Assembly (NCBI RefSeq): GCF_013409505.1
Contig: NZ_JACCBN010000001.1
Coordinates: 5,580,001-5,644,000, forward strand
Origin: Actinomycetospora corticicola
GTDB taxonomy: Bacteria; Actinomycetota; Actinomycetes; Mycobacteriales; Pseudonocardiaceae
Length of the DNA stretch: 64,000 nucleotides
Reading direction: 5' to 3'
Shown in pieces: positions 1 through 64,000 of the stretch. The notes beneath the pieces were generated by a model. It was not told the origin of the DNA. It saw only the letters and a list, made by a program, of their open reading frames with translations, and did not search any database. Every line of letters begins with the position of its first letter. The first letter of the stretch is position 1. The translations under genes and the position numbers were made by a program.

Positions 1-1017
<1,017 letters not shown>

Positions 1018-2178
1018 TCACGCTCGGACGAGGGACTCCGTGCGCTCCACGAAGGCGGTCACCGGCGGCAGGGCGAGCATGGCCCGCTGGGCGGCCCGGG
1101 CGCGGTCGCGCACCGACCCGTCGTCGAGGACCGCCGTCAGGTCGGCGGCGAGCGAGGAGCCGTCCGTCCGCCGCCCGAGGCCGAGGGCGGCGATCCGGCC
1201 CGCGCTCGCGAACTGGTCCCCGAACTGCGGGAACGCCACCATCGGCACCCCGTGCCGGACCGCCTCGCGCACCGTGTTGTAGCCGCCGTGGGTGACCATC
1301 GCGTCGGCGACCTGCAGCAGCAGCGGCTGCGGGACCCACCGCTCCAGGTGGACGTGCGGGGCGGGCTCGACCTCGCAGGCCAGGCCGCCGGTGGCCACCA
1401 CCACCTCCGCGTCCACCTCGTTCGCCGCCGCCACGAGCGCCCGCAGCCCGGCCGCCGGATCGACGGGCGGACCGCCCGGCGCCGACCGTCCGGAGCTCGC
1501 CATCATCGGCAGGGCCGTCCCGAGCGAGGCGACCACGAGGCGTCGCCCGGCCGGGAGCGCCGCGACCCACTCCGACAGCCGCCGCCCGTCGCGGTCCACC
1601 TCGTCGTCCTGTCGGTAGGCGAAGGCGTCCGGCAGCCACGACGGTGCGAAGGAGAACGCCGCGGGCATGCAGTCGAGCCGACCGTACGGCGCGAGGGCGT
1701 GCGCGTCGGCCGGGGCCGGCAGCCCGAGCTCGGTGCGGCACGCCGTCAGCAGCGGACCGACGTGCAGCGGGTCGAGGACGTGGGCGGCCCCGGACGGCGC
1801 CGGCAGGTGCGGCACGCCCAGCTCCTCGGCCCGCAGCATCCCGGCGAACTCCCCGCCGTCGCGCAGCACCAGGTCGACCGGGCCGAGCTCGCGCAGCGCC
1901 CGGACCTCGTCGACGAGGTGCTCGCCGGCGAACACGCGGGCCACGACGGCCGCCGGGTCGGGGTCGTCCCCCAGGGCCTCGATGCGCGGGACGAACCGGG
2001 CCGCCGCCTCGGACATCGGGACCAGCACCGGCGCCACCGTCACCGGGGCGCCGTCGAACGCGGACGCCAGGTCCGGGGGACAGGCCACCACCACGTCGTG
2101 CCCGGCCGCGCCGACCGCACGGGCGAACGGCAGGACGGCCCGGGCGTGCGAGGGCGACGCGGTGACGGTGGTGAGCAT
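1018..2178 (-). CDS. UGT/MGT-like glycosyltransferase (GT1, GT-B fold)
   Basis: A 386-residue protein with the C-terminal nucleotide-sugar signature of UDP-glucuronosyltransferase/macrolide glycosyltransferases: WVPQ at about 281, then HGGYNTVREAVRHGVPMV at 297-314, followed by P-Q-F-x-D-Q. The N-terminus (MLTTVTASPSHARAVLPFAR) fits the usual 'H-x-x-P-x-x-A' acceptor-domain start, which supports this ATG over upstream in-frame codons. It probably transfers a sugar from an NDP-sugar to a small lipophilic or natural-product acceptor in the cytoplasm; the acceptor cannot be told. It sits in a minus-strand run between ligB and the 73-residue gene, with no secondary-metabolite genes nearby. Confidence 0.8.
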   Translation of the reverse strand: MLTTVTASPSHARAVLPFARAVGAAGHDVVVACPPDLASAFDGAPVTVAPVLVPMSEAAARFVPRIEALGDDPDPAAVVARVFAGEHLVDEVRALRELGPVDLVLRDGGEFAGMLRAEELGVPHLPAPSGAAHVLDPLHVGPLLTACRTELGLPAPADAHALAPYGRLDCMPAAFSFAPSWLPDAFAYRQDDEVDRDGRRLSEWVAALPAGRRLVVASLGTALPMMASSGRSAPGGPPVDPAAGLRALVAAANEVDAEVVVATGGLACEVEPAPHVHLERWVPQPLLLQVADAMVTHGGYNTVREAVRHGVPMVAFPQFGDQFASAGRIAALGLGRRTDGSSLAADLTAVLDDGSVRDRARAAQRAMLALPPVTAFVERTESLVRA

Positions 2179-2195
2179 GCGCACGGATCGGGGAT

Positions 2196-2211
2196 GCCCC
2201 GTCGTCGGGAC
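2196..2211. repeat. iterated motif copy (reverse orientation), intergenic
   Basis: GCCCCGTCGTCGGGAC lies in the 35-base gap between ligB and the glycosyltransferase and matches the window-wide word GACCCGTCGTCGGGAA at 14 of 16 bases. The arms CCCG/CGGG can pair, but the loop is only 4 bases. See the finding on the iterated word. Confidence 0.5.
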
Positions 2212-2213
2212 GA

Positions 2214-3713
2214 TCAGCGGCGCAGCGCCCGAAGTGTGTCGAGGGTGTCGGTCTCGGCGAGCGGCTTGTCGTCGCGGTAGCGGACCACCCGGGCGAAGCG
2301 CAGCGCGACACCACCGGGGTAGCGGGTGGACGTCTGCACCCCGTCGAGCTCGATCTCCACGACGATCTCCGGCCGCAGGTACACGGTGGACGCGTCGCGC
2401 GACGTCTCGTACTGCGGAAACGTCTCGGTCTGCCAGCGCAGGGTCTCGTCGGTCATCCCCTTGAAGGTCTTGCCGACCATCACGAACCCGTCGTCGGTAC
2501 GGGCGCCGAGGTGGATGTTCGACAGCCACCCCCGCCGCCGTCCGGACCCCCACTCGCACGCCAGGACCACGAGGTCGAAGGTGTGCGACGGCTTGATCTT
2601 CTGCCAGGCCTTCCCGCGTCGGCCTGCGGTGTAGGTCGAGTCGAGGGCCTTGACCATCGAGCCCTCCTGGCCCGCCGCCAGCGCCTCGCGGATCGCCTCG
2701 GCGGCCCGCTCCGGCGTCGGGCGGAGCACCGACGGGATCACCCGGTCCCCGACGATCTCCGCGAGTTCCCGACGACGGGTCTCCAGGGGTTCGTCGACCA
2801 GGTCCCGGCCGTCACGGTGCAGGCAGTCGAAGTACCAGGGCTGCATCGCCCCGTTGCCCAGGCCCTTCATCGACTCCTGGAACGCCCGCGGCCGCCCGTC
2901 CTCCGCGACCGCGAGCGTCTCGCCGTCCAGCACGACGGTGTCCACGGGCAGTTCGCGGGTGAGCGCGACGATCTCCGGGACGGCGTCGGTGATCTCGTGC
3001 AGCGTGCGCGACCAGACCCGCACCTCGTCGCCGCGGCGGTGGACCTGGATGCGGGCGCCGTCGAGCTTGTGCTCGACGACGATCTCGCTGCCCAGGTCGG
3101 CCAGGGTGTCCTCGAGGGAGTCGCCGGGGGAGGCGAGCATCGGACGGACCGGCCGCATCACCTCGAGCCCGACCGCCTCCAGGGCGGCCACCGGGTCCTC
3201 GCTGCCCAGCGCCGTCCACGCGGTCTCGGGCAGCTGCCCGGAGAGCATGAACGCCCGGCGCACCACGTCGGCGGGCACCTCCGCAGCGGCGGCCACGGCC
3301 TCGACCATGAGCCCCTCGAGCGCGCCCTGACGCAGTTCGCCGCCGAGCAGCCGGACGAGGAAGCGGCCCTCGTCGGCGGTGGCGGCGCCGAGCAGCGCCG
3401 ACAGCTCCGCCGACCGCCGGGCGCCCACCCCGGTCCCCGACCCGGCGAGCGCCGCCAGGCGGTCCAGCGCCGCCTCGACGTCGGGAACGGACAGCGACGG
3501 CTCGTCGGCCGGGGAGACCTCGACCCCGGACAGCGTCCGCCAGCCGATCCCGGTGCGGCCCTGCCGCATGAACCCGGCGAGCCACGCCGTCACCGGCGCC
3601 ACCTCGCCGGGCGCCGCGTCGGCCAGGACCGCCGCGAGCGCGGCGGTCTTGGCCTTGCGGGACCGGGTCGCCCCGACCTCGGCGGAGGTCGCGACGACCC
3701 GGGCGAACAACAC
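2214..3713 (-). CDS. ligB: ATP-dependent DNA ligase (LigB type)
   Basis: A 499-residue protein with the nucleotidyltransferase lysine motif EHKLDGAR (Lys216 would carry AMP), DGETLAV (motif III region, about residue 285), and late motifs GSMVKALDSTY and AWQKIKP. About 195 N-terminal residues form the helical DNA-binding domain seen in archaeal-type ligases; the OB domain is at the C-terminus. Length and domain order fit mycobacterial LigB (about 507 aa) rather than the shorter LigC or the multidomain LigD. It joins nicks in DNA using ATP, alongside the essential NAD-dependent LigA. The GTG start is 2 bases after the fumC stop, so it is likely translated with fumC. A copy of the iterated 16-mer lies inside it (2766-2781), encoding TRRRE. 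Confidence 0.9.
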   Translation of the reverse strand: MLFARVVATSAEVGATRSRKAKTAALAAVLADAAPGEVAPVTAWLAGFMRQGRTGIGWRTLSGVEVSPADEPSLSVPDVEAALDRLAALAGSGTGVGARRSAELSALLGAATADEGRFLVRLLGGELRQGALEGLMVEAVAAAAEVPADVVRRAFMLSGQLPETAWTALGSEDPVAALEAVGLEVMRPVRPMLASPGDSLEDTLADLGSEIVVEHKLDGARIQVHRRGDEVRVWSRTLHEITDAVPEIVALTRELPVDTVVLDGETLAVAEDGRPRAFQESMKGLGNGAMQPWYFDCLHRDGRDLVDEPLETRRRELAEIVGDRVIPSVLRPTPERAAEAIREALAAGQEGSMVKALDSTYTAGRRGKAWQKIKPSHTFDLVVLACEWGSGRRRGWLSNIHLGARTDDGFVMVGKTFKGMTDETLRWQTETFPQYETSRDASTVYLRPEIVVEIELDGVQTSTRYPGGVALRFARVVRYRDDKPLAETDTLDTLRALRR

Positions 3714-3715
3714 GG

Positions 3716-5134
3716 TCAGCTGTCCACCCGCGTCATGGCGAGCACGTCGAGCGCGGTGTCGAGCTGCTCCTGGGTGAGCTTGCCGTCGCGGACGTAGCCG
3801 TCGGCCTCGATGACCTCGCGGATCGTCCTGCGCTCCTTCATCGCCTTCTTCGCGATCTTCGCCGCCTCCTCGTAGCCGATGAGGCGGTTGAGCGGCGTGA
3901 CGATCGCCGAGGACGACTCGGCGTAGCGGCGGCAGGCCTCCTCGTCGGCCTCGGTGCCCTCGAGGACGCGGTCGGCGAGCAGGCGGGCGGCGTTCGCGAG
4001 CAGGCGGGCCGACTCGAGGATGTTGCGCGCCATCACCGGCATCATGACGTTGAGCTCGAGGTTGCCCTGGGTGCCGGAGAAGGCGACCGTCGCGTCGTTC
4101 CCGATGACCTGGGCGCAGACCATCATCGTGGCCTCGCAGATCACCGGGTTGACCTTGCCCGGCATGATCGAGCTGCCCGGCTGCAGGTCGGGGATGCGGA
4201 TCTCGGCGAGCCCGGTCGACGGGCCCGAGGACATCCAGCGGATGTCGTTGGCGATCTTGTACAGGCTCACCGCGACGGTGCGCAGCGCGCCGGAGACCTC
4301 GACGAGGCCGTCGCGGGCGCCCTGGGCCTCGATGTGGTCGCGGGCCTCGGTGAGCTCGGGAATCCCGGTGGACTGGCGCAGCTGCTCGACGACCTTGCCG
4401 CCGAAGCCCTCCGGGGTGTTGATCCCGGTGCCGACCGCGGTGCCGCCGATCGGCAGCTCGCCGAGGCGGGGGAGGGTCGCGCGGAGCCGCTCGCCGCCGT
4501 GGGTGCACTGCGTGGCCCAGCCGCCGGCCTCCTGGCCGAGCGTGATCGGCACGGCGTCCATGAGGTGCGTACGGCCGGACTTGACCACGTGCTTCCAGTC
4601 CTGCGCCTTGCGGTTGAGCACCGAGGCGAGGTGGTCGAGGCCCGGGATGGTGTCGCGGACGACGGCCTCGGTGGCCGCGAGGTGGATCGTCGTCGGGAAG
4701 ACGTCGTTCGAGCTCTGCGAGGCGTTGACGTGGTCGTTCGGGTGGACCTTCTCGCCGCTCGCCCGCGAGGCGAGGGTGGCGATGACCTCGTTGGCGTTCA
4801 TGTTCGAGCTGGTGCCCGAGCCGGTCTGGAACACGTCGATGGGGAACTCGCCGTCGTGCGCGCCCGAGGCGACCTCGTCGGCGGCGGCCGCGACGGCGTC
4901 CGCGATCCCGGCGTCGAGCACCCCCAGGTCCTTGTTCACCCGGGCGCACGCGCCCTTGACCAGGCCGAGGGCGCGGATCTGGGCCGGCTCGATCGGGCGG
5001 CCGGAGATCGGGAAGTTCTCCACCGCGCGCTGCGTCTGCGCCGCGTAGAGCGCCTGGGCCGGTACCTGGACCTCGCCCATGGTGTCGTGCTCGGTCCGGT
5101 ACTCCTGCGCGCCGTTGCTGCTCATGGTCGTCAT
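3716..5134 (-). CDS. fumC: class II fumarate hydratase
   Basis: A 472-residue protein of the fumarase/aspartase superfamily. It carries the signature [11 protein letters not shown] at residues 320-330 and [12 protein letters not shown] (about 105-116), with [12 protein letters not shown] around 138-149. It converts fumarate to L-malate in the TCA cycle as a soluble homotetramer and needs no iron-sulfur cluster. An ATG at 5125 (MSSNG) is an alternative start 3 codons downstream. It lies 8 bases after the glpX stop and 2 bases before ligB, so the three form one transcription unit. The glpX-fumC order matches M. tuberculosis Rv1099c-Rv1098c. Confidence 0.97.
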
Positions 5135-5142
5135 TGTGCCGC

Positions 5143-6186
5143 TCACTGCCAGGGGGACTCCTGCACGCCCTCGTCGTCGTCCCCGAGCTCGAAGCTGGAG
5201 TACTCCCGCAGCTTCGAGAGGCGGTGGTAGCCGTCGATGAGGCGCACGGTGCCGGACTTCGAGCGCATCACCAGCGACTGCGTCGTGGCCCCGCCGGCGC
5301 GGTAGTGCACGCCGCGCAGCAGGTCGCCGTCGGTGACCCCGGTGGCGCAGAAGAAGATGTTCTCCCCACGGACCAGGTCCCCGGTGTGCAGGACGCGCTC
5401 GAGGTCGTGCCCCGCGGCGACCGCCTTCTCGCGCTCCTCGTCGTCCTTCGGCCACAGCCGGCCCTGGAAGGAACCGCCCAGGCAGGTGATCGCGGAGGCG
5501 GCGATGATCCCCTCGGGCGTCCCGCCGATGCCCAGCAGGATGTCGACGCCGCTCTCGTTGCGGGCCGCGGCGATGGCCCCGGCGACGTCGCCGTCGGAGA
5601 TGAAGCGGATGCGGGCCCCGGCGTCGCGGATCTCCTGGACGAGCTGGTCGTGGCGGGGGCGGTCGAGGACGCAGACCGTGACGTCGCGGACACCGCCGCC
5701 CTTGCGCTTCGCGATCGCGCGCAGGTTGTCCTTGACCGACCGCGTGATGTCCACGACGTCGGCGTACTCGGGCCCCACCGCGAGCTTCTCCATGTAGAAG
5801 ACGGCCGACGGGTCGAACATCGCGCCGCGCTCGGCGACGGCGAGCACGGCGAGCGCGTTCGGCATGCCCTTGGCCATCAGGGTGGTGCCGTCGACCGGGT
5901 CCACGGCGACGTCGCACTCCGGGCCCTCCCCGTTGCCGACCTCCTCGCCGTTGAACAGCATCGGCGCCTCGTCCTTCTCGCCCTCCCCGATGACGACGAC
6001 GCCGCGCATGGTCACCGAGCCGATGAGCTTGCGCATCGCGTCGACGGCCGCGCCGTCGCCGCCGTTCTTGTCCCCGCGCCCGACGAAGCGGCCGGCGGCC
6101 ATCGCGGCCGCCTCCGTGACCCGGACGAGTTCGAGGGCCAGGTTCCGGTCCGGGGCCTCGGGACGACGGCGGGCGGGAGAGGTCAC
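5143..6186 (-). CDS. glpX: class II fructose-1,6-bisphosphatase
   Basis: A 347-residue GlpX-family phosphatase (lithium-sensitive inositol-phosphatase fold). Metal and substrate motifs include [11 protein letters not shown] (67-77) and DPVDGTT (96-102). It hydrolyses fructose 1,6-bisphosphate to fructose 6-phosphate and is the main gluconeogenic FBPase in actinobacteria. The GTG start is supported by AAGGAG 8 bases upstream. It is the first gene of the minus-strand run glpX-fumC-ligB and diverges from the DUF4245 gene across an 89-base gap that must hold both promoters. Confidence 0.96.
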
Positions 6187-6275
6187 CGGGTGCGCTCCTT
6201 CTTACAGCTGGCGAGGGGTCGCCATCCTCCCAGATCAGGGCCTCGTCCGGCGCCGCGTCGAGCGCCACTGGAACG

Positions 6276-6833
6276 ATGGAGCCCATGAGTTCGCCCAAGG
6301 CCGACCGCACCGGCGGCATCGGCCCGTTCGCGTTGGGCACGATCGTGCTCGCGGTCATCGTCCTGGCCCTCACCGGACTCACGCGGGCCTGCTCGGTCTC
6401 CTCGCCGGGCACGGTCGACCGCGGATCGGTGCAGCGCATCGACGTGGCCGACGCGACGCGGTCGGCGGCGGCCACCCTCCCGTTCCCGGTGCGCGGCCCC
6501 GCGATGCCGGCCGACTGGATCCCGCAGTCGACCGACATCCGGGACGTCGCGGGCGGCCGGGCGTTCCGGCTCGGCTGGCTCACCCCGGACAACACCTTCG
6601 TCCGCCTCGTGCAGTCGAACGGCACCGCCGAGGGCCTCGTCGCCTCGGAGCAGGGCGAGCCACAGGCCGGGGCGCCGGTGAGCGTCGACGGGCTGACCTG
6701 GGCGACCTACCGGGGGCTGCGCAGCGAGGCGATCTGGGTGAGCGACGTCGGCGGCGTGCGCTGGCTCGTCACCGGCGACGCGACCCCGGCCCGGTTCGTG
6801 CAGCTGATCACCGTGGCCCGCGGGTCGCCCTAG
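6276..6833 (+). CDS. DUF4245 membrane-anchored protein
   Basis: A 185-residue protein with a short basic N-terminus, one transmembrane helix (about residues 19-37, [18 protein letters not shown]), and an extracytoplasmic domain with the DUF4245 pattern (PMPADW-x-P at about 75, RLGWLTPDN at about 96, DGLTWATYR). Function is unknown; in mycobacteria the family member (Rv1100) also sits divergently beside glpX-fumC. A second ATG at 6285 (MSSPKADR) is equally possible, with GGAG only 3 bases upstream. The protein is probably exposed on the outer face of the membrane. Confidence 0.8.
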
Positions 6834-6841
6834 GCAGCACG

Positions 6842-6891
6842 TCAGCGGTGGCACACGGCTGACGTCCGGTATCAGCGGTGGCACACGGCTG
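6842..6891. repeat. tandem pair of a 20-bp interrupted palindrome
   Basis: Two identical copies of TCAGCGGTGGCACACGGCTG at 6842-6861 and 6872-6891 (period 30). Each is self-complementary: TCAGC pairs with GCTGA and GTG with CAC across GCA. They fill the gap between the convergent DUF4245 gene and the next gene. A third, diverged copy is at 8151-8170. Confidence 0.75.
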
Positions 6892-6902
6892 GCCCTCGAG
6901 GG

Positions 6903-7862
6903 TCAGCGCGGGGGTGGGCCCCAGCCGGAGTCGTCGCGGGTCACGTACTCGCGCTCCTCCTGCTGCGCCCAGTCCGCCGTCGGGTCGGCGGCGGGGGCGG
7001 AGCGCGGCAGCCCTTCCTGCGGTCGTTCCCGACGCCGGGGCGGGTCGGCCTCCGTGGGCGGGTTCGCCCCGCCGGTGGCCGCGGCCGGCGGCCCCGGCTG
7101 CTCGACCCGTCGTCGGGAAGGGTCGGCGGCCCGGTCGGCGGCCCGGTCGGCCCAGGCGGCGGCCGCGACCCCCTCGCGGGCGAGCGAGTGGACGCTCTCG
7201 CGCATGGCGCGGGTCGAGGCGGCCCGCAGCTCCGCGGAGAAGACGGGCAGCGGGGCGAAGCGGCCGAAGGTGTCGCGCAGGAAGTGGGCGAGCAGCGTGG
7301 CCGTCGAGCGGGACCGCCACATCGTCCAGCCGACGTAGAGGTCCTGGCCGTAGGGCTGGACCAGCAGCATCGCGCGCTCCGCCCGCTGCCGGAACAGCAG
7401 CACCGGGACGCCCGCGACCGTGCTCGGCGCGACCTCGGCCGGGGTGCGGCGGGCGCGGGCGGCGCGGGTGACCCAGTCGTAGGCGCCGCGGGCGGCCCCG
7501 GCCCGGTTCTCCAGGAGCCGCGAGTACTCCGCGATCGGTTCCTTCGCGGGCGCGAAGAACGCCGCGACCCCGGCGAGGTAGAGCACCACGATCACGGCGA
7601 GCAGCACGTTCATCACGAGACGCCCGGTGATCGACGGCCCGGAGGTCGACGCGAGGTAGTCCAGCAGCAGGTAGATCACCAGCAGCACGGTCGGCGCGAC
7701 GAGGAACGCGAGCGCCCGCATCAGGTGCGGCGAGAGCATCCGCCAGGAGACGACGTCCTCGACGAGCACGTCGGGATCGCGGTGGAGCCGGGTCTCGTCG
7801 TGGTAGCCGTCGTGCGCCTCGGCGATCGCGCGCTCCCAGGCCTCCTCCGGCGGGCTGCTCAT
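6903..7862 (-). CDS. conserved hypothetical membrane protein, 319 aa
   Basis: A 319-residue protein with two close transmembrane helices at roughly residues 48-69 (LMRALAFLVAPTVLLVIYLL) and 80-104 (VMNVLLAVIVVLYLAGVAAF). A cytoplasmic domain of about 120 residues follows, then a Pro/Arg/Ala-rich tail (about 240-319) that ends GWGPPPR. The middle domain (VQPYGQDLYVGWTMWRSRST) resembles uncharacterised actinobacterial membrane proteins; I recognise no catalytic motif. The tail contains one exact copy of the iterated 16-mer (7104-7119) read as SRRRV. It sits 24 bases after xseB and may be co-transcribed with it. Confidence 0.7.
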   Translation of the reverse strand: MSSPPEEAWERAIAEAHDGYHDETRLHRDPDVLVEDVVSWRMLSPHLMRALAFLVAPTVLLVIYLLLDYLASTSGPSITGRLVMNVLLAVIVVLYLAGVAAFFAPAKEPIAEYSRLLENRAGAARGAYDWVTRAARARRTPAEVAPSTVAGVPVLLFRQRAERAMLLVQPYGQDLYVGWTMWRSRSTATLLAHFLRDTFGRFAPLPVFSAELRAASTRAMRESVHSLAREGVAAAAWADRAADRAADPSRRRVEQPGPPAAATGGANPPTEADPPRRRERPQEGLPRSAPAADPTADWAQQEEREYVTRDDSGWGPPPR

Positions 7863-7886
7863 GGGTCGTCAGTGTGGCGCACCCAC

Positions 7887-8093
7887 CTACTCCTGCGACT
7901 CCGCCTCCCGGAGCACCGCGTCGACCTTCGCGCGGGCGCCCGCGAGGTGCCGTTCGCACACCCGGGCCAGCTCCTCGCCCCGTTCCCAGAGCGCGAGCGA
8001 GTCCTCCAGCGACAACCCGCCGGCCTCGAGCTTCGCCACGACCTGCGCGAGCTCGTCGCGGGCCTGTTCGTAGCCGGGCTCCTCGTCAGCCAT
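7887..8093 (-). CDS. xseB: exodeoxyribonuclease VII small subunit
   Basis: A 68-residue protein with the XseB pattern: YEQARDELAQVVAKLEAGGL followed by SLEDSLALWERGEELARVCE and an acidic C-terminus. It forms the helical cap of exonuclease VII with XseA and degrades single-stranded DNA from either end. It lies 92 bases downstream of xseA on the same strand, unusually separated by a palindromic repeat (8151-8170) rather than overlapping as in many genomes. Confidence 0.95.
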   Translation of the reverse strand: MADEEPGYEQARDELAQVVAKLEAGGLSLEDSLALWERGEELARVCERHLAGARAKVDAVLREAESQE

Positions 8094-8150
8094 GGTGCGT
8101 GCTCCGTTCCGTTGCCGTTCCCGGTCGTGTGCCGTCCCTGACGTCCAGTG

Positions 8151-8170
8151 TCAGCGGTGGGCCACGGCTG
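8151..8170. repeat. diverged copy of the TCAGCGG palindromic repeat
   Basis: TCAGCGGTGGGCCACGGCTG, two mismatches from the pair at 6842-6891, with the left flank GACGTCC also shared. It lies between xseA and xseB on the same transcription unit, so any hairpin would form in the mRNA between the two subunit genes. Confidence 0.6.
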
Positions 8171-8185
8171 ACCGGCGACGGCCGG

Positions 8186-9400
8186 TCATCCGTCGGCCTC
8201 GACCCGGGCGGTCACGGCGCCGTCGGCCAGCCGGACCCGCAGCAGGTCGCCCGGCTGCGCGTCGGCGGCGGCCCGCAGGACCGGGGAGCCGACGTCGCCA
8301 CCACGCTGCACGATCGCGTAGCCGCGGGTGAGGGTGGCGGCGGGCCCGAGTGCCGTCAACGACGCGCGGCGGTGCCGGATGTCGGCCTCCCGCTCCCGCA
8401 GCGCGCGGTCCACGGTGCGGCGGGCACGATCGGTGAGGGCCGCGATCTCGCCGGCGCGGGCGTCGACGACGCGCAGCGGGTCCGCGAGGACGGGCCGCGC
8501 CCGCAGCCGGGCGATCAGGGCGTCCTCGCGGTCGACCCAGGCGTGCAGGGCGCGGCGGGCGCGGGTGCGCAGGGCGGCGAGGTGGGCGGTCTCCTCGGCG
8601 AGGTCGGGCACGATCCGTTTCGCGGCGTCGGTGGGCGTGGCGGCGCGGACGTCGGCGACGTGGTCGACCAGCGGGGTGTCCGGCTCGTGCCCGATCGCCG
8701 TGACGACGGGCGTGCGGCAGCGGGCGATGCCGCGGCAGAGGGCCTCGTCGGAGAACGGCAGCAGGTCCTCGACGCTACCGCCGCCGCGGGCGATGACGAT
8801 GACCTCGACGGCGGGGTCGCGGTCGAGCGCCTCGAGGGCGTCGAGGATCTGGGGGACCGCCTGGACGCCCTGGGTCGCGGTGTTCTCCACGCGGAAGTGC
8901 ACGGCCGGCCATCGCGTCGTCGCGACCGTGACGACGTCGTGCTCGGCCGCGCTCGCCCGGCCGGTGATGAGCCCGACGCAGGACGGCAGGCGGGGGAGCC
9001 GCCGCTTGCGGGCGACGTCGAACAGCCCCTCGGCGGCCAGGAGGGCGCGGAGCCGCTCGATGCGGGCGAGGAGCTCACCGACGCCGACCGCGCGCACCTC
9101 GTCGACCCGCAGCGAGAGCGTGCCGCGGCCGAAGAAGAACGAGAACTTGCCGTGGACCACCACGCGCTGGCCCTCGGTCAGGGCCTTCTCGCGGACGAGC
9201 GGGGTCGGCGCGGTCAGCGACAGCGAGACGTCCGCGGCGGGGTCCCGCAGCGTCAGGAAGGCCGTGCCGGTGCGCGCCGAGAGCTGCGTGAGCTGGCCCT
9301 CGACCCATACCGGCCCGAGCCGGTCGATCCACTTCGAGACCTTGAGCGCGACCGTGCGCACCGGCCACGGCGCGTCGGCGCTCGTGGCCGGTTCGGTCAC
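8186..9400 (-). CDS. xseA: exodeoxyribonuclease VII large subunit
   Basis: A 404-residue protein with an N-terminal OB-fold (about residues 15-105), the catalytic core with [15 protein letters not shown] (about 140-154) and [20 protein letters not shown] (about 194-213), then a long charged coiled-coil region (about 270-345) and a C-terminal [11 protein letters not shown] segment. With XseB it hydrolyses single-stranded DNA processively in mismatch and damage repair. GTG start at 9400; the stop of the following unit (xseB) is well separated by a palindromic repeat. Confidence 0.95.
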
Positions 9401-9407
9401 TGCCCGG

Positions 9408-9956
9408 TCACTGCTCCGCGGTGAGCGTGGCGATGCGGTTGGTCAGCATCGTCACGAACGGCGGCCGGTCGGCGTGCGAGGACTCCCAGGCCAGGAGCTC
9501 GGTGAGGTCGTCGACCGAGAGGGTCCGCAGGCGGGCACGCAGCTGCGCGATGGTCATCGACTCGTAGCCGGGCAGCGCGTCGGGCGTGACGCTCGGCGTG
9601 TCCTCCGCGATCCCGACGGCGGGTGCGCCGGCGCCGCGCGGCCGGGCGTGGCCGTTGGTGGCGGCCTGCTCCAGCGAGGGGCGGGACGGGGCCTTGACGG
9701 CGCGGCCGGTGTCCACGTCGTCGTCGAACCGGGCCCACGAGGGCGCGTCCTCGACGGGGCGCCCGCCCTCGAGCGCGGTGTCGCCCTTGATGGCGAGCTC
9801 GGTGACGACCTGCTGCGCCCGCATGGACAGCTGCAGCACGGTGCTCACGGCGGTGATCGGCAGGCCGACGATCGTCCGCGGGAGGGCCTGGACCTCCTCG
9901 ACCGCGGTGACGACCAAGCCGGCGGCGACGCGCACCGGGTACGGGAGGGAACTCAT
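9408..9956 (-). CDS. Rv1109c-like protein (annotated elsewhere as lipid droplet-associated)
   Basis: A 182-residue protein. Residues 1-45 are amphipathic/hydrophobic ([20 protein letters not shown], then [16 protein letters not shown]). The centre is disordered. The C-terminal 55 residues carry a helical module ([20 protein letters not shown]) that resembles a small SAP/LEM-like or trigger-type helix pair. I recall homologues at this exact place (Rv1109c, next to xseA and ispH) named lipid droplet-associated protein; that label is from memory. It overlaps nothing and lies 7 bases upstream of xseA on the same strand, so it probably leads the xseA-xseB unit. Confidence 0.7.
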
Positions 9957-10073
9957 GACACCAGCCTGCCAGCACCTCCCGGTGGTGTGCGAATCGCCAC
10001 GGGGGCACTGGTCACAGGTCACGTGGCCGTTCGCGCCGTGATCCACCGCCGGTGAATCCGTACCCTCGGGGAC

Positions 10074-11057
10074 ATGTCCGTCACCTCGGGACCTCCGACC
10101 ACCACGCCGCGGGTGCTGCTGGCCAAGCCCCGCGGCTACTGCGCGGGGGTCGACCGTGCCGTCGTCGCCGTGGAGAAGGCCCTCGAGACCTACGGGCCGC
10201 CGGTGTACGTGCGGAAGGAGATCGTCCACAACCGCCACGTCGTGAACACGCTCGCCGCGCGTGGCGCCGTGTTCGTCGAGGACACCGCGCAGGTGCCCGA
10301 GGGCGCCACCGTCGTGTTCTCCGCGCACGGGGTCTCGCCGGCGGTGCACGCCGAGGCGGCGCAGCGCGAGCTGAAGACGATCGACGCCACCTGCCCGCTG
10401 GTGACGAAGGTCCACCAGGAGGCGAAGCGGTTCGCCCGCGAGGACTACGACATCCTGCTGATCGGGCACGAGGGCCACGAGGAGGTCGAGGGCACCTCCG
10501 GGGAGGCCCCCGAGCACATCCAGGTCGTCGACGGCCCCGCGGCGGTGTCCTCGGTCGAGGTGCGCGACCCGGAGAAGGTGATCTGGCTCTCGCAGACCAC
10601 CCTGTCGGTCGACGAGACGATGCAGACCGTCTCCGCGCTGCGCGAGCGGTTCCCGGCGCTGTCCGACCCGCCCTCGGACGACATCTGCTACGCCACGCAG
10701 AACCGTCAGGTCGCGGTGAAGGCGATGGCGCCCCAGTGCGAGCTGGTCATCGTCGTCGGGTCGCAGAACTCCTCGAACTCGGTGCGCCTCGTCGAGGTGG
10801 CGTTGCAGGCCGGGGCGAAGGACTCGCATCTGGTCGACCACGCCGGCGAGATCGACGAGTCGTGGTTGGACGGGGTGTCGACCGTCGGCGTCACCAGCGG
10901 GGCCTCGGTGCCGGAGATCCTCGTCGGCGAGGTGCTGCACTGGCTCGCCGACCGTGGGTTCGGTGAGGTCGAGGAGATCACGACCGCCAACGAGAAGCTC
11001 ACCTTCTCGCTCCCGCGCGAGCTCAAGCGGGACATGCGCCCCGACGCGGTGCGCTGA
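10074..11057 (+). CDS. ispH: 4-hydroxy-3-methylbut-2-enyl diphosphate reductase
   Basis: A 327-residue IspH/LytB protein. The three cluster-binding cysteines are visible at Cys23 ([10 protein letters not shown]), Cys107 ([11 protein letters not shown]) and Cys205 ([11 protein letters not shown]). It reduces HMBPP to IPP and DMAPP with a [4Fe-4S] cluster in the last step of the MEP isoprenoid pathway. The ATG start gives a normal N-terminus. It diverges from the Rv1109c-like gene across 117 bases and is followed by a tandem hairpin repeat (11074-11224) before a convergent gene. Confidence 0.97.
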
Positions 11058-11073
11058 GGGTCCGCTCGGCGCC

Positions 11074-11224
11074 TGATACCGCGAGGTTCACACAGGGCAG
11101 GTTCGGGAGTGCTCCGGCCTGCCTGATGTGCCTCTCGCGCGCGGGCGGTCGGCTCCCCGTTCCGCGAGGTTCACGTGGTGCAGGTTGCGGAGTGCTCCGG
11201 CCTGCCTGATGTGACTCTCGCGCG
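11074..11224. repeat. tandem pair of ~65-bp hairpin-forming repeats
   Basis: Two related units of about 65 bases occur at about 11078-11142 and 11160-11224. Each begins CCGCGAGGTTCAC and ends in CTCTCGCGCGC, with GGAGTGCTCCGGCCTGCCTG near the middle. In each the core can fold (GCAGG with CCTGC, closed by an AGTG loop, with mainly G-T tolerated changes). They fill the gap between convergent ispH and the DUF6542 gene and may act as a terminator or REP-like element. Confidence 0.7.
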
Positions 11225-11235
11225 CCGCGGCGACC

Positions 11236-12417
11236 TCAGCGGGGCGGGCGCTCCGGCGGGCGCTCACGTACCGGGTGCACCCCGGGCGGACGTGGCCCGC
11301 CGCGCTCCTCGCGCAGCCGCTCCTCGCGCATCCGCTCCTCGCGGCTCCGGGCGTCCCGGGTCGGGGGCTGGTCGCGCACGGGCTTGTCGCGGGGCGGCAC
11401 GTCCCGGGGCGGCGGGACCTTCTCGCGCGCGGGCGCCTCGTCCCGGCCGGCCCCCTTCAGCGGCGAGCGACGCGGGGTCGGACCCGGCGGGACCTCCGCC
11501 CGAGCCAGACGTTCGCGATCGCCCTCGGGACGGCCCCGGTCGTCGGCGTGGTCCTCGTCCCGCTTCTTCGGGCGCTTCTTCGCGGGACGGTCGCGGCGGG
11601 CACGCTCCCGTTCGGCGAGCTCCTGCTCCCGACGCTCGCGCTTCTCGCGGTCCCGCTCGGCCATTTCGCGGTCCCGCTCGGCCCGGGCGCGCTCCTGCGC
11701 GCGCCGCCGTTCCCGCTCGTCCTGCTCGCGCCGGTCGCGATCACGGCGGTCGCGCTCGAGCTGCTCGCGCGCCCGGTCGTCGCGCGCCTCGTCCTCGCGG
11801 CTCCGGGTCTCCCGCGGCCGGTCCTCCCGCGGCCGGTCCTTCCGCGGCCGGTCGTCCCGGGCCCGGTCGTCCCGCGGTCGCGCGGGGCGTGCGGGCTCCC
11901 GATCCCGCGCCGGAGCACCTGCGGGCCCGGAGCGGGTCGGTTCACGGCGCTCCTCGACCTCCGCGGGCCGCCACCGCTGGACCCGCATGCGGACGAAGCC
12001 GATCAGCGCGCACACGATCGTGGTCGCGGCCATGGCCGGAAAGCCGTTGATGAGCGGGGCGCCGATGGCGAGGGCCGTCGACACCATCCCGCCCGATGCC
12101 GGAAGCGTCCCGGTGGCCGCGATCGCCACCGGCACCGAGACGGCCAGCAACAGCGGGGGCTGCACCATCGGCACGAAGATGTCGCGACGCTGGGCGAGCA
12201 CGGCGGCCAGCACGCACCCGCCCGGGTAGGCGGCGAGGAAGACGACCCCGAGCGTCCCGCTGCGCAGGACGTCGACCGCGACCCCGCCGGCGGTGAGGAC
12301 CAGGGCCAGCAGCAGGACCGCCCACCAGCGCATTCCCCGGACCCCCGGGAAAGCGGACGCCTCGCCCACCTCGGCAGGACTCGCCGACGTCGCAGCGTCG
12401 TCCCGCGTCGTGGTCAC
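11236..12417 (-). CDS. DUF6542 membrane protein with long charged tail
   Basis: A 393-residue protein. Four transmembrane helices occupy about residues 28-145 (WAVLLLALVLTAGGVAVDVL; LGVVFLAAYPGGCVLAAVLA; LLLAVSVPVAIAATGTL; MAATTIVCALIGFV), matching the DUF6542 module that lies between ispH and ychF in actinobacteria. Residues about 155-393 are an extreme Arg/Glu/Asp/Lys-rich cytoplasmic tail with mixed charge, followed by a Pro/Arg-rich end. The tail's heptad-free ER-rich composition suggests a single alpha helix or a disordered polyampholyte. GTG start at 12417. Function unknown. Confidence 0.75.
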   Translation of the reverse strand: MTTTRDDAATSASPAEVGEASAFPGVRGMRWWAVLLLALVLTAGGVAVDVLRSGTLGVVFLAAYPGGCVLAAVLAQRRDIFVPMVQPPLLLAVSVPVAIAATGTLPASGGMVSTALAIGAPLINGFPAMAATTIVCALIGFVRMRVQRWRPAEVEERREPTRSGPAGAPARDREPARPARPRDDRARDDRPRKDRPREDRPRETRSREDEARDDRAREQLERDRRDRDRREQDERERRRAQERARAERDREMAERDREKRERREQELAERERARRDRPAKKRPKKRDEDHADDRGRPEGDRERLARAEVPPGPTPRRSPLKGAGRDEAPAREKVPPPRDVPPRDKPVRDQPPTRDARSREERMREERLREERGGPRPPGVHPVRERPPERPPR

Positions 12418-12520
12418 ACGATCACGGTAGCGGGCGCACCGACGTCCTTCGGCCCCCCTCGCGCCCTGGCCGTACCACGGCGACCCCCGGTCCGCCGACC
12501 ACGAACGATCGGGAGACTGC

Positions 12521-13822
12521 TCATCCGGTCAACCGATGCACCCCGCCTCCGTCCGCAACGCCGTCGGGAACCCCGTCCGTGGGCGGATCGACGTCGGCGG
12601 TGAGCTCCGGCGCCCCCGGCACCCGGGTCCGTCGGTCGACCTGCTCGACCTCGTCGAGCGCTCCCCGGGTGACCGCCAGCTCCGAGAACCGCCGCGCCGT
12701 GACCAGCACCCGCGACTCCAGCGACCCCACCGTCTCGTTGTAGGCCCGCACCCCCGCGTCCAGGGATCGGCCGAGCTTGCCGAGGTGTCCGCCGAGCGTG
12801 CCGAGCCGGGCGTGCAGCTCGCGGCCCAGCGCGTGGATCTCGGCGGCGTCGCGCGCGAGCGACTCCTGGCGCCACGCGTAGCCCACCGTGCGGAGCAGGG
12901 CGATGAGGGTCGTCGGCGTCGCGACCACCACGTCGGCGCCGAACGCGTGCTCCAGCAACCCCGGGTCGGCCTCGAGGGCCGCCGACAGGAACACCTCGCC
13001 CGGCACGAACATCACCACGAACTCCGGGGTCGGGTCGAAGCTGCGCCAGTAGGCCTTGGCCGACAACCCGTCGACGTGGGCCCGCAGCTGCCGGGCGTGC
13101 GCGGTCGCCCGCTCGCGCCGGGCCCCGTCGTCGGGAGCCTCGAGGGACTCCAGGTAGGCCGCGCACGGGACCTTGGCGTCGACCACGACCTGCTTGCCGC
13201 CCGCGAGCCGCACGACCATGTCGGGGCGCTGCGCCGTGCCCTCCGACCCCGCCGTCGACTGCCGGGTGAAGTCGCAGTGCTCGACCATGCCCGCGAGGTG
13301 CACCACCCGCTCCAGCTGCATCTCGCCCCAGCGCCCCCGCACGTGCGGCGTGCGCAGCGCCGTGGCCAGGGCCCGCGTCTCCCCGGCGACGCCCCTCGCC
13401 GACGCCGCCACCGCACCGACCTGCTCGCGCAGGCCCGCGAACGCGGCCTCCCGCTCGGACTCCGCGCTGCGCATCTGACCCTCGAGCCGCTGCAGGGTGG
13501 ACGCCACGGGGTCGAGCAGCGAGGAGACGGCGCGCTCCCGCTCGCGCATCCGGGAATCGGCCAGCGCCGAGAACTGCTCGGAGTTCGCCGCGAGCGCCTC
13601 CGCGGACAGCGCGGCGAACGACTCGCGCGCCGCCGCCCCGGACCGCCGCTCGGCCTCGAGCTCGGCCCGGGCCGCGGACGCCGCCGCCCCGGACCGCCGG
13701 GTGGCCTCCGCGATCGCCGCCTCCTGCCGGGCGACGGCCAGCCGGGAGGCGACCAGCGCCCCGCCGAGCGCGCCCAGGAGCAGCCCGAGGAGCAGGCCCA
13801 CCAGGACGCCGGTGATCGTCAT
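12521..13822 (-). CDS. rmuC: DNA recombination protein RmuC homologue
   Basis: A 433-residue protein with an N-terminal membrane helix (TGVLVGLLLGLLLGALGGAL), a coiled coil (about residues 28-120), and the RmuC nuclease-like domain: RGRWGEMQLERVVHLAGM near residue 140, VVDAKVPCAAY near 200, VVMFVPGEVF near 262. E. coli RmuC limits inversions at short inverted repeats, and the PD-(D/E)xK-like fold suggests a nuclease. A RecA-NDp/PafBC-like promoter directly precedes the ATG (13830-13851), which fits a DNA-damage role. The N-terminal helix anchors it to the membrane. Confidence 0.93.
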   Translation of the reverse strand: MTITGVLVGLLLGLLLGALGGALVASRLAVARQEAAIAEATRRSGAAASAARAELEAERRSGAAARESFAALSAEALAANSEQFSALADSRMRERERAVSSLLDPVASTLQRLEGQMRSAESEREAAFAGLREQVGAVAASARGVAGETRALATALRTPHVRGRWGEMQLERVVHLAGMVEHCDFTRQSTAGSEGTAQRPDMVVRLAGGKQVVVDAKVPCAAYLESLEAPDDGARRERATAHARQLRAHVDGLSAKAYWRSFDPTPEFVVMFVPGEVFLSAALEADPGLLEHAFGADVVVATPTTLIALLRTVGYAWRQESLARDAAEIHALGRELHARLGTLGGHLGKLGRSLDAGVRAYNETVGSLESRVLVTARRFSELAVTRGALDEVEQVDRRTRVPGAPELTADVDPPTDGVPDGVADGGGVHRLTG

Positions 13823-13829
13823 GCCGCGC

Positions 13830-13851
13830 AGGCTGGCACAGGGGTCCGACA
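13830..13851 (-). promoter_or_regulatory. RecA-NDp/PafBC-like promoter of rmuC
   Basis: On the minus strand TGTCGGAC, 8 bases, then CAGCCT, ending 7 bases before the rmuC ATG, so the transcript would be leaderless or nearly so. The layout follows the mycobacterial RecA-NDp consensus (TGTCRGTG-N8-TANNNT) with AC in place of TG and C for the first T of the -10. The same word precedes the genes at 15624 and 49981. Confidence 0.55.
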
Positions 13852-13869
13852 GTCACGGATCTCCGCTGC

Positions 13870-14376
13870 TCACGGCCAGTTCGCCTCCATCTCGAGCAGC
13901 TTCGCCTTCACCTCGATGCCCCACCGGTAGCCGCCGAGCGAGCCGTCGCCCTTCCGCACGCGGTGATCCGGCACGAAGAGCCCGATCGCGTTCGTCTGGC
14001 ACGCCTGCCCGGCGCCGCGCGGGGCGAGGGGCCGGCCGGCCAGCGTCGCGAGCTCGGCGTAGGAGACCGGCGAGCCGGCCGGGATCTCCCGCATCCGGGC
14101 CCAGAGCTCCTGCATGAACACCCCGCCGTGCTGCCGGACCGGCACCGTGGCGGCGGCCGCGGCATCGCCCGCCAGCCAGGTCCGCACGGCCGCCGTGACC
14201 GCCCCGAGGTCGTCGCGTTCGACGACCTCCGCCGGCATCAGCGAGGCGTGGATCAGGGGCAGGAGCCGCACCTCGGGCTCGGTGGTCCAGCCGGCGGCGA
14301 GGACGACACCGTCGGCGTCCACGACCGTGGTGAACGGGCCGAAGGGGGTGTCGAGGGTGGAACGTGAGCCGATCAC
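13870..14376 (-). CDS. alkylguanine-DNA alkyltransferase-like protein with Asp at the active-site Cys
   Basis: A 168-residue member of the Ogt/MGMT family. The C-terminal DNA-binding/active-site domain is intact in pattern: PVSYAELATLAGRP (103-116), NAIGLFVPDHRVRKGDGSLG (129-148), GYRWGIEVKAKLLEME. The methyl-accepting motif P-C-H-R is P-D-H-R (Asp137, codon GAT at 13965-13967), so it cannot accept alkyl groups by the known chemistry. Alkyltransferase-like proteins (usually PWHR) bind lesions and hand them to nucleotide excision repair; this may be a variant, or a relic. GTG start with GGAG about 6 bases upstream; it diverges from ychF. Confidence 0.85.
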   Translation of the reverse strand: MIGSRSTLDTPFGPFTTVVDADGVVLAAGWTTEPEVRLLPLIHASLMPAEVVERDDLGAVTAAVRTWLAGDAAAAATVPVRQHGGVFMQELWARMREIPAGSPVSYAELATLAGRPLAPRGAGQACQTNAIGLFVPDHRVRKGDGSLGGYRWGIEVKAKLLEMEANWP

Positions 14377-14387
14377 GGGAGTCTCCG

Positions 14388-14403
14388 CATCCGTCGTCGG
14401 GAA
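14388..14403. repeat. iterated motif copy (reverse orientation), intergenic
   Basis: CATCCGTCGTCGGGAA lies between the divergent alkyltransferase-like gene and ychF and matches the iterated word at 14 of 16 bases. It sits just upstream of the likely Shine-Dalgarno of the minus-strand gene. Confidence 0.45.
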
Positions 14404-14456
14404 AGGGCCTTCACCCGCTCCGACGCACGCCCGACCGTCCCGGATCCACCTTTCCC

Positions 14457-14462
14457 TAGACT
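14457..14462 (+). promoter_or_regulatory. -10 element of a likely leaderless ychF transcript
   Basis: TAGACT ends 8 bases before the ychF GTG, and no Shine-Dalgarno precedes that GTG. Transcription starting about 7 bases after the -10 would begin at or next to the start codon, the usual leaderless layout in actinobacteria. Confidence 0.5.
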
Positions 14463-14470
14463 GGACCCCC

Positions 14471-15544
14471 GTGAGCTTGACCCTCGGCATCGTCGGCCTC
14501 CCCAACGTGGGCAAGTCGACGATGTTCAACGCCCTGACCAACAACGACGTCCTCGCCGCGAACTACCCGTTCGCCACGATCGAGCCGAACGTCGGTGTCG
14601 TCCCGCTGCGCGACCCGCGGCTCGACCGGCTGTCCGCGATGTTCTCCTCGGAGAAGGTCGTGCCGGCCACGGTGAGCTTCGTCGACATCGCCGGCATCGT
14701 CGCGGGTGCGTCCGAGGGCGCGGGGCTGGGCAACAAGTTCCTCGCCAACATCCGCGAGGCCGACGCGATCTGCCAGGTCGTGCGGGTTTTCACCGACGAC
14801 GACGTGGTGCACGTCGACGGCCGGGTCGACGCCGCCGCCGACATCGAGACGATCGCGACGGAGCTCGTCCTCGCCGACCTGCAGACCGTCGAGAAGGCGG
14901 TGCCGCGCCTCGAGAAGGAGTCGCGGATGCAGAAGGACCGGCGGGCGGTGCTCGAGGAGGTCCAGAAGGCGGCGACGATCCTCAACGAGGGCCGCACCCT
15001 GTTCTCCGCCGGGATGAACTCGCCCGCGCTGCGCGAGCTGAACCTGCTCACCGTCAAGCCGTTCCTCTACGTCTTCAACGCCGACGAGGGCGTGCTCACC
15101 GACGACGCGCGGCGCAAGGAGCTCGCCGAGCTCGTCGCGCCCGCCGAGGCCGTGTTCCTCGACGCGAAGGTCGAGCAGGAGCTGCTCGAGATCGACGACG
15201 AGTCGGCCGCGGAGCTCCTCGAGTCGATCGGCCAGACCGAGCCGGGGCTCGACGCCCTGGCCCGTGCGGGCTTCCGCACGCTGGGCCTGCAGACCTACCT
15301 GACGGCGGGTCCGAAGGAGTCGCGCGCCTGGACGATCCCGGTCGGGGCCACCGCGCCCGAGGCCGCCGGCGTCATCCACACCGACTTCCAGCGCGGCTTC
15401 ATCAAGGCCGAGATCGTCTCCTACGACGACCTGGTCGCCGCGGGCTCCATGAACGCCGCCAAGAACGCGGGCAAGGTCCGCATGGAGGGCAAGGAGTACG
15501 TGATGCAGGACGGCGACGTCGTCGAGTTCCGCTTCAACGTCTGA
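14471..15544 (+). CDS. ychF: redox-regulated ATPase YchF (Obg-like)
   Basis: A 357-residue TRAFAC-class P-loop protein. The Walker A motif is GLPNVGKST (9-17), the YPFATIEPNVG effector loop is near residue 36, and DIAGIV is near 75. The coiled-coil insertion lies mid-protein, and the C-terminal TGS/ubiquitin-like domain ends YVMQDGDVVEFRFNV. YchF/OLA1 proteins hydrolyse ATP in preference to GTP and bind ribosomes; they dampen antioxidant responses. The GTG start is set by the P-loop spacing. The ispH-DUF6542-ychF order matches Rv1110-Rv1112. Confidence 0.97.
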   Translation: MSLTLGIVGLPNVGKSTMFNALTNNDVLAANYPFATIEPNVGVVPLRDPRLDRLSAMFSSEKVVPATVSFVDIAGIVAGASEGAGLGNKFLANIREADAICQVVRVFTDDDVVHVDGRVDAAADIETIATELVLADLQTVEKAVPRLEKESRMQKDRRAVLEEVQKAATILNEGRTLFSAGMNSPALRELNLLTVKPFLYVFNADEGVLTDDARRKELAELVAPAEAVFLDAKVEQELLEIDDESAAELLESIGQTEPGLDALARAGFRTLGLQTYLTAGPKESRAWTIPVGATAPEAAGVIHTDFQRGFIKAEIVSYDDLVAAGSMNAAKNAGKVRMEGKEYVMQDGDVVEFRFNV

Positions 15545-15547
15545 GCC

Positions 15548-15563
15548 TTCCCGACGACGGGTC
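15548..15563. repeat. exact copy of the iterated 16-mer, intergenic
   Basis: TTCCCGACGACGGGTC begins 3 bases after the ychF stop. It is one of five exact copies in the window. Confidence 0.6.
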
Positions 15564-15572
15564 GCGGGTCGC

Positions 15573-15594
15573 TGTCGGACCCCTCGCCTAGCAT
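15573..15594 (+). promoter_or_regulatory. RecA-NDp/PafBC-like promoter of the FAD monooxygenase
   Basis: TGTCGGAC, 8 bases, then TAGCAT, which is the full RecA-NDp spacing with a good -10. The 15-base word GCTGTCGGACCCCTC around it (15571-15585) is repeated exactly at 49950-49964, ahead of the operon that holds tag. Confidence 0.6.
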
Positions 15595-15623
15595 CCGCCC
15601 CCAGCCGGGACGAGGGGGCGCGG

Positions 15624-16826
15624 ATGAGCGGGACCAGGGTGTTGGTGGCGGGGGCGAGCATCGCGGGGCCGGCGCTGGCCCACTGGCTGCGGCGGCGGGG
15701 CGCCGAGGCCACGGTGGTGGAGCGGGCCCCGGACCTGCGCCGCGGTGGTCAGGCGGTCGACGCCCGTGGGGTGACCCGTGAGGTCGTCCGTCGGATGGGG
15801 CTGGACGCGGCGGTGCGCGCGGCCCGGACCGACACCGCCGGCGTGCACACGGTGGACGCGGACGGGACGGTGCTGGAGACCCAGCGGGCGGAGGACCACG
15901 GCGGCGACGGGTACATCGCCGAGATCGAGATCCTGCGCGGGGACCTGTCGCGGGTGCTGTACGACGACACGCGCGACGACGTCGAGTACGTGTTCGGCGA
16001 CCGGATCGCGGAGCTCACCCAGGACGCGGACGGGGTCGACGTCACCTTCGCGGGCGGCGATCGGCGGCGCTTCGACCTGGTGATCGGGGCGGACGGGCTG
16101 CACTCGGCGGTGCGTTCGACGGTGTTCGGCCCGCACGAGCGGTTCGTCCACCACCTCGGCCTCGTGCTGGCCTTCTACAGCGTGCCCAACGAGTTCGGGC
16201 TGGACCGGTGGCTCCTCGAGTACCAGGAGCGCGAGACCGGTCGTTCCGCACTCCTGCGTCCCATCCGGGACGCGACCCGGGCGATGGCGATGTTCTCGTT
16301 CCCGGCGGCCGACTTCGACGTCGACCACCGCGACGTCGAGGCGCAGAAGCGGCTGCTGCGGGAGCGGACGGCGGACCTGGGCTGGCAGACGCCGCGCCTG
16401 CTCGCGCACCTGGACGACACCCCGGACTTCTATCTCGACCAGGTCGCCCAGGTGGTCATGGACCGCTGGTCGAGCGGGCGCGTCGGGCTGCTCGGCGACG
16501 CGGCGTGCAGCGCGTCACCGATGTCCGGGCAGGGGACCGGGATCGCCCTGGTCGGCGCCTACCTGCTGGCCGGGGAGCTCGCCGCGGCCGACTGGGACCC
16601 GGAGGTCGGGTTCGCCCGGTACGAGGAGCGGATGCGGCCGTACGTCGAGGCGAACCAGGAGATCGGCCGGATGCACGTCGAGAGCCTCCAGGCGCCCGAT
16701 CCGGACGCCGGGCCGCCCCCGGAACCCGACATGGAGGCGCTCATGGCGTTGGTCGAGCGCGCGATCAACGGGGTGGAGCTCCCCGAGTACGTCGGCGTGG
16801 CGGACAGGGCTCCGCTGGTCTCCTGA
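15624..16826 (+). CDS. FAD-dependent aromatic-type monooxygenase (PHBH/TetX family)
   Basis: A 400-residue class A flavoprotein monooxygenase. It has the FAD-binding GASIAGPALAHWLRRRG (residues 10-26), the conserved DG motif VIGADGLHSAVRS (about 155-167), and GLLGDAACSASPMSGQGTG (about 291-309), which contacts the FAD ribityl/pyrophosphate. It hydroxylates a small aromatic or polyketide-like substrate with NAD(P)H and oxygen; the substrate is unknown, and TetX-like drug oxidation is possible. The ATG is preceded by a purine-rich GAGGGGGCGCGG. The DNA-damage-type promoter upstream is unusual for this family. Confidence 0.9.
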   Translation: MSGTRVLVAGASIAGPALAHWLRRRGAEATVVERAPDLRRGGQAVDARGVTREVVRRMGLDAAVRAARTDTAGVHTVDADGTVLETQRAEDHGGDGYIAEIEILRGDLSRVLYDDTRDDVEYVFGDRIAELTQDADGVDVTFAGGDRRRFDLVIGADGLHSAVRSTVFGPHERFVHHLGLVLAFYSVPNEFGLDRWLLEYQERETGRSALLRPIRDATRAMAMFSFPAADFDVDHRDVEAQKRLLRERTADLGWQTPRLLAHLDDTPDFYLDQVAQVVMDRWSSGRVGLLGDAACSASPMSGQGTGIALVGAYLLAGELAAADWDPEVGFARYEERMRPYVEANQEIGRMHVESLQAPDPDAGPPPEPDMEALMALVERAINGVELPEYVGVADRAPLVS

Positions 16827-16851
16827 CCCTGTGATCGGGAACACTGCCGAC

Positions 16852-17121
16852 ATGGACAAGTACCGGGTCCTCCTGATGACCGACCTGACCCGCCTCGACG
16901 ACGACGGGCTCGCCGATCTCTACGAGCGGCTCACCGAGATCGGCGGCGTCCCGACGGTCCCGTCGGGCGTCCTGGAGGTCACGGGCACCACGAAGGCCAC
17001 GGACGCGCGGGAGGCGGTCGCCGAGGTGGGCCGGGTGCTGGAGAACGCGCTGACGGCGATGAACCGCCCGTGCCGCGTGATCGGGGTGCAGGCCGGCGAG
17101 GTCCCGACTCCCCGCGCCTGA
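16852..17121 (+). CDS. conserved hypothetical protein, ~89 aa
   Basis: An 89-residue soluble protein (MDKYRVLLMTDLTRLDDDGL to the end). A ferredoxin-like alternation of beta strands and helices is plausible, with the C-terminal strand RPCRVIGVQAGEV. I recognise no family. An upstream in-frame GTG at 16831 would add 7 residues but has no ribosome site, so the ATG was preferred. It follows the monooxygenase by 25 bases and ends at a strong bidirectional hairpin (17127-17162). Confidence 0.6.
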   Translation: MDKYRVLLMTDLTRLDDDGLADLYERLTEIGGVPTVPSGVLEVTGTTKATDAREAVAEVGRVLENALTAMNRPCRVIGVQAGEVPTPRA

Positions 17122-17126
17122 CGACA

Positions 17127-17162
17127 CCCGACGACGGAGCCGGACCCGGCCCCGTCGTCGGG
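17127..17162. terminator. bidirectional hairpin terminator built from two opposed iterated-motif halves
   Basis: CCCGACGACGG (17127-17137) and CCGTCGTCGGG (17152-17162) are perfect reverse complements, giving an 11-bp stem. The 14-base loop can itself pair GCCG with CGGC. It sits between convergent genes ending at 17121 and 17168. There is no T-tract, as is common for actinobacterial I-shaped terminators. Both arms are halves of the window's iterated word. Confidence 0.75.
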
Positions 17163-17167
17163 AAGGA

Positions 17168-18187
17168 TCAGCGCCAGCCGAGCTCGGGAGCGAGGTGGGT
17201 GAGCACGCTCTCGATGACGTGGGCGTTGTAGTCCACGCCGAGCTGGTTCGGCACGGTGAGCAGCAGGGTGTCCGCGGCGGCGATCGCCTCGTCCTCGGCG
17301 AGCTCGGCGATCAGCTTGTCGGGCTCCCCGGCGTAGGTCTTGCCGAAGCGGGCGTTGCCGCCGTCGAGGTGGCCGACCTGGTCGGTCGAGTGGCGCTCGC
17401 GCCAGAACAGCTGCTTGTCGATCTCGGAGACGATCGGGAAGACGCTGCGGCTGACCGAGACCCGGGGCTCGCCCTCGTGGCCGGCGGCGTCCCACGCGTC
17501 GCGGAAGCGCTGGATCTGCTCGGCCTGCAGGCGGTGGAACGGCACGCCGGTGTCCTCGGTGAGCAGCGTCGAGCTCATGAGGTTCATCCCCTGCTCGCCG
17601 GCCCACTCGGCGGTCGCGCGACTGCCGGCGCCCCACCAGATGCGCTCGCGCAGGCCCTCGGCGTACGGCTCGATCCGCAGCAGCCCGGGCGGGTTGGCGA
17701 ACATCGGCCGCGGATTGGGCTGCGCGAAGCCCTCGCCCTTCAGGGCGTCGAGGAAGATGCGCGTGTGCTCGCGGGCCATGTCCGCGTCGGACTGCCCCTC
17801 GGCGGGCGCGTAGCCGAAATAGCGCCACCCGTCGATGACCTGCTCGGGGGAGCCGCGGCTGATGCCGAGCTGCAGTCGGCCGCCGGAGATGAGGTCGGCC
17901 GCGCCGGCGTCCTCCGCCATGTAGAGCGGGTTCTCGTAGCGCATGTCGATGATCCCGGTGCCCAGCTCGATGCGGCTGGTCTTCGCGCCGGCGGCCGCGA
18001 GCAGCGGGAACGGCGACGCGAGCTGCTGGGCGAAGTGGTGCACCCGGAAGTAGGCCCCGTCGGCGCCGAGCTCCTCGGCGGCGACCGCGAGGTCGATCGA
18101 CTGCAGCAGGGAGTCCCGCGCCGATCGCACCATCGAGTGCGACGACGGCGACCAGTGCCCGAACGAGAGGAACCCGATCTTCTTCAC
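17168..18187 (-). CDS. LLM-class flavin-dependent oxidoreductase
   Basis: A 339-residue TIM-barrel protein of the luciferase-like monooxygenase superfamily: GFLSFGHW start, ADGAYFRVHHFAQQLASPFP (about 45-64), RIELGTGIIDMRYENPLYMA (about 75-94), GGRLQLGISRGSPEQ (about 105-119). It probably uses FMN or F420 with oxygen or a reduced substrate; which one cannot be read. GTG start at 18187. A TTGAAGCAACAA element lies 2 bases upstream of the start and resembles the operators of wrbA and the MarR-dioxygenase pair, suggesting shared control. Confidence 0.88.
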   Translation of the reverse strand: MKKIGFLSFGHWSPSSHSMVRSARDSLLQSIDLAVAAEELGADGAYFRVHHFAQQLASPFPLLAAAGAKTSRIELGTGIIDMRYENPLYMAEDAGAADLISGGRLQLGISRGSPEQVIDGWRYFGYAPAEGQSDADMAREHTRIFLDALKGEGFAQPNPRPMFANPPGLLRIEPYAEGLRERIWWGAGSRATAEWAGEQGMNLMSSTLLTEDTGVPFHRLQAEQIQRFRDAWDAAGHEGEPRVSVSRSVFPIVSEIDKQLFWRERHSTDQVGHLDGGNARFGKTYAGEPDKLIAELAEDEAIAAADTLLLTVPNQLGVDYNAHVIESVLTHLAPELGWR

Positions 18188-18189
18188 GC

Positions 18190-18201
18190 TTGAAGCAACA
18201 A
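18190..18201. promoter_or_regulatory. candidate MarR-type operator (TTGTTGCTTCAA on the minus strand)
   Basis: TTGAAGCAACAA lies immediately upstream of the LLM oxidoreductase start. Its complement TTGTTGCTTCAA differs by one base from TTGATGCTTCAA in the marR-dioxygenase gap (58592-58603) and by two from TTGCTTCTTCAA upstream of wrbA (47585-47596). Confidence 0.45.
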
Positions 18202-18218
18202 CTTTCTGCTGTGGCTGA

Positions 18219-18256
18219 TTCCCGACGACGGGACCGATGATTCCCGACGCCGGGTC
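18219..18256. repeat. two tandem copies of the iterated word
   Basis: TTCCCGACGACGGGAC (18219-18234) and TTCCCGACGCCGGGTC (18241-18256), in direct orientation with period 22, lie in the divergent gap between the LLM oxidoreductase and the next plus-strand gene. Each differs from the consensus at one position. Confidence 0.6.
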
Positions 18257-18269
18257 CGGTCCCACCAGC

Positions 18270-18899
18270 ATGACGCGTGTGGCGATGCTCGACGACGTGG
18301 CGGCCGAACGGGTCGCCCTGGCCGACGACCTCGAGGACCTGACCGACGAGCAGTGGGCGACGCCGTCGCTGTGTGCCGGGTGGACGGTGCGGGACGTCGC
18401 GGCGCACCTGACGCTCTCCACCCGGACGACCGTCCCGCGCTTCGTGTGGGCGGCCCTGCGGGCCCGGGGGGACGTGGACCGGGCGTTCGCCGACGAGGCG
18501 CGGAACCGAGCGGCGCGGTTCACCCCCGCCGAGCTGATCGAGCAGCTGCGCGGGATGGCGCACGTCGACCGGCGGCTGCGGTTGTCCGGGCCGCTCGACC
18601 CGCTGAACGACCTGCTCGTGCACCGGCAGGACATCGCGATCCCGCTCGGGCACGCCGTCGACGCGCCGGTCGAGCGCGTGGCGCCGTGCCTGCCGTTCGT
18701 CTGGTCGGCGCCGTTCGTCGGCGCCGCGAAGCGGTTCGCGGGCCTGCGACTCGTGGCGACCGACTGCGGGTGGACCGAGGGCGAGGGACCCGAGCTGCGC
18801 GGCCCGGCGTCGGGACTGCTCCTGGCCCTGAACGGCCGCCCGGCCGGGCTGGACCGACTCGAGGGACCTGGCCTCGAGATCGCCCGGAGCCGACACTGA
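18270..18899 (+). CDS. maleylpyruvate isomerase-family (mycothiol-dependent, DinB-like) protein
   Basis: A 209-residue protein of the TIGR03083 type. The N-terminal four-helix DinB-like domain has LCAGWTVRDVAAHLTLSTRT (about 35-54), the W-T-V-R-D-V-x-A-H-L signature, and NDLLVHRQDIAIPLG (about 112-126) with metal-binding His and Asp. Family members use mycothiol as cofactor in isomerase or transferase reactions; the substrate is unknown. ATG 18270 is chosen; ATG 18285 is possible. It is followed after 5 bases by a VOC gene. Confidence 0.83.
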   Translation: MTRVAMLDDVAAERVALADDLEDLTDEQWATPSLCAGWTVRDVAAHLTLSTRTTVPRFVWAALRARGDVDRAFADEARNRAARFTPAELIEQLRGMAHVDRRLRLSGPLDPLNDLLVHRQDIAIPLGHAVDAPVERVAPCLPFVWSAPFVGAAKRFAGLRLVATDCGWTEGEGPELRGPASGLLLALNGRPAGLDRLEGPGLEIARSRH

Positions 18900-18904
18900 C
18901 CGGC

Positions 18905-19255
18905 GTGTTCACGGAGATCCATCACGTGCAGCTCGCCATGCCGGCGGGGCGGGAGGACGAGGCCCGGGCGTTCTTCGTCGACCGGCTCGGGATGAGTGAG
19001 GTCGAGAAGCCGCCGGTGCTCGCCGCCCGCGGCGGGGCGTGGTTCCGCGGCGGGGGCGTGGAGCTGCACCTCGGGGTGGAGGAGCCGTACGCCCCCGCCC
19101 GCAAGGCCCACCCCGGCCTGGTCGTGGACGACATCGAGGAGGCAGCGCGCCGCGTCGGGCAGGACGTCACGTGGGACACCGACTTCCCGGGCTTCCGTCG
19201 CTTCTACGCCCACGACCCGTTCGGCAACCGGCTCGAGTTCCTCCAGCCGCGGTGA
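18905..19255 (+). CDS. VOC-family (glyoxalase/dioxygenase fold) protein
   Basis: A 116-residue single vicinal-oxygen-chelate module: start IHHVQLAMPAGREDEARAFF, then GGVELHLGVE, then the C-terminal strand YAHDPFGNRLEFLQPR with the typical D-P-x-G-N-R-L-E-F. A metal-binding His and Glu are present. It could be a bleomycin/fosfomycin-type binding protein or a glyoxalase relative. GTG start at 18905. Its TGA overlaps the GTG of the next, truncated gene (GTGA). Confidence 0.85.
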   Translation: MFTEIHHVQLAMPAGREDEARAFFVDRLGMSEVEKPPVLAARGGAWFRGGGVELHLGVEEPYAPARKAHPGLVVDDIEEAARRVGQDVTWDTDFPGFRRFYAHDPFGNRLEFLQPR

Positions 19256-19596
19256 CGGCGGACCTGCGAGCCCTCCCCAAGGACCCGGACCTCGTCCGTG
19301 AACTCGCGGACCGGCAGATCACGCTCGACGTCGGGATCAGCTCCAACGTCGCGCTCGGGGTGACGCCCGATCTCGCGTTGCATCCGCTCGCCGCCCTGGT
19401 CCGCGCGAGCGTCCCGTGTTCGGTGAACGCCGACGACACGTTGCTGTTCGGGACCGGACTCGGCCGCGAGTACGAACTCGCGCGTGGGGTCGGACTGACC
19501 GACGACGAGCTCGTGGCCGTCGCGCGGGCGTCCCTCCTCGGCTCCGGGGCGCCCGACCCCGTGCAGGACGCGGCGCTCGCGGAGCTCGGGGGCTGA
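19252..19596 (+). pseudogene. C-terminal fragment of adenosine deaminase
   Basis: Codes for 114 residues that match only the last third of bacterial adenosine deaminase: LDVGISSNVALGVTPDL, ALHPLAALVRASVPCSVNAD, then DDTLLFGTGLGREYELA. The Asp of the N-x-D-D metal/catalytic motif is kept, but the HxH, the third His and the catalytic Glu of the N-terminal two thirds are absent. It cannot be an active deaminase. GTG overlaps the VOC stop, so it may still be translated by coupling. The missing part is not visible upstream, where an intact VOC gene lies; this suggests a deletion or transfer of a fragment. Confidence 0.65.
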
Positions 19597-19609
19597 CCGG
19601 TCGGGCGGC

Positions 19610-20905
19610 TCATGGTCCGGCCCGGCTGGTGTAGGTGTGGCCGGTCGGGGTGGTGGTCTCGACGGTGTGCGGGTGGTCGCCGAGCCCGTCGTGGACGACC
19701 CGGTGACGCCAGCCGGGCAGTTCCTTGTCCTGGTTGTGGCGCACGCAGCCGCCGCGGCCGTTCCCGAAACTGGTCGGGCCGCCGGCTTTGGAGCCCGTGA
19801 TGTGGTCGAGGTGGCGGATCGGGGCGCCGCAGAACGCCTCACGGCACCAGCCGTGGTCGCGCCAGGTGATGAGCTTGGTGAGGAACCCGTCGAACAGGCG
19901 CCGTTGGGTCTCCCCGCCGATCAGGGCGCCGTGGGCGGGGTGGGCGAACAGCCGCCGCCACCACCGCCGGCCCTTCGACGAGCCGAGGATGTCCCGGACG
20001 ATGCCGGCGGGGAGCGGCCCGTGCCCGACCAACTCTCCGGTGCCCGCGTCCTGGAAGTCGGTGAGCGTGTCGAGGGGCAGGACGATCCCGACCTCGACGT
20101 TCACATCCTCCGCGCGGGCCTGTCCCGTCAATCGCTCCACCAAGGCGTCGGCGACGATCTGATCCCGGCTGCGGCCGTCGGTGTCGCCGGTGGCGATCAA
20201 CGAGTCGGCGTGCTTGCGCAGGGCGGCCAGGCAGGCGACGCCCTGTTCGACCGGCAACAGCCCGGAGAGCACGCTCATGGTGTCCGGCGCCGGCCGCAGC
20301 GTGACCCGCCGATCCTTCCGCGCTGTGCGCGCTCGGGCGACGAACCCGGCCGGGTCGGCCTCGTAGGCCACCTTCTTGATCGCCGCTACCGCTTGCTTGC
20401 GGCTCATCTCCTCGAGCCCGGCCTCGGCGCACTGCTTGTCCACGAGAGCGCGGAGTTCCGGGTCGAGGTGCTCGGTCAGCGACACGATCTGCTCGGCGAG
20501 GTACTCGCTGATCCGCCCGGCCACCAACGCGGCCCGGGTGCAGGGCAGGTCGGTCGCCAGCGCCCGCGCGACGGACAGGCGTCGGTCGGCGACGTGCGGG
20601 GAGACGTGCGCGGCGAGGGCGATCTGGTCGGCGATACCGCGGCCGAGTTTCTCCGGGTCCAGCGAGCCGTCGTGGATGTGGGCGATCTGTGCTTCGACCT
20701 GGGCGCGGCCGAAGGTGACCATCGCGGTGTGCTGGGCGGCGGCGACGGTGGAGCGCAGCTGTTCGAGGACCGCGATCCGATCCACGCACCCGGCGCCCTG
20801 ATCGCCAAGAGCGGGCTCGGTGGGCAGCGAGGCGAGCTCGACCAGGCGGGCGTGGATCGCGGTCAGCTCGGCGCTGACCGCGTCCACCACCCGGTTCGAA
20901 CTCAT
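19610..20905 (-). CDS. 13E12-family DUF222-HNH endonuclease protein
   Basis: A 431-residue protein. Residues about 30-300 form the DUF222 domain typical of REP13E12 elements (for example ALVAGRISEYLAEQIVSL). The C-terminal HNH domain has WCREAFCGAPIRHLDHITG, Asn-Gly and CVRHNQDKELPGW with zinc-type cysteines. These multicopy actinobacterial genes behave as selfish or mobile coding repeats; their nuclease role is presumed. No flanking inverted repeats were seen. A near-perfect SOS box overlaps the ATG (20896-20911), as known for some M. tuberculosis 13E12 genes. Base composition is slightly less GC-rich than its neighbours. Confidence 0.9.
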   Translation of the reverse strand: MSSNRVVDAVSAELTAIHARLVELASLPTEPALGDQGAGCVDRIAVLEQLRSTVAAAQHTAMVTFGRAQVEAQIAHIHDGSLDPEKLGRGIADQIALAAHVSPHVADRRLSVARALATDLPCTRAALVAGRISEYLAEQIVSLTEHLDPELRALVDKQCAEAGLEEMSRKQAVAAIKKVAYEADPAGFVARARTARKDRRVTLRPAPDTMSVLSGLLPVEQGVACLAALRKHADSLIATGDTDGRSRDQIVADALVERLTGQARAEDVNVEVGIVLPLDTLTDFQDAGTGELVGHGPLPAGIVRDILGSSKGRRWWRRLFAHPAHGALIGGETQRRLFDGFLTKLITWRDHGWCREAFCGAPIRHLDHITGSKAGGPTSFGNGRGGCVRHNQDKELPGWRHRVVHDGLGDHPHTVETTTPTGHTYTSRAGP

Positions 20906-20911
20906 GTTCGC
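20896..20911. promoter_or_regulatory. LexA (SOS) box at the 13E12 gene start
   Basis: TCGAACTCATGTTCGC matches the mycobacterial LexA box TCGAAC-N4-GTTCGA at 11 of 12 fixed positions. It overlaps the ATG (complement of 20903-20905), so LexA would block a leaderless or very short-leader transcript. Confidence 0.75.
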
Positions 20912-21033
20912 ATGCTAGCAGCGACCCCCGACAATCACGGCTGCTTCGAGGCTCCCACCTGCGACGATGCGGCGAACCTGTCACTGGATGACAGCAACGA
21001 CGCTCCGCTGCCACGTGGGCGGGGGTCTCTGGC

Positions 21034-22203
21034 TCAGGGAGCGCAGCCACCGGCGCGGGTGAACGTGTACCGGAAGGTGCCGCCGGGCTCGGCCGTGCGA
21101 CGCAGGTCGGCGATCCCGGCGTCGAAGGCCTCGGGCGTGGTGAGCCCGGCGGCGACGGCGGGTTCGCGGACCCCGGCGATCATCGCGGTGAAGGTGCGCA
21201 GCACGAACGCGTCGGCCGCGCCGGCGTCGTCGACGCGGACCTCGCGCGGCGACGTGGTCACGTCGGCGAAGCCCGCCGCGGAGAGCAGTTCGCCCAGCCG
21301 ACCGCCGATCATCGGGTCGCCACCGGCCTGACGTTGCAGGACGACCTGGCAGTCGATCGCCGTCCGGGCGGCGGCGCTGTCGGGCGTGAAGTCGGTGCTG
21401 GCGTGGTCGCCCTCGATCACGGTGATCGTCCCGCCCGGGCGGAGGGCGGCCCGCAGGGTGCGCAGCACGTCGAGCGGGTCCGACAGGTGCTCGAGCACGA
21501 AGCAGACGACGACGTGGTCGACCGGGCCGAGCCCGTCGTCGGGAAGGTCGTGGACGTCGAGGCGGCGGAAGGTGACGCCGGCGGCGAGACCGGCCGCGCG
21601 GACCCGCCGTCGGGCCTGGGCGAGCGAATCGGCCGAGATGTCGATCGCGGTGATGTGGGCACCGGGACTGCGGCGGGCGATGACGGTCGTCTGGGCCCCC
21701 ACCCCGCAGCCGACCTCGAGCACGTGGCTCCCGGTGGGGAAGGCGGTGTCCCGGTGGAGGAGGGCCTCGAGCGCCTCGGCCTGGTCGGCGAGCCGGGCGC
21801 CCTCCTCGGCGCGGTAGCCGTGGACGTAGCCGTCCACCATGGTCATCGCCGAGATCACCGACATGACCGAGCCGTCGCCGTCGAGTGCGGCCCGGAGCCG
21901 GTCGCGCAGGCGGACCGACCGCTCGATCTCGGTCTCGAGCCGCTCGAGGTGGTCCTGCAGCACGGCCGTCGCGTCGGGACTTCGCTCGTCCAGGGCGGCG
22001 CCGATCGCCTCGAGGCCCAGTCCGGTGCGCCGCAGCGCGAGGGCTCGGTAGAGCCGGGTGATGTCCGGGCCGCCGTAGCGGCGGTGCCCGCTCGTCGTCC
22101 GCCCGGGCCGCACGATCCCGACCTCGTCCCAGTGCCGCAGCACCCGCACCGAGAGGCCCGACGCCGCCGCGAGTTCGCCGACCGTCCACGTCCGTTCGTC
22201 CAC
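21034..22203 (-). CDS. MerR regulator fused to SAM-dependent methyltransferase
   Basis: A 389-residue fusion. Residues 1-75 are a MerR winged helix (WTVGELAAASGLSVRVLRHW, then SGHRRYGGPDITRLYR). A coiled coil follows at about 80-105. Residues about 140-380 are a class I methyltransferase with SAM motif VLEVGCGVGAQT (161-172), acidic loop ITAIDISADSL and DLPDDGLGPVDHVVVCF. The methyltransferase half resembles stand-alone UbiE-like enzymes. The effector domain of the regulator may have been replaced by an enzyme that senses SAM or a methyl acceptor. GTG start; a CTCAC-ACC-GTGAG palindrome lies just upstream, consistent with autoregulation. Confidence 0.88.
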   Translation of the reverse strand: MDERTWTVGELAAASGLSVRVLRHWDEVGIVRPGRTTSGHRRYGGPDITRLYRALALRRTGLGLEAIGAALDERSPDATAVLQDHLERLETEIERSVRLRDRLRAALDGDGSVMSVISAMTMVDGYVHGYRAEEGARLADQAEALEALLHRDTAFPTGSHVLEVGCGVGAQTTVIARRSPGAHITAIDISADSLAQARRRVRAAGLAAGVTFRRLDVHDLPDDGLGPVDHVVVCFVLEHLSDPLDVLRTLRAALRPGGTITVIEGDHASTDFTPDSAAARTAIDCQVVLQRQAGGDPMIGGRLGELLSAAGFADVTTSPREVRVDDAGAADAFVLRTFTAMIAGVREPAVAAGLTTPEAFDAGIADLRRTAEPGGTFRYTFTRAGGCAP

Positions 22204-22220
22204 GCGACGGACGCTAGGTC

Positions 22221-22233
22221 CTCACACCGTGAG
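22221..22233. promoter_or_regulatory. MerR-type operator upstream of the fusion gene
   Basis: CTCACACCGTGAG, perfect 5-bp arms around ACC, lies 18-30 bases upstream of the GTG at 22203. CCTCAC-N3-GTGAGG-like palindromes are typical of actinobacterial MerR autoregulated promoters (from memory). Confidence 0.5.
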
Positions 22234-22243
22234 AGGTGCCAGC

Positions 22244-22269
22244 CCTTCTCCGCGGGGACGCGGAGAAGG
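22244..22269 (-). terminator. hairpin terminator of the PEP mutase-like gene
   Basis: CCTTCTCCGCG (22244-22254) and CGCGGAGAAGG (22259-22269) form a perfect 11-bp stem with a GGGA loop. It lies 14 bases downstream of the minus-strand stop at 22283 and upstream of the MerR fusion. No T-tract follows on the minus strand. Confidence 0.7.
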
Positions 22270-22282
22270 ACCGGACCGGCGC

Positions 22283-23050
22283 TCAGTTCAGCTTGCGCAC
22301 GCCCTCGGCGAGCCCGCCGCCGTCGTAGGCGCGCTCGGCCAGCTCCGCGAGGGCGGTGAGCGCCGTGTTCTGCGACCAGGGGCCGAAGGAGATGCGGGCG
22401 AGGCCGATGCGCTGCGCCGCCTCCTGCGAGATCGACCCGGGGATGCCGATCATGTTGACCTTGCGCTCACCCAGGGCGGAGACCAGCTCGCCCCACTGCG
22501 ACTCGTCGAGCTTGCCGGGCACGAAGAAGTTCGAGGCGCCGGCGTCGAGGTAGGCGCGGCCGCGCTCGATGGCCTCCTCGAGGGCCTCGGACGGGTCGCT
22601 CACCTTGAGGAAGGCGTCGGTGCGGGCGTTGAGGACGAAGTCCACACCCTCCTTCTGCGCCGCGGCGACGGCGGCCTCGACGGCCTTGACGGCGTCGGCC
22701 AGCGGCTTCATCTGGTCCTCGAGGTTCGCCCCGACGATCCCGACGCCGATCGCGCGCGCCACCGTGCCGCCCGGGTCGCCGTAGCCGGCCTCGAGGTCGG
22801 CGGAGACCGGCAGCGAGGTCTGGCGGGCGATCAGGCCGACCTCGGCGATCATCTCGTCGCGGGGGATGTTCTCCCCGTCCTCGTAGCCCCGGGAGGCCGC
22901 GATGCCGTGGCTGGCGGTCGCGAGGGCCTTCGTGCCCGGGATGTCGGAGACGACCTTGGCGGTGATCGCGTCCCAGACGTTCACGACGCGCAGCAGCTCC
23001 GGCGCGGCGTGCAGCGCCTGGAGGTCCGTGGCCTTGTCAGCGGTGCTCAT
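22283..23050 (-). CDS. isocitrate lyase/PEP mutase-family protein
   Basis: A 255-residue TIM-barrel protein of the ICL/PEPM superfamily. It shows VVNVWDAITAKVV (about 22-34), ATASHGIAASRGYEDGE (about 45-61), LPVSADLEAGYGDPGGTVAR (about 81-100) with the Mg-binding D-x-E, and FVLNARTDAFL (about 138-148). Members cleave or rearrange C-C or C-P bonds of small oxo-acids (2-methylisocitrate, carboxyPEP, oxaloacetate); the substrate here is unknown. It lacks the K-K-C-G-H isocitrate lyase motif. It stands alone between two terminator-like elements. Confidence 0.9.
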   Translation of the reverse strand: MSTADKATDLQALHAAPELLRVVNVWDAITAKVVSDIPGTKALATASHGIAASRGYEDGENIPRDEMIAEVGLIARQTSLPVSADLEAGYGDPGGTVARAIGVGIVGANLEDQMKPLADAVKAVEAAVAAAQKEGVDFVLNARTDAFLKVSDPSEALEEAIERGRAYLDAGASNFFVPGKLDESQWGELVSALGERKVNMIGIPGSISQEAAQRIGLARISFGPWSQNTALTALAELAERAYDGGGLAEGVRKLN

Positions 23051-23094
23051 GGCGGGACAACCCCGATTGCGCACAACCGATTCCACCTGTGCGC

Positions 23095-23991
23095 TCAGTC
23101 ACCCAGACGGAGGGCGGTGACCGCGAGCCGGGCGACCTCACCGATCGCCGCGTCCACCCGGGGAAGCACCCGCTCCGGACGCGCGGCGAGCGTGAACACC
23201 GCGACCGCCACGGGCGCCTCGCCGGGGAACTCCACCACCCCGACCTCGTTGCGCAGCGCTCCGAGCGTGCCGGTCTTCCCCGAGCAGCGGACCTCGTCGA
23301 ACGGGAAGCCCGAGGCGATCCGGGCACGCGAGACCTGCAGGCCCAGGAGGCGACGGACGAACGCGCAGCCGGTCGGTGACGCCGCCGTGTCCCGCCAGAC
23401 CGCCGCGAGCAGCGTGGTCATGTCCCGGGCCGTCGTCGCGCTGCCGAGGACGGGGTCGTAGGCGGACGGTGGCGGGGGATCGTCCGGATCGGCCAGCCGC
23501 GCCGCGGCTGCGGTCGGATCGCGGACCCCCAGTTCGGCGGCCAGGGCGGCGAACGTCGCGTCCGCCCGTTCCACGCGGGTGTGGGCGAGGCCGAGCTCGG
23601 CCATCGCCGTACGGACCCGCGCCGGCCCGAGCACGTCCAGCAGGACGTCCGCCGCCGCGTTGTCCGACACGGTGGTCATGGACGTCGCCAGGTCGCGCAG
23701 CGACATCGTGACGGGGTCCGAGAGCACCGACAGTCCGGTCGGACCGTGGGTTCGCGACGACGGGTCGACGGTCACCGTGGCGCGCGGGTCCAGGTCCCCG
23801 GCGTCGACGGCGCGCACGAGCGCCACCAGCACCGGCAGCTTGAAGACCGAGGCCATCGTCACCGGCTCGTCGGGTCGCACCCCGAGCTCCGCGCCACCGT
23901 CGCCGACCATCCGCGCGTGCACCCAGCCGCGGACCCCGGCGTCGGCGAGGACCGCCCGGATCTCGGCGGTGGCCTCCGTCGCGAGGCTCAT
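23095..23991 (-). CDS. class A beta-lactamase-related serine hydrolase without signal peptide
   Basis: A 298-residue penicillin-binding-fold protein. Ser48-x-x-Lys51 (ASVFKLPVLVALV), SDN (109-111, TTVSDNAAADVLLD) and KTG (239-241, CSGKTGTLGALRNE) are all present. No convincing E-x-x-L-N omega-loop glutamate is seen, and there is no signal peptide or lipobox. It may be a cytoplasmic esterase or amidase rather than a true beta-lactamase. Its ATG overlaps the stop of the upstream LysR gene (ATGA), so regulator and enzyme are translationally coupled. A second, secreted class A enzyme lies divergently on the other side of that LysR gene. Confidence 0.85.
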   Translation of the reverse strand: MSLATEATAEIRAVLADAGVRGWVHARMVGDGGAELGVRPDEPVTMASVFKLPVLVALVRAVDAGDLDPRATVTVDPSSRTHGPTGLSVLSDPVTMSLRDLATSMTTVSDNAAADVLLDVLGPARVRTAMAELGLAHTRVERADATFAALAAELGVRDPTAAAARLADPDDPPPPSAYDPVLGSATTARDMTTLLAAVWRDTAASPTGCAFVRRLLGLQVSRARIASGFPFDEVRCSGKTGTLGALRNEVGVVEFPGEAPVAVAVFTLAARPERVLPRVDAAIGEVARLAVTALRLGD

Positions 23992-24929
23992 CCGACGTCC
24001 TCCGCGAGTCGCCCGTCCTCCGCGAGTCGCCCGTCCTCCGCGAGCCGCCCGCCCTCCGCGAGCCGTCCGCCCTCCGCGCGCAGCACGGCGACGACGGCGT
24101 CCCGGACGGCCTCCTCGGGCGGCGACGCCGGGCGCCACACGGGACGGACCCGCACCGGGATCGGGTCCGCCGGGTCGAGCGCCACGATGTCGGCCACGCG
24201 CGGAGCGACGTGCGGTCCGACGGTGAAGGCCCGGTCGGCGGCCACCGCGGCCAGGACGGCGCGGTCGTCCTCGACGGCGATCACCCGCGGCCGGACGCCG
24301 CGGCGCGACACGGCGTCCACCAGCTGGTCGTGCGCCGCGGGGTGGTGGGCCCGGGGCGGCAGCGCGAGGGGGAGGTCGCGCAGCGCCGCCCACCGCAGCT
24401 GTCCTCCGGGCGCGCGGGCGGCCGGCACGAGCAGGCGGGTGGCGAGCCGGACGACGGGCCCGGCCGCCAGGTCGGACAGCACCCCGGGATGGCGGACCAC
24501 CGCGAGGTCGCACCGGCCCGCGAGGAGCCGCTCCGCCAGCTCGACCGTCGGGGCCACCGTGGTCTCGACGCCCCGGCCCGAGGCCTCCCGCACGGCGGCG
24601 GCGAGGGCGGCGACGACGTCGGGCCGCAGGACGCCGACCACCCCGAGCCGGACCGTGGAGCCGGCCTCCGCCTGGTCGAGCGCGCTGCGTCGCAGGGCGC
24701 CGGCCGCCGCGACGAACGCCTCGGCGGGACCGAGCAGCGCGCGCCCGGCCGGGGTGAGCACCACCTCCCGGGCGTTCCGCTCGAACAGGCGCACGTCCAG
24801 GTGCGACTCCAGGCGGCGCAGCCCCTGCGACAACGGCGGCTGGGTCATCCCGAGGCGGTCCGCGGCCCGCCCGAAGTGCCGTTCCTCGGCGATCGTCACG
24901 AAGAACGTCACGTGCCGCAGGAGGTCCAC
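23988..24929 (-). CDS. LysR-family regulator between two beta-lactamase-like genes
   Basis: A 313-residue LysR protein. The N-terminal winged helix is clear (DLLRHVTFFVTIAEERHFGR, MTQPPLSQGLRRLESHLDVR, LFERNAREVVLTPAGRALLG). The effector-binding domain spans about residues 90-285. The last ~30 residues are a six-residue repeat (GRLAE followed by G or D) encoded by an 18-bp tandem repeat. The GTG at 24929 gives the canonical LysR start. Like AmpR, it is divergent from a beta-lactamase gene (25015) and also overlaps a second one (23095). It probably controls both in response to a cell-wall or beta-lactam signal; that is inference. Confidence 0.9.
   Translation of the reverse strand: MDLLRHVTFFVTIAEERHFGRAADRLGMTQPPLSQGLRRLESHLDVRLFERNAREVVLTPAGRALLGPAEAFVAAAGALRRSALDQAEAGSTVRLGVVGVLRPDVVAALAAAVREASGRGVETTVAPTVELAERLLAGRCDLAVVRHPGVLSDLAAGPVVRLATRLLVPAARAPGGQLRWAALRDLPLALPPRAHHPAAHDQLVDAVSRRGVRPRVIAVEDDRAVLAAVAADRAFTVGPHVAPRVADIVALDPADPIPVRVRPVWRPASPPEEAVRDAVVAVLRAEGGRLAEGGRLAEDGRLAEDGRLAEDVG
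23997..24080. repeat. 18-bp tandem repeat, about 4.7 copies, in the LysR 3' end
   Basis: Units start at 23997, 24015, 24033 and 24051, with a partial unit at 24069. The first two (GTCCTCCGCGAGTCGCCC) are identical and the later ones differ by one to three bases. The repeat is in frame, so copy-number change would lengthen or shorten the regulator tail without a frameshift. Confidence 0.85.
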
Positions 24930-24960
24930 GAGCAGCAACGATAGGCCGGACAGCATCGTC

Positions 24961-24977
24961 GTCCGTGCGATACGGAC
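24961..24977. promoter_or_regulatory. candidate LysR operator in the divergent lysR-bla gap
   Basis: GTCCGT-GCGAT-ACGGAC, perfect 6-bp arms with a 5-base spacer, lies midway between the LysR start (24929) and the beta-lactamase ATG (25015). It is the only clear dyad in the 85-base gap. Confidence 0.45.
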
Positions 24978-25014
24978 TTCGACGGATCCGGTTCGTCCTG
25001 CTTCGCTGCGGATC

Positions 25015-25890
25015 ATGACGCTCTCCCGACGACGGGTCCTCGCCCTCGGTGCCGCGGGCACGGCCGCCCTCCTCGGCGGCTGCGCCGCTCCCGCCCCGGC
25101 GCCCCTCGAGCCGACCACCCCCGCCGTCGGGAACGATCCCTTCGCGGCGATCGAGGCGGGCTTCGGTGGCCGCCTCGGCGTGTTCGCGCTCGACACCGCC
25201 ACCGGGCGGACGGCCGGGCACCGGGCCGACGAACGGTTCCTGCTGTGCTCGACCTCGAAGATGCCGACCGCCGCGGCGATCCTGGCGCGGCGGGTGCCGC
25301 TCGAGGAGGTCGTGCGCTACGCGCCGGCCGACCTGGTGCGGAACTCGCCGACCACCTCGCGGTCGACCGCGCTCACGATCGGCGAGCTCTGCGCCGCCGC
25401 GATCACCGTCTCGGACAACACCGCGGAGAACCTGCTGCTGCGCCGGCTGGGCGGGCCGGAGGCGGTCGAGGCGTACCTCCGGACGATCGGCGACGGCGTC
25501 ACGAGCCTCGACCGGTACGAGCCGGAGCTCAACGCCCGGCAGGGCACGCTCGACACGTCGACCCCGCGGCAGATGGCGGCGACGCTGCAGGCCTGCACGC
25601 TCGGGACCGGGCTGGACGGGTCCGGCCGCCGGCAGCTCACCGACTGGCTCGTCGCCAACACCACCGGCGGGCAGCGCATCCGCGCGGGCCTGCCGGCCGG
25701 GTGGCGCACCGGCGACAAGACCGGGAGCGGCGACCGGAACGAGGTGAACGACGTGGCGGTGACGTGGCCTCGCGGGCGCCCACCGGTCCTCGTCACGGTC
25801 TACACCGAGCCCGCCGATCCGGCCGAGGAGCGCAACGTCCCCGCGGTCCCGGCGGCCGCCGCCGCGGCGGTCCGGGCCCTCGGATTCTGA
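25015..25890 (+). CDS. bla: class A beta-lactamase, Tat-type lipoprotein
   Basis: A 291-residue enzyme with all class A motifs: Ser79-T-S-Lys82 (CSTSKMPTAA), SDN (133-135), E169-P-E-L-N173 omega loop, and KTG (235-237, DKTGSG). The signal has a twin-arginine motif (SRRRVLALG) and a lipobox ending at Cys23 (ALLGGC), so it is likely exported by Tat and lipid-anchored. It hydrolyses penicillins and perhaps cephalosporins outside the membrane. The twin-arginine codons are formed by a copy of the iterated 16-mer (25023-25038). It is divergent from the LysR gene. Confidence 0.95.
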   Translation: MTLSRRRVLALGAAGTAALLGGCAAPAPAPLEPTTPAVGNDPFAAIEAGFGGRLGVFALDTATGRTAGHRADERFLLCSTSKMPTAAAILARRVPLEEVVRYAPADLVRNSPTTSRSTALTIGELCAAAITVSDNTAENLLLRRLGGPEAVEAYLRTIGDGVTSLDRYEPELNARQGTLDTSTPRQMAATLQACTLGTGLDGSGRRQLTDWLVANTTGGQRIRAGLPAGWRTGDKTGSGDRNEVNDVAVTWPRGRPPVLVTVYTEPADPAEERNVPAVPAAAAAAVRALGF

Positions 25891-26032
25891 CGTCGGCGTG
25901 TCGCCGGTGCGGCGCAGACGGGTGGTCGACCCCGTGCGACGACCGGTCGACCGGGTCGAAGATCGACGATCGGTGAGGACGAGCGGTCGATCGCGACGCC
26001 CGACCGGGTGAGGTTCCCCCGGGTCGTGTGCC

Positions 26033-26038
26033 TACGCT
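26033..26038 (+). promoter_or_regulatory. -10 element of a likely leaderless GPP34 transcript
   Basis: TACGCT ends 7 bases before the GTG at 26046 and no ribosome site is present, the same layout as at 47681 (LOG gene) and 45785 (dapE). Confidence 0.45.
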
Positions 26039-26045
26039 GTCCGCC

Positions 26046-26753
26046 GTGCGTTCCGAACGATGGTCGGCCCCCACCCGGGAACTGACCCTGCCCGAGCGCA
26101 TCGCGTGGGTGCTCGGGGACGAGGACGGACGGCCGGTCTCGAGCCTCACCGAGCCGGCCGGGCTGCTCGTCGCCGCCGCGATGGTGGAGCTGCTGCTCGA
26201 CGCCTCCCTGCTCGACGCCGGGTCGTCCTACCGCCGCGGTCCGGTCGAGCCGACCGACCCGCTGCTGTGCTGGGTGGCCGACGGCCTGCTGCGCCAGGGC
26301 GGGCACAAGAGCGACCTCGGGCACGCGGTGACGGGTCCCCGCGGCGCGCAGATGATCCGCCGCACGATGGACCGGCTCGTCGAGCGCGGCCTCGCGCACC
26401 GGGAGCCGCGCCGGGTGTTCGGCTACCTCGCGATGCCGGTGTTCGGCTCCGCGCTGCGGGTGCACGAGACGAACGCGCTGCACCACGACCGGAGCGTCGT
26501 CCGCCAGGTGCTCGACGGCGCCGAGCCCGACGAGGACACCGCCATGGTGGTCGTGCTCCTCCACCACGGGCGCCGGGTGCGCGCGCTGCACCCGCTCGAC
26601 GTCGGTACCGCCGCCGACCGGTCCCGGGCGATCGCGTCCGGCCGGTTCGTCCGCCCGGGGATCGACCAGGACATCGTCCGGCTCGTGAGCCCCACCGTGC
26701 AGACCGTCCTCGCGGCCCTGACCGCCACCGAGGTGCTCAGCTCCGGCGGCTGA
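26046..26753 (+). CDS. GPP34 (GOLPH3-like) phosphoprotein
   Basis: A 235-residue protein of the GPP34 family, related to eukaryotic GOLPH3/Vps74. It has LTLPERIAWVLGDEDGR at 13-29, LLVAAAMVELLLDASLL at 39-55, and a helical fold throughout. Eukaryotic members bind phosphatidylinositol 4-phosphate at Golgi membranes. Bacterial relatives are common in actinobacteria and uncharacterised. There is no signal peptide or membrane helix. GTG start follows a leaderless-type -10. The next gene, 111 bases downstream, is also uncharacterised. Confidence 0.85.
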   Translation: MRSERWSAPTRELTLPERIAWVLGDEDGRPVSSLTEPAGLLVAAAMVELLLDASLLDAGSSYRRGPVEPTDPLLCWVADGLLRQGGHKSDLGHAVTGPRGAQMIRRTMDRLVERGLAHREPRRVFGYLAMPVFGSALRVHETNALHHDRSVVRQVLDGAEPDEDTAMVVVLLHHGRRVRALHPLDVGTAADRSRAIASGRFVRPGIDQDIVRLVSPTVQTVLAALTATEVLSSGG

Positions 26754-26864
26754 CGCCGCGCGCTAGCACGTCCTCCGGGGTCTGATCGTCGGGGGGTCCC
26801 GATCGGGGCCTCGGCGGTCTAGTCTCGTGACGTTCCACGCGCAGCGTTCCTCCAGGGGGCAGCC

Positions 26865-27476
26865 ATGCCGACCACGCAGCCGTCCGCCACGCCCGACGGG
26901 CTCCCCGTGCTGGAGGCGGGCGCCCATCGCGACGCCCGCTCCGGGAGCTGCGTCATGGAGTACGTCTCCGTGCTCGCCGGCGAACGCTTCACCGACCGAC
27001 CGCAGTGCACGCACCCCGCCGTGGCCGCCCTCGCCTGGCAGGTCAACGACGCGGTCTCGCACGAGGTGCGCCAGCAGCTGGGGCTGCGGGCGGTCGACCT
27101 CGTCGGCGCGGGCCGCGACCACGACGGGCCGGTGCGCCCGCTGGTGCTCGCCGCGGTCGCCCGGGCCGGGCTCGCGCTCGACCCGGAGAACCGCTTCTTC
27201 ACCCGGCTGGTCCGGCGCGTGGGGGCCGCCCAGGAGCGGGCGGCGGCGCGGCGCGCGGCGGGGCACGACGCCGGGGACGGCGCGGGCGGCCGCATCGCGA
27301 CGCTGCTGCACGTCGGGCCGGTCAACCACGCCTGCGCCCACCTGCTCGTCGCCGCCCGGGCGGCCGGGCTCGACGGGGCCGCGCGCGACGCCATGATGCT
27401 GGCGCTGCTCGACGACTGCCTCGCGTCGCTGCGGGGCGAGCGGACGTCCGGCCGCACGCCGGCCACCACCGGCTGA
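26865..27476 (+). CDS. conserved actinobacterial hypothetical protein, 203 aa
   Basis: A 203-residue soluble protein. It has a distinctive block, GSCVMEYVSVLAGERFTDRP followed by QCTHPAVAALAWQVND (about 27-62). I recall similar proteins in other actinobacteria without assigned function. The Cys, His and Glu of this block could bind a metal. The second half is helical with HAC near residue 160. It is preceded by CCAGGGGGCAGCC and a TAGTCT-type -10 at 26820-26825. It ends 2 bases before a convergent gene. Confidence 0.7.
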   Translation: MPTTQPSATPDGLPVLEAGAHRDARSGSCVMEYVSVLAGERFTDRPQCTHPAVAALAWQVNDAVSHEVRQQLGLRAVDLVGAGRDHDGPVRPLVLAAVARAGLALDPENRFFTRLVRRVGAAQERAAARRAAGHDAGDGAGGRIATLLHVGPVNHACAHLLVAARAAGLDGAARDAMMLALLDDCLASLRGERTSGRTPATTG

Positions 27477-27478
27477 GC

Positions 27479-27940
27479 TCAGCCGAGCTGCACGCAGACC
27501 CCCGCGACGACCTTCAGGCACACGGCCACCGCGGGGGCCCGTGAGGGCGCGACGGAGGCCCGCGGGGCGGATGCCGGGGGCTGCGGCGCCGGCGATCCCG
27601 ACGACGATCCCGACGACGGGTCCGCGGGCCGGGGCGCCCGGGCGGCGGTCGCGGGGGCGGTGGTGTCGCCCGCGACGGCCGGCGCGGGGTCGCGCGTGGT
27701 CCCCGGAGCGGTCGGCGTCGTCGGCGCGGCGGGTGCCTGCGACCGGACCTCGCCCCCGGCCGGGACCACCACGGCGGCAGGGGCGGGCGGCGCGCCCGTC
27801 GGGCCCCCGACGGCGGGTGCGGTCGGCGTGGGCGTCGAGGCCTCGGCGTCCTCGGCCACGCGGGTCAGCACCGTGGCCACCTGCGCCACGATCATCATCG
27901 CGAGGGCGCCGGCGGCGACGGCGAGCAGGATCCGGCGCAC
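27479..27940 (-). CDS. secreted/membrane-anchored Pro-Ala-rich protein, 153 aa
   Basis: A 153-residue protein with an N-terminal membrane helix (ILLAVAAGALAMMIVAQVAT). A low-complexity Pro/Ala/Thr/Ser region of about 110 residues follows, ending in VAVCLKVVAGVCVQLG with two cysteines that could form a disulfide. No family is recognised. It probably lies on the outside with a small terminal knob. The centre holds a copy of the iterated 16-mer (27607-27622) read as DPSSG. Confidence 0.6.
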   Translation of the reverse strand: MRRILLAVAAGALAMMIVAQVATVLTRVAEDAEASTPTPTAPAVGGPTGAPPAPAAVVVPAGGEVRSQAPAAPTTPTAPGTTRDPAPAVAGDTTAPATAARAPRPADPSSGSSSGSPAPQPPASAPRASVAPSRAPAVAVCLKVVAGVCVQLG

Positions 27941-28001
27941 GACGCGGTAGTCGGGCCGACGACGTCCGGTATTACGGACCGGCCCCGTCGTCGAGGCGGG
28001 T

Positions 28002-29207
28002 TCACCCGACCGTCCGATCGGTGGTCGCGCGCCGCCGCCACGTTGCTCCGAGCGCGGTCACACAGGCGAGCGCGGCGACCGCGAAGGACCACGGCGCACC
28101 CAGCGCCCCGAGCACGGCCGCCAGCGCCGTGGCGCCGACCCCGGTGCCCGCATCGTAGGCCGTGTTCCACACGCTGCTGGCGGTCCCGGAGCGCCCGGGT
28201 CCGGCGCGGTCGAACAGCGTGACGAGCGTGTCGTTCTGCACCGCGCCGAAGCCGAGCCCCACCAGCCCGGCCCCGGTCACGACGACGGGTGCGCTCCCCG
28301 CGAGCAGCCCGCCGGCGGCGGTCGCCGCCCCGAGCGCCGTGACGACGAGCGACGGCCGGGTGATCCGGCCCGCGAGGTGGAGGCGGTCGCCGAGCTCCCC
28401 GGAGACGCCGCGGCCGACGAGCTGGGCGAGGGTCAGGGCGAACAGCGAGAGGGCGGCCGTCGAGGTGGCGCCCGCCCCGACGAGCGGGAGCACCGTGATC
28501 ACCCCGCCCGCGCTCGCCGCGCACACCAGCATCACGACCCACGGCCCGGCGACGGTGCGCACGTGCAGCGAGGGCCGCTCGCCCGTCGCCTCGTCGGCCG
28601 TGCCGCCCCCGCCGTCGGGACGATCCCCGGGGACCGTCCCGGACCCGTCGTCGGGAACGACCACCCGGCGTGGCAGCAGCGCCATCGCGGGCAGGGCGAG
28701 CAGCGGCAGCGCCGCGCCGAGGAGCAGGACGGGGGTGGGGCCGAGCCGCGACCACGCCCAGACCCCACCGGTCAGCAGGACCAGCTGGGGCAGGCCGATC
28801 GCGATGCCGTAGACGCCGGTGGCCCGGCCGCGGATCGCCGGCGGGACGAGGTCGGACACGAGGGCCGCGCCTGTGACGGTGAGGATGCCGAAGCCGACCC
28901 CGCGCGCGACGGCGACCGGCACGAGCAGCCCGAGCGAGGGGCTCAGCGGGAGCAGCGCGGCCGGGGCACCGAGGGCGAGGGCGCCGAGCGCGAGCGCCGC
29001 GCGGTGGCCGACGGCGCGCAGGAGCGCGGGCACGCCGAGCTGGGACACGACGGTCGCGGCCATGAACACGCCGGTGACCGACCCGGCCAGCCCGGGCCCC
29101 GCCCCGCCGTCCGTGGCCCACAGGGGGAGGACCGGCAGGAGCAGGGCGTACCCGCCGAACGCCGCGAAGGTCGCGGCGAGGACGGCGAGGAAAGGTGCGC
29201 TGCGCAG
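28002..29207 (-). CDS. major facilitator superfamily transporter
   Basis: A protein of about 401 residues with twelve predicted membrane helices and a central basic/acidic loop. Features include ALALGALALGAPAALLPLSP, GRATGVYGIAIGLPQLVLLT (MFS motif region), and GLGFGAVQNDTLVTLFDRAG. The first in-frame ATG (29069) would delete helix 1. The conserved first helix (APFLAVLAATFAAFGGYALL) lies upstream and needs a CTG at 29207, one base after the pterin dehydratase stop; the start is therefore uncertain. It probably exports drugs or metabolites. The central loop contains an exact iterated 16-mer (28642-28657) read as PDDGS. Confidence 0.85.
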   Translation of the reverse strand: MRSAPFLAVLAATFAAFGGYALLLPVLPLWATDGGAGPGLAGSVTGVFMAATVVSQLGVPALLRAVGHRAALALGALALGAPAALLPLSPSLGLLVPVAVARGVGFGILTVTGAALVSDLVPPAIRGRATGVYGIAIGLPQLVLLTGGVWAWSRLGPTPVLLLGAALPLLALPAMALLPRRVVVPDDGSGTVPGDRPDGGGGTADEATGERPSLHVRTVAGPWVVMLVCAASAGGVITVLPLVGAGATSTAALSLFALTLAQLVGRGVSGELGDRLHLAGRITRPSLVVTALGAATAAGGLLAGSAPVVVTGAGLVGLGFGAVQNDTLVTLFDRAGPGRSGTASSVWNTAYDAGTGVGATALAAVLGALGAPWSFAVAALACVTALGATWRRRATTDRTVG

Positions 29208-29208
29208 G

Positions 29209-29502
29209 TCAGGCCTGCGCGTCGATGGCCGCCGAGATCTTCCGCGCGAGGTCGGGGTCCTTGGCCGTGAGGCCGCCCTCGGAGTGCGTGGAGAGGCGGA
29301 AGGTCAGCGTGTCGTACCGGATGTCGATGTCCGGGTGGTGGTCGGCGGCCTCGGCCTCCCGGGCGACGGCGTCGACCACCGCGATGGCGTCGAGGAAGCC
29401 CGGCAGCGTGGCGGTGCGCACGAGGGAGTCACCGTCCCGCTCCCAGCCCGGGAGGTCGGCGAGGGCGGTCGAGACGGCGTCGTCGGAGAGCAGGTCGGCC
29501 AT
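29209..29502 (-). CDS. 4a-hydroxytetrahydrobiopterin dehydratase (PCD/DCoH)
   Basis: A 97-residue protein matching the PCD family: SDDAVSTALADLPGWERDGD, EAEAADHHPDIDIRYDTLTF with the catalytic H-H-P (about residues 57-59), LSTHSEGGLTAKDPDLA. It dehydrates 4a-hydroxytetrahydropterin to recycle pterin cofactors, or acts as a moonlighting partner. No aromatic amino acid hydroxylase gene is in the window. It overlaps the likely MFS start, so the two are in one unit. Confidence 0.93.
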   Translation of the reverse strand: MADLLSDDAVSTALADLPGWERDGDSLVRTATLPGFLDAIAVVDAVAREAEAADHHPDIDIRYDTLTFRLSTHSEGGLTAKDPDLARKISAAIDAQA

Positions 29503-29533
29503 GGGAGGTCATGATGCACGTGATCGGGCCGGG

Positions 29534-29947
29534 ATGAGGGGGACGCGGGTGAAGGTCGTGGTGGGGGCGGCGGTGGTGGACGGCGGGCGGCTGCTCGTGG
29601 CGCAGCGGGCGGAACCGCCGGACATGCGGGGCCGGTGGGAGCTGCCCGGCGGGTCGGTCGAGGACGGCGAGTCCGAGCCCGACGCCGTGGTGCGCGAGCT
29701 GCACGAGGAGCTCGCCTACGCCGTGGTGGTCCAGGGGCGGCTCGGTCCGGACGTCCCGGTGACCGGCCGCTCGGGGGAGTCGCTGCTGCTGCGGTTCTAC
29801 CGGTGCGCCCCGGCGGAGGGGGCCGTGCCCGTGGCCCTGGAGCACCTGGCGCTGCGCTGGGTGGCGGCCGACGAGCTGGACGGGGTCGCGTGGCTCCCCG
29901 CGGACGAGGTGCTGCTGCCGGCGCTGCGGGCGGCCCTGGGGGAGTGA
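29534..29947 (+). CDS. NUDIX hydrolase, MutT-like
   Basis: A 137-residue NUDIX protein. The box reads G-x5-E-x7-REL-x-EE (GSVEDGESEPDAVVRELHEE, about residues 41-60), preceded by GRWELPGG. The early PPDMRGRWELPGG and late RWVAADELDG resemble MutT/(d)CTP-type pyrophosphohydrolases that clean oxidised or non-canonical dNTPs. ATG at 29534. It ends 4 bases before a convergent Cys-rich gene. Confidence 0.92.
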   Translation: MRGTRVKVVVGAAVVDGGRLLVAQRAEPPDMRGRWELPGGSVEDGESEPDAVVRELHEELAYAVVVQGRLGPDVPVTGRSGESLLLRFYRCAPAEGAVPVALEHLALRWVAADELDGVAWLPADEVLLPALRAALGE

Positions 29948-29951
29948 GGGC

Positions 29952-30284
29952 TCAGGCGGCGCGGGCGCGCTTGACGGCGCGGGCGAGGTCCTTGCCGGTG
30001 AGCCCCGACTCGGCGGCCTTCGCGGCCCGCATGAGCACCACCGGGCAGCCCTTGCACCGCGGGGTGGACCGGCAGCACTTCTTCTTGGCGCGCTTCGCCC
30101 CGGTGATCGCGCAGGCCTGTGTCGGGTCGACCACGACGCGGCGGGGCGTCGGGTCGGGGAGGCCGACCGGAGTCGCGGTCGGGGCCGGGACGGAGGTCCG
30201 GACGACGGCGGTGGGGGTGGTGCGTTCCCGCGGCCGCAGGCGCGCGAGGGCGTCCACCCAGGTCGTCGCAGCACCCTTGCCCAT
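29952..30284 (-). CDS. Cys-cluster small protein under a putative iron (IdeR/DtxR) box
   Basis: A 110-residue basic protein with a C-terminal cysteine cluster, KKKCCRSTPRCKGCPVVLMR (about residues 68-87), plus Cys59 upstream (TQACAITGAKRAK). Five cysteines and many lysines suggest a zinc or iron-sulfur site, or metal/nucleic-acid binding. Homologues seem to be uncharacterised. A 16-of-19 match to the IdeR/DtxR box covers its ATG, so it should be repressed by iron and made under iron limitation. No siderophore gene is adjacent. Function unknown. Confidence 0.75.
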   Translation of the reverse strand: MGKGAATTWVDALARLRPRERTTPTAVVRTSVPAPTATPVGLPDPTPRRVVVDPTQACAITGAKRAKKKCCRSTPRCKGCPVVLMRAAKAAESGLTGKDLARAVKRARAA

Positions 30285-30302
30285 GAGGTGAGGCTAACCT
30301 GA
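30284..30302. promoter_or_regulatory. IdeR/DtxR iron box over the start codon of the Cys-cluster gene
   Basis: TGAGGTGAGGCTAACCTGA matches the IdeR consensus TTAGGTTAGGCTAACCTAA at 16 of 19 positions, including the intact AGGCTAACCT half. It overlaps the ATG of the minus-strand gene. The LpqW gene lies 105 bases away on the other side and could also be affected. Confidence 0.7.
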
Positions 30303-30406
30303 GCAACCCGGCGGGCGGAAGGGCCGAACGCGGACGCGACGCCCTGCCGTGTCACGATGGCGCGCCCCCGCGACGTCGCACGAGAGGCCCTGCTCACCGC
30401 CCCGTC

Positions 30407-32479
30407 ATGAGAGCCTTCCTGGTCGCCGTCCTCGCCGGTCTGCTGGTGCTCACCGGGTGCTCGTCCTCGCCCCCGCCGGTGGTGGGCCAGGCCCCGACGA
30501 CGGCCACCCGCCCGCAGCCGCAGCTCGAGCCCGACCCCACGCAGCTGCGCATCGGGGTCGACGACCTGGGCATCGGCTTCAACCCGCACCGCCTGGCCGA
30601 CCTCACGCCGACCAGCCGGACGATGGCCTCGCTGGTCCTGCCGAGCGCCTTCCGGGTCGGGCCCGACGGGGTGCGGCGTCCGGACACCACCGTGGTCACG
30701 TCGGCGAGGGTCTCCGCCACCCGCCCGTACACGGTGTCCTACGAGATCGCGCCCGCCGCGGCGTGGAGCGACAACGCCCCGATCGCCGCCGAGGACTTCG
30801 TCTACCTGTGGCAGCAGATGCGCTCGCAGCCCGGCGTGGTCGAGGCCGCGGGCTACCGCGCGATCTCCGACGTCCGGTCGCGGGCCGGGGGCAAGGCCGT
30901 CGACGTGGTGTTCGACCGGCCCTACCCGGCGTGGCCGACCCTCTTCGACCACCTGCTGCCCGCCCACCTGCTCAAGGACGCCCCGGGCTCGTGGGGCGGG
31001 GCGCTGCAGGACAGCATCCCGGTGTCCGGCGGTCCCTACGCGGTCCGGCTCGTCGACCGCATCCGTGGCCAGGTGACCCTGGTCCGCAACAGCGTCTACT
31101 GGGGCACCCCGGCGGTCTCCGACCAGATCGTGCTCCAGGCCGCGGACCACGCCTCCCTGATCGACCGGGTCCGCACGGGGGACGTGCAGTCCACGCAGTT
31201 CCGCGCCGACGGGGCGGACCTCGCGGCCCTGACCGCGCTGGCCGGTGCCCCGCCGGGGCCCGCCGGGGCGTTGGCGGTGCGCGCCGTGCCCGAGGCGCAG
31301 CTCGTCGAGCTCGCGCTCCGCTCCGACGACGGCCCGCTGGCCGACCCCCGGGTCCGGCGGGCGGTCGTGTCGCTCCTGGACCGGGACGCCCTCATCACCG
31401 TCGGCGCCGACGGCGGTCCGGCCTCGACGCTGCGCGCGGACGCCTTCGCGTCCGCACCGAGCCGGCCCGGCTACCGCCCGACGATCACCGCGGACGCGCC
31501 CGCCCGCGCGCCCGACCGGGCCGCGGCCACCCGGCTGCTGGCCCAGGCGGGCTACCTGCTCGGGTCGGACGGCCGGTGGACCCGTGACGGCGCACCGCTG
31601 CGGCTGCGGCTCTCGGCCCCGGCCCAGGTCGCGCCCTTCGGACGGCTCCTCGGCACCCTCGCCGCCCAGCTCAACGCCGCGGGCATCGGCACCACGGTCG
31701 TCGCCGACGCCGGGGCGAACCCCTTCCCGCCGGGACGCGGGCCGATCCCGTCGGACACCCCGTCGGTGGTCGCCACCCCCTCCGTCCCCGGGCCCCTGAC
31801 CTCGTCGGCCGTGCCGGGGACGACCACCACCTCGCCGGCCCCCTCGCCCACGACCACCACCACGACCACGCCGACGGAGACGACGACCTCGGTGCCGCCG
31901 ATCCCCAAGTCCCCGTCGGACATGGCGGTCGCCGACGTCACCGTCCTCGCCCTGCCGGTGGGGGCCGACCCGATCGCGGGCCTCGACTCCGTCGTCGGCT
32001 GCCCCGGGCGGCAGGCCCCCACGACGTCGGGGGTCTCGCCCGCGGTGCCGCGCACCACCACGGCGACCGCCCCGGCCACGACGTCACCGGAGTCCCCGCC
32101 GACCACCACGAACGCGGCCCCGACGTCGACGCCCCAGGCCCCGACCACGACGACGGCCGCGCCCCTCGCCGCGCAGGGGACGCCGGAGGCCTCGGAGGCC
32201 CTGTCGGTGACCGGGTTCTGCGACCCGACGCTGCAGTCGATCCTCGACGGCGCCTCGTCCGGGTCGATCGACGAGGACACCGCCCTCGCGCTCGTCGAGC
32301 CGATGCTGTGGCGGGCCGCGCCGGTGGTCCCGCTGTTCCAGGCGGCGACCACCCTGGTGGCCCCCGAGGCCCGGACCGACGTGGTGGTCCCGCCGTTCGG
32401 GGTCAGCCCGTTCGCGTCGGCCGACCGGTGGGCCCCGCCGGCCCGTCAGGGCCAGGCGAACGGCGACGCGAACAACTAG
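30407..32479 (+). CDS. lpqW: LpqW-like substrate-binding lipoprotein (SBP family 5) with Thr/Pro linkers
   Basis: A 690-residue lipoprotein (lipobox VLTGC, Cys18). The SBP_bac_5 fold is visible in LRIGVDDLGIGFNPHRLADL, SDNAPIAAEDFVYLWQQM, DARVRRAV-type segments and GYRPTITADAPA. In mycobacteria LpqW steers lipomannan/lipoarabinomannan assembly rather than importing peptides. Here the C-terminal lobe is interrupted by two Thr/Ser/Pro-rich stretches (about residues 446-505 and 538-590), separated by a folded-looking segment with a lone Cys (DSVVGCPGRQ). The name rests on order (lpqW upstream of mshB and fdxC-dapC). It could equally be a peptide-binding protein for the operon that follows. Confidence 0.75.
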   Translation: MRAFLVAVLAGLLVLTGCSSSPPPVVGQAPTTATRPQPQLEPDPTQLRIGVDDLGIGFNPHRLADLTPTSRTMASLVLPSAFRVGPDGVRRPDTTVVTSARVSATRPYTVSYEIAPAAAWSDNAPIAAEDFVYLWQQMRSQPGVVEAAGYRAISDVRSRAGGKAVDVVFDRPYPAWPTLFDHLLPAHLLKDAPGSWGGALQDSIPVSGGPYAVRLVDRIRGQVTLVRNSVYWGTPAVSDQIVLQAADHASLIDRVRTGDVQSTQFRADGADLAALTALAGAPPGPAGALAVRAVPEAQLVELALRSDDGPLADPRVRRAVVSLLDRDALITVGADGGPASTLRADAFASAPSRPGYRPTITADAPARAPDRAAATRLLAQAGYLLGSDGRWTRDGAPLRLRLSAPAQVAPFGRLLGTLAAQLNAAGIGTTVVADAGANPFPPGRGPIPSDTPSVVATPSVPGPLTSSAVPGTTTTSPAPSPTTTTTTTPTETTTSVPPIPKSPSDMAVADVTVLALPVGADPIAGLDSVVGCPGRQAPTTSGVSPAVPRTTTATAPATTSPESPPTTTNAAPTSTPQAPTTTTAAPLAAQGTPEASEALSVTGFCDPTLQSILDGASSGSIDEDTALALVEPMLWRAAPVVPLFQAATTLVAPEARTDVVVPPFGVSPFASADRWAPPARQGQANGDANN

Positions 32480-32632
32480 CGGGCGCCGACCACCCGGACG
32501 AGCGGGTCGAAACGGACAGTGAGCGACCACTTCGTGACGTTGCGGCAACACTCCGGGGTAGCGGTAGAGGTCTGGACCACTTAGGTTGCCCCCGGCGGCG
32601 ATCCCGCCTGTCAAACGTCTTCTGGAGGTGTG

Positions 32633-34414
32633 GTGACCAGGTTCACCAGGCGCGGTCGTTCGCGCTGGATTGCCGTCGGAGCGCTGGCCGCGGCCGGCGC
32701 GCTCGTGCTCGCCGGCTGTGGCGGGGGAGGCGGCGAGAACAACTTCGGTTCCACGACCGCCCCCCAGGCCAAGGGGCGGCAGGGCAACGTCTACATCTCG
32801 CCCCAGGTGGCCTCCGGCCCGGCCGTGACGGTCGCCGCCGACACCGCCTACACGGCGTACAACAACGACACCGCGGCCAACAACACGGTCTACAACCTCT
32901 ACGCCTCGCTCCCGGTCCTCGCCTCCGCGACCGTCCTGGACAACGACGGCACCCCGCTGATCAACGGCGACATGATGGCCGGGATCGACGAGGTGTCGAC
33001 GAACCCGCAGGTCATCCGCTGGCGCATGAAGCCGGGGGTCACCTGGTCGGACGGTCAGCCCTGGAACTGCAAGGACTTCTACCTCGCCTACCTGGCCGGG
33101 AGCGGGAAGATTCCCGGCTTCACGGCGGCGAGCACCAACGGCTACGGCAACATCGGACAGGCGCAGTGCCTGGACGACACCACCTTCCAGGCCACGTTCG
33201 CCCAGCCCTTCGCCGACTACATCGGCCTGTTCAGCCAGAACAACGGTGACCTGCTCCCCGCGCACATCCTCGAGCAGAAGACCGGGATCCCGGACATCCG
33301 CCAGATCACGCCCGCCTCGCCGCCGGCGCAGCTCCAGGCGATGACGCAGTTCTGGAACACCGGCTGGAACGGCTTCGACAAGTCGGTCATGCCGGCCTCG
33401 GCCCAGTACCAGCTCGACAGCTGGGTGCAGGACCAGTCGGTGACGATGACCCGCAACCCGGCGTGGAAGGGCAACCCGGGCGGACCGGAGCGCCTCATCT
33501 ACCGCAACATCGCGGACGCCACCGCTGCGGCCCAGGCGCTGCAGAACAACGAAATCCAGGTCACGGCGAACCAGCCCGACGTGAACGCCGCGAACCTCAT
33601 GCGCGGCCTCGCGGCCCAGGGTGTGAAGTTCCAGGCCACGTCCGGTGCCTCCTACGAGCACCTGGACATGAACTTCAAGAACCCGCTGTTCGCGGACAAG
33701 GCCGTGCGCACCGCGTTCGCGCAGTGCGTGCCCCGGCAGGACATCACCGACAAGCTGGTCAAGGGCGTCCAGCCGGACGCCGCGCCGCTGCAGAGCCTGA
33801 TGTTCCTGCCGTCCCAGAGGGGCTACGAGGACGCCTACTCGTCGCTCATCGGCACCGGGAACCCGCAGCAGTCCGCCCAGACCCTGACCCAGGACGGCTG
33901 GGTCAAGGGGCCGGACGGCGTCTTCGCCAAGAACGGCCAGCCGCTGCAGTTCCGGATCAGCCACACGAACGTGCCGCGGCGCGTGCAGACCGTGCAGCTG
34001 ATCCAGGCGGCCTGCCAGCAGGCGGGCATCAAGATCGTCGACGACAACGACCCGAACTTCCTCGACACCCGTCTCGGGGCCGGTGACTACGACGTCGCGC
34101 TCTACGCCTGGCAGAACGACCCGTTCACCTCGTCGCACGAGTCGATCTACAAGACCGGTGGCTCGCAGAACTACCAGAGCTACTCGAACCCGCAGCTCGA
34201 CGCGCTCATGGCGCAGGCGTCGGGGAACCTCGACCCGGCCGGCTACCTCGCGCAGTGGCAGCAGGCCGACAAGCTGATGGCGCAGGACCTGCCGTCGATC
34301 CCGCTCTACGTCCAGCCCAACACCGTCGGGTACACGGACAAGATCGACAACGTCTGGTACCAGCCCAACCTCGGTGCGATGCTGCACGCCAACGAGTGGG
34401 CCGTCACGCAGTAG
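32633..34414 (+). CDS. oligopeptide-type ABC transporter substrate-binding lipoprotein
   Basis: A 593-residue lipoprotein (lipobox VLAGC, Cys29) of SBP family 5. Segments YNLYASLPVLA, WRMKPGVTWSDGQPWNCKDF, RNPAWKGNPGGPERLIYRN and the C-terminal SIPLYVQPNTVGYTDK are family-typical. It binds an oligopeptide or related solute outside the membrane and delivers it to the following permeases. Two adjacent GTG codons (32630 and 32633) could start it; the second lies 4 bases after GGAGG and is preferred. A strong hairpin separates it from the permease genes. Homologue of Rv1280c (OppA). Confidence 0.92.
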   Translation: MTRFTRRGRSRWIAVGALAAAGALVLAGCGGGGGENNFGSTTAPQAKGRQGNVYISPQVASGPAVTVAADTAYTAYNNDTAANNTVYNLYASLPVLASATVLDNDGTPLINGDMMAGIDEVSTNPQVIRWRMKPGVTWSDGQPWNCKDFYLAYLAGSGKIPGFTAASTNGYGNIGQAQCLDDTTFQATFAQPFADYIGLFSQNNGDLLPAHILEQKTGIPDIRQITPASPPAQLQAMTQFWNTGWNGFDKSVMPASAQYQLDSWVQDQSVTMTRNPAWKGNPGGPERLIYRNIADATAAAQALQNNEIQVTANQPDVNAANLMRGLAAQGVKFQATSGASYEHLDMNFKNPLFADKAVRTAFAQCVPRQDITDKLVKGVQPDAAPLQSLMFLPSQRGYEDAYSSLIGTGNPQQSAQTLTQDGWVKGPDGVFAKNGQPLQFRISHTNVPRRVQTVQLIQAACQQAGIKIVDDNDPNFLDTRLGAGDYDVALYAWQNDPFTSSHESIYKTGGSQNYQSYSNPQLDALMAQASGNLDPAGYLAQWQQADKLMAQDLPSIPLYVQPNTVGYTDKIDNVWYQPNLGAMLHANEWAVTQ

Positions 34415-34435
34415 CTCGGCCAACTGGTCAGCGAC

Positions 34436-34470
34436 ACCCGACGGGACCGGCGACCCCGGTCCCGTCGGGT
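34436..34470 (+). promoter_or_regulatory. perfect 15-bp hairpin between binding-protein and permease genes
   Basis: ACCCGACGGGACCGG (34436-34450) and CCGGTCCCGTCGGGT (34456-34470) are perfect reverse complements around CGACC. It begins 22 bases after the SBP stop and ends 24 bases before the permease start. No T-tract follows. Such hairpins commonly stabilise the SBP transcript or partly stop transcription, giving excess binding protein. Confidence 0.8.
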
Positions 34471-34494
34471 CCGCTCGACGGAAAGAGGTGACAC

Positions 34495-35493
34495 GTGGCC
34501 GCGTACATCGTGCGGCGCGTCCTGATCTCGATCGGCGTGCTCCTCGTGGCGTCGTTCCTGCTCTACGTGATGGTGGCGAGCTCGGGTGACCCGCTCGCGG
34601 GCCTGAAGGCCCGTCCCGGCATCACGCCGGAGGCCATCGAGGCGACCGCCCGCCAGCTCGGGCTCGACCAGCCGATCCTCGTGCGGTACTGGGACTGGCT
34701 GACCGGGGTCCTCTCCGGCAACTGGGGCACCAGCGTCGCGCTGGGGCAGGCCCAGGCCGAGGTGCTCCCGGCCGTGGGCAGTGCCCTCTGGGTGACCATC
34801 CGGCTCGTGGTGATCGCGGAGATCCTCGCGCTGCTGATCGGCGGTGCGGTCGGGGCGATCGCCGCCCTGCGGCAGTACTCGATCACCGACTACACCGCGA
34901 CGACGCTCGCCTTCGTGCTCTTCGCGATGCCGGTCTTCTGCATCGGCATCATCCTCAAGGTCTACGGGATCCAGCTGAACCTCGTGCTGGTCGACATCTT
35001 CGGCGAACGCTGGCTCACGACGGCGGGTCCTCCCGCCGGGGGGTTCACGGGCTCGCCCGGCGAGGTGTTCTTCAAGTTCACCGGGGCGTACATCCTCCCG
35101 ACGATCGCGCTGGCGGCCATCAGCTTCGCGGCCTACAGCCGGTTCCAGCGGGCCTCGATGCTCGAGACGATGCGCTCGGACTACGTCCGGACGGCCCGGG
35201 CCAAGGGGCTCACCGAGCGCCAGGTGGTGCTCCGGCACGCCCTGCGCAACGCGCTGCTCCCGGTGACGACCTACTTCGCCTACAACTTCGGGGCCGTCTT
35301 CGGTGGCGCCATCGTCACCGAGCAGGTGTTCGGCTGGAACGGCATGGGCTCCCTGCTCGTCCGGTCCATCCAGCAGTACGACCCGAACATGCTCATGGGC
35401 TGGCTGATCGTCACCGCCACCATCGTCGTGCTGTTCAACCTGCTCGCGGACATCGCGTACAGCTACCTCGACCCGAGGATCCGTCTTGGCTGA
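34495..35493 (+). CDS. oligopeptide ABC transporter permease (OppB/DppB)
   Basis: A 332-residue integral membrane permease with six helices. It starts AAYIVRRVLISIGVLLVASF, has GLDQPILVRYWDWL, and carries the EAA loop LETMRSDYVRTARAKGLTER (about 222-241), which docks the ATPases. It ends [18 protein letters not shown], the usual DppB end. GTG start preceded by GGAAAGAGG. It overlaps the next permease gene by 8 bases. Confidence 0.96.
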   Translation: MAAYIVRRVLISIGVLLVASFLLYVMVASSGDPLAGLKARPGITPEAIEATARQLGLDQPILVRYWDWLTGVLSGNWGTSVALGQAQAEVLPAVGSALWVTIRLVVIAEILALLIGGAVGAIAALRQYSITDYTATTLAFVLFAMPVFCIGIILKVYGIQLNLVLVDIFGERWLTTAGPPAGGFTGSPGEVFFKFTGAYILPTIALAAISFAAYSRFQRASMLETMRSDYVRTARAKGLTERQVVLRHALRNALLPVTTYFAYNFGAVFGGAIVTEQVFGWNGMGSLLVRSIQQYDPNMLMGWLIVTATIVVLFNLLADIAYSYLDPRIRLG

Positions 35494-36424
35494 GACGACG
35501 CAGACCACCCCGGCGACCCACCCGGGGAAGGTGCCCGACCCGCCGTCGGGACGGGCCGACGGCGGCGACGTGGGCGGGGCCTTCCTGACCCAGGGCCAGC
35601 TCGTCCGGCGGCGCTTCCTGCGCCACCGCGCGGCGATGACCGCGCTGACGATCCTGGTGCTGTTCATCCTGTTCGTCTACATCGCCCCGTTCTTCCTCGG
35701 GTACTCCCTGACGAACCTCTCCGCGGGGTCCTACGAGGACCCGAGCCCGGCGCACATCTTCGGCACCGACCAGGTCGGCGCGGACGTGTTCTCGCTGGTG
35801 ATGAAGGGCTCGCAGTTCTCGCTGCAGATCGGGTTCATCGCCGCGGTCATCTCGACGGTGGTCGGGGTGCTGCTCGGCACCACCGCGGGCTACCTGCGCC
35901 GCGGCACCGACACGGCGGTCTCGCGGGTCACCGACCTCTTCCTGGTCGTCCCGCTGCAGGCCGTCGCGGCGATCCTCATCGCGGGCCTCGGCGGCTCCTG
36001 GTGGCTGGTCGGACTCATCCTCGGGTTCTTCCTCTGGATGCCGATCGCCCGCGTCACGCGCGCCGAGGCGCTGGCGCTCGCGCAGCGCGAGTTCGTCGAG
36101 GCCGCCCGGGCGTCGGGGGCGACGACGTGGCGGATCGTCACGAAGCACCTCGTGCCGAACATGATCGGCACGATCGTGGTGAACGCGACCCTCACCCTCG
36201 CGCTCGCCGTCCTCACCGAGGCGGCGCTGTCGTTCATCGGGCTCGGCGTGCAGATCCCGGACACCTCGCTGGGCCTGGTGCTCAACCAGAACTACACCCA
36301 GCTCGGGACGCGTCCGTGGCTGTTCTGGGCGCCGTTCGTGGCGATCGTGCTGATCTCGCTGACCATCAACTTCATCGGCGACGGGTTGCGCGACGCGTTC
36401 GACCCGCGCCAGACCAGGCGGTAG
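35486..36424 (+). CDS. oligopeptide ABC transporter permease (OppC/DppC)
   Basis: A 312-residue permease. A cytoplasmic N-terminal tail (about 45 residues) precedes the first helix ([20 protein letters not shown]). It has the family features [14 protein letters not shown] (about 88-101) and the EAA loop [20 protein letters not shown] (about 190-209). It ends [17 protein letters not shown], typical of DppC. Start is a TTG at 35486 overlapping the OppB stop. Together with OppB it forms the membrane channel. Confidence 0.95.
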
Positions 36425-36427
36425 GAG

Positions 36428-37438
36428 ATGTCACTGCTCGAGGTGGACGGCCTGTCCGTCACGTTCCCCTCCGAGGACGGCGAGGTCCACGCCGTCCGCG
36501 GGGTCAGCTTCACCGTCGAGCCGGGCGAGGTGCTCGGCGTCGTCGGCGAGTCCGGGTCCGGCAAGTCGGTGTCGCTCATGGCGGTGCCGCGGCTGCTGCC
36601 CGGTTCCGCGAAGGTCACCGGGTCGGTCCGCTTCGACGGGACCGAACTGGTCGGCGCCCCGGCCGAGACGCTGCGCAAGCTCCGCGGGTCGGAGATCGCG
36701 ATGATCTTCCAGGACCCGATGAGCTCGATGAACCCGGTGCACACCGTGGGCCGGCAGATCGCCGAGGCCCGCCGGGCGCACGCGTCGGTGTCCAAGGACG
36801 AGGCCTGGCGCGACGCGGTCGCGGCGCTCGCGCTGGTCGACATCCCGCAGCCGGAGACGCGGGCGAAGCAGTACCCGCACGAGTTCTCCGGCGGCATGCG
36901 TCAGCGCGCCATGATCGCGATGGCGATGGTGAACAAGCCGCGGCTGATCATCGCCGACGAGCCGACCACCGCGCTCGACGTCACCGTCCAGGCGCAGGTG
37001 CTGGAGGTGCTCGACCAGGCCCGCGTCGAGTCCGGGGCCTCCCTCGTGCTCGTCAGCCACGACCTCGGCGTCGTCGCCGGCACCGCCGACCGCGTGCAGG
37101 TCATGTACGGCGGGACGATCGTGGAGACCGGGCCCACCGAGGAGGTCTTCGACCGGCCGCGCATGCCCTACACGGTCGGCCTGCTGTCCTCGCTGCCCGC
37201 GCTCGACCAGATCGGCGGTCGGCTGCACCCGATCCCCGGGGCTCCGCCGTCGCTGGTGTCCCTCCCGCCGGGGTGCTCCTTCGCGCCCCGGTGCCCGCTC
37301 GTCGAGGACGCCTGTCTCGCGGCGGAGCCGGACCTCGTGTCGGTCGGCCCCGACCACCTGTCCCGGTGCCGCCGGTGGGAGGTCCTCGCCGAGGGCCCGA
37401 CCGAGAACCTCTTCTCCCGCACGGAGGTGCCCGCATGA
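36428..37438 (+). CDS. oligopeptide ABC transporter ATPase (OppD)
   Basis: A 336-residue ATPase: Walker [11 protein letters not shown] (about 40-49), Q-loop [12 protein letters not shown] (about 95-106), signature [15 protein letters not shown] (about 155-169), Walker [15 protein letters not shown] (about 176-189), H-loop [14 protein letters not shown]. The C-terminal oligo_HPY region with [14 protein letters not shown] cysteines is present (about 277-290); such clusters can bind an iron-sulfur centre. Starts 3 bases after OppC; its TGA overlaps the ATG of oppF. Confidence 0.96.
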
Positions 37439-38493
37439 GCGCACCCAGCACCGAGGCCCGGACCGGATCGGCGGGCGAGCGGGACGGCGCGCTGCTGCAG
37501 GTCCGCGACCTCACCACCACGTTCCCCGTTCGCGGCCAGGGCGTCCTGCGTCGCACGGTGGGCCGGGTCCAGGCGGTCACCGAGGTCTCACTGGACGTCG
37601 ACGCCGGGGAGACCCTCGGCGTCGTCGGCGAGTCCGGCTGCGGCAAGTCCACGACCGGGCGCTCGATCCTGCAGCTGATCAGGCCCGACTCCGGGTCGGT
37701 GCGCTACGACGGGCGCGAGCTCGTCGGGCTCTCCGCGAAGGAGATGCGCCCGCTCCGGCGCGAGCTCTCCATGGTGTTCCAGGACCCGTTCGGGTCCCTC
37801 GACCCGCGCCTGCCGGTCTCGGAGCTCATCGCCGAGCCGCTGCGCATCCACCAGGTGTACTCCGCGGAGTCCGACCTGCGGGACCGCGTCGACGAGCTCC
37901 TCGGGCTGGTCGGCCTGAAGTCCGAGCACCGCAACCGGTACTCCCACGAGTTCTCCGGGGGCCAGCGCCAGCGCATCGGGATCGCCCGCGCGCTGGCGGC
38001 CAACCCACGCGTGGTGGTGCTCGACGAGCCGGTCTCCGCGCTCGACGTCTCCGTGCAGGCGGGCGTGGTCAACCTGCTCGAGGACCTGCAGGAGCGGCTC
38101 GGCCTCTCCTACCTGTTCATCGCCCACGACCTGTCGGTGGTCCGCCACATCTCCGACCGGGTCGCCGTGATGTACCTGGGCAAGGTCGTCGAGCTCGGGG
38201 ACGCGGCGTCGGTCTACGAGAACCCGCGGCACCCGTACACGCAGGCGCTGCTCTCGGCGGTCCCGCTGCCCGACCCGGCCGCGGAACGGCGTCGGCGGAA
38301 GTCCCGGGTCGTGCTCACCGGCGACATCCCCAGCCCGGCGAACCCGCCGTCGGGATGCCGCTTCCGCACGCGGTGCCCGAAGGCGCAGCAACGGTGCGCC
38401 GACGAGGTGCCGGTGCTGCGGGCGAGCGATCCGACCGGCACGCACACGTTCGCCTGCCACTTCCCGATGGGCGACGCCGACTCCGCCGCCTGA
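37435..38493 (+). CDS. oligopeptide ABC transporter ATPase (OppF)
   Basis: A 352-residue ATPase: Walker [11 protein letters not shown] (about 65-74), Q-loop [13 protein letters not shown], signature [15 protein letters not shown] (about 176-190), Walker [16 protein letters not shown]-loop [14 protein letters not shown]. It ends with the oligo_HPY segment and [14 protein letters not shown] cysteines. It pairs with OppD to power uptake. A short N-terminal extension of about 15 residues precedes the ATPase domain. Starts within the oppD stop (ATGA); followed after 14 bases by a hairpin shared with the convergent kinase gene. Confidence 0.96.
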
Positions 38494-38507
38494 CCCCACC
38501 CCGTGCT

Positions 38508-38558
38508 GAGCGAGCGGCACGTTCGCAGCATCTATGTGCGCGAACGTGCCGCTCGTTC
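38508..38558. terminator. hairpin family copy 1 (convergent oppF / kinase)
   Basis: Arms GAGCGAGCGGCACGTTCGC (38508-38526) and GCGAACGTGCCGCTCGTTC (38540-38558) give a 19-bp stem with one G-T pair and the 13-base loop AGCATCTATGTGC. The right arm overlaps the stop codon of the convergent gene. Same family as 46868-46912 and 53270-53320. Confidence 0.8.
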
Positions 38559-39417
38559 AGTCCGGGCGCTGGGCCAGTCGGACCAGCGCCGCGGTGTGGG
38601 CCGAGTCCGGGGCACCGCGCAGGGCCGCGACCGCGTTCGCCGGGGCCAGGGCGTGGCACCAGGCGAGCAGCCGGTCGGCGTCCAGTCGGTCGACGTCCCG
38701 GCCCAGGCGGTCGACCGTCGCGTCGAGCGCCTCCGGGTCCAGCAGGACGAGGTCGACCAGGTCGAAGGTGCGGTCGCCGAGGTGGGGGCGGGGATCGATG
38801 ACGACGGGCCCGTCCGACCCCACCAGCAGGTTCGCCGGGTGGAGGTCGCCGTGGACGACACCGTGGTGACCGCGCTGCTCCCCGAGCGCAGCGGCGTCCT
38901 CCGCGGCGCGGTCGAGCAGCTCGAGCGGGATCCGGGCACGGACGACGGCGTCCTCGGCGACCTGCTCGCGCACCCGCCCCAGCCAGAACGCGATCCGGTC
39001 GCCCAGCGGGGGCAGGTCGGGGAGCTCGCCGTCGACCGCGAACAGGTCCCGCACCGCCGGCAGGACGTCCCCGACGCGGGTCCCGGCGGGCAGCGCGGTC
39101 CCCGGGCGGACGCGCGCGAGCAGCAGCGCCCCGTCGTCCCGGTCGAGGAGGTCGACCACGTGGCGGCAGGGCGCCCAGTGCCGCAGTGCCGCTGCCTCCT
39201 GCTCCGCGATCATGACGGCGGGTGTCACCTTCAGCACGCCCCGGTCGGTCGGGACGACGAGCGCGGAGTTCCCGGAGAGCACCCGGCCGTCGGGAGTCAG
39301 GTCCCAGCGCCGCGCGAGCCGGTCGACGAGCGCCGGCACCTCGTCGAGCCACCCCTCGACGTCGGGACCGTGCCGGACCACCATCCGGCGCCGGGCCTCG
39401 TCGGGAACCTCGATCAC
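38557..39417 (-). CDS. aminoglycoside/hydroxyurea-type phosphotransferase
   Basis: A 286-residue kinase-fold protein. It has a Lys of the N-lobe (GVLKVTPAVM, about residue 63), the Brenner motif HGDLHPANLLV (about 192-202) and a DFG-like VIDPRPHLGDRTFDLVDLVL (about 207-226). The pattern V-I-D-P rather than L-I-D-W-E puts it near APH(6)/hydroxyurea kinase (PF04655-like) proteins. It may phosphorylate an aminoglycoside or a cell metabolite; resistance is not proven. GTG start. Convergent with oppF. Confidence 0.8.
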   Translation of the reverse strand: MIEVPDEARRRMVVRHGPDVEGWLDEVPALVDRLARRWDLTPDGRVLSGNSALVVPTDRGVLKVTPAVMIAEQEAAALRHWAPCRHVVDLLDRDDGALLLARVRPGTALPAGTRVGDVLPAVRDLFAVDGELPDLPPLGDRIAFWLGRVREQVAEDAVVRARIPLELLDRAAEDAAALGEQRGHHGVVHGDLHPANLLVGSDGPVVIDPRPHLGDRTFDLVDLVLLDPEALDATVDRLGRDVDRLDADRLLAWCHALAPANAVAALRGAPDSAHTAALVRLAQRPD

Positions 39418-39545
39418 GCGCCCAGGGTGCCGACGTGAGCCCGTGGCGGCGACCGGGTTTCACCCCGGGCGTGATGCTCCTCGCGGCCGCACCGGTCGTG
39501 TTCTCGCCGCTCCTGCGGGACGAGCTCCCGCCGGAGTGAGGCACG

Positions 39546-40223
39546 ATGATCGGTGTGGACCCGATCGAGGAGTGGAGCAAGTCCCAGGAGCGCGTGATCG
39601 CGCTGCTGGAGGGCGCGTCCGGGGACCAGGTGGAGCGGCACGTGCCCTCCTGCCCGGACTGGACGGTGCGCGACCTGTTCAGCCACATGGTCGGGCTCGG
39701 CACGGACGTGGTCGCGGGCGACGAGCCCGACGACCACAACGAGACCTGGACCGCCCGGCAGGTCGACGAGCGTCGGGGCCACTCGGTCGGGCAGTTGATC
39801 GAGGAGTGGCGGCGCACCGCCGAGCCGCTGCGCGCGTGGATGCGGGAGAACGGCCCGCGCCCCCTCGGCGACGTGATCATCCACGAGCAGGACCTGCGCG
39901 GTGCCCTCGGCGTCCCCGGTGGCAAGGACTCCGGCGGGGTGGCCCTGATCCGCGACCGTTTCGCCCCCCGCGTCGGCGCCCGGCTGCCCGAGGGCACGAC
40001 CCTGGGCCTCGTCGGGACGCAGTGGTCCTGGGCCTCCGACGGCGGCGATCCCGAGCAGGCCGACGTCGTGCTCCACGCCGACGAGTTCGAGCTGCACCGT
40101 GCCTCGCTCGCCCGCCGCTCGGCGGACCAGCTCCGGTCGTGGACCACGAAGGGCGATGTGGAGCCGATCCTCGACGCCTTCGCCACGCTCGGGGACCTCC
40201 CGGAGGAGGACCGGACCGAGTGA
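39546..40223 (+). CDS. mycothiol-dependent maleylpyruvate isomerase-family protein, coupled to mshB
   Basis: A 225-residue DinB-like protein with VPSCPDWTVRDLFSHMVGLG (about 34-53; W-T-V-R-D-L-x-x-H signature) and VIIHEQDLRGALGVPGG (about 116-132), whose His and Asp help bind metal. A C-terminal SCP2-like domain (about 140-220) completes the TIGR03083 architecture. Its TGA overlaps the GTG start of mshB, so a mycothiol-using enzyme is translated together with a mycothiol-making enzyme. The start may be ATG 39546 or GTG 39555. Confidence 0.85.
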   Translation: MIGVDPIEEWSKSQERVIALLEGASGDQVERHVPSCPDWTVRDLFSHMVGLGTDVVAGDEPDDHNETWTARQVDERRGHSVGQLIEEWRRTAEPLRAWMRENGPRPLGDVIIHEQDLRGALGVPGGKDSGGVALIRDRFAPRVGARLPEGTTLGLVGTQWSWASDGGDPEQADVVLHADEFELHRASLARRSADQLRSWTTKGDVEPILDAFATLGDLPEEDRTE

Positions 40224-41071
40224 GCCGCATGGTGCTCGTCCACGCCCATCCCGACGACGAGACGATCACGTCCGGCGGGCTGATGGCCCGGGCCGTCGAC
40301 GCCGGCTGGGACGTCACGCTCGTCACCTGCACGCTCGGCGAGCTCGGCGAGGTCATCCCGCCGGAGCTGAAGTACCTCGAGGGCTCGGCCGAACTCGCGC
40401 CGTACCGCGCGAAGGAGCTGGCCGCCGCGTGCGCCGCGCTCGGCGTCACCGACCACCGCCTCCTCGGCGAGGAGGGCCGCTGGCACGACTCCGGCATGGT
40501 CTCCACCGGCGAGGGCATCCGCGCGGCCGCTCCGGCCCACCTGTCCGAGGGCGCGTTCGCCACGCGCGCGGACGTCGACCTCCAGGTCCACCAGCTCGTG
40601 GAGATCCTCGAGGAGACCACCCCCGACGTCGTGATCAGCTACGACGCCTCCGGCGGCTACGGCCACCCCGACCACGTCCGCGCCCACGAGATCGCCGGCG
40701 GCGCGGTGGAGCGGATCGACCCGCTGGGGGAGCGCGTCGCGCTGTACGCGGCGGTCGCCCCGTACGGGGAGGTGGCGCGCGGCCTGGAGGCCCTGCGCCG
40801 CCGCCCGTGGCTGGGCCTGCCGGTCCCGGACGTGGGTGGGCTCCCGACGGTCCCCGACGACACGGTCACCGTCCGCATCGCCCTCGGCCCCGCGCGCATC
40901 CGCAAGCTCGCCGCCCTGCGGGCGCACGCCACCCAGATCACCGTGCACGACGACGGGTCCGAGCCGCCCGTCTTCGCCCTCTCCAACGAGCTGGCGCAGC
41001 CGGTGATCGGCAGCGAGGGCTTCGTGCTCCTGCGGGGTCCCGACGGCGGGTTGGCGGCGCTCTCGGCGTGA
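40220..41071 (+). CDS. mshB: GlcNAc-Ins deacetylase MshB (mycothiol biosynthesis)
   Basis: A 283-residue zinc deacetylase of the LmbE/PIG-L family. Zinc motif AHPDDE lies at residues 9-14 (His10, Asp13) and the third ligand in YGHPDHVRAHE near residue 150. GELGEVIPPELKYL and GEEGRWHDSGM match MshB closely. It removes acetate from GlcNAc-inositol in the second step of mycothiol synthesis; homologue Rv1170. GTG start overlaps the upstream stop; an ATG at 40229 is also possible. Its own TGA overlaps the next gene's GTG. Confidence 0.95.
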   Translation: MSRMVLVHAHPDDETITSGGLMARAVDAGWDVTLVTCTLGELGEVIPPELKYLEGSAELAPYRAKELAAACAALGVTDHRLLGEEGRWHDSGMVSTGEGIRAAAPAHLSEGAFATRADVDLQVHQLVEILEETTPDVVISYDASGGYGHPDHVRAHEIAGGAVERIDPLGERVALYAAVAPYGEVARGLEALRRRPWLGLPVPDVGGLPTVPDDTVTVRIALGPARIRKLAALRAHATQITVHDDGSEPPVFALSNELAQPVIGSEGFVLLRGPDGGLAALSA

Positions 41072-41436
41072 GGGTCGCGGTCCTGGCGGTGGTGCTGCTC
41101 GACGTCGCGCTGCTCGCGTTCGCCGAGGTGGCGTGGTTGACCCTGGAGGTGGGGTCGACGCCCGCCCCGGTGTCGATCCTCGTTGCAGCGGTGACCACCC
41201 CGCTCGCCGTCCGGGTGGTCGACCGGTGCTTCCCGGGCTCGCGGCTGGTGTTCGCGCCGCTGGTGACGTGGTTCCTCGTCGTCGTGGTGTTCGGCTTCTG
41301 GGGCCCGGCCGGCACCGGGACCTTCCCGGCCGACTGGCGCGCCCTCGTGCTCATCGCGGCCGGGCTGTTCCCCGGCGTGTGGGTGGCCAGCCGTCCGGTG
41401 CGCCCGGCCCCGTCGGTAGGCGCCGCCTCGTCCTGA
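41068..41436 (+). CDS. small membrane protein following mshB (Rv1171-like)
   Basis: A 122-residue protein with four predicted membrane helices: VLAVVLLDVALLAFAEVAWL, VSILVAAVTTPLAVRVVD, LVFAPLVTWFLVVVVFGFWG, ALVLIAAGLFPGVWVAS. No known function. In M. tuberculosis a membrane protein (Rv1171) also directly follows mshB. The GTG start overlaps the mshB TGA, so it is translationally coupled. A role in mycothiol handling is only positional inference. Confidence 0.8.
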   Translation: MRVAVLAVVLLDVALLAFAEVAWLTLEVGSTPAPVSILVAAVTTPLAVRVVDRCFPGSRLVFAPLVTWFLVVVVFGFWGPAGTGTFPADWRALVLIAAGLFPGVWVASRPVRPAPSVGAASS

Positions 41437-41439
41437 CCT

Positions 41440-41458
41440 GGTGTGCGGGGCGCACACC
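41440..41458. terminator. short hairpin between convergent genes
   Basis: GGTGTGCG (41440-41447) and CGCACACC (41451-41458) form a perfect 8-bp stem around GGG, in the 31-base gap between convergent genes. Confidence 0.55.
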
Positions 41459-41467
41459 GCCGACCGG

Positions 41468-42058
41468 TCAGCGGCGGTGCTCCGCCCCGGACAGCCCGAT
41501 CAGCGTCCACACGGCCGAGATGCCGAGCAGCGGCACGGCGATCGCGGCGATGTTCGGGGCGAGGTCGATGTCGATGCGGCACGCGGCCAGGAGCGCGACC
41601 GCGACGATCATGCCCAGCACCCCGTCGCCGACGCGCACCGAGCGGGGCGGAGGAGGCGGCCGGTGGGCGGACGCCGCCGCGGCGGCGGCGCGCGGCCCGG
41701 GAGCCGGACCGTCGACGACGACCGGCCCCGACCCGACGTCGGGAAGGAGCCGACCGGGCGAGCGCGGGAGGCCGCGGCCGACGAGCTCGTCGACGGCGGC
41801 GCCGAGCCCGGAGCGGGGGACCCGCACCGTCCGGGAGCCGTGCCGGAACACCCGCCGCCCGTCGGCGGAGTGCTCGGCGTACTCGACCTCCCACTCCTCG
41901 AGGCCGTCCACCGGCCGGAAGAGCAGGCGTCGCTCGCGGCGCCCGGAGGCGGGGAACCACCACGAGACCGCGCCGCTGCGACAGGCGCCGTAGTGCGCGC
42001 CGAGCGCGGTGAGATGCGGGCCGACCTCGGCCCGTACCGCGTTCGCCCGGATGTCCAC
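41468..42058 (-). CDS. hypothetical protein with C-terminal membrane helices, 196 aa
   Basis: A 196-residue protein. The N-terminal ~105 residues look like a soluble alpha/beta module (HYGACRSGAVSWWFPASGRR; LFRPVDGLEEWEVEYAEHSA). A Pro/Ala-rich linker follows, then two membrane helices at the end (VLGMIVAVALLAACRIDIDL; IAAIAVPLLGISAVWTLIGL). No family recognised. GTG start at 42058; diverges from the next gene. The linker holds the perfectly palindromic variant of the iterated word, GACCCGACGTCGGGAA (41730-41745). Confidence 0.6.
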   Translation of the reverse strand: MDIRANAVRAEVGPHLTALGAHYGACRSGAVSWWFPASGRRERRLLFRPVDGLEEWEVEYAEHSADGRRVFRHGSRTVRVPRSGLGAAVDELVGRGLPRSPGRLLPDVGSGPVVVDGPAPGPRAAAAAASAHRPPPPPRSVRVGDGVLGMIVAVALLAACRIDIDLAPNIAAIAVPLLGISAVWTLIGLSGAEHRR

Positions 42059-42086
42059 GGCCCCACTGTGACCCACGCCATGCGGT

Positions 42087-42932
42087 GTGACCACCCCTGC
42101 GATCGGGCATGGACCGGACATGGCCGCCGTGTCCGACGAGTACATGATCAGCGTTCTGCGCCCGTTCGTCGCCGCCACCGGGCCGGTGCTGTCCGGCCTG
42201 CGGGACGCCGACCCGTTCCGGCTGGGCAGGCTCGCCCAGCGGCGGTCGCTGGAGCTGGAGGGGCCGGCGCAGGAGGAACCGCCGGCGAAGGGCCGGATCG
42301 GCAAGATCGGGCGCACGGTCCGTCGGCTGCGTGGCCGCGTCCTGGACCGTCTCGCGACCTCGCGTCTGCCCGGCACCCCGCGGTGGGCGGTGATGTCGCA
42401 CGACGAGCGCGACCAGTGGTGGGTCGGCCGGGTCGGTCGGTTCACCTCGGCGATCGCGGCGGTCCCCGGCATCGGTGGTGCGCTGGCGCGTCGGCTCCCG
42501 GTCTCGGACATCCTCGGCCTGTCCGCCCAGGGCCTGGTGGTCTGCGCGATCGCGGGCGAGCACGGCGTCACCGGGCGCGACGAGCAGGTCCGGCTCCTCG
42601 CGTCGGTGCTCTTCGAGCGCGACCTGCGTCCCGCCGGCGACGCCCATGGCGACCAGGTCGAGCGGGACGCGGCCGACCTCACCGGCGACCTGCACGGCGA
42701 CCACTCCGGCGACAGCCGGCTGCGGTCGCTCGCGCGGGCGGTGTGGCGGATGGGGCGCTCGCTGTTCGCCCTGCACGACGAGCTGGGCCGCCGGCCGCAG
42801 GGCCGCCGCTTCTGGCGGGCCGTCGCGAACCTGCCGGTGGTCGGCGCGTTCGGGGCCTACAAGGCGGAGCGGTCGGGCCTCAAGCGGGCCGCGCGCGCAG
42901 CGGCGGCATGGGTGGGGCGGGAGCACGGGTAG
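42087..42932 (+). CDS. conserved hypothetical protein, ~281 aa
   Basis: A protein of up to 281 residues (ATG 42120 gives 270). Two moderately hydrophobic stretches occur in the middle: FTSAIAAVPGIGGALARRLP and VSDILGLSAQGLVVCAIAGE. The basic surroundings and the C-terminal NLPVVGAFGAYKAERSGLKR suggest a membrane-associated protein, distantly like EcsC-type proteins; this likeness is weak. No catalytic motif is seen. Its start region faces the divergent gene at 42058. Confidence 0.6.
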   Translation: MTTPAIGHGPDMAAVSDEYMISVLRPFVAATGPVLSGLRDADPFRLGRLAQRRSLELEGPAQEEPPAKGRIGKIGRTVRRLRGRVLDRLATSRLPGTPRWAVMSHDERDQWWVGRVGRFTSAIAAVPGIGGALARRLPVSDILGLSAQGLVVCAIAGEHGVTGRDEQVRLLASVLFERDLRPAGDAHGDQVERDAADLTGDLHGDHSGDSRLRSLARAVWRMGRSLFALHDELGRRPQGRRFWRAVANLPVVGAFGAYKAERSGLKRAARAAAAWVGREHG

Positions 42933-43056
42933 CCGCTGCGGCCGGTCCCCGTCGGGTGTGGTGCCTGACACGTCGTGGGACGGGCGACCCGCCCGGGCAG
43001 GACGCGCCGCCGAACGGAATACTGCGGGGGCGTTTCATCGCCGTGTGCGGGCCGAC

Positions 43057-43076
43057 CACCACCGGCCCCGGTGGTG
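43057..43076. terminator. hairpin upstream of fdxA
   Basis: CACCACCGG and CCGGTGGTG are reverse complements separated by CC (effective 8-bp stem, 4-base loop). It may end the upstream transcript or lie in the fdxA leader. Confidence 0.45.
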
Positions 43077-43111
43077 AGGACACTCGAGTTGAGTAGGGAG
43101 CAGGAGTCGAC

Positions 43112-43432
43112 GTGACGTACGTGATCGCCGAACCGTGTGTGGACGTGCTCGACAAGGCGTGCATCGAGGAGTGCCCCGTCGACTGCATCTACGAAGGCGG
43201 TCGGATGATGTACATCCACCCCGACGAGTGCGTCGACTGCGGTGCCTGTGAGCCGGTGTGCCCGGTCGAGGCCATCTACTACGAGGACGACGTGCCGGAC
43301 CAGTGGTCCGTGTACACCCAGGCCAACGTCGACTTCTTCGACGAGCTGGGCTCGCCGGGGGGCGCCTCCAAGGTCGGCAAGACCGACAAGGACGCGGGCC
43401 CCGTGCCGAGCCTGCCGCCGCAGGGCGAGTGA
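43112..43432 (+). CDS. fdxA: 7Fe-8S ferredoxin (FdxA/FdxC type)
   Basis: A 106-residue ferredoxin. N-terminal Cys9, Cys17 and Cys21 with a nearby cysteine ([20 protein letters not shown]), then [20 protein letters not shown], give one 3Fe-4S and one 4Fe-4S cluster. It carries electrons in the cytoplasm, for example to cytochromes P450. The homologue Rv1177 (fdxC) also directly precedes dapC. GTG start preceded by GGGAGCAGGAG. Its TGA overlaps the dapC GTG. Confidence 0.96.
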
Positions 43433-44526
43433 GCGCGGGCAGCCTGCCCGCCCTCCCGGACTTCCCCTGGGACAGTCTCGCCGCGGAGACGGCGACGGCG
43501 CGGTCGCACCCCGACGGCGTCGTCGACCTCTCCGTGGGCACCCCGGTCGACCCGGTGCCCGCCGTCGTCGCGACCGCCCTGCAGGAGGCCTGGAACTCGC
43601 CGGGCTACCCGCAGACCCACGGCACGCCGGCGCTGCGGAACGCGGTCGTCGAGGCGCTCGCGCGGCGCTTCGGCGTCGCCGGGCTGGAGCCCGACGCCGT
43701 GCTGCCGACGATCGGCTCCAAGGAACTGGTCGCGTGGCTGCCCACTCTGCTGGGCCTCCGGGGTGCGGTCGTCGCGATCCCGTCGCTCGCGTACCCGACC
43801 TACGAGGTCGGGGCGCTGCTGGCGGGCGCGGAGGCGGTCCGTGTTCCCGACGACGGGCCGCTGCCGCGCGACGCGCGGCTGGTCTGGCTCAACTCGCCGT
43901 CGAACCCGACCGGCCGGGTGCTGTCGGCCGAGGCGCTGGCCGCCCGAGTCGCGGAGGCTCGCGGGATCGGCGCGGTCGTGGCGTCCGACGAGTGCTACCT
44001 CGGGTTGCCCGGTCCCGGCTCCGACCCGGTGTCGGTGCTGGACCCCCGCGTGCACGGCGGGTCCCTCGAGGGCCTGCTGGCGGTCCACTCGCTGTCCAAG
44101 ACCTCGCAGCTCGCGGGGTACCGGGCGGCGTTCGTGGCCGGTGACCCGGCGCTCGTGTCCTCGCTCCTCGCCGTGCGCAAGCACGCCGGGATGATCGTGC
44201 CGCGCCCGGTGCAGGAGGCGATGACGGCGGCGCTGTCCGACGACCTGCACGTGGCCGAGACGCGGCAGCGCTACGACGCGCGCCGCGCCGTGCTGCGCCC
44301 CGCGCTGGAGGCGGCGGGGTTCACCGTCGACCACTCCGAGGCGGGCCTCTACCTGTGGGCGACCCGGGGCGAGCCGTGCCGCGCGACCCTGGGGTGGCTC
44401 GCCGAGCGGGGCGTGCTCGTCGCGCCGGGGGAGTTCTACGGTCCCGACGGCGGGTCGCACGTGCGGATCGCGCTCACGGCCTCCGACGAGCGGATCGGCA
44501 CCGCCGCGGCCCGACTGGGCGCCTGA
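43429..44526 (+). CDS. dapC: succinyldiaminopimelate transaminase
   Basis: A 365-residue fold-type I PLP aminotransferase: [13 protein letters not shown] (about 33-45), [20 protein letters not shown] (about 58-77), [12 protein letters not shown] (about 155-166), DECYLGL (about 187-193), and PLP lysine 224 in [17 protein letters not shown]. It converts N-succinyl-2-amino-6-ketopimelate to N-succinyl-LL-DAP in lysine and peptidoglycan synthesis. GTG overlaps the fdxA stop. dapD and dapE lie within 2.4 kb downstream, completing three steps of the succinylase branch. Confidence 0.94.
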
Positions 44527-44765
44527 TGCTGATCTTCGGCACCCGCCGGACCGCACAGCAGCTCGCGGTGCTGATGCTGACCTGCCCGCAGGGACATCCG
44601 GCGGCCCACACGGTGACCCGGTTCGTCACGCGGTTCACGCTGTTCTTCGTGCCGACCTTCCGGGTCCGCACCCGGCACGTCGTGCAGTGCACGCTGTGCG
44701 GGCAGTCGGGGCAGGTCCCGTCGTCCACGGCGGAGGAGCTCGTCAGGCAGGCCGCGGCCGCCTGA
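44526..44765 (+). CDS. small zinc-ribbon protein, 79 aa
   Basis: A 79-residue protein with two half ribbons: MLTCPQGHPAAH (about residues 17-28) and VVQCTLCGQSGQV (about 51-63). A hydrophobic stretch TRFTLFFVPTFRV lies between them. It probably binds one zinc, as in zinc-ribbon membrane-adjacent proteins. ATG overlaps the dapC TGA (TGATG), so it is coupled to dapC. No specific role is known. Confidence 0.75.
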   Translation: MLIFGTRRTAQQLAVLMLTCPQGHPAAHTVTRFVTRFTLFFVPTFRVRTRHVVQCTLCGQSGQVPSSTAEELVRQAAAA

Positions 44766-44778
44766 CGAGCAAGCCGGT

Positions 44779-45759
44779 TCAGTTCTTGTGCAGGGCCTCG
44801 TTCAGCTCCACCTTCGCGCCCTCGGTGCGGGCCAGCGCCTCGACGGCACCGGAGGTGGAGTTGCGGCGCAGGAGGAGCCCCGAACGGCCGCTGAGCTCGG
44901 CGGCCTTGACGACCTTCCCGTCGTCCAGCGTGACCCGCGTCCCCGCCGTGACGTAGAGGCCGGCCTCGACCACGCAGTCGTCGCCGAGCGAGATCCCGAT
45001 GCCGGCGTTGGCGCCGAGCAGGCAGCGCTCGCCGATCGAGATGACCTCCTTGCCGCCGCCGGAGAGCGTCCCCATGATCGAGGCACCGCCGCCGACGTCC
45101 GAGCCGTCGCCCACGACGACCCCGCCGGAGACCCGTCCCTCGACCATCGAGGCGCCGAGGGTGCCGGCGTTGAAGTTGACGAAGCCCTCGTGCATGACCG
45201 TGGTGCCCTCGGCGAGGTGCGCGCCGAGGCGGACGCGGTCGGCGTCGCCGATGCGCACGCCCGTCGGGATCACGTAGTCGACCATCCGCGGGAACTTGTC
45301 GACCGAGTACACGGTCACCGGCCCGCGGGCGCGTAGCCGGGCGCGGACCCGCTCGAACTCGGGCACGGGGCAGGGGCCGTGGTTGGTCCACACGACGTTG
45401 GCGAGCAGGCCGAAGAGGCCCGTCAGGTCGACGCCGTGCGGCCGGACCAGGCGGTGCGAGATGAGGTGGAGGCGCAGGTAGACGTCGTAGGCCGACGTGG
45501 GCGGGCCCGTGAGGTCGGAGACGGTGCGCACCGCGACCACCTCGACGCCGCGGTCCTCATCGGTGCCCAGCGCGTCCACCAGCGACGGCTCGAGCTCGCT
45601 CGCGGGGACGACGACGGTGCCCGGCTCGGCCGCCATGTCGTCGGTGTCGGAGGACAGCTCCGGCAGCGGGTACCAGGTGTCCAGGACGGTGCCGTCGAGG
45701 GCGACGGTCGCGAGGCCGAGTCCGACGGCTCTGGTCGGGTTGCTGCGTGCGGTGCTCAT
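44779..45759 (-). CDS. dapD: tetrahydrodipicolinate N-succinyltransferase
   Basis: A 326-residue trimeric acyltransferase of the actinobacterial DapD type. The first ~140 residues are the N-terminal domain. A left-handed beta-helix follows, with hexapeptide repeats such as [40 protein letters not shown] and [20 protein letters not shown], ending with ELNEALHKN. It uses succinyl-CoA to succinylate tetrahydrodipicolinate at the start of the succinylase DAP branch. ATG at 45759. Divergent from dapE with only 39 bases between starts, so the promoters overlap. Confidence 0.96.
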
Positions 45760-45784
45760 CGCCGACCAGCCTATCGGTGGTCAC

Positions 45785-45790
45785 TACTCT
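45785..45790 (+). promoter_or_regulatory. -10 element for a likely leaderless dapE transcript
   Basis: TACTCT ends 8 bases before the dapE GTG, with no ribosome site between, inside the 39-base dapD-dapE gap. Confidence 0.45.
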
Positions 45791-45798
45791 GGGCCGCC

Positions 45799-46854
45799 GT
45801 GCGCATCGATCTGTCCGCCGACCCCGTCGACCTCACCGCGGCGCTCGTGGACGTCCCCAGCGTCTCCGGCGACGAGCGCGCCCTGGCCGACGCCATGGAG
45901 GCCGCGCTGCGCGGGTACGACCACCTCGAGGTCGTCCGCTCCGGCGAGGCCGTGCTGGCCCGCACCCTGCTCGGCCGCGACCGGCGCGTGCTGCTCGCCG
46001 GGCACCTCGACACCGTGCCGATCGCGGACAACGTGCCCTCGCGCCGGGAGGGCGACCTGCTCTACGGGTGCGGCACGTCGGACATGAAGGCCGGGGTCGC
46101 GGTGATGGCCCACCTCGCCGCGACGCTGGCCGAACCCGCCCACGACGTCACGCTCGTGCTCTACGACTGCGAGGAGATCGAGGCCACCCGCAACGGTCTC
46201 GGGCGCATCGAACGGACGCTGCCCGACTGGCTCGACGCCGACCTCGCGATCCTCGGCGAGCCGACGTCGGGCCTGGTCGAGGGCGGCTGCCAGGGGACGA
46301 TGCGCGCGGTGCTGACGCTGACCGGCCGCCGGGCGCACAGTGCGCGGTCCTGGCTCGGGGAGAACGCGATCCACGCCGCGGCGCCGGTGCTCGGCCGGCT
46401 GGCGGCCTACGCGCCGCGCACGGTCGACATCGACGGCTGCGTCTACCGCGAGGGGCTCCAGGCGGTGCGGATCGGGGGCGGGGTCGCGGGCAACGTGGTG
46501 CCCGACGTGTGCGAGGTGACGGTCAACTTCCGCTTCGCCCCGGACCGCTCGGTGGAGCAGGCCGAACAGCACGTCCGCGAGGTGTTCGACGGCGTCGACC
46601 TCGTGATCACCGACCGCTCGCCGGGCGCGCTGCCCGGACTGTCCGCGCCGGCCGCGGCCGAGTTCGTGGCGGCGTCGGGGGAGACGCCGGTGGCGAAGTA
46701 CGGGTGGACCGACGTGTCCCGGTTCTCCGCCCTCGGCATCCCCGCCGTGAACTTCGGCCCGGGCGACCCGAACCTCGCCCACACCCGTGACGAGCACGTC
46801 GACGTCCGGCGCATCACGGCCGGGACGGAGACGCTGCGCCGCTATCTGGCGTAG
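45799..46854 (+). CDS. dapE: succinyl-diaminopimelate desuccinylase
   Basis: A 351-residue M20-family zinc hydrolase. It shows [16 protein letters not shown] (about 61-76; His and Asp ligands), [19 protein letters not shown] (about 85-103), [15 protein letters not shown] (catalytic Glu-Glu, about 122-136), [20 protein letters not shown] and [16 protein letters not shown]. It cleaves N-succinyl-LL-DAP to LL-DAP. GTG start with a leaderless-type promoter. It ends at a hairpin (46868-46912) shared with convergent wrbA. Confidence 0.95.
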
Positions 46855-46867
46855 CCCCCGGAACGCA

Positions 46868-46912
46868 CGAACGGCACTTTCGCAGCATCTATATGCGCGA
46901 AAGTGCCGCTCG
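46868..46912. terminator. hairpin family copy 2 (convergent dapE / wrbA)
   Basis: Arms CGAACGGCACTTTCGC (46868-46883) and GCGAAAGTGCCGCTCG (46897-46912) form a 16-bp stem with one mismatch and the loop AGCATCTATATGC, nearly the same loop as copy 1. The stem triplet TTT/AAA replaces GTT/AAC with pairing kept. Confidence 0.8.
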
Positions 46913-46926
46913 TTCGGTCAGTTCAC

Positions 46927-47553
46927 CTAGCTGGCGGCCAGCGCGGCGTCGCGGCCGGCGGTCAGCTGCCCGGCGATGCCCGCGACCCGCTGGCCGGCGA
47001 AGCGCGCGGCCTGCCGGGTCTCGTCGCTGATCGGGATCGAGCCCTGGCCGTCGACGTGGGAGACGCCGTAGGGGTTGCCGGTCGCGAACATGATCGCGTC
47101 GGTGTACCCGGGCGACACGATGATGCCGCCGAAGTGGTGGATCGTGTTGTACAGCGCCAGCAGCGTCGACTCCTGGCCGCCGTGCGCGGTCGAGCTCGAG
47201 GTGAAGCCCGAGTAGACCTTGTCGGCGAGCATGCCCTGCGCCCACTGCGGGCCGAGCTGGTCGATGAACTGCTTCAGCTGCGCGGCCACGTTCCCGTAGC
47301 GCGTCGGCGAGCCGAAGATGACGGCGTCGGCCCAGAGGATGTCGTCCGCCGTGGCCTCGGGGGTGTCGGCGGTCTCCTCGCGGTGCGCCTTCCACTTCTC
47401 GTTCGAGTCGATGGCGGCCTGGGGGGCCAGCTCGGCGACCGTACGCAGACGCACCTCGGCGCCGGCCTTCTCGGCGCCTGCCGCGTACTCCTGTGCCAGC
47501 TGGTGGATCGTGCCGGTCTGGCTGTAGTAGATGACGGCGACCTTCGTGGCCAA
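46927..47553 (-). CDS. wrbA: NAD(P)H:quinone oxidoreductase, WrbA type
   Basis: A 208-residue flavodoxin-fold protein: FMN phosphate loop VAVIYYSQTGTIHQLAQEYA (residues 5-24), SPTRYGNVAAQLKQFIDQLG (about 80-99), SSSTAHGGQESTLLALYNTI (about 115-134). It reduces quinones by two electrons and limits semiquinone redox cycling. The start is a TTG at 47553, with GGAGG 10 bases upstream. A palindrome GGTTGCTTCTTCAACC lies about 30 bases upstream, resembling the operators at 18190 and 58592. Confidence 0.93.
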   Translation of the reverse strand: MATKVAVIYYSQTGTIHQLAQEYAAGAEKAGAEVRLRTVAELAPQAAIDSNEKWKAHREETADTPEATADDILWADAVIFGSPTRYGNVAAQLKQFIDQLGPQWAQGMLADKVYSGFTSSSTAHGGQESTLLALYNTIHHFGGIIVSPGYTDAIMFATGNPYGVSHVDGQGSIPISDETRQAARFAGQRVAGIAGQLTAGRDAALAAS

Positions 47554-47582
47554 CGTGACTCATCCTCCCGGACATCGAGATT

Positions 47583-47598
47583 GGTTGCTTCTTCAACC
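47583..47598. promoter_or_regulatory. candidate MarR-type operator upstream of wrbA
   Basis: GGTTGCTTCTTCAACC, arms GGTTG/CAACC around CTTCTT. Its core TTGCTTCTTCAA belongs with TTGATGCTTCAA (58592) and TTGTTGCTTCAA (18190, minus strand). Confidence 0.5.
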
Positions 47599-47680
47599 GA
47601 ATACCCGCTCGACCGGGTCGCACACGTGCATTTCCGGTGACGGCTCCGCGTCCGGCGCGAGCCGGTCGAACGGCCGTCCC

Positions 47681-47686
47681 TACGCT
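47681..47686 (+). promoter_or_regulatory. -10 element for a likely leaderless LOG-gene transcript
   Basis: TACGCT ends 7 bases before the GTG at 47694 with no ribosome site, the same layout as at 26033. Confidence 0.45.
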
Positions 47687-47693
47687 GGCCGAC

Positions 47694-48467
47694 GTGACGG
47701 AAGCCCGATTCGACGACCTGACGACGCCGCGGCCGACCACCATCGACAAGCGGCGGGCCGAGCACAAGGACCCGGCCCGGCTGTCGTCCACCACCGACCA
47801 GCGGCTGCTCGACTCCCGTGGCCCCGGCGACTGGGTGCACTCCGACGCGTGGCGCGTGCAGCGCATCCAGGCCGAGTTCGTCGAGGGGTTCTCGGTGCTC
47901 GCCGAGATCCCGCGGGCCGTCACGGTCTTCGGTTCCGCCCGCACCGCGCCCGACCACCCCGACTACGCCACCGGCATGGCCCTCGGCGCCGCCCTCGCGC
48001 AGGCCGGCTACGCGGTGATCACCGGCGGCGGGCCCGGGATCATGGAGGCCGCGAACCGCGGCTGCTCCGAGGCCGGCGGGCTGTCGGTCGGCCTGGGCAT
48101 CGAGCTGCCGTTCGAGCAGGGCCTCAACCCGTGGGTCGACCTCGGCGTCGGCTTCCGCTACTTCTTCGCGCGCAAGACGATGTTCGTGAAGTACGCGCAG
48201 GCCTTCGTCTGCCTGCCCGGCGGCTTCGGCACGCTCGACGAGCTGTTCGAGGCCCTCGTGCTGGTGCAGACCGGCAAGGTCACCCGCTTCCCCGTCGTCC
48301 TGCTCGGCTCGTCCTACTGGGGCGGGCTCGTCGAGTGGCTCCGGCACACCGCGCTGGACCACGGCGTGATCAGCCCGAAGGACGTCGACCTCATCCACGT
48401 GGTGGACGACGTCGAGGAGGTCGTGGCGATCGTGGAGCGAGGCTTCCAGGACCTGGTGGAGCGGTGA
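47694..48467 (+). CDS. LOG-family protein 1 (TIGR00730)
   Basis: A 257-residue Rossmann protein of the LOG/YgdH family. Features are VTVFGSARTAPDHPDYA (about 77-93), ITGGGPGIMEAANRG (about 107-121), and the LOG motif PGGFGTLDELFEAL (about 178-191). LOG enzymes hydrolyse cytokinin riboside 5'-monophosphates or other nucleoside monophosphates. This member has an extra ~70-residue N-terminus before the Rossmann fold, as in the longer YgdH-like group. GTG start; its TGA overlaps the next LOG gene's GTG. Confidence 0.9.
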   Translation: MTEARFDDLTTPRPTTIDKRRAEHKDPARLSSTTDQRLLDSRGPGDWVHSDAWRVQRIQAEFVEGFSVLAEIPRAVTVFGSARTAPDHPDYATGMALGAALAQAGYAVITGGGPGIMEAANRGCSEAGGLSVGLGIELPFEQGLNPWVDLGVGFRYFFARKTMFVKYAQAFVCLPGGFGTLDELFEALVLVQTGKVTRFPVVLLGSSYWGGLVEWLRHTALDHGVISPKDVDLIHVVDDVEEVVAIVERGFQDLVER

Positions 48468-49003
48468 GCTCGACCAAGGCCGTCTGCGTCTTCTGTGCCT
48501 CCGGTCCGGTCGGCGAGGAGTACCTGGCGCTGGCCCGCGACGTCGGCACCGGGATCGCGCAACGGGGCTGGACGCTGGTGTCCGGCGGCGGGCGGGTCGG
48601 GATGATGGGCGAGGTGACGCGCGCCGCTCGGGCCGCCGGCGGGCACACCGTGGGCGTCATCCCGGAGGGCCTGGTGCACCGCGAGGTGGCCGACGAGGAC
48701 TCCACCGAGCTCGTCGTCGTGCCGGGGATGCGGGAGCGCAAGGCCGAGATGGACGCGCGCTCGGACGCCTGGATCGCGCTGCCCGGCGGGCTCGGCACGC
48801 TCGAGGAGCTGTTCGAGGCGTGGACCTCGCGCTACCTCGCGATGCACGACAAGCCCGTGGTGGTCTGCGATCCCGGCGGCTTCTACGACGGACTGTTCGC
48901 CTGGCTGGACGGGCTGCGCGGCACCGGGTTCGTCGGCGTCGCCGCCCTCGCGACGCCGGTCCGCGTGACGATGGTGGACGCGGCCCTGGACGCCTGCGCA
49001 TGA
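48464..49003 (+). CDS. LOG-family protein 2 (TIGR00730, short type)
   Basis: A 179-residue LOG protein: AVCVFCASGPVGEEYLALAR (about 6-25), LVSGGGRVGMMGEVTRAARA (about 38-57), MRERKAEMDARSDAWIALPG (about 86-105), then the motif PGGLGTLEELFEAW. The short length fits true LOG phosphoribohydrolases such as Rv1205, which sits downstream of dapE in M. tuberculosis. It is coupled to LOG 1 and to gpgS by 4-base overlaps. Confidence 0.93.
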   Translation: MSSTKAVCVFCASGPVGEEYLALARDVGTGIAQRGWTLVSGGGRVGMMGEVTRAARAAGGHTVGVIPEGLVHREVADEDSTELVVVPGMRERKAEMDARSDAWIALPGGLGTLEELFEAWTSRYLAMHDKPVVVCDPGGFYDGLFAWLDGLRGTGFVGVAALATPVRVTMVDAALDACA

Positions 49004-49944
49004 CCGGGTGGACCGACTGGTTCGCCCGCCGCACGTGGGCCGAGCCGGGATGGACGGTCGACGAGCTGGTGGCCGCGAAGGCCGGCCGCACGGTGTCGGT
49101 GGTGCTCCCGGCCCTGGACGAGGAGGCCACGGTCGGTGGGGTCGTCGCGGTCGTGCGCCCGCTGCTGGGCTCGCTGGTCGACGAGCTCGTCGTCGTGGAC
49201 TCCGGCTCGACCGACGCGACCGCCGCGGTCGCCCGGGCCGCCGGCGCGCGCGTGGTCAGCCGGGAGGAGGCCCTGCCGGACGTCGCGGTGCGCCCGGGCA
49301 AGGGCGAGGTGCTGTGGCGGGCACTGGCGGCGACGACGGGGGACCTGGTGGTCTACCTCGACGCCGACCTCGTCGAGGCCGACCCCGCGTTCGTCCCCGC
49401 GCTGCTCGGCCCGCTGCTGACCGCGCCGGGCGTGGCGCTGGTCAAGGGCTTCTACCACCGCCCGCTGCGCCTCGGGGAGCACGACGCCGTCCGCGACGGC
49501 GGCGGACGGGTGACCGAGCTCGTGGCCCGTCCGGCGCTCGCGGCGCTGCGTCCGGAGCTCGGCGGGATCGTCCAGCCGCTGGGGGGCGAGTACGCCGGCA
49601 CGCGGGAGCTGCTGGAGTCGCTGCCGTTCGCGGGCGGCTACGGGGTGGAGATCGGGCTGCTGCTCGACACCCTGGACCGCCGCGGGCTCGACGCGATCGC
49701 GCAGGTCGACCTCGGGGTGCGCAAGCACCGGCACCGCTCGTTGCGCGAGCTCGGGGTGACCTCGGCCGAGGTGCTCGGGGCGGTGCTGCGTCGCAGTGGC
49801 TGTCTCGACGGTGCGTCGCAGCCCGACGCCGGGTCGGACCGGCTCACGCAGTTCGTCCCGGTCGGCGGCCACTGGCTCCCCGAGGACCACGGCGTGGCCG
49901 CCCACGACCGACCGCCCATCCGGGAGTACTCGGCCCGCCGCTGA
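49000..49944 (+). CDS. gpgS: glucosyl-3-phosphoglycerate synthase
   Basis: A 314-residue GT81 enzyme. It shows the nucleotide-sugar core VSVVLPALDEEATVGGVVA (about 32-50), VVDSGSTDATAAVARAAGA, the metal D-x-D in VYLDADLVEADPAFV (about 118-132), VKGFYHRPL, and GGYGVEIGLLLDTLDRRGLD (about 210-229). It transfers glucose from UDP- or NDP-glucose to 3-phosphoglycerate, the first step of methylglucose lipopolysaccharide synthesis. ATG overlaps the LOG 2 stop. Homologue Rv1208. Confidence 0.94.
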   Translation: MTGWTDWFARRTWAEPGWTVDELVAAKAGRTVSVVLPALDEEATVGGVVAVVRPLLGSLVDELVVVDSGSTDATAAVARAAGARVVSREEALPDVAVRPGKGEVLWRALAATTGDLVVYLDADLVEADPAFVPALLGPLLTAPGVALVKGFYHRPLRLGEHDAVRDGGGRVTELVARPALAALRPELGGIVQPLGGEYAGTRELLESLPFAGGYGVEIGLLLDTLDRRGLDAIAQVDLGVRKHRHRSLRELGVTSAEVLGAVLRRSGCLDGASQPDAGSDRLTQFVPVGGHWLPEDHGVAAHDRPPIREYSARR

Positions 49945-49951
49945 CGGGCGC

Positions 49952-49973
49952 TGTCGGACCCCTCTGCCACCAT
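49952..49973 (+). promoter_or_regulatory. RecA-NDp/PafBC-like promoter of the DivIVA-SRPBCC-tag operon
   Basis: TGTCGGAC, 8 bases, then CACCAT, ending 7 bases before the ATG at 49981 (leaderless layout). The surrounding GCTGTCGGACCCCTC is identical to that at 15571-15585. The -10 is weak (CA for TA), as at rmuC. Confidence 0.55.
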
Positions 49974-49980
49974 CGGTGCC

Positions 49981-50421
49981 ATGGGCAGTGCTCTGGTCTA
50001 CGTCCTCGTGGTCGGGGTCGTGGCGGCGGTGATCTACCTCGCGACGTCGTTGCTGGCCGGGCGGGGGGAGGAACTGGCGCCGATGCCGCCCGGGGCGACG
50101 CCCACGCGGCTCCCGGCGCGGGACCTGCTCGGTGCGGACGTGCGCGGGTTGCGGTTCCAGCAGGCGTTCCGTGGATACCGCATGAGTGAGGTGGACTGGG
50201 CGCTCGACCGGCTCGCCGCCGAGGTCGACACGCTGCGGTCGCGGCTGGCGGCGTACGAGGGGCCCCCTCGTGCCGACGGCGGCGACGCGGACGCGCCGAC
50301 CTCGGTCGCCGGCGTCGACCCCACCCCCACCGACCCCACCGACGTGAGCGGAGCGACGGGCATGACCACTTCAGCCGGTGCAGGCGGAGCAGCCGGAGGT
50401 GCCGCACATGGCCACGCGTGA
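49981..50421 (+). CDS. DivIVA-domain membrane protein (Rv1209-like)
   Basis: A 146-residue protein with one N-terminal membrane helix (YVLVVGVVAAVIYLATSLLA), then LRFQQAFRGYRMSEVDWALD and RLAAEVDTLRSRLAAYE (about 57-93), the DivIVA-type lipid-binding/coiled-coil start. A disordered Pro/Thr/Gly tail follows. DivIVA relatives mark curved membrane at poles and septa; this short form probably needs partners. ATG at 49981 after a PafBC-like promoter. Its 3' end overlaps the next gene's start by 14 bases. Confidence 0.85.
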   Translation: MGSALVYVLVVGVVAAVIYLATSLLAGRGEELAPMPPGATPTRLPARDLLGADVRGLRFQQAFRGYRMSEVDWALDRLAAEVDTLRSRLAAYEGPPRADGGDADAPTSVAGVDPTPTDPTDVSGATGMTTSAGAGGAAGGAAHGHA

Positions 50422-50857
50422 CATCACGGTCGGCGTCGACATCGACGCCCCGGCCGACGTCGTGTGGAAGGCCGTCACCGACTGGGAGGGCCAGAGCGAG
50501 TGGATGCTCGGCACCGGGGTGCGGGTGACGAAGGGCGACGGCGTCGGAGTCGGGTCCGAGCTCGCCGCCACCACCGGGGTCGGCCCGCTCGGGGTCACCG
50601 ACACGATGCGCATCGTGGGCTGGGACCCGCCGCACCGGGCGACCGTGGTGCACACCGGTTCCGTGGTGCGCGGCTCCGGCACGTTCACCGTGATCGAGCT
50701 GGGCCCCGGCCGCTCCCGCTTCGAGTGGGGTGAGCGGCTCGACCTCCCGCTGGGCGCGCTGGGGGCCCTCGGCTGGCCGCTGGTGTCGCCGGTGTTCGCG
50801 CTCGGACTCAAGTACTCGCTGCGCAAGCTCGCGGCGCGGTGCGAGGCCGAGAGGTGA
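50408..50857 (+). CDS. SRPBCC-family lipid/aromatic-binding protein
   Basis: A 149-residue START/SRPBCC-fold protein: ITVGVDIDAPADVVWKAVTD, WEGQSEWMLGTGVRVTKGDG, GTFTVIELGPGRSRFEWGER. It has a hydrophobic cavity fold used for binding or cyclising lipophilic ligands; ligand unknown. ATG at 50408 has GGAGG 8 bases upstream, preferred over the in-frame ATG at 50378. Its stop overlaps the tag GTG. Confidence 0.88.
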   Translation: MATRDITVGVDIDAPADVVWKAVTDWEGQSEWMLGTGVRVTKGDGVGVGSELAATTGVGPLGVTDTMRIVGWDPPHRATVVHTGSVVRGSGTFTVIELGPGRSRFEWGERLDLPLGALGALGWPLVSPVFALGLKYSLRKLAARCEAER

Positions 50858-51483
50858 CCACCGCGCCCGAGCTCGGCGACGGCGGGGCGAGCGCAGCGAC
50901 GGGGAACGACGCCGTCGTGGGGGAGGACGGGGTCGCCCGCTGCCCCTGGGGCGCGCAGGACCCGCTGCTGCGCGGGTACCACGACGCCGAGTGGGGGCAC
51001 GTCCTGCACGGGCGCGACGCGCTCTACGAGCGGCTCTGCCTCGAGGCGTTCCAGTCGGGCCTCTCGTGGCTGGTCATCCTGCGCAAGCGCCCGGCGTTCC
51101 GGGCGGCGTTCGCCGGATTCGACGTGGACACCGTCGCGGGGTACGACGAGGGCGACGTGGAGCGTCTGCTCGGCGACGCCGGCATCGTCCGGAACCGGCA
51201 GAAGATCGAGGCGGCCATCTCGAACGCCGCGGCGGTGCTGCGGGTCGAGGCGGAGGGCCCTGGCCTGGACGCCCTGCTGTGGTCCTTCGCGCCCGACCCG
51301 CCGCCGCCGTCGCCGCGCACCCTCGGCGACGTCGCGGCGACCACCCCGGCCTCCACCGCGATGGCGAAGGAGCTCCGTCGTCGGGGGTTCCGGTTCGTCG
51401 GTCCGACCACCGCGCACGCGTTGATGCAGGCCACCGGCATGGTCGACGAACACCTCACCGGGTGCTTCCGCGCGACGCGCTGA
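50854..51483 (+). CDS. tag: DNA-3-methyladenine glycosylase I
   Basis: A 209-residue HhH glycosylase: CPWGAQDPLLRGYHDAEWGH (Cys30 and the His of the zinc snap), LYERLCLEAFQSGLSWLVIL (catalytic-type Glu), AGIVRNRQKIEAAISNAAAV, FVGPTTAHALMQATGMVDEH. It excises 3-methyladenine from alkylated DNA. The N-terminal ~25 residues are an extension. Overlaps the SRPBCC stop and is expressed from the PafBC-like promoter at 49952, consistent with DNA-damage control. Homologue Rv1210. Confidence 0.95.
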   Translation: MTTAPELGDGGASAATGNDAVVGEDGVARCPWGAQDPLLRGYHDAEWGHVLHGRDALYERLCLEAFQSGLSWLVILRKRPAFRAAFAGFDVDTVAGYDEGDVERLLGDAGIVRNRQKIEAAISNAAAVLRVEAEGPGLDALLWSFAPDPPPPSPRTLGDVAATTPASTAMAKELRRRGFRFVGPTTAHALMQATGMVDEHLTGCFRATR

Positions 51484-51613
51484 GCGACACACCGGGGCCG
51501 ATGATCGCTCCGGTGTCGTGGTCGGGACGGGAATGGGGAAGAATCGTCGCGCGGTGTGCAGCGTTCCCGGTTCGGGTTCTCTGCCACGACGACCATGTGG
51601 AGGGAGCACGACT

Positions 51614-51781
51614 ATGGCGGCCATGAAGCCCCGGACCGGTGACGGTCCCCTCGAGGTCACCAAGGAGGGGCGCGGGATCGTGATGCGCGTGCCGCTCGAG
51701 GGTGGGGGCCGGCTCGTCGTCGAGATGACCGCCGACGAGGCCGGCGATCTGCGGGAGGCCCTCTCCTCGATCTCGTCGTAG
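51614..51781 (+). CDS. DUF3117 small protein
   Basis: A 55-residue protein (MAAMKPRTGDGPLEVTKEGR, then MRVPLEGGGRLVVEMTADEA), a match to DUF3117 (Rv1211), conserved across actinobacteria. Small beta-sheet fold; function unknown. ATG is preceded by GGAGGGAGCACGACT. It starts a unit with the aminopeptidase, whose GTG lies 2 bases after its stop. The 130-base upstream gap contains its promoter. Confidence 0.93.
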   Translation: MAAMKPRTGDGPLEVTKEGRGIVMRVPLEGGGRLVVEMTADEAGDLREALSSISS

Positions 51782-51783
51782 AG

Positions 51784-53262
51784 GTGACCACCTCGCCCCC
51801 GCGGTCCCCGGTGCCCTTCGCCGCGCCGACGCTGCCGACCCCGCTCGCGGAGATCCGTCTCGTCGACCCCGGCGCGGGGTCGTCCGGGGCGGCCGTGGTG
51901 CGCCTGTGCCGGACCGGCGACGACGCCGGCCCGCCCGCCGACGCCCCCAGCGGGTGGCTGCCCTCCGCCGGGGCCGTCGCCGCGCTCGCCCCGGAGGACG
52001 GCGTGGGCCGTTGGTTGGTCGGCGCCGGAGCCGGTGCGGCGAAGGACTGGCGGGGCGCGGGGGCGGCCGCCGTCCGGGTCGCGTCCGGCCGGTCCGAGCC
52101 CGGTGCGCTGCTCGGGGCGGAGGACGGCCCGGCGCGGGTGCACGTGGTCCCCGAGGCCGGGGTGTCCCCCGACTGGCCGTCCGTCGCCACGGGGCTGCTG
52201 CTCGGGTCGCACCGGTTCGCGGTCAAGTCGTCGGCGCCGGCCGCGCCACCCCGGGTCACGGTGGAGGTCCCGGAGGAGGAGCGGCCCGCCGTCGAGCGCG
52301 CGCTCGTGCTCGCCGGCGCCACCGCCGTCGCCCGCGACCTCGCCGACAGCCCGTCCGGGGCGAAGTCGCCCGCCTGGTTCGCCGACCACGCACTGGATGC
52401 CCTGGCCGAGGGCGTCGAGGCGGTGGTGCGCGACGAGCAGTGGCTCGCCGAGCAGGGTTTCGGGGGCGTGCTCGCCGTCGGCGGCGGGTCGTCACGTCCC
52501 CCGCGGTTCCTCGAGCTCACCTGGTCACCGGCCGGGGCGACGACGCACGTCGTCCTCGTCGGCAAGGGCATCACGTTCGACACCGGCGGCATCTCGATCA
52601 AGCCGAACGCGGGCATGGCCGACATGCGCACGGACTGCTCGGGTGGGGCCGCCGTCGTCGGCGCCCTCGGCGCGGTCGCCGCGCTGGACCTGCCGGTCCG
52701 GGTGACCGGGCTGGTGCCGCTCGCGGAGAACCACGTCTCCGGCTCGGCCTACCGGCCCGGCGACGTGGTGCGCCACTACGACGGGCGCACCACCGAGGTG
52801 ACCAACACCGACGCCGAGGGCCGCATGGTGCTGGCCGACGCGCTGGGCTACGCGGTGGCCACGCTGGCGCCCGACGTCGTCGTGGACGTCGCGACGCTGA
52901 CCGGCGCCATGAAGGTCGCCCTCGGGGTCCGTACCGGGGGCCTGTTCGCGACGACGGACGACCTCGCCACCGGCCTCGTGGCCGCGGGGGAGTCGACCGG
53001 CGAGGCGTGGTGGCGCGTGCCGCTGACCGCGGGCCACGACGCGGACGTCGACTCCCAGCTGGCCGACGTCCGGCAGGCCCCACCGGGGCCGGGCGGCATC
53101 GTGGCGGCCCTGTTCCTGCGGCGCTTCGTCGGCGACGTCCCGTGGGCGCACCTCGACATCGCCGGCCCCGCCCGCTGCGACTCCCCGCACGAGGAGGTCG
53201 CCAAGGGTGCGACCGGCTTCGCGGCGCGCACGCTCGTCGAGTTCTGCGCCCGCCACGCCTGA
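51784..53262 (+). CDS. M17 leucyl aminopeptidase family protein
   Basis: A 492-residue aminopeptidase. The divergent N-terminal domain (about 1-165) precedes the catalytic M17 domain. Metal and catalytic motifs are VGKGITFDTGGISIKPNAGM (about 259-278), ENHVSGSAYRPGDVV, and NTDAEGRMVLADALGYA (about 341-357), with the M17 signature NTDAEGR. It releases N-terminal residues from peptides in the cytoplasm with two metal ions. GTG start. It ends at the third copy of the convergent hairpin family. Confidence 0.95.
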   Translation: MTTSPPRSPVPFAAPTLPTPLAEIRLVDPGAGSSGAAVVRLCRTGDDAGPPADAPSGWLPSAGAVAALAPEDGVGRWLVGAGAGAAKDWRGAGAAAVRVASGRSEPGALLGAEDGPARVHVVPEAGVSPDWPSVATGLLLGSHRFAVKSSAPAAPPRVTVEVPEEERPAVERALVLAGATAVARDLADSPSGAKSPAWFADHALDALAEGVEAVVRDEQWLAEQGFGGVLAVGGGSSRPPRFLELTWSPAGATTHVVLVGKGITFDTGGISIKPNAGMADMRTDCSGGAAVVGALGAVAALDLPVRVTGLVPLAENHVSGSAYRPGDVVRHYDGRTTEVTNTDAEGRMVLADALGYAVATLAPDVVVDVATLTGAMKVALGVRTGGLFATTDDLATGLVAAGESTGEAWWRVPLTAGHDADVDSQLADVRQAPPGPGGIVAALFLRRFVGDVPWAHLDIAGPARCDSPHEEVAKGATGFAARTLVEFCARHA

Positions 53263-53269
53263 CCCTCCT

Positions 53270-53320
53270 GAACGAGCGGCACTCTCGCGCGCCCAGACGG
53301 TGCGAGAGTGCCGTTCGTGC
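53270..53320. terminator. hairpin family copy 3 (convergent aminopeptidase / methyltransferase)
   Basis: Arms GAACGAGCGGCACTCTCGC (53270-53288) and GCGAGAGTGCCGTTCGTGC (53302-53320) give a 19-bp stem with one G-T pair and one mismatch. The loop is again 13 bases but of different sequence. The stem triplet is TCT/AGA. Confidence 0.8.
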
Positions 53321-53338
53321 AGCGGTGGGCTCCGCCGA

Positions 53339-54328
53339 TCAGCCCAGCAGCGAGGCGCAGAGCAGCCCGTCGGACAGGGGCAGCAGCAGCGGGGCGAGGC
53401 GCTCGTCGGTGCGCACCATCCGCACCGTCTCGCGCAGTGCCGCGGAGATGGCGTCCCGGCGGGCGGGGTCGGTGACGCGGCCGGTCCAGCAGACGTTGTC
53501 GAGCACGACCACGCCGCCGGGGCGGAGCAGGCGGATCGCCTCGGTGAGGTAGAGCGGGTACTCGACGGTCGCGGCGTCGACGAGCACGAGGTCGTAGGCG
53601 GCGTCGGAGAGCCGGGGGAGCACCTCGAGCGCCCGCCCCGTGATCATCCGCACCCGGCCCGACCCGAAGCCCGCCTCAGCGCAGGTGATCCGGGTGAGTC
53701 GCTGGTGCGCCACCTCGGTGTCGATGCTGGTCAACAGGCCCTCGCGCGGCATCCCCCGCAGCAGGCTCACGGTGCCGACCCCGGCGCCGGTGCCGATCTC
53801 GACGACGGCGCGGGCCCGGCCGGACGAGGCGAGGAAGGTCAGGGCCGCGGCGGCACCGACCCCGACCGGGACGATGCCGTGCTCCAGTGCGCGCTCCCGC
53901 GCGGCCGCGAGGACCTCGTCCTCCGCGCTGAAGTGCTCGGCGCGGGCCCGCAGGCGCTCGCGCTCACCGGCGCCCTCGTCGACGTCCTCGACGTCGACCG
54001 GACCCGGCGCGACCGGCCCCGTCCCGGCGTCGGGAAGAGGTCCCGCGGGCATCAGCCGCGGCAGGGGCTGCGGGGTGGTGGCGGCCTCGTCCTCGGTCGG
54101 GCGCGGACGGCCGGCGAACGACGTGCTCGGCAGGCGTAGCGGGCCGGTGGGCACGCGCGGGTAGACCGGGATGCGCGCGGTGCTGCGACCCGGTCGGTGG
54201 GCGCTGCGGCGGGTGGCGTCATCGGAGGTCCGGACCGGCGTCCGACCCGTGGGCGGCGCGGCCGCCGGCGGCGGGACGGGAGGGTGGGGCGTGACCGGAT
54301 CGGTGCCGACGACCCGGAGCGTGCGCAC
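53339..54328 (-). CDS. O-methyltransferase (Rv1220c-like) with Pro-rich N-terminal extension
   Basis: A class I methyltransferase of the catechol O-methyltransferase-like family: VVEIGTGAGVGTVSLLRGMP (SAM site), LLTSIDTEVAHQRLTR, LVLVDAATVEYPLYLTEAIR, VVVLDNVCWTGRVTDP. The catalytic domain is the C-terminal ~220 residues. An open N-terminal stretch rich in Pro and Arg precedes it. GTG 54328 has GAGGGG 9 bases upstream; ATG 54052 (237 aa) gives the usual family length but no ribosome site. Divergent from sigE exactly as Rv1220c-sigE. Confidence 0.85.
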   Translation of the reverse strand: MRTLRVVGTDPVTPHPPVPPPAAAPPTGRTPVRTSDDATRRSAHRPGRSTARIPVYPRVPTGPLRLPSTSFAGRPRPTEDEAATTPQPLPRLMPAGPLPDAGTGPVAPGPVDVEDVDEGAGERERLRARAEHFSAEDEVLAAARERALEHGIVPVGVGAAAALTFLASSGRARAVVEIGTGAGVGTVSLLRGMPREGLLTSIDTEVAHQRLTRITCAEAGFGSGRVRMITGRALEVLPRLSDAAYDLVLVDAATVEYPLYLTEAIRLLRPGGVVVLDNVCWTGRVTDPARRDAISAALRETVRMVRTDERLAPLLLPLSDGLLCASLLG

Positions 54329-54532
54329 GCGTCGTGTCCCCTCGAGTCCCCCGTCCTCACCCACGCGGCCCAGGCTAGATCGGGAGACCCGCCCGATCGC
54401 CGCGCCGCGCCGCACGCGTCCGGATGGTGCCGCCCGCCGGAGTGACGACGGTCGCGCGGCTCGGCGCCGTTCCTCAGCGCCCTCTCAGACGACGCTCACC
54501 CGCGTGTCATGACCGACGGAGAGAGTGAACCC

Positions 54533-55135
54533 ATGACCGAGACGCTCGCCGCGCGCCCCGACCACCTCGAGGGGCACGTTCCGGGCACCGACGAGGCGCA
54601 GGCCTGGACGCCGCCGTCCTGGGACGACGTCGTGCGCGAGCACGCCGACCGCGTGTACCGCCTCGCCTACCGGCTGACCGGCGACGCGCACGACGCCGAG
54701 GACCTCACCCAGGAGACGTTCATCCGGGTGTTCCGCTCCCTCGCCGCCTACAAGCCGGGCACCTTCGAGGGCTGGCTGCACCGCATCACCACGAACCTCT
54801 TCCTCGACATGGTGCGGCGTCGCGGTCGCCTGCGGATGGAGGGTCTCCCGGAGGACACCGACCGGCTCCCCGGCGGTGGCCCGGACCCCGAGCAGGTCTT
54901 CTCGGAGGCCCACCTCGACCCCGACCTGCAGGGCGCCCTCGACGAGCTCGCGCCGGAGTTCCGCGCGGCCGTCGTGCTCTGTGACGTGGAAGGTCTCTCG
55001 TACGAGGAGATCGCGGCCACCCTGGATGTCAAACTGGGGACCGTGCGCAGTCGAATCCACCGGGGCCGACAGGCCCTCCGCAGTGCGCTGGAGCGTCGTC
55101 GTGGTGACGCGGGGCGGACGGGAGCGCTGACGTGA
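54533..55135 (+). CDS. sigE: ECF sigma factor SigE
   Basis: A 200-residue group 4 sigma factor. Region 2 covers [40 protein letters not shown] and [16 protein letters not shown]; region 4 is [22 protein letters not shown]-type. It directs RNA polymerase to envelope-stress promoters. ATG 54533 is preceded by GGAGAGAG at a normal distance; ATG 54509 is an upstream alternative. M. tuberculosis sigE also has alternative starts. Its TGA overlaps the rseA GTG, matching stoichiometric sigma/anti-sigma synthesis. Confidence 0.96.
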
Positions 55136-55791
55136 TCGGCCGCGCCGGGGGAACGCCCTGGTCGCGCTGGTCCGACTCCGGGCACCTCACGCTGGACGCC
55201 GTGGTCGCCTTCGTCGACGGCGAGCTGGGCGAGGCCGCCGCGGGCCGCGCCGCCGCCCACGTCGACCACTGCCCGAGCTGTGCGGGCGAGGTGGGCGCGC
55301 AACGTCAGGCCCGCCGTCGGCTCCGCGCCGCCGACTGCCCCGGCGTCCCCTCCTCGTTGCTGACGTCGCTGCGCAACATCCCCGACCACGCCGAGCTGCC
55401 CGAGGTCCCCGCCGGGCTCGGGCTGGACGCCGAGGGCCGCTTCGTCGTGCCCGCCGAAGCGCCGCCGGCCCGGCACGGTCGCCGCGGTGGTCGTCGCCCG
55501 CGTTCCCGACGACGGGTCCTCCCGGCGGTCGTCGCGTCCGGCCTCGTGGCCGGGGCGGCCGCCGTGGCGGCGCCGGTCCTGGCGGCAGGTGCCCCCGCGG
55601 TCCCGGCGCCCGGGCGCGCGCCCGACGCGGCCGCGTCGTTGACGGCGGCCGTGCCCGCCGTGGGGGAGCGCGGCAACGCCGTCGCCGGGGCCGTCGTGCA
55701 GGACGCGGTGGCCCGTGCGGCCACCCCGACGAGCGCCACCACGCCTCCCGCAGCACCGGGTGACGCCACCCGGGCGCGCCCGTCGTCCTGA
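55132..55791 (+). CDS. rseA: zinc anti-sigma factor RseA, with a candidate membrane helix
   Basis: A 219-residue anti-sigma factor. The ZAS domain is [20 protein letters not shown] with His43-x3-Cys47-x2-Cys50. A basic linker includes SRRR (encoded by an exact iterated 16-mer, 55503-55518), followed by a moderately hydrophobic segment [20 protein letters not shown] (about 128-147) that could cross the membrane. It holds SigE inactive until degraded or oxidised. GTG overlaps the sigE stop. The Ala/Pro/Thr-rich tail is unlike M. tuberculosis RseA, which is shorter. Confidence 0.9.
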
Positions 55792-55868
55792 CCGGTCCTT
55801 CACCGACCGACCCGCAGGATCGGGTGGTGTCGCCCCGGGAGTCGTCCGCGCTCTACCGTGGCAGGACG

Positions 55869-55949
55869 ATGACCACCCACCGCGCGCGCTCGATCACTCC
55901 CGGCCCCCGGCCGGCGTCGGCGCCGTCGTCGACGAGAGCGCACCCATGA
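55869..55949 (+). CDS. possible 26-codon leader ORF coupled to htrA
   Basis: An ATG with CAGGA just upstream opens a 26-codon reading frame (MTTHRARSITPGPRPASAPS, then STRAHP). Its TGA overlaps the htrA ATG as ATGA. Five prolines, two in P-x-P or P-G-P context, could slow ribosomes. It may be chance, but the overlap geometry is that of coupled genes. Confidence 0.35.
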   Translation: MTTHRARSITPGPRPASAPSSTRAHP

Positions 55950-57577
55950 GCAGCCCCTGGTCGCGGAACGCGACGACGGAGCGCCCCGAGGCGCGCCCGG
56001 ACCCGGCGCCCGCGGCGCCCGACGACGAGCACGCCGGGCACGACGTGAACGGCAGTGACCTCCACGGGCGCCCGGGGACCGACGGGAACGGCCGGACCAA
56101 CGGTCACGGCGCCTCGGCCGCTCCCGGGAACGAGCACCGCCAGGCCGACCTCGCCGCCGACTTCGGCCGGCCCGCCGGCGCGGCGGGGTCCTTCGCCGGG
56201 CGCCCGCCGGGCGACTCCCGGGACACCCAGACGCCCCCGGCGTCCCGCGAGCCGTCGGTCGCACTGGCGAGCGCCTTCGGGCGTCCCACCGACGTCGCCG
56301 AACCGCTGCAGCGTCCCCGCGAGACGCCCGCCGGCCCCACGGACACCCCCGAGTACCTCTGGGCGGGCCGGGAGGCCGAGCGCGACCCGTGGCGCAACCC
56401 CGACGCCACCGTCGAGCTGGGCGCCCCGGCCGTCCGCGACGCCGGTCCGGCGCCCGACCGACGGGCCTCCGGCCCCCGGCTGTCGGCCCGCGAGCTGCTC
56501 TTCGGCCGCCGGGTCGCCCCGAGCGCCCTGGTGCTGCTCGCCGTGCTGGCCCTGCTGGTCGGGGCCGTCGGCGGGGTCGTCGGCCACCTCACGGCCGAGG
56601 GCACGGACACGATCGTCGACCCCGGGGCCACGCTCGCCCAGGTCGACGCCGGGAAGGAACGGCCCGCCGGGTCGGTGGCCGACGTCGCCGGCCGGGTCCT
56701 GCCCGCCGTCGTCTCGATCGAGGTCCGGTCCGGCACCACCGGCGGCACCGGGTCGGGCGTCGTCGTCGACCCGCGCGGCGACATCGTCACCAACAACCAT
56801 GTCGTGTCCCTGGCCGCGACCGACCCGCGCGCCACGCTCGAGGCGGTGTTCGCCTCCGGGGCGCGCGCGCCGGCGCAGATCGTCGGACGCGACCCGCAGA
56901 CCGACATCGCGGTCATCAAGGTGAACGTGGCCGACCCCGTCGTCGCCCAGCTCGGTCGCTCGGCCGACCTGCGCGTCGGCGACGGCGTCATCGCGATCGG
57001 CTCCCCGCTCGGGCTCGCCGGCACGGTCACCACCGGCATCGTCAGCTCCCTGCGCCGGCCCGTGCGGCTCGACGCCGAGACCGCGAACGTGAACCCGGTG
57101 ATCGACGCGATCCAGACCGACGCCGCGATCAACCCCGGCAACTCCGGCGGGGCGCTCGTCGACTCGACCGGCGCCGTCGTCGGGATCAACACCGCCATCC
57201 GCACGCTCGGCGGCAGCGACTCCTCGGGGCAGGGCGGGTCCATCGGCCTCGGGTTCGCGATCCCGATCGACGACGTCCGGGTGATCGCGGAGTCCCTCAT
57301 CCGCACCGGGTCCTTCGCGCACACCGACCTCGGGGTGAACGCGAAGTCGGTGACCGACGGGGCCTCGGACGGGGCGCAGGTGCTCAACGTCGTCCAGGGC
57401 GGCCCCGCGTCCCGCGCCGGGGTGCTGGAGGGTGACGTGATCACCCGCGTGGACGAGCGCCCGATAGCCTCGTCGGACGAGCTGGTCGTCGCGATCCGGG
57501 AGCACCGTCCCGGGGACACGGTGACCCTCGGGGTGGTCCGCGGTGGGCGACCCCTGTCGCTGCAGGCGCAGCTGTAG
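55946..57577 (+). CDS. htrA: HtrA/DegP-type membrane serine protease with PDZ domain
   Basis: A 543-residue protease. Residues 1-190 are a disordered, Pro/Gly/Asp-rich cytoplasmic region, followed by one membrane helix (about 190-213, SALVLLAVLALLVGAVGGVV). The catalytic domain has His285 (TNNHVVS), Asp320 (QTDIAVIKV) and Ser400 (NPGNSGGALV), with a PDZ domain at about 455-540 (VLNVVQGGPASRAGVLEGDV). It degrades or refolds damaged exported proteins in envelope stress; order sigE-rseA-htrA-tatB as in Rv1221-Rv1224. Unlike in many genomes there is a 154-base gap after rseA with a possible leader ORF. Confidence 0.95.
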   Translation: MSSPWSRNATTERPEARPDPAPAAPDDEHAGHDVNGSDLHGRPGTDGNGRTNGHGASAAPGNEHRQADLAADFGRPAGAAGSFAGRPPGDSRDTQTPPASREPSVALASAFGRPTDVAEPLQRPRETPAGPTDTPEYLWAGREAERDPWRNPDATVELGAPAVRDAGPAPDRRASGPRLSARELLFGRRVAPSALVLLAVLALLVGAVGGVVGHLTAEGTDTIVDPGATLAQVDAGKERPAGSVADVAGRVLPAVVSIEVRSGTTGGTGSGVVVDPRGDIVTNNHVVSLAATDPRATLEAVFASGARAPAQIVGRDPQTDIAVIKVNVADPVVAQLGRSADLRVGDGVIAIGSPLGLAGTVTTGIVSSLRRPVRLDAETANVNPVIDAIQTDAAINPGNSGGALVDSTGAVVGINTAIRTLGGSDSSGQGGSIGLGFAIPIDDVRVIAESLIRTGSFAHTDLGVNAKSVTDGASDGAQVLNVVQGGPASRAGVLEGDVITRVDERPIASSDELVVAIREHRPGDTVTLGVVRGGRPLSLQAQL

Positions 57578-57592
57578 GGCCGGGAGGGCCGG

Positions 57593-58081
57593 GTGTTCGA
57601 GAGCGTCGGGTGGGGCGAGATCCTCGTCCTCGCGCTGATCGGGCTGTTCGTGCTGGGCCCGGAACGGCTGCCCGGGGCGATCCGGTGGGTCGCCGACACC
57701 ATGCGGACGGTGCGCGAGTACGCGGCGGGCGCCCGCGACCAGCTGCGCAACGAGATCGGCCCGGAGTTCGACGAGTTCCGCAAGCCGCTCGAGGACCTGC
57801 GTCAGATCCGCAACATGGACCCGCGGGCCGCGGTGCGCCGGTCCCTGCTCGAGCCGGTGCAGGACGGGACGTGGACGGGCGCCGCGACGCCGGCCGACAC
57901 CCCACCACCGGCCGTGCACGGCTCCGCCGGGACGAACGGCGCGGCCGGGGTGACCGGCTCGCACGCCTCGAGCTACGGGCTGCCCGCCGCCGGCGCCGGC
58001 GGCGTCGTGAAGGGCCAGTCCGACCGCGCGGTCCCGCTCGCGCCGGGCGAGGCGGCGCCGTTCGACCCGGACGCCACCTGA
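57593..58081 (+). CDS. tatB: Sec-independent translocase protein TatB
   Basis: A 162-residue protein: membrane helix at about residues 8-22 (GEILVLALIGLFVLGPERLP with the G-P-E hinge), amphipathic helix IRWVADTMRTVREYAAGARD, then a disordered tail. TatB receives twin-arginine signal proteins, such as the likely Tat lipoprotein beta-lactamase at 25015, together with TatC. GTG start with GGGAGG just upstream. Ends 6 bases before convergent marR. Confidence 0.94.
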   Translation: MFESVGWGEILVLALIGLFVLGPERLPGAIRWVADTMRTVREYAAGARDQLRNEIGPEFDEFRKPLEDLRQIRNMDPRAAVRRSLLEPVQDGTWTGAATPADTPPPAVHGSAGTNGAAGVTGSHASSYGLPAAGAGGVVKGQSDRAVPLAPGEAAPFDPDAT

Positions 58082-58087
58082 CGGCGG

Positions 58088-58576
58088 TCAGCAGCCGTTG
58101 CTCAGCGGGTTGGCGCGCATCTTCCCCCCGGGGTCGAGCCGTCGGAGGATGGCGCCCGTGATCTCGTCCAGGTCGGCGATGTGGTCGGGGCCCACCGCGT
58201 CGATGACCAGCCGTCGCACCTCGGCGGCGTGCCCGGGGGCTGCCGCGACCACCTTGTCCCACCCGGCGTCGGTGAGCCGGGCCATCGTCACGCGGCCGTT
58301 GTCCTCGCAGGGCTCCCGCGCGACCCAGCCCTGCTTCTCCAGCCGCGACACCACGTGCGAGAGCCGGGAGAGCGACGAGCTGACCATCGAGGCCAGCTCG
58401 CTCATCGGCATCGTCCGGCCCGGGGTCTCGGAGAGCATGGCCAGCACCAGGTACGAGAACTGGGTGAGCCCGGCGTCCCGTTGGAGCTGCGCGTCCAGCG
58501 CGGCGGGGAGCAGGGTGAACATCGCGGCGGTGCGTCGCCACGCCCGCTGTTCCTCCGCGGTCAACCAGTCGGCCAT
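58088..58576 (-). CDS. MarR-family transcriptional regulator
   Basis: A 162-residue winged-helix protein: LQRDAGLTQFSYLVLAMLSE, MSELASMVSSSLSRLSHVVS (recognition helices), RLEKQGWVAREPCEDNGRVT (wing). MarR dimers respond to phenolic or oxidative ligands; one Cys in the wing (EPCEDNG) could sense oxidation. ATG at 58576, 7 bases after a TAGCGT -10 on the minus strand, so probably leaderless. Divergent from a DODA-type dioxygenase with a TTGATGCTTCAA operator between them. Confidence 0.92.
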   Translation of the reverse strand: MADWLTAEEQRAWRRTAAMFTLLPAALDAQLQRDAGLTQFSYLVLAMLSETPGRTMPMSELASMVSSSLSRLSHVVSRLEKQGWVAREPCEDNGRVTMARLTDAGWDKVVAAAPGHAAEVRRLVIDAVGPDHIADLDEITGAILRRLDPGGKMRANPLSNGC

Positions 58577-58582
58577 GGCCCT

Positions 58583-58620
58583 ACGCTACACTTGATGCTT
58601 CAACTGTGCACGTGTAGCGT
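58583..58620. promoter_or_regulatory. symmetric divergent promoter/operator of marR and the dioxygenase
   Basis: ACGCTACAC (58583-58591) and GTGTAGCGT (58612-58620) are perfect inverted arms; each contains a TAGCGT -10 reading outward. TTGATGCTTCAA (58592-58603) lies between them. On the plus strand TTGATG-N17-TAGCGT is a well-spaced promoter for the dioxygenase, so a MarR dimer on the 12-mer would cover its -35. Confidence 0.65.
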
Positions 58621-58655
58621 CGGTGCCCGAACCACCGCGCACCAGGAGTCCCGTC

Positions 58656-59534
58656 ATGAGTTCCCCGTTCGACACGGCCGCCCCCGGCGCCGCCTTCGAC
58701 GCCTTCATCGGCCCGGCCCGGGACACCGCCTCGGGTCGTCGACCGTGGACCCCGGCCGACGGTCCGATGCCGGCGATCTACCTCTCGCACGGCGCACCGC
58801 CGCTCTACGACGACGGCGGGTGGATGCGTGACCTCTTCGGCTGGGCGCACCGCATGCCGCAGCCGCGGGCGATCGTCATCGTCTCGGCGCACTGGGAGTC
58901 GGCGCCGCTGACGCTGTCGGCCCCGGACGAGGGCACGCCGCTGGTGTACGACTTCGGCGGCTTCGCCCCGCGCTACTACACGATGACCTACGCGACGCCC
59001 GACGCGACGGCGCTGTCCGACCGGGTGGCGGGCCTGCTCGGGAACGGGACCGAGGAGGTCCACCGGTCGGCCCGCGGGCTCGACCACGGCGCCTGGGTGC
59101 CGCTGTCGGTGATGTACCCGAACGCCGACGTCCCGGTGCTGCAGGTCTCGATGCCCGACGAGGACCCCGAGCGGCTCATGCGCATCGGCGCCCGGCTGCG
59201 CGAACTGCGCCACGAGGGTGTGCTCGTCGTGGGGTCCGGGTTCATGACCCACGGCCTGCCCTTCCTCACCCGCGACATGCTGCGCGGCGACGCCGTGCCG
59301 GGCTGGACCGACGACTTCGACGCCTGGGTGTCCGACGCCCTCGCCCGCGGGGACGTCGAGGAGCTCCGCCGCTTCCGCGACGCGCCGGGGATGCCCTACG
59401 CGCACCCGACGGCCGAGCACTACGTCCCGCTCTTCGTCGCCCTCGGCGCGGCGACCGATCCCGAGGCGCCGGTGCGCACCGAGATCGACGGGATGATGTG
59501 GGGCCTCTCCCGGCGCTCCTTCTCGCTCGCCTGA
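58656..59534 (+). CDS. DODA-type extradiol dioxygenase
   Basis: A 292-residue class III extradiol dioxygenase (LigB/YgiD family). Conserved pieces are IYLSHGAPPLYDDGGWMRDL (about 41-60), IVIVSAHWESAPLTLSA (about 72-88), GLDHGAWVPLSVMYPNADVP (about 138-157) and LVVGSGFMTHGL (about 193-204), with His ligands for Fe or Zn. Members open catechol-type rings; quinone detoxification is plausible given the MarR pair. ATG has AGGAG 8 bases upstream. Confidence 0.93.
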   Translation: MSSPFDTAAPGAAFDAFIGPARDTASGRRPWTPADGPMPAIYLSHGAPPLYDDGGWMRDLFGWAHRMPQPRAIVIVSAHWESAPLTLSAPDEGTPLVYDFGGFAPRYYTMTYATPDATALSDRVAGLLGNGTEEVHRSARGLDHGAWVPLSVMYPNADVPVLQVSMPDEDPERLMRIGARLRELRHEGVLVVGSGFMTHGLPFLTRDMLRGDAVPGWTDDFDAWVSDALARGDVEELRRFRDAPGMPYAHPTAEHYVPLFVALGAATDPEAPVRTEIDGMMWGLSRRSFSLA

Positions 59535-59538
59535 TCCT

Positions 59539-59574
59539 TCCCGACGGCGGGTCGGGGCGCGCCGGTCGGCGCGT
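59539..59574 (+). terminator. iterated-word copy plus GC hairpin after the dioxygenase
   Basis: TTCCCGACGGCGGGTC (59539-59554, one mismatch from the iterated word) begins 4 bases after the stop. CGCGCC-GGTC-GGCGCG follows within 59559-59574 as a compact hairpin. The rest of the 251-base gap up to 59785 holds a second inverted repeat (59733-59758) and presumably the promoter of the next operon. Confidence 0.5.
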
Positions 59575-59732
59575 CACCCGGCCCGCTCGTCGTCCTCCCG
59601 CGGCCGGACGGACGACGCCTCCTCGTCGTGCGGCGCAAGCGCCTGAACTTCGCGATGGTGACGACCCGTACATCCGTGGCCAAACCGTGATAGTGGTGTA
59701 ACACTCGGACGGTCCGTGACGGTAATGGACAT

Positions 59733-59758
59733 ATCGGCATCGATCGGGCGATGCCGAT
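59733..59758. promoter_or_regulatory. perfect 10-bp inverted repeat upstream of the polysaccharide operon
   Basis: ATCGGCATCG (59733-59742) and CGATGCCGAT (59749-59758) around ATCGGG, 27 bases before the GT2 ATG and 18 before its GGGAG. It could be an operator or a 5'-leader hairpin. No known riboswitch fold was recognised. Confidence 0.5.
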
Positions 59759-59785
59759 GGAGTGACGAGTCGGTCGGGAGACACC

Positions 59786-61492
59786 ATGCGTCAGGCTGAG
59801 GGAGGGCATCGCGCGTCCACGACGCTGCTCGATGCTCCGACCGGTGGCATGAGACGCGCCCGTCCGGGTCACAGCCCGCGGATCACGGTCGCCCAGCTCC
59901 TCGCCGCGCAGCTCGAGGACGAAGAGGCACCCACCACGCGGTTCCCCGCGCCGGTGGCGGCCGGCCGCATCCCGGGCGCGCGCGCCGGGTCCGGGCCCCT
60001 GCCCGCCGTCACCGCGCAGGCCCTCGAGGCCGCCGCCACCACCACCACCGCCAGCGCCCCGCCCACGCGACGCCACGCCACCCGCCCGACGCCGGGGCCC
60101 CGCCGCGCCGACCGGACCGGCCGACCGGCCCGCCACGCGGTCGCCGCGCCCGCCCCGGAAGCGCCCGCGCCGTCGGTCCCGACCTCGGCCGCGCCCGCGC
60201 CGTCGGCCCCGATGCCGACCGCGCCCGCCCGCCGGACGCCCTCCCCGGCACCTCGTCCGACGGCCGGTGCGCCCGCACCCACGCCGGCCGCACCCACGCC
60301 GGCCGCACCCGCCCGGCGGACGCCGTCCCCGGCTCCGCGCGAGACGGCGACGGCCACCTCCACGCCCCCGGCCCCGCGGCCCACCGCGGCGCCGCGCCCG
60401 ACCGCGGCCGCCGCCGGAACCCGTCGTCGGGAAGGGCGGACGGCGACGGGCGTGACCAGCCTCGTCGTCCTCGTCCCCGCGCACGACGAGGAGGCAGGCA
60501 TCGCCGACACCGTCGAGGGCCTGCTGGCGCAGGAGACGCCGGAGTGGCTGGAGATCGCCGGGATCGTCGTGGTGGCCGACAACTGCACCGACCGCACCGT
60601 CGAGATCGCCCGCCGCTACCCGGTGACGGTCATCGAGACCGAGGGCAACACCGAGAAGAAGGCGGGCGCCCTCAACGAGGGCTGGCGCCGCGCCGCACGC
60701 GACGCGGACCTCGTCCTGACGATGGACGCCGACACCGTGCTGCGCCCCGGGTGCGCCGCCGCGATGGCCGCCGAGCTGCGGGCGGACACGATGCTCGGCG
60801 GGGTCTGCGCGCGCTACTGGGCCGCGCCCGGCCGCGGGCTCGCGTGGCGGCTGCAGCGCCTCGAGTACAGCCGCTACGACGACCTGCGGGAGCTGCGGAG
60901 CTGGCGGGTCAGCGTCGCGAGCGGGGCGGCCGCGATGTACCGGCGCCAGGCGCTCGACGAGGTTGCGGTCCACCGGAACGCCGGTCCGTGGGACGGCTCG
61001 TCGCTCATCGAGGACTACGCCCTCACCCTCGACCTCAAGACCGCGGGCTGGAAGGTCGGCGCCGCCCGCGACGCGCACGTGCTCACCGAGCCGCCGCGGA
61101 CGTTCCGCGAACTGTGGGTGCAGCGGCTGCGCTGGGGCCGCGGCGGGATGGACGAGTGCCTCAAGCGCGGCTGGATCCCGGCCACCCGGCGCGACATCGC
61201 GTCCTACGGGCTGTTCGTGCTCAGTGTGTTCTTCCGCGTCCTGTTCATCACGATGATCGTCCTGATGATCACGCACGCGGTCCCGTTCCGGTACGCGCTG
61301 GTCGGGCTCATCCCGCTCGGCGTGATGTGGCTGGAGCGGGTCACCTCGATGTGGCGGTTGCCCGGACGGAGCGTGCAGGACGTCGCGCTCGTGGCCGTGC
61401 TCGTCGTCGAGGACCTGTACGGCTTCTTCCTGGAGTTCTGCGCGGTCGTCGCCGCGTGGCGCTGTCTGTTCGCCAGGCGCCAGGCCTGGTAG
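59786..61492 (+). CDS. processive GT2 glycosyltransferase with long disordered N-terminus
   Basis: A 568-residue family 2 enzyme of the chitin synthase/NodC/PgaC type. Residues 1-220 are Ala/Pro/Thr-rich with a duplicated APARRTPSPAPR. The GT-A domain starts at TSLVVLVPAHDEEAGIADTV (about 222). It has D-x-D in TMDADTVLRP (Asp314, Asp316), the acceptor motif IEDYALTLD (Glu409, Asp410) and QRLRWGRGGM (Gln446-Trp450). Three to four C-terminal membrane helices form the channel. It probably polymerises a UDP-hexosamine into a beta-linked chain and secretes it. GGGAG lies 5 bases before the ATG. Confidence 0.9.
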   Translation: MRQAEGGHRASTTLLDAPTGGMRRARPGHSPRITVAQLLAAQLEDEEAPTTRFPAPVAAGRIPGARAGSGPLPAVTAQALEAAATTTTASAPPTRRHATRPTPGPRRADRTGRPARHAVAAPAPEAPAPSVPTSAAPAPSAPMPTAPARRTPSPAPRPTAGAPAPTPAAPTPAAPARRTPSPAPRETATATSTPPAPRPTAAPRPTAAAAGTRRREGRTATGVTSLVVLVPAHDEEAGIADTVEGLLAQETPEWLEIAGIVVVADNCTDRTVEIARRYPVTVIETEGNTEKKAGALNEGWRRAARDADLVLTMDADTVLRPGCAAAMAAELRADTMLGGVCARYWAAPGRGLAWRLQRLEYSRYDDLRELRSWRVSVASGAAAMYRRQALDEVAVHRNAGPWDGSSLIEDYALTLDLKTAGWKVGAARDAHVLTEPPRTFRELWVQRLRWGRGGMDECLKRGWIPATRRDIASYGLFVLSVFFRVLFITMIVLMITHAVPFRYALVGLIPLGVMWLERVTSMWRLPGRSVQDVALVAVLVVEDLYGFFLEFCAVVAAWRCLFARRQAW

Positions 61493-61522
61493 TCCCCCTC
61501 GCTCCCCACCGAGAGGTCCCCG

Positions 61523-61699
61523 ATGTACGGCGAGTCCCTGTACCTGACCAGCGGCGTCACCGGCGGCGCCACCGGCCTCGCGCTGGCCGCGTCCCAGGGG
61601 GTCAGCGCGATCGCGATGATCCTCACCGGCGTGACCGTGGCCTTCACGCTCATGCTGCTCGTCCGCATCGCCCGGCGCGGCGCCCGCCGCTTCCACTGA
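61523..61699 (+). CDS. small membrane protein between GT2 and deacetylase, 58 aa
   Basis: A 58-codon reading frame starting at an ATG with GAGAGG 7 bases upstream: MYGESLYLTSGVTGGATGLA, then AASQGVSAIAMILTGVTVAF, then TLMLLVRIARRGARRFH. One clear membrane helix (about residues 27-46) is followed by a basic tail, so the C-terminus should be cytoplasmic. It sits 30 bases after the GT2 stop and 4 bases before the deacetylase GTG. By position it resembles the small partners (PgaD, IcaD) of processive synthases, without sequence likeness. Confidence 0.6.
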   Translation: MYGESLYLTSGVTGGATGLALAASQGVSAIAMILTGVTVAFTLMLLVRIARRGARRFH

Positions 61700-61703
61700 G
61701 CGC

Positions 61704-62669
61704 GTGGCGGGACGACGACGACGGCGGGGGGACGACCCCTCGTCCACCGAGACGACCCTGCTCGGCGCCGCCGCGCTCGCGGCGGCCACCGACCGGTCCC
61801 GACGACGGCGGGGCGCGGGCTTCGACACCCGTCGACGTCACACCCTCGTGGTGGTCGGGGTGCTGGTGGTGCTGTTCGGCAGCGGCGTGGCCGGGTTCGC
61901 GACCTGGCTCGCCGGCGCCGACGAGGCCACCGCGGAGGCGGCCCCGTCGGCTTCGTCGGTGCAGGAGGTCAGCGTGGTCGGGCCCCGCTACGAGCCCACC
62001 GCCGCCGACCGCGCCCGGACCCCGACGCGGATCACGCCCGCGACCCCGCTCGTGGCGCTGACCTTCGACGACGGCCCGACCCCGGAGCTCACCCCGTACG
62101 TCCTCGACGTGCTGAAGGCGAAGGGCGCGAAGGCGACGTTCTTCTTCCAGGGCGACCAGGTCGAGAAGCACCCCGGGATCGCGCGCCGTGCGCAGGCGGA
62201 GGGCCACGTGATCGCGCTGCACTCCTACGAGCACGTGTACTTCCCCGACCTCGACCAGGCGCGGGCCCGCGACCAGATCGTCCGCGGCGAGGAGGCGCTG
62301 ACCCGCGAACTCGGCGTGCGCCCGACGATGTGGCGCTACCCGTTCGGCGAGGCCTCCCCGGTGGCCGACGCGGTGCTCGCCGAGCGGCGTCTCGTCGGTG
62401 GCGTCGGGTGGGACTGGCTCTCCACCCTCAAGGGTGACTTCGAGTGCCCGGGCGCGGACGCGGTGACCCGGCTCGTGGTGACCGAGGCCCGCGGCGACGC
62501 GGTGATCCTGCTCCACGACGGCGGGGACGCCATCTCGTGCGCCGGCGCGCAGTGGGAGTACCTGCCCCGCGCGATCGACGCGGTGCGCGACAAGGGCCTG
62601 GAGTTCGGGGTCGTGGTCCCGACGGGTCGGCCGAACGGGTCGGAGGAGACCGCCGTGGTCGCCCCGTGA
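61704..62669 (+). CDS. membrane-anchored NodB-like polysaccharide deacetylase
   Basis: A 321-residue CE4 deacetylase with an N-terminal basic segment, one membrane helix (about 47-70, TLVVVGVLVVLFGSGVAGFA), and an external catalytic domain: ALTFDDGPTPELT (Asp122, Asp123), HSYEH (His173, His177, metal), WRYPFGEAS (motif 3), and VILLHDGGD (motif 5). It removes acetyl groups from chitin- or PNAG-like chains, or from peptidoglycan. GTG start, 4 bases after the small membrane gene. Its TGA overlaps the next GTG. Confidence 0.94.
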   Translation: MAGRRRRRGDDPSSTETTLLGAAALAAATDRSRRRRGAGFDTRRRHTLVVVGVLVVLFGSGVAGFATWLAGADEATAEAAPSASSVQEVSVVGPRYEPTAADRARTPTRITPATPLVALTFDDGPTPELTPYVLDVLKAKGAKATFFFQGDQVEKHPGIARRAQAEGHVIALHSYEHVYFPDLDQARARDQIVRGEEALTRELGVRPTMWRYPFGEASPVADAVLAERRLVGGVGWDWLSTLKGDFECPGADAVTRLVVTEARGDAVILLHDGGDAISCAGAQWEYLPRAIDAVRDKGLEFGVVVPTGRPNGSEETAVVAP

Positions 62670-64000
62670 CGCGCGTCCTGGTGCTCGTGGCGGTCCTGGC
62701 CCTGGCCGTGGGCTGCGCGTCGGGGTCGTCGAGCGGGCCCGGGGCCGACCCGGCCCCGAGTCCCGCTGCGGCCGCCGTGCCCGCCGACGTGGCGCGGGGC
62801 CTCGACGCCCTGATCGCGACGGCGGAGTCCGGCCCCTCGGGCGGGAGCGCGTGGCCGAGCGTGATCCAGGCGCCGCACCGCCAGGTCGACCGGGACGTCG
62901 GGGTCGCCGGGATCGCCGCGGGCCTGCTCGCCGTCGCCGAGGGTGCGCCCGAGGGCTCGGTCCGCGACCGCTCCCTCGACACCGTCCGCGACGCCGCCGA
63001 CTTCCTCGTCGCCGCCCAGCGCGGCGCCGGTCGGTTCCCCGACTACGTCGACCCCGACGGCGTCGCCGGCTACGCGTACTCCTCCTACGACGACGGGGCG
63101 GCGGGCGTCGCCGACCTGCTCTGGACGGCGGGGGAGCGCCTCGACGAGCCGCGCTACCGCGACGCGGCCCGGGCGGCCACGGCGTGGCTGGTGGAGCGCG
63201 CGGAGGACGTGCCCGGCGCCCCGGCGTGCCCGCAGGTGTGCCGGTGGGCCTGGAGCGACGACGGCCCGCCGTCGTACCGCAACGGCATGGGGGAGGGGCA
63301 GGCCGGCATCGTCTACGCGCTGAGCGTGCTGGCCGACCGCACCGGCGACCGGCGCCTCGCCGCGTACGCCGCGGGCGGTGGCGCCTACCTGCTCTCCCAG
63401 CAGGGTCCCGACGGCGGGATGCCCGAGCGCGCCGACCAGCCCGCCCGCAACACCGGCTTCCTCTCCGGCGCTGCGGGCGCGGCCTTCACGTTCCTGCGGC
63501 TCCACCAGGCCACCGGCGAGCAGCGCTGGCGCGACGGCGCGGAGCGGGCCCTGGACTTCCTCGACCGCACCGCCGTGCCCGCGGCCGGTGGCTCGACGTG
63601 GCCGATCTGGGTCGACCCGGAGGGCGCGCCCGGCAACCCGCGGCGCGCGACCGGCATGGAGGAGGGCGCCGCGGGCATCGGCTGGGTGTCGCTGCAGGCC
63701 GCGGAGATCCTCGACGACGACGGGCACCGCGCACGGGCGGAGGCGGCCGGACGCTGGTTGCTCGCGGTCGGGCAGACCCGTGACGGCGGCGGCGTCTCGT
63801 GGCCCGAGTTCGAGGGCAGCCCGATCAGCCACCTCTCCACCAACTCCGGCGCGGCCGGGACCGGGTGGTACCTCGACACGCTGGGCCGGGTGACGGGGGA
63901 GGCGGTCTACCGCGACGCCGCGGTCGACGCGCAGCGCTGGCTCGCCGCCTCGATGCGGCCCGACGGCACGTGGCCGTCCAACGTCACCGACGGTCGGCCG
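62666..64000 (+). CDS. LanC-like (alpha/alpha) toroid lipoprotein (partial, 3' end off window)
   Basis: The first 445 codons are visible. A lipoprotein signal (LALAVGC, Cys17) precedes five or six helical-hairpin repeats with the G-x-A-G pattern: GAAGVADLLWTAGERLD, EGQAGIVYALSVLADRTG, SGAAGAAFTFLRLHQATG, EGAAGIGWVSLQAAEIL, SGAAGTGWYLDTLGRVTG. This is the LanC/(alpha/alpha)6-toroid layout shared by lanthionine cyclases, epimerases and some glycoside hydrolases. Exported and coupled to a deacetylase, it more likely binds, epimerises or cleaves the polysaccharide than makes lanthionine. Confidence 0.8.
   Translation, partial: MTRVLVLVAVLALAVGCASGSSSGPGADPAPSPAAAAVPADVARGLDALIATAESGPSGGSAWPSVIQAPHRQVDRDVGVAGIAAGLLAVAEGAPEGSVRDRSLDTVRDAADFLVAAQRGAGRFPDYVDPDGVAGYAYSSYDDGAAGVADLLWTAGERLDEPRYRDAARAATAWLVERAEDVPGAPACPQVCRWAWSDDGPPSYRNGMGEGQAGIVYALSVLADRTGDRRLAAYAAGGGAYLLSQQGPDGGMPERADQPARNTGFLSGAAGAAFTFLRLHQATGEQRWRDGAERALDFLDRTAVPAAGGSTWPIWVDPEGAPGNPRRATGMEEGAAGIGWVSLQAAEILDDDGHRARAEAAGRWLLAVGQTRDGGGVSWPEFEGSPISHLSTNSGAAGTGWYLDTLGRVTGEAVYRDAAVDAQRWLAASMRPDGTWPSNVTDGRP

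Follow-up and report, generated by a model that had tools for sequence, protein, structure and literature searches.

Hundreds of copies of one 16-letter word are maintained at the DNA level across the whole chromosome, genes included, in one branch of the genus Actinomycetospora, a pattern whose best-known examples are the self-DNA uptake tags found in two unrelated Gram-negative families. By analogy with those tags, we put at roughly 45% the probability that the word works like a DNA uptake sequence, read by a putative protein of this clade, and it may tentatively be regarded as the first self-recognition word of the DNA-uptake type in a Gram-positive (Actinomycetota) lineage, caught while spreading. 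A long, recently expanded actinobacterial word would extend uptake-word behaviour to monoderms or reveal some other DNA-reading system, one that would be powerful enough to bend coding sequence. With word-rich, sparse, and wordless species all in one genus, functional selection and molecular drive can be tested against each other directly.

Abundance of the word on the chromosome

The word (TTCCCGACGACGGGTC; consensus about cnTTCCCGACGnCGGGTcsgg, with ∼14 to 16 informative bases) is present in 629 copies with no more than one mismatch on the 6.17-Mb chromosome of Actinomycetospora corticicola (G000), whereas the reversed word, used as a control, is absent. In 864 kb including the window, by which we mean the whole 64-kb stretch of DNA analysed (Table 1), there are 223 copies at ≤2 mismatches versus 0 to 7 for 30 shuffled words, and 198 of these copies fall outside the window; within it, a scan at ≤3 mismatches gives 41 matches versus a mean of 3.53 (maximum, 9) in 100 dinucleotide shuffles. 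The enrichment is graded by mismatch load and reaches up to three mismatches, with 23 exact copies versus 0 expected from an order-5 Markov model, 82 versus 0 with one mismatch, 118 versus 7.5 with two, and 187 versus 74.5 with three, and there is no excess of four-mismatch forms (487 versus 472). The word is asymmetric, as A fills position 6 (1.0 to two decimals, 222 copies) whereas position 9, the dyad partner of position 6, has A in 67%, G in 19%, C in 10%, and T in 5%; the sequences flanking the copies share letters only weakly.

The iterated word is real and more extensive than the earlier note stated. The five exact sites listed there are all present on rescan, as are its sites with one or two mismatches, although the one placed at 59539 starts at 59538, and neither of the outcomes that it named as refuting is seen, as the counts exceed both the order-5 Markov and the codon-preserving controls and the excess extends to every register. 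The rescan also adds window sites, such as those at 1115, 7026, 13122, 23751, and 40944.

Table 1. Copies of the word and associated hairpin in the 64-kb window (G numbers denote genomes)
Feature	Position	Strand	Basis or context
Word, 2 mismatches	1115..1130	-	Word scan
Word, 2 mismatches	2196..2211	-	Word scan
Exact word	2766..2781	+	Exact also in G016, G014, G006, G015; 2 mismatches in G009; non-word in G010
Word, 2 mismatches	7026..7041	+	Inverted pair with 7104, 78 bp apart
Exact word	7104..7119	-	Word scan
Word, 2 mismatches	13122..13137	-	RmuC-like gene; aligns gap-free to non-word outgroup sequence
Word, 2 mismatches	14388..14403	-	Word scan
Exact word	15548..15563	+	Directly after YchF gene (14114-15544)
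Hairpin, opposed word halves	17127..17162	.	Between convergent called genes 16831-17121 (+) and 17168-19213 (-); T tract not found
Word, 1 mismatch	17149..17164	-	Right hairpin arm between convergent genes
Word, 1 mismatch	18219..18234	+	Direct pair with 18241
Word, 1 mismatch	18241..18256	+	Direct pair with 18219
Word, 2 mismatches	21530..21545	-	Word scan
Word, 1 mismatch	23751..23766	+	Word scan
Word, 1 mismatch	25023..25038	+	Word scan
Word, 1 mismatch	27607..27622	+	Word scan and alignment to relatives
Exact word	28642..28657	-	Inside called gene
Word, 2 mismatches	35537..35552	-	Word scan and alignment to relatives
Word, 2 mismatches	40944..40959	+	Gap-free alignment to outgroups
Word, 1 mismatch, CCCGACGTCGGG form	41730..41745	-	Word scan and alignment to relatives
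Word, 1 mismatch	43844..43859	+	G009 and G015 read TGGCCGACGACGAGCC without gap
Word, 2 mismatches	44441..44456	+	Word scan and alignment to relatives
Word, 2 mismatches	54021..54036	-	Word scan and alignment to relatives
Exact word	55503..55518	+	Inside called gene
Word, 1 mismatch	59538..59553	+	Directly after called gene 58623-59534
Word, 1 mismatch	60418..60433	-	Word scan

Gene context, reading frames, and spacing

Among the 223 copies, 146 are coding, 74 are intergenic, and 3 lie at an edge. In the codon-shuffling comparison, called genes contain 147 copies versus 5 to 20 after synonymous-codon shuffling, with all six registers occupied and each exceeding its own shuffled mean, in agreement with the indifference to reading frame first proposed from the window. 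The genes were called with GC3 heuristics and some calls are wrong, for example at comEC, so the frame and gap counts are approximate. The copies favour a permissive context: in each of the seven relatives, the flanks of word sites are less identical than the average aligned column, if by only 0.003 in G001.

The copies are split 102/121 between the strands, and their spacing is random rather than even (coefficient of variation [CV], 1.04). Convergent gaps have 17 copies in 16.8 kb, whereas divergent gaps have 7 in 21.3 kb, a modest convergent excess (Poisson tail, 0.025; 0.068 for the divergent deficit) in counts that depend on heuristic gene calls and include members of inverted pairs twice. 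The eight 5-kb windows below 68% GC have two copies, fewer than elsewhere, a difference confounded with composition.

Distribution in Actinomycetospora and beyond

Five related Actinomycetospora species (G000, G001, G006, G014, and G016) are word-rich, with 511 to 629 copies each at ≤1 mismatch (511 to 608 in the four sister species of G000), three species are sparse (29 to 71 copies), and the ten other congeners searched are wordless (0 to 4 copies). In a sample of 396 Actinomycetota genomes, none beyond the word-carrying Actinomycetospora exceeds 6 copies. The core CCCGACGNCGGG occurs ∼1 time per 100 kb in wordless G010, ∼12 to 13 times in two sparse sister species, and 25 to 36 times in the word-rich clade, such that the origin of the word could be followed species by species; two of the three sparse species thus have the same core as the word-rich clade at lower density.

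No comparable dispersed 12-mer, as another dialect would provide, was found in 44 to 200 kb of each of seven of the ten wordless congeners; the search kept only words that had at least 60% of their copies in separate 3-kb bins. A candidate peak, GACGGCGGGTGG in G009, is partly a 24-bp tandem array at one locus. A phage origin was rejected; the exact word is present in 10 viral-contig stretches, in a scan that may omit records near G000, but with a single match in each, and therefore no iteration is seen in viral contigs.

Gain and loss of the word among relatives

At near-word sites there are 51 changes away from the word versus 103.8 expected (Poisson tail, 7e-9) and 12 toward it versus 5.6 expected (Poisson tail, 0.012), compared with 636 versus 670.4 and 49 versus 55.5, respectively, for 40 shuffled-word controls. 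The excess of toward-changes amounts to 12 events in all and is concentrated at one mismatch (4 versus 0.3, with 2 versus 1.0 at two mismatches and 6 versus 4.4 at three), and there are none at four or five mismatches. Loss of word letters is thus suppressed and gain is raised, and, with all six registers used, the pressure at the DNA level that had been proposed from the window is supported.

The word is more conserved than the sequence around it in four relatives from the clade; this does not hold in G010, G009, or G015, and many aligned sites have a copy in one sister species but a different sequence in another. For several coding copies, the non-word sequence of outgroups can be aligned with no gap, so that these copies arose gap-free, fitting spread by point mutations, although an excess of indels relative to outgroups, described below, is a contrary result. 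Of the two routes raised earlier, selection or copying at the DNA level, the second, in the form of a discrete inserted unit, is not supported in view of the gap-free coding copies, despite this excess. Of the three unaligned blocks considered for depletion of the word in islands, two are located where the 140-kb reference ends and may simply fall outside the compared stretches.

Inverted pairs and the hairpin at 17127

Of the eight close pairs (16 to 45 bp apart, ≤2 mismatches) in 1.26 Mb, seven are inverted (+-), as are 13 of 24 at three mismatches. Three of the five inverted close pairs in G000 lie ≤50 bp from the 3′ end of a called gene, and the other two have no called gene within 200 bp. 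The opposed word halves near 17127, previously taken as a terminator, do form a predicted hairpin (-35.2 kcal/mol for a 66-nt stretch; z, -4.15), but a terminator scan of 16500 to 18500 that required a T tract gave no match. An inverted-pair arrangement has been described for DUS and transcriptional terminators (PMC3630211).

Relationship to DNA uptake sequences

The word shares with DUS and USS its over-representation, its presence on both strands and in coding and noncoding but permissive regions, its inverted pairs at gene ends, and its spread by point mutations. The DUS of Neisseriaceae, as described in PMC3630211 and PMC1939737, similarly have many copies in permissive coding and intergenic regions, inverted pairs (terminator-associated in DUS), a clade-bound distribution, and near-words whose over-representation is graded across mismatch loads, a property described for uptake sequences (PMC1939737). 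The USS of Pasteurellaceae share these likenesses, and a point-mutation rather than an insertion origin has been suggested for the pasteurellacean sequences (PMC1939737). However, the host here is a high-GC Gram-positive, the word has ∼14 to 16 informative bases, and a ComP-like receptor would be putative, whereas USS have a 9-base core plus an AT-rich extension, with the minor pilin PpdA/ComN as predicted receptor (PMC12616744). The same 2025 paper gives Neisseriaceae and Pasteurellaceae as the only families known for uptake-sequence behaviour, and among the listed titles of open-licence literature we found no report of an uptake-type word in Gram-positives or actinobacteria.

If the word acts in uptake, a putative clade protein would recognise it as double-stranded DNA, and word-bearing fragments would be taken up at a higher rate by other members of the clade, presumably through ComEC and Tad machinery, and recombine into the chromosome. 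Uptake and recombination would then be the driver, spreading mutations toward the word and reverting those away from it wherever coding allows. Tad genes are needed for transformation in the actinobacterium Micrococcus luteus (PMC4322843). ComEC and matches to the Tad-type T2SSE ATPase are each present in 16 of 18 congeners, which agrees with this reading, but equally in wordless ones, which counts against it. Also against it, no clade-specific gene tracking the word was seen in the com stretches of 8 and the tad stretches of 10 relatives, with genes called by a crude GC3-based method. An AAA ATPase gene and a metallo-beta-lactamase-fold gene were rejected as clade-specific candidates; they lie just outside the wordless stretches and are present in wordless genomes too. 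The com stretch has at its edge a gene for a PALP enzyme, which is missing from that stretch in word-rich G006 too.

Alternative explanations

Much of the same pattern would be produced by a clade-specific chromosome-organising or nucleoid protein that binds the word, whose copies would be maintained through direct selection for this binding and would have no role in uptake. The CCCG-N4-CGGG core points to a DNA-binding protein that acts as a dimer, and both the flat, nonpolar density from ori to ter and the suppressed loss and raised gain at the DNA level agree with this explanation, but the random spacing, the differences among sister species at many aligned sites, and the inverted hairpin pairs, which are not predicted, make it unlikely, if a serious contender; none of the nucleoid proteins known to us has ∼1,600 sites of 14 to 16 bp. 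Biased conjugation plus recombination shares the drive logic of uptake, with a TraB/FtsK-like translocase of a mobile element recognising the word and mobilising word-bearing chromosomal DNA, and TraB recognition repeats exist in streptomycetes; we consider this decidedly unlikely. The early comparison with cyanobacterial HIP1, in which a DNA methyltransferase and methylation-dependent repair would create and maintain the word, holds in that HIP1 and the alternate HIPs are also words iterated throughout a chromosome and the word here occurs in all frames. It fails in that HIPs are palindromes associated with cognate methyltransferases, for which a methyltransferase-based maintenance model has been proposed (PMC4390886), whereas the word here is longer (14 to 16 bp), asymmetric, and, among the genomes searched, restricted to one clade, and the five word-rich genomes do not all share any of the three DNA-methyltransferase families searched. 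The C5 methylase PF00145 is carried by G000 and G014 but was not found in G001, G006, or G016, PF01555 is present only in G006 among the five, and PF02384 was not found in G000, with no more than partial or weak matches in G016 and G006. A HIP1-like origin is therefore improbable, and DUS and USS fit the word better than HIP1 does.

That the word merely reflects codon use or base composition, the genome being 74% GC, is refuted to the point of near certainty; only its GC-rich letters speak for this, and it is contradicted by the Markov and synonymous-codon controls and by the wordless congeners, the seven sampled being 71 to 77% GC. Chi and KOPS are over-represented, oriented words that are polar to replication, and the word resembles them in being over-represented and oriented and in its density of one per few kilobases, but with 113 copies leading and 110 lagging (dnaA at 4536311, ter taken as the opposite point) and a flat density, a polar recombination or segregation signal is rejected as highly improbable, as the earlier note had anticipated for KOPS. 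Insertion of a mobile short repeat (REP/MITE-like) into genes and gaps could explain why copies 7026 and 17149 align next to gaps, and why indels are about twice as common in the 16 word columns as in flanking windows relative to species outside the word-rich clade (10/22 versus 0.262 for G009, 10/20 versus 0.254 for G015, and 6/11 versus 0.231 for G010). It is nonetheless very improbable, because the weakly shared flanks do not fit a discrete inserted unit, several coding copies can be matched to non-word sequence with no gap, copies occupy all six registers, and the indel difference shrinks or reverses within the clade (6/25 versus 0.212 for G006, 8/30 versus 0.159 for G016, 2/11 versus 0.152 for G001, and 2/18 versus 0.181 for G014).

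Abundance and form of the word

The word sites listed for the window are all present, one of them shifted by a base, and the word recurs throughout the A. corticicola genome (a single 6,166,488-base contig, of which bases 5580001-5644000 are the window). At ≤1 mismatch the genome has 629 copies, 313 on the forward and 316 on the reverse strand; a control search with the reversed word gives 0 matches across the chromosome. A sample of 23 blocks totaling 864 kb, window included, holds 223 copies at ≤2 mismatches (23 exact, 82 with one mismatch, and 118 with two), 198 of them outside the window, versus 0 to 7 copies for 30 shuffled words; extrapolation gives about 1,600 such copies on the whole chromosome. 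Enrichment is graded with mismatch load: a Markov model of order 5, fitted to those 864 kb, predicts 0, 0, and 7.5 copies at 0, 1, and 2 mismatches, with observed and predicted counts of 187 and 74.5 at three and 487 and 472 at four. Among 12- and 14-base words this one has z-scores of 52 and 82, a separate hairpin repeat has 31 and 26, and no rival of comparable score was found in the sample at either length; at 8 to 10 bases other words score close to it (e.g., 23.2 versus 24.1 at 10 bases), this 10-base example resting on 13 copies versus 174 for the word.

The core is CCCG-N4-CGGG. The motif was derived from 222 copies with full flanks, picking at ≤2 mismatches sharpening its frequencies, and the strong positions are T1, C2-4, G5, A6, C7, G8, C10, G11-13, and T14. 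Position 9 is A in 67% and G in 19%, T0 and C15 are weaker, C at -2 and G at 17-18 are weak, and further out, to 45 bases, deviations are slight. The word is non-palindromic because A6 is fixed and its dyad partner is free, and an RNA hairpin would leave the fixed loop bases unaccounted for.

With ter assumed opposite dnaA, 113 copies are oriented along the leading strand and 110 against it, so KOPS-like polarity is absent. Density by quarters from ori to ter is 2.6, 2.45, 2.5, and 3.3 per 10 kb, and spacing in long blocks fits random placement (coefficient of variation, 1.04).

Distribution among relatives

At ≤1 mismatch, five of 18 Actinomycetospora genomes are word-rich, with 511 to 629 copies (A. 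corticicola [G000], sp. NBRC 106378 [G001], G006, G014, and G016), three are sparse (A. sp. TBRC 11914 [G009], 44; A. endophytica [G015], 71; and G013, 59% complete, 29), and the remaining ten have 0 to 4. The best matches to the window's xseA gene come from Actinomycetospora. The xseA genes are 91 to 100% identical to that of the window in the word-rich and 84 to 85% in the sparse genomes; the incomplete G003, in the 0-to-4-copy group, has a partial xseA match of 84%, as close as that of the sparse group. A further 43 genomes (19 of the same family and 24 of the same order) have 0 to 3 copies each, and among 396 evenly drawn Actinomycetota genomes only A. corticicola has more than 6. The density of the core CCCGACGNCGGG per 100 kb is 1.0 in A. 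succinea (G010), 11.7 in G015, 13.2 in G009 (partly due to a tandem array), 25.0 in G006, 33 in A. corticicola (285 in 864 kb), and 35.6 in G016. The array, in G009, has 5.4 copies of a 24-bp unit, CGACGGCGGGTGGGGGCAGGGTCC, which contains much of the word.

Genes, gaps, and inverted pairs

A heuristic gene call puts 146 copies in coding sequence, 74 between genes, and 3 at edges (10 and 13 of the exact copies are coding and intergenic, respectively). The 623 called genes (665 kb) contain 147 copies, versus 5 to 20 in 20 synonymous-codon shuffles and 0 to 4 in ten codon-order shuffles. Their registers (26, 46, and 13 sense; 25, 29, and 8 antisense) all exceed their own shuffled means, bearing out reading-frame indifference, and the two spelling Arg-Arg-Arg hold the fewest copies, a result that DNA-level pressure filtered by protein tolerance would predict. 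Counting both members of a word pair, convergent gaps have 17 copies in 16.8 kb, tandem gaps 18 in 33.1 kb, and divergent gaps 7 in 21.3 kb (Poisson tails, 0.025 for the excess in convergent gaps and 0.068 for the deficit in divergent ones).

Close pairs (16 to 45 bp apart) in 1.26 Mb of word-rich sequence number 8 at ≤2 mismatches versus 2.6 expected under random placement, and seven of the eight have the inverted (+-) arrangement, from which hairpins could form. The tally at three mismatches is 13 +-, 5 ++, 4 -+, and 2 --, with 8.9 expected. Three of five +- pairs in A. corticicola lie within 50 bp of the 3' end of a called gene, and the surrounding 200 bp of the other two are free of called genes. 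The earlier note placed a terminator at 17127; the hairpin folds well, but a terminator scan gave no terminator-like call.

Evolution at word sites

Conservation was compared over 140 kb of A. corticicola, with 47 copies, in seven relatives.

Conservation and indels at word sites by relative
Relative	Alignable sites of 47	Word identity	Flank identity	Indels in 16 word columns	Random windows	Flanking windows
G016	31	0.895	0.846	8/30	0.073	0.159
G006	27	0.896	0.808	6/25	0.090	0.212
G014	19	0.894	0.871	2/18		0.181
G001	11	0.926	0.885	2/11		0.152
G010	11	0.752	0.757	6/11	0.164	0.231
G009	22	0.795	0.791	10/22	0.117	0.262
G015	20	0.782	0.792	10/20	0.119	0.254

In 194 kb of polarized columns, with no selection on derived state and expectations from trinucleotide rates, ancestral windows 0 to 3 mismatches from the word show 51 changes away versus 103.8 expected (Poisson tail, 7e-9), and those 1 to 3 mismatches off show 12 toward it versus 5.6 (0.012). 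The gains are 4 versus 0.3 at one mismatch (3e-4), 2 versus 1.0 at two, and 6 versus 4.4 at three, with no excess at four (25 versus 27.6) or five (161 versus 166.7). The pooled counts for forty shuffled words are 636 versus 670.4 away and 49 versus 55.5 toward, and a smaller version of the test, on partly overlapping data, goes in the same direction.

Alignments at 31 of the 47 sites show that some coding copies are gap-free in origin, as at window 43844, where G009 and G015 carry TGGCCGACGACGAGCC. Indels in the word columns are nevertheless more frequent than in random windows in the five relatives with that control, an excess that is partly regional by the flanking-window control. Relative to species beyond the clade, word sites still show an approximately twofold excess, so indels may have brought in some of the gap and linker copies.

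Candidate drivers

The data bear out the proposed DNA-level pressure, acting in any frame, on either strand, and without polarity, and show it to be recent and clade-bound. Of known patterns, the uptake sequences of Neisseriaceae and Pasteurellaceae (DUS/USS) come nearest: passages of PMC3630211 link inverted DUS pairs to terminators and describe placement in permissive sequence, and passages of PMC1939737 describe build-up by point mutation and graded near-words. In the actinobacterium Micrococcus luteus, Tad genes serve transformation (PMC4322843). Given these likenesses, uptake-biased recombination is the likeliest candidate driver, at a probability of 0.45; its main rival, a putative chromosome-binding protein acting on the word, seems rather unlikely.

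ComEC (PF03772) is found in 16 of the 18 congeners, the misses being G003 (83% complete) and G013. Fifteen of the 18 have a strong match to a pilus-type ATPase (PF00437); that of G015 falls into two pieces, and none was found in G003 or G013. Neither gene's presence follows that of the word. Neighbors of the A. corticicola ATPase match T2SSF and Tad domains. No gene tracking the word was found in com stretches of eight relatives or tad stretches of ten, two apparent cases being boundary effects. Among the five word-rich genomes, a C5 methylase family is present in two and PF01555 in one, and PF02384 has long matches in two and partial or weak matches in two, with none in A. corticicola. About 57 kb separates the ATPase pieces in G015, which looks like an interruption or a rearrangement.

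Other repeats and features

Coordinates of features
Feature	Sequence	Position	Remark
dnaA	A. corticicola	4536311	
Hairpin	window	17127-17162	between convergent called genes; 66 nt fold at -35.2 kcal/mol, z -4.15
Called frame	window	23581-25890 (+)	residues 481-768 match class A beta-lactamases
TGCGCAAGC	window	6027, 20212, 22291, 36672, 44174, 49718, 50820, 51080	
CAGCAACGACGCTTTCCTG, dispersed 19-mer	A. corticicola C1	2106511, 3047835, 3101204, 3103967, 3194231, 3316815, 3316845, 5719264	inverted on itself at 3316815/3316845
GGGGCTATAGCCCC, palindrome	A. corticicola C1	158537, 305164, 5863029, 5863614	within the 864-kb sample
Tandem array	G009, L257	8271-8399	
Pilus-type ATPase pieces	G015, C9	1814802-1815236, 1872585-1872983	

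The ~480 residues preceding the beta-lactamase part of the called frame have no match among the best 25 of 94 NCBIfam rows, and its start may be miscalled. CAGCAACGACGCTTTCCTG resembles a REP-like hairpin element separate from the word and is matched by an imperfect inverted partner at 2106511. Each GGGGCTATAGCCCC site sits inside AGTGGGGCTATAGCCCC on one or both strands, and TGCGCAAGC has 8 window copies where an order-3 model predicts 0.19. Small dispersed repeats also occur in the sparse genomes: AGTGCTCACGAG in G009 (stretches L194, L196, L198, L199, and L038) and G015 (L193), and TGTCAGCGATG in G015 (L187, L189, L192, L045, and L262).
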